Positions 1 to 64,000 of a stretch of DNA of 64,000 bases are shown piece by piece (position 1 is the first letter of the stretch; each line of letters begins with the position of its first letter). Under the pieces are notes generated by a model. That model searched no databases, was not told the DNA's origin, and was given only the letters and a program-made list of their open reading frames with translations. This stretch comes from Xestospongia bergquistia (Eukaryota > Porifera > Demospongiae > Haplosclerida > Petrosiidae), in the NCBI GenBank assembly GCA_963965975.1, contig OZ014423.1, positions 6,040,301 through 6,104,300 of the forward strand. The letters are read 5' to 3'. The position numbers and the translations under genes were made by a program.

Positions 1-3000
1 AAATAAAGCACTTAGTAGCACTAGTACATATTTCCAATACTTGAAGCTGTTCAAGGTCTGCAGCATTAAGGTGTATCTCCATTTGCAAACCATAATTAGA
101 ATTTATATGGATATTATCAACACTTGTTGAAGTGACAGTATATCCATTTCCCGATGGTTCATCATAGAGAGTGATTTCAGTAGGTGTTAGATAGCTCTCT
201 TGCACTACCTCATCAAATGTAAGAACAATTTGTTCATCATGAAGGTCAAAGTTAAAGCCAAGAAGAACTGGACCATGAGTGTCATTAGTGAAGGTCGATA
301 CAGGGATAGCTTCGATATTTTGAACACGATCAATGTTATTGCCATTCATATCTCTTACAGCATAGTTAAGAATAGCCATATAAACTTCAGATTGTGTGTG
401 AGCAATAAAAAGTCTTTTCAATCTGTTTAAATCTGCATCTCTAGTATTATTACGAAGAGTGAAGGACACAAAGCGTCCATCAGAGAATTCAGAAGTATAA
501 ACATTGTCTAAAACTTCTCGACTACCAGCACTTGGATTTCCATCATAACGCTGCAATTCAATATGAGCAGCATTGAGTGTACTTGCATCAATTGGTTCAT
601 TAAAAGACATTGTAAGGTTACCATTGTCCATGTCCAAGTCAAATGATACAAGCTTTGGCAAAGTAGTATCTGGTACTTGTGTGCCACCTAGAGCAGTGGT
701 ATTTGTGATTGCACGATTTGGATTACCAGAAAGATCCTTAATGGTACCAGAAGGTATTGATATAAACGTTGTAGCACTGCTGACAGCAAGTGTAGAATCT
801 AGCTTCAAATCATCTAGATCATCTTCTGAAAGTGAAATTGTCACAACATTTCCAAGAATGGTGGCATTGTTAGTGCTACTTAATGTAAGAGACATGTTAG
901 AGCTATTCTCTTTGTTCTGGATAGTAATAGAAGTAAACTTAATGGTATCAAGGTCTGTTGGCTCATTGAAAGTTAATAACAGCCTACCTGAGTCAATATC
1001 AAGAGTAAAACTATCAAGAGTTGGTGAAGCAAGGTCAAGAGTGATGTTTTGAACTTGTAGTGGATTGGTTGTATTAATTTCTGAACTACTTAAACCAACC
1101 ATATCGACTGCAGCCTCATTTGCTACTGAAAGAAATGTAGTTGTTGTACTATTACCAAGAGGGAAATTTGCTCTGATATCATCAAGGTGGTCACTGCTAA
1201 GAATGATTTCCACACGTGAACTGTTTGTGGTTGTTCGTATAGTACCATTAGCAGCTGATACAGTCAATGCTGAATTACTACCAGCAATAAGAGTGTAATC
1301 AGAGACATTGATGGAAGATATTTTGACAGTTTCATCAAAAATTAAAAGAAGAATGAAACCACCCTGACCCAAAGGGGGTGGTTGCAATTCAAAAGCTTTT
1401 AAAGTTGGTGGTGTGGTGTCAGGAGTGAATGTAGTAACTTTGACATTATCAACTGCTTTAATCTTGTTGTCTTGGCCATCACTGAGACCTCCCTCAAGTA
1501 TATCAAGATATGTTGTCTCATTAGATGTAGCAACTCTAAATTGAGCCTTAAGACGATTGAGATCATCATCAGAGAGTTGTATACTTATATCAAAGTTTGT
1601 TGTCTTGTTACTGAGAAATGTACCACCAGTCAAGGTAATAGGGAAAGAATCAGAGCCATCATGAAATGTGAATGATCCAGGTATAAACGTATCTCCATTT
1701 ACTGTTTCACTAAATGAAAGGACTAATAATCCATTGTCCATATCAAGATCAAAACCATCAAGATCAGCACCAGTAGTGTCTGGTGTGATACTGTTAGCTT
1801 CAATTCCAGTCACTGTACGACCTACAATGTCATTTCCGGCAATGTCCTCAACTGCTCCAGATTGAAATCCTAACCAAGCATTGTTTCGTATGTCAGCTAG
1901 ATTGTCTGTGTCTTTTAACTGTTGAGCAACTACATTATCAAGGGTTACTGTCACAATATGACTGTTGTTTCCCTGGACTGTACCTTTAAGTGTGAGGTTT
2001 TCTGTAGAAGAATCAAATGTCTCATCATTGTAGAGAGTGAATTGAGAAAAATTGAGACTAGAGATATCAACTGGCTCACTAAAAGTGAGTTTAAATGTAT
2101 CTGTAGAAAAGTCAATGTTGAATTCTGTCAGAGTTGGAGGAGTTGTATCAGGAGTTACTTCAGAAGCTTGTTTTATAGTAGCAGTGGCTGGTTGACCAAC
2201 CATGTCATCAACAGCATTATTACCAGCTGTGAGATAAGTGTTGTTAATGTTTTCAGCTAGACCAGTCTCAAGGATGATGTCAAAAAAGTCTGTTTCAGTT
2301 AATGTGATGGTAATGTCAGGTGCTATAATTGAAGTAGTAAATGTTCCTCCAGTTAACTCCTTCAATAGGGTTGGAGAGGGTGTACCATCATCTTGAATAA
2401 TGAACTTTGTAGGATCTAAAGTGGAAAATCTGACGGTTTCATCGAATGTAATTGAGAGGGTGCCAGCATCAAGATCAAAGGTGAAGCTTTCTAATCTTGG
2501 AGAGGTGGTGTCATCAATATACTCTTCAAATATCACAGCTGCTACAGGGTCAGATACATTACCACCAGTAGTTGTTAAAATGTCAATGCCTGCAACATCT
2601 TTAAAAGCACCTCCAATTAAACGTAAGTATGAGTTAGACCTTTCAGTACCAATATGAACATTGGCCTTGAGGTTGTTGAGGTCAGTTTTAGATATGGATA
2701 TAGTAAGAACAGTATTACTATCACTAGCAGTCACAGTTCCACCTGTCAACTCAAAGACTCGACTATCGTCAGTTTCATTCTCTCGTATTTGAATGTTAGA
2801 GAAAGTAATTTGAGAAGTGTCTATTGGTTCATCAAATGTCAATATTATTTGGCCAGAATCTAGATCGAGTGTTCTTCTTTCAAGAACTGGTGGAACAGTG
2901 TCCACTATAAACTCACGTACTTTAATGCCTTCAGTAACAGCAATAATGTCTTCATTTCGAATATCATCAAATGCTGCAGCTTGAATGGTAATGTAAGTAT

Positions 3001-5033
3001 TATTTTCATTGGTAGCTACATAGGCAGCTGCCTTTAACTTCTGTTCATCGCTATCAGTGAGATCAATAGTGATAACTGTGTTATCATTGCCAGTTAGAGG
3101 AGTTACACCTTCAACGACATAGGTAGTATCTGAAATTGATGTGTTTAAAATTTCAATCCTGTTCCCTTTATAGGTGCTAATTTTGATGACATCATTAAAA
3201 GTGAGAATGAGACGCCCAATATTCATATCCAATGTGAAGTTGGTTAGAGTAGCAGAAGTTGTATCTTCAATGATGTTAGTTACAGTAACTTGTTGTTGAA
3301 AGTTGGTATTTCTTCGAATGTCTTCAAAACCAGATGAAGAAACATTAAGGAATGTGTTGCTAGTATTGACACCAATAGAGTCATCTGTCTTTACATCTGT
3401 TAAAGTTTGACCATCTAACTGAAGAGTGATAGAAAGAACTTTTGCATTATCAGTAGCACTAATTTTGCTCTTATTAAGATTCAATTGGACATTGTCTTTA
3501 TTGTGAAGAGTGAAGCTATTTAGAGAAATAGAGCTTTTAAAGACAGGCTCGGAAAAGGTAATAATTAAAGCATTAGCATCAAGATCCAAAGAGAATGAGT
3601 CAATCTCTGGTCCAGTGGTATCATTGATATAAGTAGAGACCGGCTTAGCTGTACCAGACTCAATAGCCACTACCTTATTTGGTGTCATAGCAAGGTCAGT
3701 TGCTGTAGCATTAGTAATTGAGATATATGTATCACTACCTGAAGTTGTAAAATCCAAAAGCTTAAGCTCATTTGCATCGCCATTAAGCTGCAGTATTATG
3801 ACTACTGCATCATTTGAAGGCACTGTTGTGTCTGATGTTAAAGTATATGTTGTACCTCCATCAGCAGCAGATTGTAAAGTAATGCCAGTCTCATCAAAGG
3901 TTGAAGCTTTAACAGGCTCATCAAAGCTAAGCGTAAGCGTGTCATCAGAAAGATTAAGATCAAATGATGTAAGCTTAGGTCGTGTGGTGTCAAAAACAAA
4001 ATCATCCAACTGATGCTCAATTACATTAGTAGAATCATAGTCTTCTATAGCATTTGCAGTGTCTCTAGCCTGCGTGTCAAACAAATCTTCTACAAACCCA
4101 GCCTTGTAGTTAGGCACACAGTCAGTAGTACCAGTGCAGAGACCACTGATAAGCTTGATCTGATTGAGGTCTTCAGTAGTAATACAAAAAGATATCTTTT
4201 TGCCATTGGTACAGTTGCATGAAGCGTCACACACTCCACCTGTTAGAGTGTACTGTGGAGCACTATCTGGGACAGAGAAATCACTTTGAAAGGTAAGCTG
4301 GGAGTAATTTAGCGAGGAGACATTTACTACCTCAGTGAAAGAGAAAGTAAGCAAGCCATAATCCATATCAAACTCCACAAAGCTACTCAAAGATGGAGGA
4401 GTGCCATCAGGGATGAATTCATTGATTAGAACTCCAGTGTTGTTTACAAATTCAATACCACTAGCACTAACTCCATTTCCTGATTCAAAGAAGACTTTAG
4501 ATAATGTAAGTTCTGATGAGTTTATATCAGGACTTCGAAAGTGAAGTTGAGCATCTTCACTGAGAGAACACGTGATAGTATTACTACTTTGCGTGCCATT
4601 GCCAATTAATGCTTCTGCAGTAGAAATATCATCATCTGGCAAACCTACCTTTATCTTTGTGCAGTCTACATTTAGTCCACTATCAAGTGGAGGACTACTC
4701 ATAAAAGTTAGAGTCAACTCTCCAGAATCAAAGTCAAGTCTAAACATATCAGGTACTGGTTGAGCATCTATAAAAAATTGAATCTTCTTAGTCGAATATC
4801 ACGTGAGTTACCATGCATTGACCATACTCACAATATTAAAAAATATAACAATTTCTATATATATTATAATGTTTATATCATTACAGTAATGATTATTCTC
4901 ATTATGCATACATATCACAAAGCAAATTAGAAGTTACAAGAACTCCTCCATTAAATGCATATATAAATAATTAAATAATTAATAACTCACAGATAGTGCT
5001 CAGGCTGGTAGCTAATAGCACAATCAGGATCAT
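1..5033 (-). CDS. Giant secreted Ig-like repeat protein, 5' part only (runs off left edge)
   Basis: Two exons are visible on the minus strand: 5033-4991 and 4767-1. I read the second exon codon by codon and found no stop to the window edge, about 1,600 residues in all. Exon 1 encodes MILIVLLATSLSTI; the split codon and exon 2 continue YAQPVPDM, so a signal peptide with likely cleavage after Y-A spans the splice junction. The donor is GTGAGT and the acceptor TTTATAG. About 13 units of the same repeat as the downstream giant gene follow. The first unit is divergent. The second has the F-x-x-F-D start (FVEFDMDYG) and seven or more cysteines, the fourth has F-S-E-P-V and the fifth F-N-D-V. The role is unknown; a secreted, N-glycosylated extracellular structural or adhesion protein is inferred. 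The C-terminus lies outside the window, so total length and any membrane anchor are unknown. Confidence 0.88.
4768..4990 (-). other. Intron between signal-peptide exon and repeat exon of the left giant gene
   Basis: This is a 223-nt AT-rich stretch bounded on the minus strand by GTGAGTT at 4990 and TTTATAG ending at 4768. Removing it joins a phase-1 codon (T|AT, Tyr) and produces a well-formed signal peptide running straight into the first repeat. The result keeps a 4.77-kb reading frame intact, which is the main support for the model. Confidence 0.8.
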
Positions 5034-5925
5034 GCTGTTACGGTGCAGTCTAAAGTAATAAAGAAAACCTGTTTTGAAAGACCTGACCACAGTTATGTTA
5101 AAACAGCTGATCATCAGCTGCAGTAATAACATTTACATTACAATATTTATCATACCGTTGCTGGTCTCCCATCATGCCTGAGGCACTCTAAAGGGAGCAA
5201 CTGCAAAAGGGGGTGGATTGTACACAGTCAAGTACTGTGCAAATATCACAGGTGAAGTAAAGTGATGTAGGAATCACAAACTGCAGTAATAAAGTTGCTT
5301 CAATCGAAATAGACGAACAGAAGACGATCAAAAGGACTCTGAGGCCTTCTTTCTGAATATCCACCCCGTTTACGAGTAGAAATAGTGGGCAAGTCTTGCA
5401 AAACGTGATATCCAGATAAATATCTGTTGTTCAATATTTCTATGGAAACATTGCCAAACAGAGGGTGGATTATGTATTGAGCATGCGCAGAACCGTGAAT
5501 AATAGAATTCATAGTTGAACTAAGCAACTATTCAGCCCACCTTCTTCCAGAGAAGAAACAAGATTTTTTATCATTTAGGAGAAAAGGCAATAAAAGTCGA
5601 CAAAGAAGGTCTGCATTTTAAATATTATAGTAATAATTTTGCAAACCACTCCTCCTTTGAGTAGCAGTATGCAAACCAAGTGTTAGGAGGTTAGTTACTA
5701 CTAATTTTGAACTATTTTAAGGCTCTATATACATATATATGTAATTTACTTATTGTATAAGGACAATAGGTTTAGATGAAATCTAGTGTACCTATCACTT
5801 GTTGCTATGCATGATTTAACCCTTTAAAGAAATTTTTTTCCTATTTTGCATATTTTGCACTGCTGCTTACATGCAATAAACGTTTTTCTCGTGCCCTAGA
5901 CAAAACAAGATAAGTTTGCGAAATT
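5034..5925. promoter_or_regulatory. Head-to-head intergenic region, probable bidirectional promoter
   Basis: These 892 bp separate the divergent start codons of the two giant repeat genes, so both 5' UTRs and promoters must lie here unless there are further upstream exons. I see no convincing TATA box close to either start. There is an alternating TATATACATATATATG tract near 5727-5743 and an NRF-1-like site at 5478-5489. The short reading frames here have no recognisable content and are treated as chance. Confidence 0.5.
5478..5489. promoter_or_regulatory. NRF-1-like palindromic site
   Basis: TGAGCATGCGCA matches 11 of 12 positions of the metazoan NRF-1 consensus YGCGCAYGCGCR. It sits roughly mid-way between two divergent start codons. 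Binding is inferred only; a single 11/12 match can occur by chance. Confidence 0.35.
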
Positions 5926-8900
5926 ATGGGGTTTTATTTTATATTTCTTTTCCTGTTTGTCGTGGATTTTGGCCAAGGGCAGGATCCAAATCTCTCTGAT
6001 GAGATTGTAGTTCAACTTGGCAACAAAGACCTTGATGCTATTAAAAGTGCTGCAATATGCAATGACAATGACGGCATAGATTGCTTCTTGTCCTTTCTTA
6101 AAGATGCTATTAGAGATGCTATGAACAACAGAATTGAGGTAGAAACAGATGGCATACAAGTTACAAACTTTACTCCTGATGAAACATCTCCAGAACTAAT
6201 ACAGTTTGTACTATTTGACATGGATGAAGGTGCCATTATTCTTAGCTTCAATGAGGTTATACAGACTGATTCAGCTAATTATTCAGCTATTACACTCCAG
6301 TCAGCTTTTGATGATGAAGGTGACAAATACACTTTGATGGATAATATCACTATATTAAGCAACGATGAACATGCAACTTTGCTTAACTTCACTCTCCATG
6401 TCAATGACCTTAATGAGTTAAAACGAATTAACTCTATTTGTGTCTCCAAGGGAAGCTGTTGGATTCGATTTACCATGTACTTTGTTATGGATGTGGGAGG
6501 GAACTTTGTCACTGCTGTTGTTACAGGTGACAATAGATTTCAGAGACAACGGGCTACAGACTTTGTTGGTGATGAGACCTCTCCTACTTTGGAATCCTTC
6601 ACAGTAGACTTTGATCAGAACCATATAACCTTTTATTTTGATGAAACAGTGGAGCGCAATAATATTGACTTTGATGTCATCACCTTTACTTCTTCAAATG
6701 AGTCTATATCTGTCAATTATACACTTACTGATGCTGTTCATTTATCTACAGATGATGGGCCATCATTCACTTTTGAAATGGTTGAATCTGACACCATCAA
6801 ACTGAAGGCTCTTGATGGCCTCTTCAATAATGAAAATGATACCTTCATTGTCTTTCCCAATAGCCTGATTGTTGACAAATTTAATAACCCAATTAATGCA
6901 CGTGTGGCTGGCATAAATGCTCTAAGAGTTTCTGAATTTTTACAAGATAAAACACAGCCTTTTTTAGATGTTTTTGATGAATTAGATATGAATGATGACA
7001 AAATGACCATCACATTTAATGAGCCTGTAGATATAAGCTATTTGAACTACTCAGCAATTGTCATCAAATCTTCCATGCTATCTAATGCTACTGAAGTGCG
7101 TCTCACTGGATCAGCTGGTGTCAGATATACTTCCAGCGATAAACTTTCCATTGAAATTCTTTTTAATAGTGAAGATATTCGTACATTAAAGCTACAACCC
7201 ATTATAGCTACTGACCGTAGCAACAGCTTTGTAGTTCTAGAGCATGGAGCAATCTATGATGTATTTGACAATCCTAATATTGAAACCATAACACCTAAGC
7301 AAGTAGTAGAGCACATTGAAGATAGCAATGGTCCTGAATTGGAGTCATTCATTTTGGATCTTGATGCTAAGACTCTACAACTCAACTTTTCAGATATTGT
7401 CAATGTTGTAACTTTGCGTACATCTGAAATAAGCTTTCAACCTCAATTTACTCTGACTGATGGTGACCCTACTGTACAACTAACGGATGTACCTAGTAGC
7501 AGTGAGAATGGCTTTGTTGTTCTAATAAATCTTGATAGTAATGACGTTAATAATCTCAATATGTATCCAGGTCTTGCTACTAATGTTAACAATACTTATA
7601 TATCTATGACTGCTGATGCCATAGATGATGTTTATGCTGCCAATGTTATATCTGTCACTCCTTCTATGGCCTTACGTGCAAGTGCTGTCATACCAGATCG
7701 TATTCGTCCAGAAATAAACTCTTTTGCTCTTGACTTTAACACTGAAATTTTAATGCTTAACTTCTCTGAGACAGTCAATATCGAGTCTCTTGATGTCACT
7801 CAAATTACTGTTCAAAACAGAGCATCCTCTGCTGCTAGTGCAGTGACACTCAGTGGTGGTATTATCCTCTCTAGTCAATATGCCACCTCAGTCAATATTA
7901 TACTTACCAGAGAAGACTTAAATGACATCAAGACAATAACTGATCTTGCAATTAGCAAAGCATCGACTTATCTCAGCATAACCAACTCTACATTTCGAGA
8001 TAGCAACAATAACCCTTCTGTTGAGATACCAGCTAGTAATGCTAAGCCAGTCAATGTATTTAGCCAGGATGAAACAGCACCCATTTTCCAATCAGCGACT
8101 TTTGATCTTAATGAAGGAGTGATAACATTGACATTTGATGAAACTGTCAATGCATCAACTTTTAATCCTTCAGAGATTCAGATTCAGAGTGGCTCTACTC
8201 ATCCTGCTAGTTACTATAGGCTCACAGGTGGCAATAGGTCTACTGATATCTTGCCTATCATCAATGTTACTATTACTACTGAAGATCTTAATGCTATCAA
8301 AGAAATCTTAACGCTAGCTACCTCTCGTAATAACACCTACATAACTCTCAGCAATTCTGTAGTTCTTGATATGAATGAAGTCTCATTCAGTAATACATCA
8401 GCTTTACAAGTTCTAAAATACACAGAAGACTCTACAGACCCAAAATTACTCTCTTTTACAATGGATCTTAATGTAGGTCTGATAAACTTAACTTTCTCTG
8501 AGACTGTGGATTCAACAAGTCTTGACATCAACACTATTCTTCTGTTAGAAGGTCCCAATACCACCAATGCTACCAATGTTAGTGTCACTTATTATCTCAC
8601 GTCAGGAGAATATCCTCTTGGAAGTCAAACTTTCAGTTCTAATTCAACTCTGATTACTGTGTCACTGGGTAGTATTGATCTGAATGAAATCAAACGATTA
8701 ACTGACTTGGCTACAGATGAAACTAATGCTTACATTTCAATCAGCGACTTGACTATTGTAGATATGAATAACAACTCTGTAATTCCTATAACTATTGAAG
8801 AACCATTAAGAGCAGATCTTGTTGAGCCTGATATTACAAACCCACAGCTAGAAGAGTTTTCATTCGATTTGAATGAGGGACTACTATATCTGACATTCTC

Positions 8901-11900
8901 AGAGACAGTAAATGCATCATCACTTAACATTCAAGCGATAAATTTTGAAGATGATATGAACATTTTATCAGGTGCTAAGTACACTCTGATGACAAGCACT
9001 GGGCAGGAAAATGATTCAGTTATTATTGTTGTTACTCTTAGTGACAAGGATTTGAACAGAATTAAGTTCCAATCCAACTTAGCCACATACTTCAACAATA
9101 CATTTTTAGCTATTAGCAATAATGGTGTTAAGGACATGAACAACAACCAATATATAGATGGTAATATAATCTTTCCAGTGATGCCTCTCACTCCAGATAC
9201 CACTGATCCCAAAATAGTGGACTTCAGCTTAGATCTGAATACAGCCATCCTCTCTTTGACATTTTCAGAAGCTGTAAATTCAAGTACTCTAAATATCTCA
9301 GCTATAACACTTCAGAATGCTGGTAGTGGTCCAACAAAAAGTTTCTCTTTGACTGGAGGGAATATATCAGGCACAAATGACATATATGGCCATCCACCAG
9401 TTGTAGACATTATGTTACTTACAGCTGACCTCAATGAAATTAAAAAAATTGAAGAGTTAGCTGAAAGCAATGAAACAACATTCCTGTCTATACAAGATAA
9501 TTCTGTTCTTGACTTAGCATTTGTGCCAAATGCACTTGAAGGTATTGGTACAGACTTTGCTCAAACAGTAAGTGAATATGATGAAGATGTTACCTCTCCA
9601 ATCCTAGTAGCTTTCTACCTTAACTTGACCAGTGAAACGTTACTTTTAGTCTTTGATGAAACTGTAAATCGGCTCACTCTGAACATCTCTGAAATCCAAT
9701 TCCAATCTGAGAGAGATTCTTCAGTAATAGACACCGTTATTGTATCACTAAACAACAGCTATATAATCTCAATGGAGAATGGCATTCAAGTTCTCTTGAG
9801 ACTTAGCCAAAGTGATCTCAATGCAATCAAACTAGAACCACTTCTATGTACAAAAGAAGCAAATTGTTATATTTCACTTTCTAATTCAACTATAATGGAT
9901 ATGAATGAAAACAATCTACAGGAAATTGATAGCTCTGCTGCTAAAATAGCACAAGTTTTAGCTGAAGACACTACAGAGCCTGAGCTAGTCAGTTCTACAC
10001 TTGACATGGATGCTGGTTCTCTTCTACTTTCCTTCTCAGAACCTGTGAATGTATCCTCACTCCAGATTAAGAACATTGTTCTGTTGGCTTACCCAGGAGC
10101 TAATGAAACTTACTTGATGCATCAGTTAACACCAGGTCTATATCCACAACAGACTGCTACCACTAGTGAGAACGGCCTGGAAATTTTCCTCAGTTTTGGT
10201 ACTAATGACCTTTACCAGATTCAGATGAAGTATTTGTTAGCTACAGAGAAAGCAAACAGTTATGTGTCTGTTACTGAAGCTTCTGTTTTAGATATGAATA
10301 ACAATAATCTAACTGGAATACCAGAAAATGAAGCAGAAATTATTACGAAGTACATTGATGATATTACTCCTCCAGAACTACTTGATTTAACTTTGGATCT
10401 CAACAGTGGTGTTATCTCCTTCACTTTTGATGAAACTGTCAATGCCAGTTCATTACTTCCTAATCTCTTAGCTCTTCGTTCAACTGAAAATGTCACCAAT
10501 CCAACAATCTTTGTCTCTGAAACCACAGAACTACCTGAGCATCACTGGCCTATTATAAATATCACTCTAATTAAGATGAACTTAGATGAACTAAAAGTAG
10601 AAGAAAGTCTTGGTACAAGCATTGACAACACATATGTTCATTTTATGGCAGGTGCTATTCAAGATCTTGCAAAGTCTACTTCTGGTAATGCTTTACTGGC
10701 GACCACCATGCAAGCTTCAGCAGTTTTTCCTGATATCACTTCACCAGAAATTCTTTCTTTCTCTGTGAATCTCAATGCATCTACTCTTACCTTCTTTTTC
10801 TCCGAACCAATTGATGTCAGTGAAATTTCTTACACAAACATAACTTTACAAAATGCTGCTGATAATATAACAGAGACGTACCAATTAACAAATGGCTCAA
10901 CACCTAGCATGGATGGACTTCAAGTCATCATTCGTGTATCTCTTTATGACCTTAATGAAATCAAGAAGCTAGAAGATCTATTTGTTTCTGCAGATACTTC
11001 TTTTGTTCAGTTTACTAAATATGCTTTTCAAGATATGTCAGGAAATCCAGTGGTGCCAAGACCACCTGACAATCCTTTGAATGCATTTCAGTTCTTTAAT
11101 GACACAACAAGGCCCTATTTGGATGAGTTTCATCTTGATATGAACACTGGTATAGTAACACTGATATTTACTGAAACTGTTAACACCACTAGTATTGATT
11201 TCACTAGTATTACCCTCTCACAAAATTCTACTTTAGATATTGGAAACATGTATACACTTCAGGGAGGTTTTCTCTTATCTGAAAATAGTAGTACTCATGT
11301 TCAATTTGCTTTAACAGAGTATGATCTCAATGAGCTAAAACGACTAGAAATTGGTTTGTCATCAGTTACAGCTCATATCACAGTTTTAGAAGACACTATC
11401 CAGGATATGACTGGTAATTCTGTTGTAGCTGTTGAAGGAGTTCAGGTCACTGTGTTTGAGAATGATTCAACATCTCCCACATTAGAGCAATTTGATTTGG
11501 ATATGAGTAATGAAACACTCACTCTATACTTTTCAGAAACAGTTCGTGCTTATACTATTGATATCACAGAGTTTGTCTTACAAGACTCTTTAGGAAACAC
11601 TTTCTATAATTTATCAGATTTGAGCATGCCCTCCAGTTATGACTCAACCATCATTACTATATCACTTAGTACTTCAGATCTTAATGCCATAAAACTATTA
11701 ACAGACTTAGCTACAGAAAAAGGCAACACCTATCTCTCTTATTCTTCTGACTCCATTCTTGATATGATAGGTAATCCTGTGGTAAACAGGTCTGTTTTTT
11801 CTCCACTTCAAGTAAACAATTACACTGAGGACTTAGTTGCTCCTGAACTTTTATCTTTCAGCCTTGATCTCACCAATGACACTCTCACATTGACATTTTC

Positions 11901-14900
11901 AGAGTCAGTCAATGCATCTTCTCTTAATCCAACAGAAATTGTCATTCAGAGTGAATATACACTAACTAATAAGACATCTTATGTGAGACTTCACTCTGCT
12001 ATGCAAAGTTCTAATAGTGATATCATTACTCTACAACTAAACAATTCTGATTTAAATGACATCAAAGCTTTTCTTGATCTTGCAATTGACAAAAGTAATA
12101 CATATATTTCAATTACCAACAATACCATCAAAGATATGAACATGAATTCTATTATTCCTATATTCAGTTCTTCTGCAAAAATGGCTATGGAAGTAATTCC
12201 AGACTCAATACCTCCAATATTAGAGGGTTTCACAATCAATTTGAACTCCTCAAAGCTTATCCTCTTCTTCTCTGAAACTGTTTCTGGTATAACCCTTGAT
12301 TTCACCAAGATTATCTTGCAAGATACTTCCAATTCAACCAACACATATACATTCCAGACTGGTGAAGTTGAAGATTACAACTCCTCCATAATCATAGTTG
12401 ATGTTCTCAAAATTGACATTGATCTTATTAAAGAAAAGCTTACACTGGCCACATCAATAAATGATACATACCTTCGACTGTTGACTGGAGCTATTTATGA
12501 TATGAACAAAAATGCCTTTGAAGAAATTGAGAATGGAGATGCTAAGGTGGCTTTGGAATACACTGAAGATGACATTGATCCAGAACTTGTGGATTTTCAA
12601 CTTGATCTCAACAGTGGTGACTTACTTTTAACTTTCTCTGAACCTGTTCTTGTCTCAACCTTAAACTACACAGCTCTAGTAATTCAAAATGATATCATTG
12701 TTAACATATCATTGCGATTGACTGATGGCAGTAGTACGGAAAGGAACTTCACTGGAGTCAACATCACTCTTCTAACAGATGATCTCAATATTCTTAAACA
12801 GAACCTCTATATAGCTACAACTATCAACAACACCTTCATTTCATTGTCATCTCTCTTTGTTACTGACACAAATAGCAATTCAATTAAACCTATTGATAAT
12901 GACAAGGCTTTGCAAGCCATAAACATTATTCCTGATATCACTGGCCCAATCCTGACTGGATTTCACCTCAATTTAACAACAGACATTCTTACATTAGTGT
13001 TTAATGAACCAGTCAGTGTTGACACATTCAATACTACTGCACTTACCTTTTATGATCAACCTAATGGTAACATAAACTACACTCTTCAGAGCAGTTATAT
13101 TATAGTTGATAGAGATGATACTATTGTGTACATTTATCTCTCAACTCAAGATGCAAACGAAGTCAAACGATTACCTTTAGCAACATCATCAGATGATACT
13201 TATCTTACAATAAAGAGTTTTGGTTTTAATGACACCAGTGGCAATCCAATTGAGACTGTTCTACCTGATGATGCTCTAAATGTTACCTCTTATGGTATTG
13301 ACCTGAAAAGCCCAATACTTCAGTCATACACATTTAATTTAAGTAGTGGTGATATAGTTCTTACTTTCTCTGAGACTGTCAATGCCACATCCATTAATGT
13401 GACTGCTTTCACCTTTCAAGCTGCTGAGTATGTCAATTTTTCCAATACTGATCATCTTGGGTTTTATCAACTTACTCTAGCTTCTTATGCTTCAACTTAT
13501 AACAGTCATATCATTACTATTACAGTGGCTGGTGATGATCTTGATAGAGTCAAATTTGACCCAACTCTAGCCATCTCAAATGACACTACATTTCTTATTA
13601 TGGATGATGGAGCCATCTTTGATATGGCCGGCAATCCTGTCAAAGAAATCACAAACAATGCATCTTTACAAGTAACTGAGTTCACAAATGATTTGATACC
13701 TCCAGTGCTTCAAGACTTTAATTTATATCTTGCCTTAGGTTCCAACAATCTAATGGTAGAACTCCTTTTCTCTGAAACTGTGAATGCCTCATCCATTGAT
13801 CCAAAAGCCATTACCTTTGCTCCCCATGCAAATACCAGTAATATCAGTTTCACATATACACTTACTGATGGTATTGTCTCAACAGAGGCCTCCACATCTA
13901 TTACTATCAACATTACTTTGAATGACCTGGAAGCTATTAGGCAACTAGATATATATGAACTGCTGACAACTCCAAATACATCATACATTTCAATTGAAAA
14001 TAGCCTTGCAACAGACATGAATGGAAACAATATAGTTCCTATTGCATTGTCTGATTCATTGCAAATTACAGGAGCATTTGCAGATCTCAATCCTCCAGAT
14101 ATACTATCCTTCAAATTTGATGTAGATTCCGGTGAGCTTCGGCTAATTTTTGATGAGCCAGTTCTTGCTAATTCTCTTGCTGTTACTAAGCTTACACTTC
14201 ATAGTAATACATTAGTTGGCTCTAACTCTAGTCTAGGCCAGTCATTTACACTGACAGACTATTCTGTCAGTAGCAATGAAGACAATGGATTGGTTCTTGT
14301 TATTAAACTAACTGATGATGACCTTAATGAGATTAAAAGGCTTGATGAACTTGGCTTCTCTATCAATTCCACCTATCTTTCTTTCCTGAGGGGCGTGGTA
14401 CTGGACAAATCTTTAAATGAAGCTGTTGAACTCCCATCCTCAAGTTCTATTCAAGCCACTAGCTACACAGTAGATACTACAGACCCAACATTGGTGTCCT
14501 ATAATGTTAGTTTAGAGACTGGTTTACTGATGTTTGTCTTCTCTGAAACCATTGATGCTAGCACAGTTGATGTCACTCTTTTTAGATTCCAAAACAGTAT
14601 TAATTCAGCTAGTAAGTTCTATTCACTGACCAACAGTGAAGTGCTATCTAATGACTCTATTTATCTCACCATTCAACTTTCTGAAGAGGATATGAATGGA
14701 ATTAAAGCAATAGATGGATTACTCACTTTTGAAAATGACACTTTTATTGCTATTGACAGAGAAGCTCTTATGGATATGGCTGGCAATGAATTAGCAGAGG
14801 TATTTCCAACCAATGCTGTCATTGTTGACATTTATGAAGCTGACATGAACAGACCATTCCTTCAAAACTACACAATTGACCTTACTACTGGTAATCTCAT

Positions 14901-15198
14901 TTTCTCCTTCAATGAGACAATGAGAGAATCTACTCTTGATACAACCCAACTAACCTTCTATGATTCTTTTGAAAACTCCACTGTCAACTATACACTGACG
15001 GCATCATTCAGTAATAGTGACAACAACCCTATTCTCAATATATCCTTTGGTTTAATGGACTTGAATGAGATCAAGAGATTACCTCTCTGCACTAGTAGAG
15101 ACAATTGTTATCTCTCCTTCTCACAAGACTTTTTAATGGATATAGTAGCAAAACCCATTTTACCAGTTGAGTATCGTCAACCTTCAAAATTTATCGAG
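5926..15198 (+). repeat. Super-unit 1 (N-terminal, irregular, repeats 1-24)
   Basis: This is the signal peptide, a half-repeat and about 24 Ig-like repeats (residues 1-3091). The module order of the later super-units is recognisable but stretched. Repeat 1 has the F-x-x-F-D start and a Cys pair (ICVSKGSCW), repeat 3 has F-N-E-P-V, and repeat 4 has F-S-D-I-V near 7384. The module lacking L-A-T (LKRLEIGLSS) is repeat 14 near 11335, and repeat 24 carries LCTSRDNCY near 15088. From the L-A-T-less module to the next Cys pair there are 10 repeats instead of the usual 5. Confidence 0.7.
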
Positions 15199-18100
15199 GA
15201 CTCAAAAGCCCCCACTTTGTTATCGTTTGCTCTACTTGACTTTGATCAGGAGATTCTTGTGTTGGAATTCTCTGAGACTTTAAATATTGATACTCTAAAC
15301 TTTGACTCTTTAATATTAAAGAACTTTTTTGTTTCACCACTGGATACAGTCAATATTACTGGTGGTGTACTCTCTAATGAAAATACTACAACACTAAATA
15401 TTTCACTAACAGCTGATGACATTGATTCATTAAAACTATCTCCATATGTATGTACATACATTGGAAACTGTTATGTCGACTTTGATAGTTCTTTTATTGA
15501 AGACATGAATGGAAATCTTATCACTGCCATTGAAGACAAATCCCCTGGCTTTATTGTTCAGAGTTATCAACCAGATTCTATTAAACCTGAACTGTTAGCT
15601 TTTGATCTTGATTTACAGAATGAGACATTGTTACTTCAGTTTAGTGAGCCAGTTGATATTGATAAACTTGATATACGTCAATTTGTTTTTCAAGGTGTTC
15701 AGGATGCATCAGATAATGATTCCCAACTCTATCCACTCACAAATTATATGTCTATTAGTCGTCCTGAATCAAGACTTGTACTTATTGAGCTTGATTCTAA
15801 TGATGTTGAAACTTTAAAATCTTCCATACATTTCAAAGACAGAAACTCAACTTTCCTTTCAATACAAGCTAATGCTGCTCAAGATCTCTCTTTTACACCC
15901 AATGTGATGGATGTAATATTTGATACAGATGCTCTTCAAGTTCGTAATTTCACTGGCGATCTTGATGGACCAAAGCTAATTCAGTTTTCACTTGACTATG
16001 ACAGCAATCAACTCTTTCTTACTTTTAATAAACCAGTCTTACCAGAATCTTTTAACTTTTCTGGACTAACAATACAGAGCAATCCACCTACTGGTCCTTC
16101 TGTTACTCTTACTGGAGGCACTGTTCTCAATGTTCCTGATATAGGAGAAGGCATTATGACTGTCATCATTAACATAACTTTGAATGACATGACAGTTCTG
16201 GAAACAAATGTTTTACTAGCCACCAATGTCAGTGATACATTCATTTTTATTGAATATGATACAGTGACTGATACGTTTGATGTGCCTAATAAAGCACAAA
16301 GTAATATACCAGCAGTTTCCATAACAGCAGATTCCACTAGACCTAATCTAGTAGCCTTTAGTCTTGATATGGACATTGGTTTGCTAAAATTGTACTTCAA
16401 TGATGTAATGGATGCTGAAACCTTTGATCCAATGGGTATTGCAATTCAAAATGATGGTTACAGTGAAGATGAGTACAGAATTGAGCTCACAGATCAAACT
16501 ATAAATATCAGTCCGGATGGCTTTAGTCTTGATGTAAAACTAGGTTTTGACGATTTGAATAGAATCAAAGCCCAACCATCTACTGCTACTTCAAGGAATG
16601 ATACTTGGCTTACAATTCAAGCGTCTACAATAGATGATCCATTTGGAGTTGATGTCCTTGCTATTACAAATGGTAAAGCAATCCAAGCCACTGACCTTAT
16701 TAGTGACATCACTTCACCATCTTTACTGAGCTTCACATTGGATCTTAATGCAGGTGTTATCACTTTGACATTCTCTGAGGCTGTGGTAGCAGATACACTC
16801 AATGTTTCTGCTCTTCTTCTTTTAAGTAACGTGACATATTCAGAGGAGATATATTCAGAGAAACAACACCGATTTAATCCTTATTCCAATATTATTGCCA
16901 AGTCTTTGACTGAAGTTGAACTTATAATGTCAAATGAGAATTTGAATGAATTGAAACAAAAGCAAGAGCTAGGTACAAATATAGAAAACACTTACTTGTC
17001 CATTGAAGAAAGTGCCATATTTGACTATTATAACAATGAAATATCTGAAATCAATACTACAAAAGCTATTCAAGTTATTCCAGACATTACTAAGCCATTA
17101 CTCAGGAGCTTTACATTGGATATGAATACTGGTATACTAGTCTTCACCTTTTCTGAGACTGTCCTTGGGTACACTCTTGACACATCTCAAGTCATTTTAC
17201 AAGGTGTCAAGATATTCAGAACAGGACAAATGATATCCTTAGCTACAACAAATTCCTCAGAAAATGTTTCAGACATTATTCATGTTGAGATATCAATAGA
17301 CGATATGAACACAATTAAACGCCTCACTGAGGTAGCTACTGATCTTGATTCCACTTACCTTGTTTTGGGTAACATGACTATTACAGATACTACTGGTAAC
17401 TATGCTGTTGGTATTCAAGATACAGATGCAAAATTAGCACTCAATTACATTAGAGACACCAATCCACCTTTTCTGGTAAACAGTGTGTTTAATGTTAGCA
17501 ATGATTCCCTCATCTTAACTTTCAATGAAACTGTCAATGCATCAAGTTTTGATGTACTTCAGATCACTTTCTACAATAGAGAGAATGCCTCAAATGGTGT
17601 ACAACTCACTGGAGGAATCATTGAAGGTTCTGATAGTACAGTCATCACTATTACACTTTCTGTTCTAGATCTTAACATTTTAAAATCTGATCTATCAATT
17701 GCTACAAATTCTAATAACACTTTCATCAGCTTTACATCTGCCACACTTACAGACATGGCTGGCAATAGAGTCATTCCCGTTAAATATGGTCAAATTGATA
17801 CATTTGTAGAAGACAAAATTCAACCAGTATTAATCAGCTTTATTTATGATGCTCACAATGGTATCATTTCCCTTAGCTTCTCTGAAACAGTCAATGGTAG
17901 CTCTCTTAACACTACAGCCATTATTTTCCAGAATTCTACAGAAGGAACAGTGGTTTTATACAGGTTAACTGGTGGTTATACTGATGCAAAAGCCTCTGAA
18001 ACAGTTAACATCACATTAGATGTTGCTGACACAAATGCTGTCAAGCGAATTCTTGACTTGGCTAATTCCAAAGATACAACTTACCTCAGAATTGATTCAA

Positions 18101-21100
18101 CAGTCATAATGGATATGAATGGCAATCCTGCAGTTGAAATTTCACAAGATATGGCTCTCAAAGCCTTAGTTTACGTCCCAGATCAAATCCCACCTGTGCT
18201 TCTAAACTTCACCTTGAACATGAATGCATCTGAGATAGAATTAACTTTTTCAGAGACTGTGGATGCTTCATCAGTTAATGTAACTGGATTTAGTCTATTG
18301 GAGTCTCAATCTAACAATACAATATTCATAACACTCACAGAAGGACTTGTCTCTAGAATTGACTCAACTGTAATCATTATCTTTATCAGTACTGACGATG
18401 CCAATCGCATTAAGCAATATCCATCCTTAGCTACTTCTGTCAACAATACCTACATTTCTATAAAAGATTATAGTGTCAGTGATATTGATGGGAATAAAGT
18501 GGAACCAATTGTAAAGGAAAATGCACTTCAAGCTGAAGAGTTCATATCTGATGAGATTGATCCTCAATTGCTGGAATTTTCATTGGATATGAATAAAGGA
18601 ACAATAGCTTTGACATTTGATGAGACTGTCAATTCTACATCACTCAGTCCTATTGAGATCACTTTGCAGAGTGCTGAAAATATCACTGATAGTGTTTTTT
18701 ATACTCTAACCGGTGGTGTAATCCCTGATGGTGAATTTTCTACAGTAATAACAATTGAAATATCTTATTCAGATCTTAATGCTATCAAAGATATTCCAGA
18801 CTTAGCACAATCAATGAACGATACCTACATTTCTATCACTGGCAATGCTATAGAAGACATGTTTGGTAATCTGATTACATCCATTAGTAATGAATCAGCA
18901 CAAATATCTGATACTTTTATTGCTGATAAAACTCCTCCAGAACTACTTTTGTTTGATCTAGACATGGACGAAGGATTGATCACTCTCTACTTTAGTGAAA
19001 TTATTGATTCCAATAGCATTGTTGTGACAACATTAACACTAAAGAATGATACCATAGAGACTGGAACATCTTACACTTTAATGGATGGAGGCAATTCCTA
19101 TGACAATTCGACTATAATTGAGGTCTACATCATGGATGCTGATCTTAATAACATCAAACTAGAAAGACACTTGGCCACTTCTGCTGATGACACTGTCATA
19201 TTAATCACTTCATCAACAGCTCATGACATGGCAACAGATCCTAACTATGTCACTCCTCAACAACTCAATGTTTCTAACTTCACTGAAGATAGTACACCAC
19301 CAACACTCACTTATTGGACAATAGATGTCAATGATGGAGTGATTACACTTGTTTTTGATGAGACTGTTGACAGGACCACATTGAATTTCACTGCTATTAC
19401 TCTTCAATCAGTTATGAATGCTACTAATGAGAGTCAGTACTTCACTCTGACAACAGGACAGTCTTATAGTCCTGATGGTTTGTCTATGGAAGTCATCATC
19501 AATGAAACTGACCTAAATGTTATCAAACAGAATTTAGAACTACTCAGAGGTAATGAGTCTTCCTACCTCTCCTTCTCACAGTATCTTATTAAAGACATGA
19601 ATGGCAATCCAGTAGAAGAAATTCCTTTGTACGAAGGTGAATTTGTTACTAAATACATCAATGACTCCACTCATCCAAGACTCAGAGACTATTGGCTTGA
19701 TATGGACAATGGCATCATTACTTTCTCCTTTTCTGAAACAGTCAATGCTAGTTCCTTTAGAATCAATGGTCTCACATTACAGTCTGTCTTCAACATTACT
19801 CACAAGGACCAGGCATACACATTGACATCAGGTACAGTACTCACAGATGATGATCCTGTCATCAAAGTCCAAATATCCAGAAAAGATATCAATGAATTGA
19901 AAAGGCTCGAAATTGCTCGAGGACCTTACAGAACATTTCTTGTTCTTTCTCCCTACATTATTAGAGATATTGAAGATCATACATTAATTCCACTAGAGAA
20001 TGGTATTAATGCTAGAATGATTACAAATGCTAATCATATACGAGATACAACAGGACCTTATCTTGAAACCTTTGACCTTGATCTTTCCAAGAACATTCTT
20101 ACTCTCTACTTTGATGAGACAGTTCGCACCTCCACATTCGATATAAATCAGATAACACTGCAAAGTACAAATACTAGTGTTAATATCAGCTATGTTCTAA
20201 CTAACAACAGTAAAGTAGTGGATTATAACTACCATACTGTTACAGTACATTTAGGAAATGATGACCTCAATAACATCAAAAGAATCACAGATCTTGCTGC
20301 TGATGAGAATAATACTTACCTTAGTCACACAATTGACTTGGTGGCTGATATGAGGTATAATTATGGCTTTCCTATCAATACAACAGCTGCTCTTCAAGTG
20401 GTCAATTACACAGAGGATGCAGTCAGGCCTGTACTGGAGAGATTTGACTTAGATATGTCAAATGACACATTAACTCTTTATTTCTCTGAGACTGTTAATG
20501 TTACCACACTTAATGCCACTCAAATCATTTTCCTCAATTTGGCCAATGGTTCAGATGAAAGATACATACTTACTGGAGGTTATTCCATATTTGAAAATGA
20601 TCCTGTTGTCACTGTCCAACTACTCAATGATGATTTAAATGTCATAAAACAAATTATAACAATGGCCACTGAAGTCGATGATACATTCTTAGCCATCACT
20701 AGCCTGACAATTCAAGACATGAATAGTAACTATGTCATACCTGTTGAGGAATCCAATGCTACTCAAGTCACAGATTATTTGGAGGACTTAGTCAGACCTC
20801 AGTTAACTGGATTTGACTTAGACATGGATGCTCCTAGTCTTACTTTGTATTTTTCAGAGACAGTGAATGTGTTGACATTGGATCCAACAGAGCTGACACT
20901 TCAAGATGGAGAATTAGCTGATGACTGGTATACACTAACAAATGGAACATCCTATAGCGTCAATGACTCTGTGATCATAATTAATATCACTGACAATGAC
21001 TGGAATGTTCTCAAACAAAACACCAGTTTGGTGACTGGACATGGTGACAGTTTTGTCACTATCACAGAATACCTCATTGAAGATATGAATGGAAATGATG

Positions 21101-24100
21101 TGGTAGCCATATTGAATTCAAATGGTCTCAACATCACCAATCACATACCTGATACTACTTCACCAGAATTATTATCATGGGATCTTGATATGGATATTGG
21201 TAGAATCTCATTGACATTCTCAGAAACTATCAATTCTTATTCCTTTAATCCAGCAAGTATCATCATTCAGTATGCAAATCTCAGTGATACAAATGCTATG
21301 TACCAACTAACTGGTGGTAATTGGACAATGGAGAACATCACTGTTATCGTAGTAGACATTCTTCGCGATCTTGAGCCAACACCAGATGACTTTAATGAGA
21401 TCAAACGAAACATACTGATAGCCACTGCCAAAAACAATACCTACATTTCATTTAATGAAGACTTAGTGGAAGATATGAACTTCAATGCCATTGTTCCATT
21501 ACCTAATGGTATGGCTCAACAAGTTGAAAATTTCACTGAAGACACTACTAGACCATATTTGCATGCATTTGACATTGACATGGATGCAGGAACATTAATA
21601 CTGACATTTGATGAAACTCTAGAGAGAGATTCTCTAACTATCGAGGCCTTTACACTTCTTGTTGAGCCCCAAATACCAGTAGAAATCACCATTAATGTCA
21701 CTAGTATATGGGGCTTTCCTATTCCAGTTCAGGTCAATGTCAGCTATCCAGTACTCAATTTAACCTTAGCTGGTGGTAATGTGATTCCTGGAGATGCTCA
21801 AGTCTTTACTTTAGAACTAACATTTGAGGACCTCAATCGTCTCAAAATACTTGATCTTTGTACATTAGATGGACAAACTAAAGATTGTTTTATTTCTTTC
21901 TCTTCTGATGCCTTCACTGATATGGTTGGTAATCCAGTGAAAAATGTCACTACACGTGAACCAAAACAAGCTCGTTTTTATACTAATGATACCACTCCTC
22001 CATTCTTGATGGATTTTAGCTTGTTTGACTTTGAAAATGATTTAATGAGACTTGTTTTTGATGAATCATATAATATCAGCACATTTGATCCAACTGCCAT
22101 TACATTTCAAAGATGGGGCTACAATGATTCTGATTTGAAACCTGACCTGCCTTTTGTTCCCATTACACTCACTGGTGGCTATGCATTTGAACAAGTTGAT
22201 GACATCACACTGCAATTTACTCTCACTGACTATGATCTCAATCGAATAAAACAAGAAGAAGAACTTTGTGTTGCTGACAGAAATTGCTTTGTTCGTTTTA
22301 CTAGTTCTATCATTGAAGACATGTCCAGAAACCCAGCCAGGGAGCTTAATAATACAGCTGATGAATTATCTGAAACCGTCAGTCTTTTTGAGTATGCCAC
22401 TCAATTTATAGATGATGGAACAGGACCAATAGTAGTAGCATTTCAGCTTGATTTAAATAATGGTAATATAACTCTGACATTCAATGAGACAGTGAGATAC
22501 AGTGATCTCAATATTCAAGCTATCACTCTCTACAATGCTGATGTCAATGCAACACAAAATTACACATTGACTGTCAAAAAGGGCTCAGATACTGTTATTG
22601 ATTGGATATATGTCCAGTTCTTTTTGACTACTAATGATCTGAATGAGCTCAAATATCGGGAAAACTTGGCAATCGATGTTAACACAACATATCTTGAAAA
22701 TACTCTCAATCTCATTGAAGATATGAAGGATAATGATGCCATTGTTCGCTCTGCTTCAAATAGGCTTCAGCTACTCAATTTTTCACCTGATTTAACAGAC
22801 CCAACATTAACACACTTTGCCTTTAACTTAGAGAACAAGCAGATCATTCTCACTGCTGATGAACCCATTTATGTCAACTCCTCTGATCCTACAGCTATAA
22901 CTCTAATTTCAACCTCAAACATTTCAGAAACTGGTGCTTTTTTTTATAAACTAACTGGAGGTACATTTGATTATTATGAAAGAGACACATCTTTAAAGAC
23001 AAAAATTGCTATCACACTGTCAACAGAGGATCAACTTGCAATACAACTCCAAACAAACTTAGGACAAAATTCACAAAATACTTACATTGCTATTACAGAT
23101 GAGGCATTTACTGATATGTATGGCAACCCAGTAGTTCCAGTGAGCAATGACTCTGCCAGACATGTTGATAACTTTATCCCTGATGGAGCTGAAGTGAATC
23201 TCTTAAATTTCACAATTGATATGGATACAGGTACTATGGAATTAACTTTTGATGATGTAATTAAAGCTAGTGCATTTGATGCTACTGGAATCATTTTACA
23301 AAATGCAGAGGAGGAAAGTGATGTTGACAACTTTACATCATATCGTTTTAAAGTTGAAACAGATACAAATTCCACTAATGGCTACAGTGTCCATGTCATT
23401 TTTTCTATTAATGATTGGAATGCTATTAAAAAGGATCTTGATTTAGCAGTGGATATTAATACAAGCTATATTACCACTGATCCTGATAAAACAGTCATTA
23501 GAGACATATCAGATAACATCAACAATGCTATTGAACCTGGACAACAGGCTGTGGGATACATACCAGACACTACAGATCCAGTATTGGTTAACTTTGCTAT
23601 TGACATGAATGCAGGCACACTTGCACTTACTTTTAATGAAGTGATGAGAGCTCATACATTGAATGTAACTAACCTCATTTTGGGAAGCCACAGCAACTAC
23701 AGTTTAGCCAATTTCACTTTCCAACTAACTGGTGGAGAGTCCACACAGCTTGATTCTACACACATCACAGTGACATTCTCTATTGACGATTTGAATGAGC
23801 TCAAGAGAATCACTCCGGGTTTAGCAACAGGAATTGATGACACATATTTAGCATTTGACAACGAGACTATTTTTGATATGAATGACAATCCAGTTGTACC
23901 TATCAGTACAGAGCAAGGTAAGATCGCTGTTGGATTCATACCTGATGTAACTGATCCCAATTTTGTGTCTTTTGAGCTTGACCTCACAGAAGGGACTTTA
24001 ACATTGACCTTTAATGAAACTATGGATGCCAGTACATTTGTTGCAACACAAATCACATTAGTTTCGACTCCTGATGAAAGCTCTCCTGCCTACCAGAAGT

Positions 24101-27100
24101 ACACATTGAAAGGAGGTGTACATTCTCTCAATGACTCCACTGTCATCACTGTCATTCTTGACTTTGACGATCTGAACTCAATCAAGAGTTTACGACAACT
24201 AGCAGTCTCCAACACTTCCACTTATATCTCATTTACTAGTGGTCTTATTCAAGATATGACAAGAAATTCAATTGTTGAAATAACTATACCAAATGCTCAA
24301 CCAGCTCAAAATTATACAGAGGACACTAGACTTCCAGAATTGGAATCATTTGATGTCAATCTGAGTACCGATACAATATTGTTGACCTTCAGAGAAACAA
24401 TTAAACCTGAGTCTCTTAACATCACTTCCATTAGCTTTATTAACAGCAATTTGAATACCACTGTTACTTATGAATTAACAGGTGGCAATCAAACGTATGA
24501 TGACACTCGTTTCTTGAATATAACTCTTAACAAGGAGGACTCTGATCAGATACGCAATTTAACTGATCTTCTAACATCTCGTCATAATACTTTTATAGTA
24601 TTACAAAATTCTACTATAACAGATATGAATGACAACCCGATCACTTATGTTACCAAACAGGTTAATTATTTTACTCAAGATATGGTACGTCCATCCTTCC
24701 TTTCCTATGATCTTGATCTTGATAAGGGTATCATGACTCTCTTTTTCTCAGAGACCATGCAGGTTTCTACTCTCGATACCACACAAATAACAATTTATGA
24801 CAATGTTGATATGAGTGGCTCCTATTACACTCTCACTGGTGGTTATTCCATATATGAAAATGACATCACAATCTATGTTAAACTTTCAGATAATGATTTG
24901 AATGAGTTAAAAAGAATTGAACCTCTTGTTACCAGTGAAAACAAGACATTTATCTCATTGACTTCAGAACTAATTCAAGATATGAATAACAACAAACTCA
25001 ATCCAATCTCCTCAGATGATATCAGAGCTCAAGTTGGCAACTTGATTAATGATATCACTTCTCCTGAAATTGAATCTTTTGTCTTTGATTTAAATTTGGG
25101 AGAAATCCGTATTACTTTCTCTGAAACTGTTGATTCTGAATCACTTCGTCCAGAACATTTTATACTTCATAATTCTCAGAATGAGTCCATTCCAACTTTT
25201 ACCATGTACAATTTAACATCTACTAGTTATACAAACAGTTCAGACAACACATCTATCACCTTGCAACTTAGTCTTGAAGATCTCAATGCCATTAAGCGTC
25301 TACCAGACTTGGCAATAGATTTTGGAACTACATATCTCTCATTTTCATCTCTGGCTATTACTGATATGTTTGATAATGAAATTGTACCATTGAATATCAG
25401 TGAAGGACCAAGAGCTGCTAACTTTTATCCAGATGCTACGCCACCACTACTGGAGGACTTCTCTCTTGATATGAATGACTTCCTCCTCACTCTTTCATTC
25501 AGTGAAACAGTTAATGCCTCAACACTTAACATTTCTGGCATTACACTATATCCAGACAACAGTGGAGAAAATGGGCATAGTCTTGTCAGTCCAGAGACAT
25601 CATCAGACACAATGTATAGCAACATAGTCTACATTAACATCTCGCGAGATGATATGAATTCTATTAAAAAGATTCCACAATTAGCGACTTCTGCTAACAA
25701 TACTTACATATCTATTGAGTCTTCTACTATCAGTGACATGTCTGAATTAAAAGTAGTTGCTATTTCACCATCTATGGCTATTAAAGTGATGGATTACCAG
25801 AAAGATACAGTTGGACCAATTCTTTACAACTTCACTCTTAATCTTACCTCTGAAATTTTAACATTAACATTTGATGAGACTGTTAATGCCAGCAGTATTA
25901 TAGTGAACCAGCTTGTTCTTTTCCCTACAAACAACGTTACAACTGATGGTCGGACATTAGAAGGAGAAGTCGTTTCACAAAATTCGCATATCATTGATAT
26001 TCTCATTGATAGAGATATTCTACATCTGATAAAACTTCAGACTAATCTTGCCACAAATTTATCAAATACTTACCTCCAAATCAAGCCTGGTGTTGTACAA
26101 GATATGTCTTTTGATGCAAATGAAATTCTACCAACTTACGAAGTTGCTGAAACCTTCTTTGCTGACATCACTTCTCCGAGATTGAGCAGTTTCTTAATTG
26201 ACCTCACAAATGGAACACTTATTCTTGAATTTGATGAGCCTGTATTGAGAGAGAGTCTTTATCTACCAGCTATCACTCTTCAATCTACTTCTGGTGTCAA
26301 CAATGGTACCTCATACACTCTAACAGGAGGAGAATGTAACAGCACAAATGGACTTCAACTGAGGATTTACCTTAATGAGGAAGATCTCAATCTTATAAAG
26401 AGAGACAATACACTAGCTATTGACATTAACTCCACCTATATTTCCTTAAAAAGTCAGTTCATCACGGATATGAATGGCAACTTCATCACACCAGTAATGT
26501 CTACTGATGCACAGCAGGCATCCTTATATATGGAAGACACTATAAGACCATTATTAGAGGCATTTGACCTTAATATGAATAATGGTGTATTGACACTTTA
26601 CTTCTCTGAGACAATGGATCTTAGTAGACTTAATATTCAAGAACTGTCTTTGCAAATGATGCCATCAGTAACTAATCCATTACATAGCTATTCTCTCACT
26701 AATAGCTACCTCCTTTCCACTTTGAATTCTACTGATGTCTATATTCAAATCACTGACTTTGACCTCAACGAGTTGAAAAGACGAAGCATAGCTCTTACAA
26801 GTGAAGATACATGGCTGACTTTCCCCAACTCCACAATTCAAGATATGATAGGAGAGCCAGTACAAGCACTCTATAATGGAATAAATGAGGAACCTGTCAG
26901 AAACTACATCCAAGATTTTACACCAATTCAACTTCTCAATTTCCGACTTGACTTAACTGAAGAAACTCTAATCCTAGTTTTCTCTGAAGTTGTCAATACC
27001 ATTGTGGATCTTGATGTCACTCAAATCTCTTTACAATCTTCTGTCAATGCCTCAGAATATGATACAGTGTCTTACACATTAACAAAATCCAGTATGGTTT

Positions 27101-30100
27101 ACAGAGTAGCAGATGATGTCAATATCAACCTGTTTCCAGACCAAAATATTGTGGTTAATGGTAGTGGCAGTGGTAGTGGAAGTAGTGTCGTCACAACAAC
27201 AGTTCTTGAAAATTTTACTGTATCAAACTTTGTAGGCTCATTTGGTCGAGTTTTACTTGTCAAACTATCAACAGAGGACTTAAATGAAATCAAGTTGAAA
27301 GAAACACTTGCTACTGAATACTGGAATACTTACATTCGTATCACCAATGATACAGTTCTTGATACATTTGGTAACCCAACTGTAGAAATTCCAGCAGAAA
27401 ATGCAAAACGATCATCTTTGTTTAATAAAGATAGAAAATTACCACAATTAGATTCCTTTGATATAAATCTTTCTACAGATCAAATCACTTTGAGCTTTTC
27501 AGAATCAGTTAAAGCATCATCTCTTAGCATTAGTCATTTCACCCTACAAGGTAATAATGCTATTGATCTTTATACCCTCACTGACAGTTCAGTCATCAGC
27601 AAAAATGGACATGTCATTATCATTCAAATTGGTTCTTATGATTCTAACCAGATTCGAAATTTGTCAGCTATTGCTGTTAGTAAAGACACAACTTATCTCT
27701 CCATAGCCAGCAATGGAATCACAGATATGAACTCCAATCCCATTCCACAAACAACTCTGAGAGTGAAAATGTATGTACCCGACAGAGTTCCTCCAATGTT
27801 ACTAGACTTTTCACTTGATATGGATGCTGGAATTATTGTGTTCACTTTCTCTGAAACTGTGGATGTTTCAACATTTAATTCATCGGGAATCACGATCCAA
27901 AACTTGGAATCAGGGACTGGTTCGGCTCACACTTTAAGCATTGGTAGAACACAACACTATGATCATACTGTTGTCAGCTATTTCATTACACATAATGATC
28001 TTAATATGATCAAATATTTGTATGATCTGGCAACAAGTGGTTTTGATACCTATCTCTCTATGGAGGATAGTACTATTTCTGATACAGCTGGCAATGAAGT
28101 GACACCAATTCTCCGATCAAATGGCAAACAAGTCACAACCTATACAAGAGACACCACTCCTCCCAAAATTATTTATTTTGCATTTAATGCCAATTTTGGT
28201 CTCATCAACTTTACATTCTCAGAGACAGTCAATATACAAACTTTCAATCCTGAATTCATTGCTCTTTATTCACAAAGCAATGATCCAGAGTCAGGGGAAT
28301 CATTTCGTCTTACTGGTGGTATAATACTTACTGATAACTCAACTGATATAGTTATTGAACTACTTACTGATGATCTTGATGCAATTAAGTCTTTGTCTTC
28401 ATTAGCTATATCTCAATCATCTGTCAACTTAGCTCATCGATATGACATGATTGAAGATATGGCTGGTAACCCAATTTTACCAGTACAACCTCCACATCTT
28501 ATCACTGCAGATAATTTTACATTTGATCAAAGTCAACCTGTATTAACTGACTTTGTTATCGACTTGAATAAAGGGACATTAACACTGGAATTCAGTGAAA
28601 CGGTTTTGAACTCATCAGTGAATTTCACCCAGTTTACTCTCCTAAACAATGAAACCAATTCTACTGTCAAGCTGACTCTCACAGGTGGCAGTTCCACACA
28701 AACAGATTCTGTCCATGTTACCATTACATTATCATTTGAGGATCTCAACTCTCTCAAGAGTTTGAGACTCTGTGATTCCCATATGAATGGAAACGATTGC
28801 TTCATAAAGTACTCTTCAAATGCCATTACTGACACTTCTAGTAATTTTGCCGAACCTCTTGCATTTCCACTTCAAGCTACTTCATTAATACCAGATACTA
28901 CGAGACCTGAAGTTGTTTCTTTTGTTGAATTCAACTATCCTAATGAGACTTTCACATTAGAGTTTTCAGAAGTAGTAGACTTGACAACTTTTGATGCTTC
29001 ACAAATTACATTTCAGACTTTTTTCACCATGCTGACAAATGATGGCATGATAACTCTGTCTGGAGGCATTATTTCTCAAAATAGATACTCATATATAATA
29101 ACCATTGAGATATTGGAACCAGATATTGATGAGATCAAAGCTCATGCTACATTGTGCTTTAGACGGAACACTTGCTGGCTCAGTATAACGAATTCAACAG
29201 TGAAAGATGTTGCTGGAAACATGGTGAAGGCAATACCAACAACTGCTGCCACTTATTCTGACAACTTTATTATTGATACACAATCACCAGAGCTGCAATA
29301 TTTTAATGTTTCCTTGGAAAAGGGTACCATTACTTTGTACTTCAATGAACCAGTTGAGACTGAGTTCTTAGAGGTAAAAGCCATCACCCTTCAAAGTGAG
29401 CAGAATATTAGTGAAGCTGATTCCCTCACACTTAAAAGTAGCACAACAAGCAGCATAAATGGGAGACAAGTTGTGATTGATGTCTCAACAGAAGACATCA
29501 CCAGAATTAAAGCAAGCAATTTCTTTAAGACCGCTAATGACAGCTATCTTTCTTTCACTAATGATCTCATCGTTGATACAGCTCACTCCATGAACAAAAT
29601 TACAGCTATATCAAATGTTATGGCTAACATTGTTAGAATCTATGATGCTGATATAACAGGTCCAGTTTTAATAGGTGCTCATCTAGACTTCACGATTGAC
29701 CACCTAACATTAACATTTGATGAACCTGTTTTAACATCATCCATCAATTATAGTCAAATCATCATTCAATCTGCAAACTATACCTTTGGGCCAGTTAATT
29801 TCAGTCGTTCTCTCACATATGGAGTGCTCACTTCAGAGTCCATTGATGGTGTTACAATTGTGGAGTTTGAACTTGCACCAGATGATATAGAGGTGCTGAA
29901 AATTAACATGGCATTGGCTACTGAAAGGAACAATACATTTGTTCGTCTCCATTATGGTGCTTTTGAAGACAAAGCTTATGAGCCGAATGCCAATCTTGAT
30001 CACACCATTCAAGTCACTCAGTTCACTTCTGACACAAGACTTGCAAACCTTGACAACTTTACTCTTGATTTAAATGAAGGCTTACTCCACATCACATTTG

Positions 30101-33100
30101 ATGATGTAATGAACACACCAACCTTTAATGCTACAGGTGTAGTCATTCAGAATGCTATGTATCGCATGGGCGGAGTTTATTATAGGCTTACCAGTGGTTC
30201 ATATACTAACACACCATATGGCTATGACATGACTGTTGTACTCTCCACCACAGACCTAAATGAACTCAAGAGTCGTCTTTCTTTAGCCACTGAAGTGTCT
30301 AATACCTGGATGACTATAGCAGCAAAAACAATTGATGACATATTTGGTGTTGATGTCCGAGCCACAACTGATGGTCATGCTATAAAAGCTTTTGCAGTTA
30401 TTAATGATACAACTGAACCAATATTGACTCAATTCACTTTAGATTTGCACTCTAATCTTCTGCTGTTAACATATTCCGAAACAATTAATGTAGACACTTT
30501 CCAAGTTGATTATGTTCAGCTCCAGAATGCTGATAATGCTACTAACACTATTTCACTAACAAATGATACAAACTTTTATCGAGTGTCCCATACTGTCATT
30601 GCTGTTGAACTACCTCAAAATGATGTTAATAAAATCACAGCAGATCCCAGCTTTGGAACCAATGAGAATGACACATATGTTACCGTTACTCTTTTTGCTG
30701 TTGAAGATACTAGTTTTAATCTAGCTAATGAAACTGAATCTTTAAAGGCTGATAAATACATTCCTGATAGAGTGAAACCAGTTTTAGTCAATGCTACTTT
30801 AGATTTGGATAAAGAAATCCTTTATCTGACTTTTTCTGAAACAGTCAATGGCAGTTCATTAAACCCTACTGAAGTCACTCTCCAAGATCAACCAGAAAGA
30901 TCAAATGATAATGTAGCTCTTACTTTGTCTGGAGGCTCAGTCTCTTCAACATACTCCACAGTAGTTTACATTGAGCTGCTCCTTGCTGATACTAACAAAT
31001 TGAAACAGATCAGCCAAGTGGGTACATCAGAAAACAACACCTTCATTCTTCTAACTGGCTCAGCAGTGATGGACATGAGTGGTAACACAAATGTACCTGT
31101 AGAAGACGAAGAAGGAAGACAGGTTCAGGAATTTATCAAAGATATGACAGCTCCTGAGATTCTTAATTTTACTCTCAATTTAACATCAGAACAGCTAGTG
31201 GTGACATTCTCAGAAACAGTTGATGTTGCATCATTTGACATGTCAGGATTTTATCTTCAAAATGAGACAACACTCTCTACCAGCTATCGACTTTCAGGTG
31301 GGATAATATATTCTAATAATGCACCCCAAATCGTCATTGAACTCACTCGAAGTGACTTAGATGAAATCAAAAAGCTGGATGCATTAGCTACCAGCATTGA
31401 CAGCACATTCCTTTCTGTGCTTTCTTCAAGTCTCACTGACACAATGAATAATTATGTTGTAAACATTTCTATGTATGCAGCTCTGAAAGCTATGGATTTC
31501 TACAATGATTTTGTATCACCTGCACTAGATTCTTGGACACTAGATATTGATTCCGGTTTGCTAGTTTTCTCTTTCACTGAAACTGTTAGACTTACAACAC
31601 TTCAACCTCAAAATATCACTCTCAGGAGTTCCAAAGAAAGCAATGCTCAAGCTTACACTCTCACAGGAGGCAACTTCTCAGTTCTACCAGAAAACTCAGT
31701 AGTGATAGAGATAACGAAAACAGATCTTGACAACATTAAAGAACTTACTAATCTTGCTGTGTCTAAAGAAAGCACATTCGTTAGTTTCACATCTGATTTA
31801 GTTGAAGACATGAATGATAATACAATTACTGCTATTGAAAGTATGTCTTCACAGCAGGTAGCAGTATATTCTGGAGATATAACTTCTCCTGTTCTGGAAA
31901 GTTTCAACTTTAACTTGAATGACACATCTTTGACTTTTTACTTCAGTGAAACTGTCAAAGCTAGCTCCCTTGATCCTACACAAATTACAATACTTAGTGG
32001 ACCAGACAGTGAATACAATCGAACTCTCATTGGTGGTATAAAGTCAACCAATGATGCGACAATTCTCAGATTAACACTGAGCAAAGCAGATACAGAATAC
32101 ATAAAATCAGCACCAGAACTGGCTGCTTCATTGAACACTACTTTTATCAGTATTACATCTTCAGCATTGACAGATACAAATGATAATCCAGTCATAAACA
32201 TCAGTACAAGTAACCCACTTCAAGTATCCATGTATACACCTGACTCTCGTGAGCCATATCTAGTCAATTATATTCTAGATATGGATAGTAATGTCTTAAC
32301 ACTCTCCTTCAGTGAAACTGTCAACATATCTGGAACTCTTGACCCCACACAAATCACTTTTAACAGTACTGCTGTATATTTGGATACTACTGAGTCTTAC
32401 ACTTTGACTGGTGGTGACTTTGTAAGAGTGGATAGTACTTCAGTGAGTATCAATATAACAAGAGTTGATGCTAATGCTATTAAAACATTATTGAATTTGG
32501 CAACACAATTCTCAAATACCTTCCTAACATTCTCTGAACTATTGGTTGAAGACATGGAAGCTTTTCCAATTATTCCAGTAACTGCTGAACCATTAGATAC
32601 AAACAACTATATTGCAGATACCACAGGTCCTGTTTTAGAAACATTTGATTTTGATGCTAACAGAGGTAGGCTAACACTTAACTTTGATGAAACTGTCAAT
32701 GGACCTGAGCTTCGTATTTACAAACTGACACTCACTGAAACTCTTGATGAAAACAGTGATAATGCTTACCAGTTCCAAGGTGAAGTTCTAACAGACTCTA
32801 TCTCACCAATTGTTGAGTTGCAACTTGATTCAACTGATATTCTAGCCATTAAGACCAAGCAACCACTAGCAACTTCAAACACAACAACCTTCCTTTTAAT
32901 GGATGATGGTGCAGTATATGATACTGCATTCCTTCCCAATAAGGCTATTGAGAGATTTTTACAAGTGGACAATTATACAGCTGATGATGGTAGTCCAATT
33001 TTAGAGTCAGTAGCAGTTGATCTAAGTCTTGAGCAGATGACCATCAATTTCAATGAGCCAGTTGATGCACAATCTCTTGATATGACTGCTTTAACTGCAA

Positions 33101-36100
33101 TAGCTGGTCCTAATTCAACATCTCAATATACCTTTACTAGTGGCATAACATATTCCACAGATGGTTTCTCATTGACAATATCACTTGCTACAAGTGACTT
33201 AAATGAGATCAAAAAGAAAGAAGATTTATGGGTTGATTTAAACTCTACTTATATCAGTGTAACAGGAGCATTTGTATCTGACCCAGCAGGTAATGGAGTA
33301 GTAGAGAGAACATTGGTAAATCCACTCCAAGCCTCCTTGTTAATGAAAGACAGTGGAAGACCGTCTTTGAACTCATTTGATTTGGATATGGACTTGGGGA
33401 TCTTAACACTTTATTTCTCTGAAACAGTCAATATCTCCACATTTAATTTTTCTGCTGTTACACTTCAAAACTATTATAGTACATTTGTCTACCGACGTGC
33501 TAATCAATACAGTCTGACTGGTGGTGACTTCATCTCAGAAGGTGACGTTCCAATTGTCATTATTCAGCTCACAAGAGATGATCGCAATGCTCTCAAGAAG
33601 CTTGAAATTGCTAACACAGCCACTAGGAGTTATATCACTATTTCAGACAAAACAGTAGAAGATCAAAGTAGCAATGCAAATAATCCGAGATTTGATCATT
33701 TAACTTCACTCCTAGTTACTAACTACACAGCAGATACAACTAGTCCTGTACTGGAGTCATTTAATCTAAATCTCACTGCAGACACCTTAACACTCCTGTT
33801 TGATGAGACAGTACGTTTTACTTCACTCAATGTTACATACATAACTCTTTATGGTTTGAACTTCTCTGTCAACTATACACTAACTGGAGACAGCAAAGTT
33901 GGACCAAATGCTGAAAATGAACCTTACCTGATAATTTATTTAAGTGAAGAGGACAGAAACAATATTAAGCGAGAGACAGCCCTGGCAGTCAATAATATGA
34001 CTACATTCATTACACTCACTGAAGACGCCCTTGCAGATATGAAAGGCAACAAAGTAGGGGCAGTTCTTCCTGAAGATGAATACATTGTTGGAGTCTTTAC
34101 TGAAGACTTGGCTAGTCCTACTTTGGTAGCTTTTGATCTTGATCTGACAACTGAGACACTTACTCTCTCTTTCTCTGAAACTGTTGATGTCTCAACCTTC
34201 AATGTAACACAAGTGACACTCACAGAACCAGTTTACAAATCATACTATTCTTTGCAAACTTCAGCCATTTATCACAATGATGAGCCCATTGTTGTCATTG
34301 ACCTGACTCGAAGTGATCTCAATGAACTAAAGGATATCATCACTCTAGCAATTAACAATGTAAGTACATTTATTGCCCTAACAAATCTCACTATTCAAGA
34401 TATGAATGGCAATTATTTGACTGAAGTAACTATTGAAGATCCTATTCCAGTGCAGAAGTACTTCACTGATACCATTCCACCTGTAGTAGAGGCATTTGAT
34501 TTAAACATGGATGCTTCAACTTTAACCTTGTACTTCTCAGAAACAGTTAGTAGTGTCACAATAGATCCAAGTGTTCTTATATTACAAGATAATGAACTAG
34601 CTGAAGACACCTATCAACTAACTGACAGTTTCACGCAAACTGACAATCACTCCATCATAATTATTAACATCACCAAATATGACCTCGATTGGATTAAGTA
34701 TGACTTCAGTTTAGCAACAAGTGAAGCAGATACATTCCTTACATTTAACTCCAGTCTCATTGAAGATATGTTTGGAAATGCAGTAGTAAACATAACAGAT
34801 GGCTTTGCACTAAATGTCACTAAATATACACCAGATAGAACATCACCTTATCTTGAGTCATTTACTTTGGATATGAACACTGGAGAAATGGAGTTCACTT
34901 TCTCTGAGACAGTTAATGCTGGCAAATTTGATCTTACACAGGTTACACTTCAATCAAAAGAAAACACCACCGACTTATTCCAACTCTACACACTAACCAA
35001 TGGTAACAGTAGCATTGAAAATTCTACATTAGTAACCCTCAATCTCAGCATCTCTGATCAAAATGAATTGAAGAGACGATACCTTCTGTCCACTAATGAG
35101 AACAATACACTTATTGTTCACACCAAATTCTTCATATATGATATGAACAACAACCCAATTGTACCCATACTTAATGGAGAAGGACAAATTATTAGAAACT
35201 TCACTGAAGACACCACTCAACCTGAAATTGTCAATTGGGAAATTGACATGGATAATGGTATCATGAAGATGACATTTGATGAGACTATGGACCGTTCTTC
35301 CCTTAACGTGACTACCCTCACCCTACAAGATTTTACACCTCCTCAAAATACTAGTTATGATCTAACTGGAGGACATACTGAGAACACAACAATGTTTACT
35401 ATTGGTAGCACAGTTACTGGAGATCACACAGTGATAACTGTGAATTTTACTATCAGTGACTTCAATGAAATAAAAAGAATACAGTTGTGCACAGATGTTG
35501 AGAGAGAAGAAGATTGTTTCTTGTCTTTTGCTAACATATCCATTGTTGATATGAATGGAAATCTTGTGGTACCAAGAGATCCAGATGATGCTATTCAAGT
35601 AAACCATTACACTCCTGATGATTCAAGACCAATGCTGGTTGAGTTTACTCTCTTCAATTTAACTAGTGAAGTAATTACTCTTGAATTTAATGAGACAGTG
35701 AACATAACATCCTTTGACACAACCACAATTACTCTTAAAAACTTTTATGAGACTCCTCGTTTTAATCCTGAGACTTTTATTAGTTATAATCTCACTGGAC
35801 GATTGACACTGCTCAACACTCAAGACAGCTTTTTGGTTAGTTTCAGACCTTTAGTTTATGATCTCAATCGTATCAAACAACACACTGATCTTTGCACAGA
35901 ACTACCACCAAACTGTTACATAGAATTTTCATCTGAATTAGTTAAAGATATGGCTATGAATCCAGTTGTTGCAATTGGTAATGATCCTGAAAAATTCACA
36001 ATCCAATTTTTTAAGGACTTGATTGGACCAACTTTAGTCAATTTTTCTATTGATCTTGATCTTGGCAATGTAACACTAACATTTGATGAGACTATAAACA

Positions 36101-39100
36101 GAGAAACCTTCAATCCAACAGCCATTACCTTTTACAATGACAATGACAATACTACTGAGACACACACTTTATCTGGAGGCTCAGGAGCTTTGAACTCTGA
36201 AAACTGGTTATACATCAACTTCAATTTACTCCCAAGTGATATCATTGTCCTCAAGTACATGGAATATCTGGCAACAAGCCTTTCAGACACATACATCCTT
36301 ATTACTGATGCTCTCCTTAAAGATATGAATAACAACGCAGCTCAAACCATCACTACAGCAGATCCATTACAAGCATGGAGCTATCGTGAAGATTTAACTG
36401 ATCCACAATTACTTAGTTTCAGACTAGACTTAGAGAATGACTACCTTTATCTCTTATTTGATGAACCAATCAGAGTCAACACCACTGATTTGAGACTTAT
36501 AACTTTTCATTGGACTGCTGTGGGTAGCGATATTCCAGATCTTACATTGACTGGTGGCTTTGTAGAATATGATCCTGTCTCAGTCAACAAATCTAATCTT
36601 CGTGTTGAATTGAATCTTGAAGACATTCGATCTATCAAACTGAGAAGAAGAAATGCAGTAGAAGCTGACACAATTCAAACTTTCTTATCAGTAAAGCAGG
36701 GTATGATAAATGATATGAATAATAATCCACTGGTTGAAATACCGATTAACAATACTCTACCAATTACAAGTCTTGCCCTTGATGGTGCACGACCATCTTT
36801 AACATCATTTAACATAGATCTCGATGAAGGTACCATGACATTCTTCTATGATGATGTAGTCGATCAAGACAGACTAAATCCAACTAAACTTATAATTCAT
36901 GATCAAAGTGACCCTGTAATTAGCCACAAGTACACTCTCACTGGAGGTACCACTGCAACACCTCATGGTTACTTCACAGTATTGGATTTTTCAACTCAAG
37001 ACTTAAACCAGCTGAAGAGAGATGAAGGTTTAACTACAAGCAAAAATGATACATTCATTACTTTCTCACGAGATTTTATTGATGATGATCGTGGTCTAAG
37101 AATAAATTCAATAGCCACAAAAGCATTACAGGTTGACATCTATACCCCAGACACTAACAATCCATCTTTAACAAACTATACGCTTGATATGGATGATGGC
37201 ATTCTCTACCTAACTTTCAATGAGACAGTTAAGTCCAACACACTCAACAAAACATTGATCACATTTCAAAATGTGCAAAATGCTTCTCTCATTGAAAACA
37301 CAACACTGTATGAAGACAGTTCTGTTCTATACTACACACTCACTGGAGGTAGTCACAGTTATTACTATGATGATCCTGAAGTCAATGTCACCTTCTCAAA
37401 ATATGACTGGGATGAGCTTAAAAGAATATATGGACTTGCCATATCAAAAAACACCACATATATTACGTTTCCTGGAAAGTTTCTTGAAGATATGAATGGC
37501 AACTTCATTGTACCAATACCAACCACAAATGCACAGGAAGTGGGTGTTTTTATTCCTGATAATACTGCTCCATATCTTTCTTCATGGAATTTGGATATGG
37601 ACTCTGGCATAATTACTCTCTATTTCCCAGAGACAATGGATGCTTCTTCATTTATTGTGACTAAGCTGAGGATACAATCTCATCAGAATTCCACTGTTGG
37701 TCATACACTAACAGGAGGTCCACATAGTTTAGCTGATACCTTGTATATTGTGGTTAACATCACCAAAGAAGATTTGGATGAAATCAAACATATTGAAGAG
37801 ATTGCAACATCAAGATCTGATACATATCTCTCATTTTTCAGTGACCTAGTACATGACATGGATTTCAACTACATCATACCACGAGCAACTGATAATGGAA
37901 TCCAAGTGTCCAAATTTACAGAAGACATTACTCCTCCATATATTGTGTCTTATGATTTAGATATGAATGCAGATCTTCTTATCTTTACCTTTTCAGAAAC
38001 AGTTGATGCCAGTACTATCAATTATACCTCTATCACTTTACTCAATACTCCCAATGCAACAGAACCAGAGTCCTATTACACACTGACTGGGGGCTTTCTA
38101 ACAATGGAGGACTCCACAATGCTCAATCTCACTTTCTCTAAAACAGACTCAGATGAGATCCGAAGACTCTATACATTGGCCATCACTGCCAATACTACTT
38201 TTCTATCAGTACTTGATACTGTAATTGATGATATGAATTCCAATAATTTGACTACTATTGAGTTTGTTGAGCCATTGAAAGTAACTGACTTCACTGAAGA
38301 CACAACATCACCTGAACTAATTTCTTTTAACTTGGACATGGACTCTGACCAACTGTTCTTAACTTTCTCTGAAACAGTTGATCTGAGTACATTTATTCTT
38401 CAGGAAATAACATTCTTCAGTGAACCCAATGATACAAATGCTTCAAGTACACTCACTTCACATCAACTACAACTTGCCTCTCATACTATAGACAACTCCA
38501 CAATGATCACACTAAATATATCACTAGATGACATGAACCAAATCAAACATCTCCAGTATTTGCTAGCCAATAACATCTCCACTTATATATCAATTACACA
38601 AAGTCTCATAAAAGATATGAATGGTAATAATGTGACAGCCATTTTCTCCTCAAACCCATTGCCAGTTAGTACCTATACTGAAGACACTACATCACCAGAA
38701 CTTCTTTCATTCAATCTCAATATGACATCAGAAATCCTCACACTCTTCTTCTCAGAAACTGTCAACACTAGTACTCTTCAAGTCAATGAAATTACAATGC
38801 AACCTGAAGGTGTTGTTGACGTAAATGACACAATTCATTCTTTCTCTTCCCTTACCACTTTCACTGATACTCCTTTTAATGACATAGTGACCATACATAT
38901 TGGTCTTGAAGATATGAACCGACTCAAACAACTTCGAGGTCTAACAGAGAACACAAACACAACTTTCTTGTCACTTACAAACTTCACTATTCTTGACATG
39001 AATGACAACAATGTGCTCAGCATTTCCTCGTCTTCAGCTCTAAATGTCAATGACTTTTACACTGATTACATACCTCCACAATTAATTGGATTCAGTCTTG

Positions 39101-42100
39101 ACATCAACACTGGTATTCTTGTAATGAATTTCTCTGAAACTGTCGACATATACTCACTTAATATTAGTAAAATTCTTCTTCAACCAGACCAATTAACTCC
39201 ACAAGATTATTCTAATGTGACCTACACTTTACAACATGGTCAACCTCCACTACTAAGCTCAAGTCCATCCACTGATTACCACATAATTCAAATAGATATA
39301 GGCAAAGATGACTTAAATGAAATTAAACGAATTAAGGAATTGGCAAGAGAACCTAATACGACTTACATTTCTTTTCCCAATACATTAATTAGTGACATGT
39401 TTGGTAATAGTATTGTTTACTTACCTAATGGTGAGGCTAGACGAGTCAGTCAATACACTCCCGATAAAACCGGTCCAGTCTTCTTGTCATTTTCTTTCAA
39501 CCTGAGCTCTGAATTGTTAATCCTAACATTTGATGAGACAGTAGATATTAGTACTATTAACATCACTTACATCACATTTATATCTGGAGTGGCTAAACAG
39601 ACCAATGGTTCAGGAGATCACATGTCAGCCAATGGTTCAGGATACATTTCAGGGAGTGGTTCAGGTATCATACTTAGTACTGAACCTTTGACTACATATT
39701 CACTAACTGATTGGGTTAGTATTACTGAAGTAGATGGACCTATTGTGACAATAATGCTGACTGATGATGACCTTCATGAGATCAAACTCCTACGTGATTT
39801 AGCCACCATGCCAAACAACACTTACTTACAACTGCATAAGAAAGCATTCCTTGATAATGCTCTAGACCCTAATCCAAGTCAATCCACTACTCTACCAATT
39901 CTCAATGAAAAGTATGGCTATGATGTAGTTGCTCCTCGACTAACATCTTTTACTGTGGATATGAATACTGCCATACTGGTTCTTAACTTTAATGAACCAG
40001 TAGATAGATTCACATTTAATCCAACTGGTCTCACTCTTCAAGGAGATGAGATTACATACTCTTTGAAACAAGCCATGCAATTGACTGGAGGCTATTCCAA
40101 TAGTACAGATGGTTTGATGATTCGACTTTTGCTTACAAAAGAAGATTTGGACAGACTAAAGCAAAATACTTTGATCTTTACTAACATCAATACATCATAT
40201 CTTGTAGTTGATACGTCCTTTATAAAAGATATGGCAGGCAACCCAATTCAAGCTATTATTGATGGAAGTGCTTTACAAGCTACAGAATACCAAGATGATA
40301 TCAACAAACCAGTTTTAATTGGTTTCTCACTGGACATGAACAGTGCAAACTTAACACTCACCTTCTCAGAAACTGTCAATGTTCAATCACTTGATTTCAC
40401 TCAGCTAACACTACAAAGAACAGCCAATGTCACCAACGATCGTTACCAGTTCAGTCTCACTGGAGGGGAGTTGTGGTCTACAACAAATCACACCCAGATC
40501 TATATTAAGATATCAGATCAAGATCTCAATGAACTGAAATCTAGAACAATTGCTAATAGCAACATAACTGCTTACTTGACCTTCCCCAGCACTGCTCTTC
40601 TTGATATGAATAAGCAACCAGTACAGGCTCAAGTGAATGGATTGTCTGCCTTTGCTGTGACAGACTACACTCCAGATACCACACGACCAAAACTTGTCTC
40701 ATACACTTTGAATCTCACTTCAGGACAAATCAATATTTTATTCTCTGAGACTATCAATGTGATGACGAGCCTTGATGTTACTCAACTTACTTTACAAGAT
40801 GCTGAAACCAGAGTTACAGACAGCCCAGGACTTCGTTATTTCACTTTAAATCCTGATAGTATCTCTATGAGCCCAAATGTTCCAAATGTCATTGTGGAAC
40901 TTAGTACTCCAGACCTCAATGCTATAAAGAGAAGAGAAACATTAGCAACATCTATCTCCAATACATACATTGCTATTACTGAAGCCTATATTGAAGACAT
41001 GGTTGGTAATGATATTGAAGTCATTTCTCCAGAAAAAGGTTTGCAAGCCACAGATGTGTTCAACGATACTGTAAGACCAGAACTAATAGAATACTACCTT
41101 GATTTAACAGCAGATACATTAACATTGAACTTTTCAGAGACAGTCAACACTAGAACCTTTGATATGACTGCTTTCTCATTCTATGCTAGTCAAAATGATC
41201 TAACTGAATTTTATACATTAACAGGAGGCTATATAATATCTCCACCATCTGATATAGTCATAGTTGAATTGTCAACTTTTGATCTCAATATTATCAAAGA
41301 AAAATATGCTCTGGCCATTAATGAAGAAACAACTTATCTCTCCATTACTGAGTATGCTTTGCAAGACATGAGCGGACTTAATGTAATTGCTATTGTTCCT
41401 GAGTTAAGTCAGCAAGTTTATTCATATACTGAAGATTTAGTTCAACCTAAACTAGTCTCATTTGATCTTGACTTGAATTCAGGACCTGGTCTTCTTTTAT
41501 TGACTTTTACAGAAACAGTTAATACTGATACTTTGCAGGTACCATCTATTACTTTACAAAACTTGCCTACTGGCTCTGTTAGCTATACTCTTGACACTAG
41601 CTATACAACCAGCCCAAATGGAGCTGTAGTGAAGATAAATTTAACAGAAGAAGACTCCAATATCATCAAATACCATACTGGCCTAGCAACCAATACAGCT
41701 AACACATTCCTTACCTTCACCGGAGATGCTATTAAAGACATGAACAATAACACTGTTGTAGCAATACCAAATACAAAAGGACACCCCGTTACAAAGTTCA
41801 CTGCAGATACAACATCTCCAATGTTGAGAAATTTCTCTCTTGATCTTACCTCTGAAATTTTGACACTAACTTTCTCAGAGACAATGCTTGCTAACAGTTT
41901 CAAGCCAAAAGAAATAACTTTATTGGCTAGTAGTGTAAATTCATCTCAGGATTATACTCTTACTGGAGGTTATGTCTCTACAAATGACTCTACTGTGATA
42001 ACAGTGATGCTTACATTTGATGATCTCAATGTCTTGAAGACTCTGACCAAGTTAGCTACAGATCTCGATAACACTTATATCAGCATTACCTCATCTTTAG

Positions 42101-45100
42101 TAACTGATATGAATTTTAATCCTGTCATTAAAATCCCACCTGAATCACCACGTAGAGGCAATGCTTTCTTTAGAGATCGAACAAAACCATCACTTGAAAA
42201 CCTTGTAGTAGATTTCAATACTGGTCGCATTATTCTCACATTTTCTGAGACTGTAAACATATCTTCACTGAATATTGCAGAATTAACATTTGTTGACTGC
42301 TGCAATTACTCTACTAACACTGATGGATCTGCAAGCGGATCAGGTAGTAGCCTGTCTGGCTCTGGAAGTGGTTCAGGTAGTGGTTCAGGAAGTGGATCAG
42401 AAAGTGTGCAGTTACCTTTATATAAATACAGCTTGAAGAAGGGGTATTGTAACAATAGTAGTAAAACTGTCTTCACCTGTTATTTAGATGATGAAGATCT
42501 CAACGAGCTCAAACGACGTCCATTATGTACCCAGCAGTCAGATTGTTGTCTCATTTTTACAGGAGATGCTATACGAGATCACTTTGGCAATGAAATAGCA
42601 ACAACATTTGGAGCATGTGGTGTCAATTCCCAATACATTAAGGATGAAAACAGACCCAGTCTTGTTCATTTCACATCTTTTGACCTTGATATGAACATTA
42701 TAACATTGACCTTCAATGAAACTATTGATGCTTCTACCATTAATATGAGCACCATCACTCTACAGTCTTTCTATTACAATCCTCATTACTCTTTCTCTCT
42801 AACTGGAGGCATAGTCCTCAGTTCAGATAGTACAGTAGCTGAACTCCAACTTTCTCAAGATGATATCTTTGAGATACAAAAATTAAGAGCTTTATGTTCA
42901 GAGATCAATAACTGCTGGATATCCTTTAATGATAACTTTGCTAAGGATATGGCTGGCAATAACATTTTACCTGTTCCATCAGACAATGCAAAGCCTGCAA
43001 CTATATTCCAGGATGACATGCAAGCACCCAAACTGCTTGACTTTGAACTCGATTTGAGTAATGATACACTAACACTCACATTTAGTGAGATTGTTGATGC
43101 TGTCTCCCTTGATCCAACAGCTATTACTATTGTAAATGCCCAATCAAATAACTCCATTGCTATCACTCTTACTGGGGGAAGTACTAACAGTCCCGATGGG
43201 CTTGTAATAACTGTAAACCTCCTCAGCAAAGATACTAATAAACTAAGAGCTCTAGACAGCATTGCTAAAAGTGAAAGCAATACCTTCCTATCAATAACCA
43301 GTGACTTAATCAATGATGCAGTACGGCTTATACCAAATCCAGTTGATGCTACCAATGCATCCAATGCACTGCAGATCAAACCAGGAGGACTCTATCCTGA
43401 TGTTATCCCTCCAGAACTGACAGGATTCTCATTAGACCTTGACAAAGATACTATTACATTGACATTTGATGAGCCTGTCCGAGTATCATCTATACTCTTC
43501 CACTACATCACACTTATTTCACAACCTATTAACATTCCTGAAAGCTTCAGAATATTGACTGGAGGAGAGATTGATGATAAAACGAACTACAATGGTACTA
43601 TGAAGATTGTTGTTCACTTAACTCAACCTGATATTCGCCATTTCAAACTCTCAGAGACTGACCTAGCTAATGATGAAACAGATACTTTCATTAGTGTCAT
43701 AAGAGGTATGATACTTGACATGGCTGACAATCCTCTAGTGGCCATTCCTTACAATGAATCATTACAAGTCAACAATATAATTCTTGATACAACACCAGCA
43801 ACTCTTATTGACTTCCAACTTGATATGAATAAGGGACTTCTTCATTTAACTTTTAATGACATCATCAATAGTTCTACACTATATGCTCCTGCCATTACTA
43901 TACAAAGCTCCAAATATATCATGACTCATTATGTAACATTGACAAAATCTAGCATCACTAACAGTGTCAATGGTTACTATATAACAGTCAATATATCCAC
44001 TGAAGATTTAAACCGTATCAAACTCAATGACAATCTAGCAACACAACTTGCTAATACGTATGTTTCAATGAGAGCTGAAGCATTTATGGACAATTTTGAA
44101 GTGGATGTTATAACTGTGACCAGCCACGATGCACTCTCTGTGTCCAACTTTATAAATGACACAACATCACCTGAGCTCCTGTATTTCTCTCTTGATATGG
44201 ATTCTGGTACAATCAGTTTGACATTTGATGAAACTGTCAGAGCAAATACCATTGTTGAAGAAGAGATTACACTGTTAGGATCTTCAAACATCTCCTCAAA
44301 CACATCCTATGTGACTTTGATTGATGGACTTGCCTCAACACAAGACTCAACTGTAGTTGACATCTACATTGTCAATGACGATTTGAATGAAATCAAATTT
44401 CTGACAGATTTGGGAACTTCCATAGATAATACTTTTATTGCTTTTAATAGTGAACTCATAATGGATATGAATGGTAATCTAGTAGCTGCTATCAGTGAGT
44501 ATGATGCTCAACAAGCTAACCAATTCTTTGAAGACCAAACTTCACCATCACTTGAGTCATTTTCTATAAATCTGACTGATAACACGCTTACATTAGTATT
44601 CAATGAAACAGTTAATGCTACTTCTCTCATGACAACTGAACTCACTATTCAAGGTGATGTCATACCAGAACATAATGCCTACAGATTATTACAGTCGAGT
44701 TCTGGTTCATCAGATGATTCAACTATTATAATAGTCTATTTGGGTCTGAGTGATCTTAACGAAATCAAAAGACTAACTAATGTTGCTACCTCTAAAAATG
44801 ACACCTATCTTTCAGCCACATCATTGACAATTGAAGATATGAATGGCAATCATCTAGTAAGTGTGTCATCTGGTAATGCTATACAAGCCTCTGACTATTA
44901 TGGTGACACCATCAGACCTTATCTAGAAGGATTTAATCTCAATCTCTCATCTGAAATACTGACTTTATTCTTCTCAGAAACTGTACAAGCTAGTACTCAC
45001 TATGTTCAACTATACACATTGCTATCATCAGAAAGTACTGAAGATACAAGGTATAACTTGACAGGTGCCCTAGCTACCAGTGAAGATTATCATATCCTTG

Positions 45101-48100
45101 AAGTTGAGTTAACGACAGCTGATTTAAATGTCATTAAACGTCTCACTGATTTGGCTACTAATGACAACAACACCTATATTCTTGTGGAAGCAGGAGCTAT
45201 TAAAGATATGTTTGGTAATCCACTTCTTCCATTAGAAAAGACAATTCAAGTCACAACATTCACTGAAGACTTTGTTCAGCCAATTTTGACTCATTTTGAT
45301 CTGGACATGAATGTAGGCGAGTTAACTCTGTTCTTCTCAGAAACAGTGAACACATCCACACTCAGAGTTGACCAACTTCTTTTACAAGACAATCAATACC
45401 TACCTAATGCAACGAATAACTTTTGGTTGACAAATGATAGCTACATAAATTCTACTAACTACCATATTGTCATTGTATACATTGGTGATAATAACCTCAA
45501 TGAGATAAAGAGACTCTATACCTTAGCACTAGACAATTCAACAACTTATCTCTCTATCACAAGTGATTTAGTAACTGACATGAACAATAACTCTATCATA
45601 GAAATACCAGATACTGCAGCCTTATTTGTATCTAAATATAACAGAGACACAACTCCACCAGAGTTGGAAGAATTTGATCTCAACATCAACATGAGTTTGC
45701 TTGTGCTTCACTTCAGTGAGACAGTAGACAGGGAGTCTCTCAATGTAACAGCTATTGTCATACAACACAACATTAGCTCCACCTCTGATGTACATGTTCT
45801 TGTTCTTAGTTACAACAGTTACTCTATTTCATCTAATGGTACTACTATAACTATACACATCAGTATATATGACCTCAATGAACTCAAACGTCTCAATGAA
45901 ATAGCTACTTCAAGCAATAACACATACCTTTCAATAACATCTGATGCCATTCTTGATATGGCTGGTAATCCGGTTGTACCAATTCTTCAATCTGATGCAC
46001 TTCGTGGACGCATTTTTATCCCTGATGAAATCCGTCCAGAATTAGAAGACTTCAGCCTAGATATGAATATAGGTATATTACAGCTAACCTTCTCAGAAAC
46101 TGTCAATGCTATGACATTCAATATTTCTACTATTACATTACAATCTACCAGTAATACTTCTGAAAGTTATACCTTAAAAGAAGGTCTCCTGCCAAATCTC
46201 TCCTACTCTAATAGCTCAGACAGCACTATCTTGACAGTGTATCTTGGTATTGAGGACATGAATGCACTCAAGAAAATCTACAACCTTGCTACAACTGAAA
46301 ACAACACATTTTTGTCAATCACTGAGAATGGGGTTGAGGATATGACAGGATTAAGTCTAGTTCCTATACCATTTGATGAAGCACTTCCTGTTACCACATA
46401 CATTGTGGACAGCACTAGCCCAATTTTGCTTTCCTTCTCTCTTAGCCTGTCATCTGAAATCCTATCTTTAACATTTGATGAAACTGTTAATGTTGACAGT
46501 TTTAATGTCACAGAACTCACTATACAATCTAGTTCTAACTTCTCTGTCAGTACATTTGTTGATCTTAAGGATTTGACAGATCTCTCTCCTGAAAACTCGA
46601 CTATTGTTTCATTCCGTCTTGCCTACGATGATCTCAATGACATCAAACTTGATGAAAATTTAGCAACTGGCTCCTTCAACACTTGGCTAAGACTATTCCC
46701 TTCAGCCATTACAGATATGGCCTATGAGCCAAATCCAATCGAAGATACAATACAGAGAGTGACTCACTACACTAATGACAGTATCAAGCCAAACCTATTG
46801 TCATTTTATGTTGATCTTAATGCTGGGTATCTTGTTTTGAACTTTGATGAGCCAGTAGATGTGTCCACTCTAAACTATACATCATTCACTCTCTACTCTA
46901 CCAAACCAATATCAGATATAATCAATGCATCTCTATCTTTAAATGGCACATTCTTTTCTGCCAATGGTTCTGGTATAGCTTCTGGTAGTGGCAACAATGA
47001 GACACCTTTGACATATTACACTTTAACTGATGGCTTTACAAACAGTAGTAATGGACTCCAGATTACACTGGTGTTTACAGTCAATGATCTTAATGCAATC
47101 AAGAAAGATGAATATCTCTATACTAACAGGCATTCATCTTACCTCAGTATTACGCAGTATGCCATTGAAGACATGACTACAAACCAAATAAACAGCATCA
47201 ATCCTTCAAATGCAATCAGAGCATTCCAATATGTCAATGATGAAACATCTCCAGTACTTACTGGTTATGATCTTGATATGAATACCGGTCTTCTTATACT
47301 TTACTTCCCAGAGACCATTGATGTGTCCAGTATTATGTTTGATGGTATTGTACTACAAAGAAGCTCCAATGTAACTATTAGTACAGGACAATATATGTTA
47401 ACTAGTGGCAGACTTAATATGACAGAAGATGGCATTGCTGCATATATACAGATCACACATGATGATTTGAATGAGATCAAGCAACGTAGAATTGCTTTAT
47501 CTAATTCTACAACATGGTTAACAATTGAAAAATCAACTCTTTTAGACATGAGTGAACAACCATTATTACCTCTTGTAAATGGCTATTCAGCCAAACAGGT
47601 AGCAGAGTATACATCTGATATAACATCACCAACATTACAGTCTTTTGTACTGAATCTTGATGCCAATACACTATTTATGAGTTTCTCTGAGACAGTAGAT
47701 GGCTATAATCTGAATGTGAGCACCATTACTTTGCAAGACACCTCAAATGGTAGTCATTTGTATAACCACTATTCACTTAGTTCTGACTCTAGCTATGTCA
47801 CCAGTGCTTATGGACCCAATGTCACTATCACCATTGGCTTGGATGATATGAATATTATTAAAGAACTTATTGAACTGACCATAGATAAGAATAGTACTTT
47901 TATTAGCTTTACACTAGAATTGGTCGCTGATGTCTTTGGAAATGATGTTATTGATATTAAATCCACTTCAGCTATGCAAGTATCTGAACTCATTGATGAT
48001 AAAACATCACCAGTACTTGAAGCATTTGAGCTTAATATGGACACTAAAGTTCTTCGACTATATTTTTCAGAAACTGTCAATGGTAGCTCTCTTAACATCA

Positions 48101-51100
48101 CTGCATTTACTCTGTGGGAAAGCAAGACATTTAACCTAACACCTTCCGAGTATTACAACACAGAGAGATATACTTTACAAACCAGTAATACATCAACTAC
48201 TTATGATTCTGTTATTATCATTGACATTTCTGATGATGATTTCAATAGAATCAAACAACTTCTTAGTCTTGCCACTAACATCAATGATACTTATCTCTCA
48301 TTAACATCTTATGGTATCCTTGATACAAATAACAATGATGTAACTTCTATTTCATCTGACAGTGCACTTCAAGCAAGAAACTATACAAAAGATGCTACTA
48401 ATCCTAGATTGACTGGATTTGATCTTGACATGAATGAACTTATATTAACTTTGACATTCTCTGAAACTGTCAATATCTCATCCATTGATTACACAGCTAT
48501 TACTATATTAAATTCAGATGATGATGATGATATACCAGTTGAGCACACACTGCTCAAGGGCAAATCCAGCTCAGTAAATGGACCAATTATTGTTGTGGAA
48601 ATATCTAAAGATGATGAAGATATCATTAAAAGACTGTCTACTCTTGCTACAACCAGTAATAACACTTTTATATCAATCTCCTCGTCATTAATACTTGATA
48701 TGGACGATCTACCAGTAGTGAATATAACATTTGATATGCCTTTACCTGTCGCTAACTTTACAGCAGACACAACTCAACCAAAATTGATCTCTTTCAACCT
48801 TAATTTAACCTCTGATATTCTCACTCTGATTTTCAGTGAAACAGTCAATGTTAGCACTCTTGATATCAGTGGAATACTCCTACAAAATGATATGACAATG
48901 GACAACTACACAATTTATCATTATCTGACTGATAGCAGTTTCAATGACTACAATGACCCAGTTGTCATAATAGAGCTTAGCTTCTATGACAGAAATGAGA
49001 TCAGACGGCTCTACATGCTTGCTACAGAAAAAAACAACACTTATCTCTCATTGAGTGATGGGGCAATCCAAGATATGGTCAGTCTTCCATTAGTTCCAAC
49101 GTTGAATATCACAGCTGAACAAGTCACCATATATACAGCTGATGATAAATCACCCTCCCTTGTCTCCTTCTCACTTGATATGACTGAAGAAATATTAGTA
49201 TTGAACTTTACAGAAACAATAAATATTAGTACATTTGATGCAGCTCAACTTACAATTGTTGGAATTGACAATAGTTCGTCTTATAAGCTAACAGGAGGTG
49301 TAGTGAACAATAGAGATCACACTCATTCACTGACTCTCCTCCTATTAGATCCTGATTTAAATGCCATCAAATTTGATACCAACTTGGCTACTTCCATCGT
49401 TAATACCCACTTAGTTTTCACTAGTGCCCTCGTGTCAGATATGAACAATAATATGGTGATCCCTGTCACCATTCCAAGAATGGCAATTGACTTCAGAAAT
49501 GACACAATTGATCCAGTTTTAACAAGTTTTGATTTTGATGCCAATGAAGGTACACTGACACTTCTTTTCTCAGAGACTGTAAACGCTGGTTCATTGAATG
49601 CAACTCAGATCACACTATTACCCTATACCAATGCCAGCATTAATGAAACATTCACATTTTCTTCTGAAACTGTTACTTATAGTATTGATGGAATAGCACT
49701 GATACTTAACATCAGTCTAAATGATCTCAATGAGATAAAGAGACTTGACAAGCTGGCTGTTGATAATACAACTACCTTCCTAGCTTTAACTTCTAGTGCT
49801 GTTGCTGATATGAATGAGAACTTCATTGAACCAATACTGGTATCTAATCCTCAAACTGTTACATTGTACACTGTTGATAAAACTCTACCAGATATGGTGT
49901 CTTTCTCGATAAATTTCACTGCTGAAACTTTGGTTCTGTCATTCTCAGAGACAGTTAATGCATCCTCTGTTGATGTAACAGCTATTACTATCCAAGCCAC
50001 TGCAGATAATGATACCATTTCTGTGACTTTGACCGATGGCGAAATCCTCACCAGTAATGATCCAGTGGTAATTATTAAATTCATTCAAGATGACCTCAAT
50101 CTTATCAAAAGCAAGACTAATCTGGCCACTAACACTAACAATACATTTATTTCAGCTACATCAAATCTGGTTCTTGATATGGCTGGAAATGCCTTCAATA
50201 CTATACCCACCACATCAGCTCTCGATGCTACTGACGTATTTGAGGACACCATTCCTCCAGAATTAGTCAACTTTGATTTAGACATCAATGAAGGCCTTAT
50301 CACCTTCTATTTCTCAGAAAGTGTTAACAGCTACTCACTGAGAGCTCAATTTTTAACTCTCCAGAGCACCCAACAATCTGATGTCATTAGGTACACACTC
50401 TCCAACAACTCAGCACAACCTATTATAATCCAAGACAGCGGTGTAAGATTGATCTTTACTCTCTCTGATTATGATCAGTTTAATATCCAAGAGCTTGTGA
50501 TGTTGGCAACAAAAGCAAACAACACATTTCTTTCATTTACGTCAGATTTTATAGCAGATCAATTTAACAATAGTATCATACCAAAAAATACCAGCAATGC
50601 CTTGCCTGTAAAGAACTACACAAGAGATACTACTTGTCCTGAATTGTCTGCATCGTCCTTTGATTTGAATGAAGGTGTCCTGGTATTGACATTTAGTAAA
50701 CCCATCAACACTTCCACATTTGATGAAGCACAACTTACAATCTACAGTTCTATAAGCTTCATGTCTGACAGTCATACCCTCACCTCTGTGGAATATACCA
50801 GAGATGATCAGTATACACGTTTCATGCCACTAGAGCTCTCTGACTACGATTTGAATATTATCAAATCCATTACAAATTTGGCTTACTCAGAAGACACCAC
50901 CTATATCTATTTAACAACAGCATCAATTAAAGATACTGCTGAGAACTTTTACTGTAACAACACAGTACCTAGTGAAACACTGGAATTCACAGACGATATA
51001 ACACCACCTTATCTGGTCAACTTTACTGTTGATTTAGATCTGGCATTGATTACATTGACCTTCAGTGAAAGTGTGGATTATAAGTTATTAGATCCGCAAC

Positions 51101-53976: not shown

Positions 53977-54024
53977 TATGCACTATATTGGATTATATGG
54001 ACAATTCGTTTTGGATAATTCCTT

Positions 54025-54050
54025 TTATATATATATATATATATATATAC
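54025..54050. repeat. (TA)n microsatellite in the 3' flank
   Basis: An uninterrupted alternating TA tract lies about 50 bp after the stop codon of the giant gene. It is a simple repeat with no inferred function. Confidence 0.9.
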
Positions 54051-54195
54051 ATACACATTGTAAACATTAATAAGTTGAACACTTTATATATATATACATT
54101 ATACTTTTGTTAACAATCCCTTTTCTACAATTTTAGTAGTGCGTATTAGTTTTTGCTACCTTTTATAACTTTTATTTCCAGAGTAGATTTTTATT

Positions 54196-54201
54196 AATAA
54201 A
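54196..54201 (+). terminator. Candidate polyadenylation signal of the giant gene
   Basis: AATAAA lies 220 nt after the stop codon and before the next gene. It is the first canonical hexamer downstream of the stop. The sequence between is AT-rich and non-coding. Confidence 0.45.
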
Positions 54202-54298
54202 AGTTAATCAAAATAGTGAATTTGGGCGTGCCTCGAGGTCGTGACAGCATGCATTTCTCTTGATAATCATGATGATTGTGTTTTAAAAGTAGTCAACT

Positions 54299-55078
54299 AT
54301 GGCAGGAAGGTATTACACACACGAGACGATATTTCAGTAAGTTACTAACATTTTATGACATTTCATTCAGTCTGCGGACTGTAGGCAACCTTGGGAACAG
54401 GTCGTACAGTCACTATGGAAACGATACCCCAATCCATATAGTACTCATGTGCTGACTGAAGATACTCTCATCAGGTACAAAGTTCTGACTGCATATTTTT
54501 TATGCTTCTTTTTAGACGAACTGAAGGTCATCGCTTGATCAGTAAAAGGATACTAACAAAAACTAACCCCTTACCCAAATGGACTGAGAGGGTAATGTAG
54601 AGTGTCCTTGAAAAACATGTAAATATGTACAATATATTAGGTTATAGGACGTACAAAAATAGCTATGTTTGTTGAAGAGTCTATTGTTGATGCTAAAGCT
54701 AAAACTTTTGTGATTTATAAACGCAATGTTACACAAACAAAGCTGTTATCAATGATTGAGAAATCGACATATTGTGTTTCACCAACTAATCCTAAGTTGT
54801 ATGTCAATAACAGATATAAAACATTATGTAGACATGTTGTGTTGTAGGACATGCTGCCTTAAACAAGTATGGATACAATGTGGTATGTATGGGATATCAA
54901 GATTTGTTGAGAAGTTCGGTGTTGAGAGATATAAAGTGAATTCTAAAAGAGTAAGCTTAATAGTTTAACAACTCCACCTATATTGTTATTATAGGCTGAG
55001 TTGGGATTACAAATTGTGATTGATAAGATGTTTAACACAGCTACCCAAGTTGTCCAGCAAGTACTGGCAAAGAAATAA
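54299..55078 (+). CDS. PRELID1: PRELI/MSF1-domain protein, PRELID1-like (six exons, 182 aa)
   Basis: The gene model is six exons: 54299-54336, 54385-54474, 54516-54591, 54641-54798, 54848-54950 and 54995-55078. All introns are GT-AG, 41-49 nt long, and phases agree throughout. The product starts [20 protein letters not shown], then [48 protein letters not shown] and [14 protein letters not shown]. These are the conserved blocks of the PRELI/MSF1 domain, which fills the whole protein. In animals and yeast this family carries phosphatidic acid or phosphatidylserine across the mitochondrial intermembrane space in a complex with TRIAP1/Mdm35. The Y-P-N-P-Y-S-x-H-V-L-T-E-D block favours the PRELID1 (Ups1) branch over PRELID3/SLMO. 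The last 20 residues ([13 protein letters not shown] region) extend beyond the domain. One junction residue (Leu where relatives have Trp, end of exon 4) is unusual. Confidence 0.88.
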
Positions 55079-55124
55079 ATTATTTAATTAATTATTATTT
55101 ATCTTATTTCAACTTTGTTGAATG

Positions 55125-55130
55125 TTTATT
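55125..55130 (-). terminator. Candidate polyadenylation signal of the CD225-like gene
   Basis: TTTATT on the plus strand is AATAAA on the minus strand, about 170 nt past the stop codon of the minus-strand gene. If used, the 3' UTR would overlap that of the PRELI gene. Confidence 0.3.
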
Positions 55131-55147
55131 AACACAAAATTATTTTT

Positions 55148-55153
55148 AATAAA
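55148..55153 (+). terminator. Candidate polyadenylation signal of the PRELI gene
   Basis: AATAAA lies 70 nt after the PRELI stop codon. Another hexamer overlaps the stop itself (55074-55079). The convergent minus-strand gene ends at 55301, so the two 3' UTRs are probably close together or overlap. Confidence 0.4.
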
Positions 55154-55300
55154 ATTAATGAGTTAAAAAGAATCGGGAATACAAAATTGAATTGTACACA
55201 ACTGAGATAAAACAGAAATAATTGTCATTATAACACAAAATAGTAGAATTTTTATATGCATGACTTTAAAAATACAAAGTATTGTCATAGTGATGTATTA

Positions 55301-55993
55301 CTAGGTACAGATCATAGGTGGTTGTCCACTACCATCAAAGTAGTCATAATCATACCAACAACCATGATAAGGATAAAAATAACTCTGAGCTCGATGCCAT
55401 GGCTTTAAACCTAACGACAGACCAACAACAAGACAGGAAACTATAAAGGCCACAATAAGACTGATAAAGTTGAGGATCAGAGCACCTGTACCAAAACGTT
55501 TGGCTCTCAGATATTGACCAGTTTTGTTAGCGTGGTGGCTCTGTTATGGATTGTTGTAAATTATAACAATAACACAAGTAAGTACTGGACTTACTAAGAT
55601 AGAAAGAATAAGAGCTGGTATCATGAAGAACAGTGTCTCTGGTGAAAATAGCATTAAAACAATGAATAAAATGACGGTGAGGATTAAATGAGTGTTAGGT
55701 GTTACAACCTGCTGTGGTTGAGTCACTTGAATAGCTACCTACAAAAAACGTTGTTAAGCTTATCATAAAAAAATAGTTGTCTTTTTCTATACCTGAGGTT
55801 GAGATGGATAGGCCATAACCATCATTGGAGAATAGACCATTGGTTTGCCATTAATAGCTGTCGACTGGAAAAAAAATGTTTGATGACCAGTAGGAGCAGC
55901 CATGAACATGACAGGCTGTTGTAATGGTGGTGGGGAAGAAGGATAGTGTGATAGTGGCTGGTAAGGCATTCGTTTCTCTCCTTGTTCAGACAT
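55301..55993 (-). CDS. CD225/dispanin-like two-helix membrane protein (three exons, 194 aa)
   Basis: The minus-strand exons are 55993-55793, 55738-55595 and 55540-55301. Both introns are 54 nt, GT-AG and phase 0. The first 70 residues are Pro/Gln-rich and disordered (MSEQGEKRMPYQ, PSSPPPLQQPV). A hydrophobic helix follows from HLILTVILFIVLML. A short polar loop (SHHANKTGQYLRAKRFGTGA) links it to a second helix (LILNFISLIVAFIVSCLVVG). The C-terminal tail is aromatic (SYFYPYHGCWYDYDYF). This layout is typical of the CD225 superfamily (dispanins, IFITM relatives, PRRT2): Pro-rich cytosolic N-terminus, helix, loop with a G-x-Y/A block, second helix. It probably sits in the plasma membrane or endosomes; the function is not known. 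The assignment is by layout rather than strong motifs, so another small tetraspan-like or proline-rich membrane family remains possible. The gene converges on the PRELI gene with 222 bp between stop codons. Confidence 0.68.
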
Positions 55994-57035
55994 CTTGAAA
56001 ACTTGTTTTTCTGATGATGTAATAACTATCAAATAAAGTTTATTTCCTGCATTACAGGAATACCACAAATGTTAGGAATAAAGGTGTTTATTAGCTGTAG
56101 ATATAACATGAGGTCTTTACAGTGTCCACCTAATAGTTCATGAAGTTTGCTGATAAAGGATATTTTTGTTGACATTATAGTGCTGCTACCATCTTGTCAA
56201 AAGAGTATGTTGATAAAGTAGTAGTAGTTATCAGATGTATCTGAATTGTCTTCATGTTTTTAAGCATAGCAGTTGTAGTATTCATATGTACCAAGTGAAT
56301 AAGTAATCATGAGGGCAAGTTCTCTTTGCATTGTACTTGACAGCCACAATTGTTCAGAGATTTTTGTACTGTGTTAAGGTAAAAATATGGCGAGCTGTGT
56401 GTCGCCCATGAATCTCATTAACGATAACTGCATATGATTACCAGCAAACTGTGACTGTTAAAACTAAAACTAAAACTATACTAGGACTAAGAATAAAACT
56501 AATCCAACTTAAGCAAACTAGAACAACACTACTAATGATAATAATTTTTATCATATTTTAATTTTACAGGGGCTTAAAAAATCATTACCTAAACACTCTT
56601 CATTATCTTTTGTTCCTTCTATCTAAATTTATAAGAGCTCCTTTAGTTTCTCAAGTACTCCAAACAAGCATATTTGGATAAGTATCTCTAGTTAATGGCT
56701 ATTGACTTGCCTTGTCATAGCTATGATTAGCTAATTATATAGGGTCAACCTAAGACTGTTTATATAACAGTTAATACAAAAATGGACATTCATATTTTTA
56801 TAAAAAGTGGTCCCATAACTTTAAGCTTTTAAAAAAAATTATAATGTAAAAATATAGTACATCAAGAGAAGTCAGGTAAATAATAAGTTGTTAATAATAA
56901 GTTATAAACACAAAGATAAAAAAATATAAGTTAAAAAGGTTTTGGATGTAATAAATCTATACTATCAGTCACAATGAGGGACAGGGGTCAATTCCCTTCT
57001 AGAGAGGGAGATGAGAGAGAGGCTTAATTTTATGT
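55994..57035. other. Intergenic DNA with no gene recognised
   Basis: AT-rich DNA upstream of the CD225-like gene, presumably including its promoter. I see short AAAACT repeats near 56460-56478 and A-rich tracts near 56828-56940, but no open frame with recognisable content and no RNA gene. Confidence 0.6.
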
Positions 57036-58893
57036 AAGAACTTACTAGATATGATAATAGATTTCTTAATCCAATGTGATACTGTAGAAGATATTGTTAA
57101 GAACTTACAGATATGATGATAGATTTCTTGATCCAATGTGTAACTGTTGGAGATATTGTTAAGAACTTACTAGATATGATAATAGATTTCTTGATCCTTT
57201 GTGATACTGTAGGAGACACTGTTAAGAACTTACTAGATATGACACTGAGTTCTTGATCCAATGTGATACTGTAGGAGATATTGTTAAGAACTTACTAGAT
57301 ATGATGATAACAATTATTGACCCAAGGTCATACTGTAGGAGACATTGTTAAGAACTTACTAGATATGATGATAGATTTCTTGACCCAATGTACTACTATA
57401 GGAGATATTGTTAATAACTTACTAGGTATGATGATAGAGCTCTTGACCCAATCTGACACTTGAGGAGATATTGTTAAGAACTTACTAGATATGATGATAG
57501 ATTTCTTGATCTTTTGGGATACTGTAGGAGATATTGTTAAGAACTTACTAGATATGACACTGAGTTCTTGATCCAATGTGATACTGTAGGAGATATTGTT
57601 AAGAACTTACTTGATATGATGATAGATTTCTTGATCCTTTGTGATACTGTAGGAGATATTGTTAAGAACTTACTAGATATGACACTGAGTTCTTGATCCA
57701 ATGTGATACTGTAGGAGATATTGTTAAGAACTTACTAGATATGACACTGAGTTCTTGATCCAATGTGATACTATAGGAGATATTGTTAAGAACTTACTAG
57801 ATATGATGATAGATTTCTTGATCCTTTGTGATACTGTAGGAGATATTGTTAAGAACTTACTAGATATGATGATAGATTTCTTGATCCTTTGTGATACTGT
57901 AGGAGATATTGTTAAGAACTTACTAGATATGATGATAGAGTTCTTGATCCAATGTGCTACTATAGGAGATATTGTTAACAACTTACTAGATATGATGATA
58001 GAGTTCTTGATCCAATCTGACACTTGAGGAGACTAGATATTGTTAAGAACTTACTAGATATGATAGAGTTCTTGATCCAATGTGCTACTATAGGAGATAT
58101 TGTTAAGAACTTACTAGATATGATGATAGATTTCTTGATCCTTTATGATACTGTAGGAGATATTGTTAAGAACTTACTAGATATGATGATAGAGTTCTTG
58201 ATCCAATGTGATACTGTAGGAGATATTGTTAAGAACTTACTAGATATGATGATAGAGTTCTTGATCCAATGTGCTACTATAGGAGATATTGTTAACAACT
58301 TACTAGATATGATGATAGAGTTCTTGATCCAATGTGATACTGTAGGAGATATTGTTAAGAACTTACTAGATATGATGTTAGATTTCTTGATCCTTTGTGA
58401 TACTGTAGGAGATATTGTTAAGAACTTACTAGATATGACACTGAGTTCTTGATCCAATGTGATACTGTAGAAGATATTGTTAAGAACTTACTAGATATGA
58501 TGTTAGATTTCTTGATCCTTTGTGATACTGTAGGAGATATTGTTAAGAACTTACTAGATATGACACTGAGTTCTTGATCGAATGTGATACTGTAGGAGAT
58601 ATTAAGAATTTACTAGATATGATGATAGATTTCTTGATCCTTTGTGATACTGTAGAAGATATTGTAAAGAACTTACTAGATATGATGATATGAGGTCATA
58701 CTGTAGGAGATATTGTAAAGAACTTACTAGATATGATGATACGAGGTCATACTGTAGGAGATGTTGTTAAGAACTTACAGATATGATGATAGAGTTCTTG
58801 ATCCAATGTGACACTGTAGGAGATATTGTTAAAAACTTACTAGATATGATGATTCTTGATCCAATGTGACACTATAAGAGATATTGTTAATAA
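57036..58893. repeat. 62/63-bp minisatellite, about 30 copies
   Basis: The tandem unit begins GATATTGTTAAGAACTTACT and continues AGATATGATGATAG, TTCTTGATCC and TGTGATACTGTAGGA. The main form is 63 bp (checked at 57779, 57842 and 57905). A second form, with GACACTGAG in place of GATGATAGA, is 62 bp. A third carries GTGCTACTATAGGA. Because 63 is divisible by three, runs of the main form stay open on both strands for up to about 140 codons. Shortened and diverged copies lie at the right end (58600-58893). It is probably non-coding satellite DNA. Confidence 0.9.
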
Positions 58894-58917
58894 CTTGATG
58901 TTAAAGCTAATTTTAGA

Positions 58918-59205
58918 TGTATTGAAATACTAATGCTATAGTTAAGTGTTATCAATAGGCTCACTGAATTGTTAATACTAGAGTAGTAGGCTCATTGAAA
59001 TGTTAATACTAGAGTAATAGGCTCATTGGAATGTTAATACTAGAGTAATAGGCTCATTGAAATCCTAATGCTAAAGTAATAGGCTCATCGAAACGCTAAT
59101 GTCAGAGTAATAGGCTCATTGAAATACTAATGATAAAGTTAAGTGCTCTCAATAACATAATTCTAAAACTAGAGTTAGGTGTTCTCAATAGGCTCAATGA
59201 AATGC
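58918..59205. repeat. 31-bp tandem array, about 7 copies
   Basis: The unit is roughly AATAGGCTCATTGAAATG followed by TTAATACTAGAGT. It is best conserved from 58955 to 59120 and decays on either side. It directly follows the 63-bp array. Confidence 0.75.
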
Positions 59206-59555
59206 CAAAGCGGTCCCCATAATAAGAATTAGAATATGCTAAGCTCTTTTGACAAAAGCTCAATGCTAATGCTAAACTGTCTTCACATATTAATAACAGC
59301 TCAAAAGGCAAGATTTAAAAATAGAAAAAGTCAGTTCAAAAACTAATGCTGAAACAGTTTAAAAAACTTGATGTCAACAATGCTATGCTCTCTTTAGAAG
59401 CTGTCTTGAAAAGTCAGATCCAAAAAATGCTCAGTTGTCTTTAAAAAAAGAAACAAGCTAACAGTTTGAAAATCAGTATATGGCAGATTAAAAATAATAC
59501 AAATGCAGCAATCAGTTCAAATGCTCAACGCTATCAATTTTCACTTCAATGCTTG
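59206..59555. other. Spacer between tandem arrays
   Basis: Loose echoes of CTAATGCTAAA and of AAGCTGTCTTGA are visible, suggesting old decayed tandem copies. No gene is seen. Confidence 0.4.
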
Positions 59556-59574
59556 AAGCTGTCGTAACAATTAA

Positions 59575-59990
59575 TTCAAAGGCCCAAAGCTGTCTTGACA
59601 ATTATTTCAATGGTCCGAAGCTGTCTTGACAATTATTTCACGGTCCGAAGCTGTCTTGAAAACCATTCACCAAGCTGCCTTAACAACAATTCTTGTAAAG
59701 GCCTGAAGCTGTCTTGACAATTATTTCATGGTCCGAAGCTGTCTTGAAAACCATTCACCAAGCTGCCTTAACAACAATTCTTGTAAAGGCCTGAAGCTGT
59801 CTTGACAATTATTTCATGGTCCGAAGCTGTCTTGAAAACCATTCACCAAGCTGCCTTAACAACAATTCTTATAAAGGCCTGAAGCTGTCTTGACAATTAT
59901 TTCATGGTCCGAAGCTGTCTTGAAAACCATTCACTAAGCTGCCTTAACAACAATTCTTGTAAAGGCCTGAAGCTGTCTTGACAATTATCA
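59575..59990. repeat. 88-bp tandem array, about 4 copies
   Basis: GCCTGAAGCTGTCTTGACAA recurs at 59701, 59789, 59877 and 59965, an exact 88-bp spacing. Each unit itself contains two diverged halves starting GAAGCTGTCTTGA (one followed by CAATTATTTCATGG, the other by AAACCATTCACC). Leading half-units lie at 59585-59660. Copies are nearly identical, so the array is young. Confidence 0.9.
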
Positions 59991-60385
59991 AATCTGATGT
60001 ATGAATATATTACGAAGCAATATCAGAATATCCATTTGAAGAAACTGTTGAAGCTAATGCTCTCAATGGCCAGTGCAATGCAGCAACAACAATATACAGA
60101 ATAGAACAATAGAAACTAGTCCTCATGTACTATGGGTACACGGAGGTATCACTAGTTTCTACAATACATTATATATTAGGACTTCCATCTCCTTATAATG
60201 AACTGTATTAGTGCTTAGTTCTGTTATAGAATGTAGTAGTACAGTTACTGTCACACAGTGTACAGTTACTAAACAAAACGACAAGGTAACTCACAGTTTT
60301 GAAGGAAGACAAGCAAGACAAGACAAGACAAGCAACAACAACAACAAAAATAAAATAAAATAATACAGAGGTGAATGTGGACATA
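59991..60385. other. Intergenic DNA with simple repeats
   Basis: A CAAGA-type pentamer run lies at about 60309-60335, followed by CAACAACAACAA and AAAATAAAATAAAAT to 60365. No gene is recognised. Confidence 0.55.
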
Positions 60386-60388
60386 ATA

Positions 60389-60640
60389 CGCCCAGTAAAA
60401 GCTGGGGAAAAACTAGACCCAGTAAAAGCTGGGTAAAACTTAGGTAACCCAGAAAAAGCTGGGTAAAAAAGTAGATGGGCCACAAAAACTAGCCTACATG
60501 CTCAAAATGTATCAATTATCTAGACCTAAGAAAATTAGGAGCACATGATTCCTTGTCAATCATGCACTCCTATCAAAAACTAGATGACCCAGTCTACAAA
60601 AACTAGATGGCCCAGTCTATAAAAACTAGATAGCCCAGAT
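60389..60640. repeat. Cluster of short palindromic and direct repeats
   Basis: Three copies of CCCAG-TAAAAG (or AAAAAG)-CTGGG lie at about 60391-60470; each can form a 5-bp-stem hairpin, and they are joined by G/TAAAAACTAG-type spacers. Two to three copies of a direct repeat of about 26 bp, with core CCCAGTCTACAAAAACTAGA, follow at 60587-60637. A reverse-complement relative of the first motif (TTTTACTGGGCATG) lies at 61441-61454. Confidence 0.6.
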
Positions 60641-61675
60641 ACCGTCAGGGTCAAAGCCAAGCTGTGGGCCAGAAATGACTTTCTACCGAAGCGAACACAC
60701 AGTGATAACCCAACTAAGCACAAACAAATCTCTTAGATACAGCGGTGTATCAATTAATGGATTTGTAACAGAACATAGGGAGATGGAAGTCTATACTGTC
60801 ATTGCCGTTAGCATGCAAGTCTTCACTTTAGTCCATCATATGTCGTCCATCATGCAACTACCCAATACATGAGACATTGTACATTACATACATGAACAGA
60901 CTTACAGATTACCACACTATCATCTAATCTAACAATAGAGGTCCCTTGATAAAGTCACAGTTTATGTGCCTCATTTCGACTATGATCTCCCTTGATAATG
61001 ACTACTAAGGATCCTTCATTAACAAAGAGTAATACAGCCAGTAACACGACCCATTTTTAATAGAGATATCGACTGAGAGCTAGTATCCTGTGGAATTAAA
61101 TAAAGAGAGAAGTAAAATAGAAAGGCTTCTACAAAATTATTTAAATGTGATTTTTCTTAGGAGGCTATATGTCAACAGTATTACAACTGTACAGAGCTAC
61201 AAAGCTGGTATGCTTACTTGTTTATCTCTATCTTGACATTCAAAACACCATGAGAAAGAGAGGGTTTGCAGCTCCTTAGGCAACAACACAATGTACACCA
61301 TGTGGAAACTCCAAATTGAAGAGATCCATTACTTAAAAGTACGTTGTTCTTCTCCAGGGGTCAATACTCACTCAGCTCTCTAGTCAGTCAAACTGAACAA
61401 TACTGCACTTGATTTATTTTATACCACGTTTTTCCCGGGTTTTTACTGGGCATGCGCAATAAGATATATTATTAGTTTTACCAGAGTCTAAAACCGGTTT
61501 TACCAGTAACAGCATTGTATTTTAAAACCAATATGAACAATGCATGAAGTTATCAGAAATGAAGCAATCTGATTGGCCACATTTCTCACTCTTAGTATAA
61601 GCATTACATCATAAATTATGTACTATTATTAGCTACACATTACATTTTAGTTAAATTAATAAATAAAACTATTTT
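60641..61675. other. Non-coding stretch, no gene supported
   Basis: Short reading frames are present (for example 60675-60872) but none has recognisable content. A piece with splice-like edges at 61161-61206 could read GGYMSTVLQLYRATKL, but nothing connects to it. An NRF-1-like site lies at 61447-61458 and a TTTTACCAG/CTGGTAAAA motif is repeated around 61477-61508. Confidence 0.4.
61447..61458. promoter_or_regulatory. Second NRF-1-like site
   Basis: TGGGCATGCGCA matches 11 of 12 positions of YGCGCAYGCGCR and shares CATGCGCA with the site between the two giant genes. No start codon of a supported gene lies nearby, so its role is unclear. Confidence 0.25.
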
Positions 61676-61771
61676 AATAATATAACACATTTCAAGCCCT
61701 GAGACAAATAGGAAGAAAACTTGACATTGTAAATAAACAATACATACATAAAATTAATGTTTTATTATTTA
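61676..61771. repeat. Left arm of an inverted repeat
   Basis: About 97 bp starting near ATAATATAACACATTTCAAG match the reverse complement of 62131-62228 with roughly 85% identity by eye. The arm begins about 10 bp beyond the stop codon of the U-box exons and so corresponds to their 3' flank. Confidence 0.8.
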
Positions 61772-61780
61772 ATCCAATTT

Positions 61781-62070
61781 CTAAGATATTTCCTTTTTAT
61801 TTATAGATTTCTGTTCTTTCCATTTCTCAATTCTTTGTCTCAACTCATCATTAGATATTAACATATCTGCTGTCAATGGTTGTCTATTAAATGGATCTGT
61901 CAGATCATTATTATACAGATAGATTCACTCAATATTGAAGATATCGAGCACACTGACCTAAGTAGATTGCAAATGATAACACTTCTTTCCATTGTTTTGC
62001 CTGATGTGGGTAACGTCACAGAAGCACTCATTATTTCAGCCATCAAGGGGTCCAAAAACTCATTAGGGGT
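61781..62070 (-). pseudogene. UBE4-type U-box, last two exons only, splice acceptor damaged
   Basis: The minus-strand exon 62070-61958 follows TTATTGTTCAG and reads TPNEFLDPLMAEIMSASVTL, then PTSGKTMERSVIICNLL, ending at AG|GTCAGT. The next exon (61910-61781) reads NDLTDPFNRQPLTADML, then a D-E-L-R-Q-R-I-E-K-W helix and a stop. Together these are the U-box and C-terminal helix of UBE4A/UBE4B (UFD2), E4/E3 ubiquitin ligases that bind E2 enzymes. The intervening 47-nt intron ends AA instead of AG, and straight read-through hits a stop, so the frame cannot be restored by normal splicing. No other UBE4 exons were found upstream. A truncated duplicate is most likely; a sequencing error at the acceptor is the alternative. 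Confidence 0.7.
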
Positions 62071-62130
62071 CTGAACAATAAATGATATAAAAACAAACAT
62101 ATCCAGTAACCATCTCAGATTATATATTAT

Positions 62131-62228
62131 AAGATTATAATAAAACACTAATTTTATGTATATATTATTTATTTACAAAGTCAAGTTTTCTTTCTATTTG
62201 TCTCAGGACTTGAAATGTGTTGTATTAT
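62131..62228. repeat. Right arm of the inverted repeat
   Basis: This is the reverse complement of 61676-61771; key shared blocks are ACACATTTCAAG, CTGAGACAAATAG, GAAAACTTGAC and ACATAAAATTA. It is flanked on both sides by copies of ATCCAGTAACCATCT (62099 and 62226), about 22 bp with mismatches, which suggests insertion. Confidence 0.78.
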
Positions 62229-62450
62229 CCAGTAACCATCTTGGATTACCAGCGATGAACTAAAAAGGTTATTAAAAAAGTAAAATTAAAGCCATATTTT
62301 AAGGGACAAAAATAAAACTACTCCCTAGTAATAGTATGGGACTAGAACAAGTGTCATCGAATAGAGGGTGTCCTTAATTCAGAGTCTCCTATTATGAGAT
62401 GTTTTACTATACATATCATTATCATCTGTACACATATACATTATTTACAG

Positions 62451-62704
62451 GTGAATATGCATCTATTAATGAGAAGGGAGCAGCTACAGTAATGACAGTT
62501 GAACTAGAGCTCTTCAATGGATCAATGATTAGTCTTCTTGGTAAATCTGAAAACAATGCTATTGATATGAGGTAAGACACTTAATATTCATCGATTATTG
62601 GTATGGCAACAGAGTCATTATCAAATTATTTTTATAGGATAGTTGTTTTATGTGGGCGGGGCTCCAAAGAAGAAAGCATATTTGTTAGAAGTCAATAAGA
62701 AAGG
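62451..62704 (+). other. Two exon-like segments of unknown protein
   Basis: The segment 62451-62571 is bounded by TTTACAG and AG|GTAAGA and reads EYASINEKGAATVMTVELEL followed by FNGSMISLLGKSENNAIDMR. A second, ending at 62704 before GTATGT, reads LFYVGGAPKKKAYLLEVNKK. Their phases do not join in any simple way, so they may be remnants or parts of differently spliced transcripts. I do not recognise the protein; the L-F-Y-V-G-G string is laminin-G-like, but that is too short to rely on. Confidence 0.3.
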
Positions 62705-62965
62705 GTATGTTGCTATTGTGTGCTATTATGCATCTATTTCACACTATTATGCATCCATTTCAAATTATTTTGCATCCATTTTGTAATAGTATTGTGTATT
62801 TTTGTTTGGTATCCATCCATTGAAATATCTATCTAAAGTACTATTATTACTTCCATCAGTCCATAATGTGCTCTTGAAAATATTTATTGTAAATAAAATA
62901 GATGTACATAGGATATCATTGAAGTACATGACATTCTCTTGTAGTGTAGATCTATTTCTTCCTAA

Positions 62966-63760
62966 TCATGTCAAGTTCATCTCTGGTAATGGAGTAGCCA
63001 AGCGAATAATTATGTCTGGTACTATAAGTCCAGATTGGATTGTTGGTGTTGCTGACCTAATAGTAATTTGAGGGATTACTAACATTGATTTATCAGTACT
63101 GTTGTGAATTGTTGGTATAGACGGTTTATGTTCTGTTTGCTGTGTTAAGATGTCTGGTAATATTTTATCCTTCATTGTCATGTCATCTTGTATATTATTA
63201 ATATAGGGATCAACTTTTGGTGTAGCAATTGTGGGTTTAAATTTTCTTTTTTGTTTCTCTTTCATTTTAGTCTGTTGTGTGGGTCTGCGTTGTAGAGTAC
63301 AAATAGCATATGGAGAGGGTAGATTAGTAGGAGATACTAATAATGGACTCAGTTGTCGTCTTTGTAGCTCAATTTTAGCTGAATATATACTTAAATCATC
63401 AGTTGTTGTGGATTGCTTTGTTAGAGATGACAGTGGTAACAATGATCTAGTGTGGCTTGATATGTTCTTGTGTTTAATAAAGTGATTTGCTTGCGATTTT
63501 CTACTGTCAGTTGTAGATTGAAGATTTACTGCATTTCTAAGTTGTAGAACTCTGGGAGGTTTCTGATATGGAGAGACTGAATTATCAGTGAAAATACTTA
63601 TAGAGGACAAAGTTTTAACTCTGTTATTTAGTGTTATCTGAGCTAAGCTGCCATTGTCTCTCAAACCTGCAATTTTTTTTGATGCCTCTTCTAGTGAAAG
63701 GTGCTGTTTAGCTCTTGGTCTCAATCTTTGTAATCTAATTCCACTCTCTTTTGCAGACAT
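62966..63760 (-). CDS. Hypothetical basic, low-complexity protein (264 aa)
   Basis: A single open frame of 264 codons starts MSAKESGIRLQRLRPRAKQ. A TAA stop lies in the same frame about 30 nt upstream. The product is rich in Lys, Arg, Ser, Thr and Pro, with no signal peptide, membrane segment or catalytic motif, and looks mostly disordered. Basic stretches such as KMKEKQKRKFKP could be a nuclear localisation signal. I do not recognise a family. The block AVNLQSTTDS (about 63505-63532) has a near copy just upstream of the start (VNLQSATEG, about 63765-63792) in another frame. An acceptor-like GTTTTTAG at 63893 is followed by an open stretch (HDQQIRGIDKEKYDQLYQ), so the true gene may have an upstream exon. 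In AT-rich DNA this length is unlikely by chance, but expression is unproved. Confidence 0.5.
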   Translation of the reverse strand: MSAKESGIRLQRLRPRAKQHLSLEEASKKIAGLRDNGSLAQITLNNRVKTLSSISIFTDNSVSPYQKPPRVLQLRNAVNLQSTTDSRKSQANHFIKHKNISSHTRSLLPLSSLTKQSTTTDDLSIYSAKIELQRRQLSPLLVSPTNLPSPYAICTLQRRPTQQTKMKEKQKRKFKPTIATPKVDPYINNIQDDMTMKDKILPDILTQQTEHKPSIPTIHNSTDKSMLVIPQITIRSATPTIQSGLIVPDIIIRLATPLPEMNLT

Positions 63761-64000
63761 TGATGCCTTCAGTTGCAGACTGAAGATTTACTGAAGTTGA
63801 AGTCAGTTGCAAGTTATTGGTTTGATATAACTGATCATACTTTTCCTTGTCAATGCCTCTAATCTGTTGGTCATGAAACTATTTATCATTTCCTAAAAAC
63901 ACAATTATTCAGTTTATTCATGAATAATTCCCTCAGTTGTTTGGTGTGTGTTGCTTAGTAAGAGCACTACAATATCAATGAATATATATATTATAGTAAT
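63761..64000. other. Possible upstream exon of the hypothetical gene; otherwise nothing seen
   Basis: On the minus strand an acceptor-like GTTTTTAG ends at 63893. The following sequence contains a stretch of about 45 codons reading RGIDKEKYDQLYQTNN in one frame, which runs into the 264-codon ORF in a different frame. No clean splice pair connecting them was found. Confidence 0.3.

Follow-up and report, generated by a model that had tools for sequence, protein, structure and literature searches.

The window analysed here, a stretch of 64,000 nucleotides (C13:6040301-6104300) from the 146.5-Mb, 21-contig genome of the sponge Xestospongia bergquistia, is largely occupied by the giant open frame of protein A and the beginning of a second giant, protein B, which are divergently placed on opposite strands with their starts ~1.2 kb apart (Table 1). 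The Ig-like units of protein A are ~125 aa each, domain 1 being half a unit; their borders were drawn with a profile derived from protein A, four units split by HMMER were joined, and the domain numbers used here exceed by one the repeat numbers of an earlier, sequence-only reading of the same DNA. The predicted product is acidic (pI 4.06), has a mass of 1.77 MDa and carries 474 N-glycosylation sequons, compared with 278 expected from its composition. The start of its frame encodes what looks like a signal peptide, yet these bases may instead be the pyrimidine tract and AG of an intron; because of this ambiguity, we regard secretion of protein A as likely, and no firmer than that. Protein B belongs to the same domain family and runs for 41,537 aa from an ATG at 4747 in one open frame and one exon of ~124.6 kb. 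It comprises 334 units, and its frame ends inside a domain, ~0.9 kb before a gene that we recognised by eye and take to be DIP2-like.

Table 1 Features of the locus and of related frames on the same contig (window positions, unless C13 is given).
Feature	Position	Strand	Description
Protein A	5926..53976	+	One open frame, 16,016 aa, 127 Ig-like units
N-terminal unit, domains 1-24	5995..14835	+	Domains 1, 2 and 4 header-like; without 18-domain register
Super-repeat 1, domains 25-42	14836..21534	+	
Header cassette 1, domains 25-29	14836..16698	+	
Super-repeat 2, domains 43-60	21535..28518	+	
Header cassette 2, domains 43-47	21535..23559	+	
Super-repeat 3, domains 61-78	28519..35202	+	Closest to super-repeat 1
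Header cassette 3, domains 61-65	28519..30399	+	
Super-repeat 4, domains 79-96	35203..42168	+	Closest to super-repeat 2
Header cassette 4, domains 79-83	35203..37143	+	
Super-repeat 5, domains 97-114	42169..49134	+	
Header cassette 5, domains 97-101	42169..44151	+	
C-terminal part, domains 115-127	49135..53973	+	Outside 18-domain register
Protein B start	1..4767	-	Frame continues to ~119,866 bases left of the window's first base
Predicted intron of protein B	4990-4768	-	GT...AG, 223 bases; by eye from DNA
Predicted first coding exon of protein B	4991..5033	-	Signal-peptide-like sequence; by eye from DNA
Gene C	C13 5,684-5,729 kb		Frames of 13,759 and 2,361 aa
Gene D	C13 near 5,806 kb		Frame of 2,995 aa

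Two tandem arrays lie within the window, one at 57035-58896 (63-bp unit, 30.1 copies, 86% matches), whose unit equals 21 codons and which has stretches open on both strands, and one at 59617-59988 (88-bp unit, 4.2 copies), whose 98% matches point to recent amplification. A POU-homeodomain gene is found in the flank of the window. Genome searches with pieces of protein A returned at least 119 and at least 106 matches, and all the matches listed are on contig C13, which also carries genes C and D. SRCR matches in the genome number at least 163, and a genome search for innexins gave no match, with its control likewise silent. The homeodomain gene marks the source as an animal, and the SRCR and innexin results, together with the glass-sponge precedent described below, would fit a sponge.

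The predicted fold of a protein A domain is closest to the Ig-like domain of the bacterial S-layer protein SbsC, with a match that covers most of the domain and stands well above unrelated chains at a sequence identity of 11-13%. Big_5 (PF13205) stayed below its cut-off in the piece at 15199-19200 (19.9 vs 23.6 bits), was matched by seven of 34 domains searched singly with E values of at most 1 (best 0.0059), and had no matches at E 0.001 in a whole-genome search in which controls responded in 5 of 14 cases. CopC (PF04234) reached 23.6 bits against a cut-off of 23.3 in one 1,334-aa piece, over 25 aligned residues, and was seen in one of the 34 single domains (E 0.087). Titin-type I-set Ig and FnIII domains went unmatched in a Pfam search of three protein A pieces that admitted E values up to 10, and were absent from the 25 families shown for the same 34 domains with an E limit of 1. 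Isolated matches to MCM_lid (E 0.0004) and SBB_T7 (E 0.0014), each in one domain of the 34, were taken as chance. An NCBIfam search yielded no useful lead, PDB searched by sequence and plasmids searched with tblastn gave no matches, and six pattern matches in prokaryote genomes led to no confirmed relative in a scan sensitive to close relatives only.

The sequence-only reading had proposed that variant modules of the giant protein recur every 18 repeats. We scored 109 offsets on a double-centred, marker-free all-against-all similarity matrix from which the half domain 1 was excluded, and its diagonals at 18, 36, 54 and 72 ranked first (offset 36, z = 9.6; 18, z = 6.7; 72, z = 4.3; 54, z = 3.6), the maximum z in 3000 shuffles exceeding 3.3 in 5% of cases and 4.5 in 0.1%, and reaching 4.8 at most. 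Offset 36 outranks the offset of 18 put forward earlier. Raw identity had a mean of 0.299 and rose to 0.327 (offset 36) and 0.320 (offset 18), and in domains 26-115 alone the same four offsets reached z = 12.0 (36), 7.7 (18), 5.8 (72) and 5.0 (54), with the next best at 2.5. Shuffling of slot labels (a slot being one position within the 18-domain block, so that slot 26 holds domains 26, 44, 62, 80 and 98) within the five core blocks agreed, giving z = 16.8 with all 18 slots included, 8.0 with the five header slots described below and 10.4 with the 13 others, with none of 3000 shuffles matching any of these values. Offset permutations and slot-label shuffles together rule out chance as the source, and confirm the 18-domain super-period of protein A. 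Sub-period 6 reached z = 1.8 only; periods 6, 9 and 12 score merely as divisors or relatives of 18.

The register extends over domains 25-114 (14836-49134) as five 18-domain blocks, and none was found outside this core (domains 1-24 and 115-127), so that the super-period holds for the core and not over the whole protein. A period of ~2,280 residues had been given earlier; individual blocks range from 2,228 to 2,328 aa, with a mean of 2287 aa. Towards the C-terminus, domains 122-126 are matched best, one after another, by the profiles for slots 36 to 40, and domain 127 by that for slot 25. Same-slot identity in the core is ~30-39%, compared with 0.305 at other offsets; it lies at 0.295-0.33 for header slots 26-29 and reaches up to 0.387 in spacers, so the headers are not more conserved.

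Each super-repeat consists of an ordered five-domain header and more generic spacers. The header domains carry, in order, a Cys pair; F-x-x-F/L-D with a Cys pair; no marker (a plain domain); E/K-P; and F-D/N-D-V/I. Five markers had been said to agree on the period, and four of them do occur in every copy once N is accepted in place of D and Y in place of F. F-x-x-F/L-[D/N] is present in all five slot-26 domains (two of them with N) and in no other core domain, appearing outside the core in domains 2, 4 and 23, while [F/Y]-D/N-D-V/I is present in all slot-29 domains (4/5 if strictly F) and nowhere else among the 127. The Cys pair is likewise confined, within the core, to the five slot-25 and five slot-26 domains. 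E/K-P marks all five slot-28 domains but is common elsewhere (six further core domains, four of those in slot 37), and the L-A-T-less pattern, as captured by our regular expression, falls short, with 4/5 slot-38 domains and four further core domains. All ten DNA coordinates previously given for two of the motifs fall on the motif named, in domains 26, 44, 62, 80 and 98 and in domains 29, 47, 65, 83 and 101. A sixth slot marker, absent from the earlier reading, is E-P in slot 37, in four of five copies (domains 55, 73, 91 and 109). Header domain 97 (42169-42636) contains an in-frame Gly-Ser tract, and a longer one is found in gene C, inside a domain that begins at C13 5724256. The parts of gene C that were read contain domains of the header and slot-38 types, less regularly spaced.

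When the 90 core domains were placed on a tree, 33 had a same-slot domain as nearest relative and one had an adjacent domain; 12 of 29 cherries joined same-slot domains, with none joining neighbours. A tree with neighbours as closest kin, named in the earlier reading as the outcome that would count against it, was thus not obtained. Recent growth mainly by duplication of adjacent repeats was rejected on these counts and on the score of offset 1 (z = 1.9). Clades of exactly five were formed by slots 26, 28, 29, 36 and 38 (SH-aLRT 94, 86, 87, 0 and 94, respectively); the clean grouping by slot that had been anticipated was therefore seen in 5 of 18 slots, and its failure in the remaining 13 is expected at ~30% identity. 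In both protein A and protein B, same-position domains of successive blocks are nearer to each other than to their neighbours.

At the level of whole blocks, counted from domain 26, centred scores were 0.42 for blocks 1-3 and 0.37 for blocks 2-4, compared with 0.10-0.27 for other pairs. The five blocks, concatenated and compared over 2,237 columns, gave a tree with the topology ((1,3),(2,4),5), with bootstraps of 97 and 100 and an AU value of 0.988; the 14 alternative topologies had AU ≤0.029, in a run with fewer replicates than the program advises, and three of them still pass the SH test. Block lengths pair as the tree does (2233 and 2228 aa for blocks 1 and 3, 2328 and 2322 aa for blocks 2 and 4, and 2322 aa for block 5). 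With spacers only, blocks 1-4 compared at chance level (616/3000 shuffles) and blocks 1-2 weakly (243/3000), and the older block relations therefore rest mainly on the headers.

Offsets, shuffles, domain tree and block tree all agree with the proposal of growth by 18-domain blocks with domain order kept since, and block duplication is well supported as the growth mode of domains 25-114. Domains 2-25 and 116-127 lack the 18-domain register, hence the whole protein did not grow by such blocks. The simplest history of protein A is probably one of 18-domain duplications followed by one 36-domain duplication, so that the later unit would be two blocks rather than one. Gene conversion among slots, in place of old duplication, would also keep same-slot domains alike and could account for block pairs 1-3 and 2-4 being more alike than expected. 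We consider it very unlikely, given that same-slot identity is just ~30-39%, that block branches measure ~one substitution per site, and that recent events would leave high-identity patches, of which none was seen at the protein level, where the best domain pair within protein A is 50% identical.

Protein B repeats a 23-domain block ~14 times. Its ten strongest offsets out of 249 are 23 and its multiples up to 230, the first with z = 25.6, compared with a strongest z of 4.5 in 600 shuffles. The register is held over domains 1-321, the expected slot being the best slot for 22/32 of domains 290-321 and for 0/12 of domains 322-333. Two headers are present in each super-repeat, at intervals of 12 and 11 domains, and header cassettes recur every 8,565 ± 45 bp; the block tree is star-like, with one branch at 99 and the rest at ≤68. 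Proteins A and B have in common the ordered five-domain header with its two Cys-pair domains and differ in spacer counts, and no whole-length cross-register was found between them (largest z = 2.9), the header alone being shared. Convergence, with selection placing similar motifs every 18 domains into unrelated domains, would suit the header slots, which are the most distinctive. It is hardly credible as a whole and was rejected, since the 13 non-header slots of protein A score z = 10.4 and those of protein B alone z = 22.1, the ten spacers of protein A without slots 36-38 still reach z = 4.3, and slots 26, 28 and 29 form clades instead of being scattered among the spacers of their own block.

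From these sequences, we think it likely that proteins A and B are paralogous, probably secreted SbsC-type filaments that grew by block duplication, in which headers would act as disulfide-stapled binding sites and spacers would set the distance between them. Both are built at two levels, the domain and the super-repeat, and would belong to one family of giant proteins composed of ~125-aa SbsC-type Ig-like domains. In protein A, an 18-domain super-repeat would have been duplicated in tandem, and at a later stage a 36-domain piece of two super-repeats; in protein B, the duplicated unit would have been the 23-domain super-repeat with its two headers. The products would form an extended, acidic, glycosylated extracellular filament, with the regularly spaced header as a putative site that binds a partner or the filament itself.

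The earlier suggestion that the conserved order reflects a structural super-repeat has to be set against a neutral history, in which blocks arose by unequal crossing-over and diverged, their order persisting while length and spacing remained functionless; we give this somewhat less than an even chance. Domains that have diverged to ~30% identity can no longer mis-pair; their order may therefore last in the absence of selection, and its conservation is not by itself proof of a structural super-repeat. The low same-slot identity (~0.31-0.39 vs 0.305), which makes mis-pairing of domains unlikely, fits such a history, as do the different unit lengths (18 domains in protein A vs 23 in protein B, with headers 12 and 11 apart) and the ends of protein A, of 24 and 13 domains, which mean that no single spacing was kept. 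Against it can be set the recurrence of the five header types in the same order in both proteins, as a kept function would also give, and a header spacing in protein B that varies by 45 bp in 8,565, which a kept function also fits; both observations are compatible with neutrality too. A neutral history thus accounts for the kept order almost as well as functional spacing does.

A structural or ruler role of the super-repeats is what we infer from sequence. The more specific reading, that headers are docking or cross-linking sites and that the giants are extracellular rulers or scaffolds setting the spacing of a matrix or surface coat, with proteins A and B as two gauges, is tentative and rather doubtful; under it, a titin-like logic may have arisen outside muscle, starting from an Ig domain of bacterial type. 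In nebulin, an intracellular, actin-bound protein, small modules likewise form super-repeats along the filament, in which it resembles proteins A and B, although its module is unrelated. The account of the titin A-band (C-zone) in PMC10665226 describes 11-domain super-repeats and the ruler idea. As described there, titin is, like proteins A and B, a giant string of Ig-like folds in which blocks with a fixed number of domains repeat and same-position domains are nearest relatives, best seen in the central blocks; unlike them, it mixes Ig and FnIII domains and lies inside muscle cells (PMC10665226). Proteins A and B differ from titin in their SbsC-like domain, their units of 18 and 23 domains and their nearly single-exon genes, and from SbsC and Big_5 in having hundreds of copies in an animal and in missing the Big_5 cut-off.

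For the single huge exon of protein B, there is a counterpart of the same size order in the glass sponge Aphrocallistes vastus, which also has a compact genome: Avas.s016.g412.i1 is reported with 49,014 aa in one 147-kb exon (PMC10282587), a likeness in size and exon structure. A literature search that mostly did not extend to subscription papers and preprints brought up no giant protein, extracellular or from a sponge, with super-repeats. Giants encoded by a single exon are already known from the glass sponge and super-repeats from titin, and the search showed none like proteins A and B.

With their different, exactly held super-periods and their shared header, proteins A and B provide a natural experiment in the growth of the largest proteins, and the unit of duplication in these giants is a multi-domain block, not a single domain. 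Titin measures ~35,000 aa, and protein B (~41,500 aa predicted) would be among the largest animal proteins predicted. If the header is a binding site, these sponge proteins would provide a second, extracellular case of titin's super-repeat logic.
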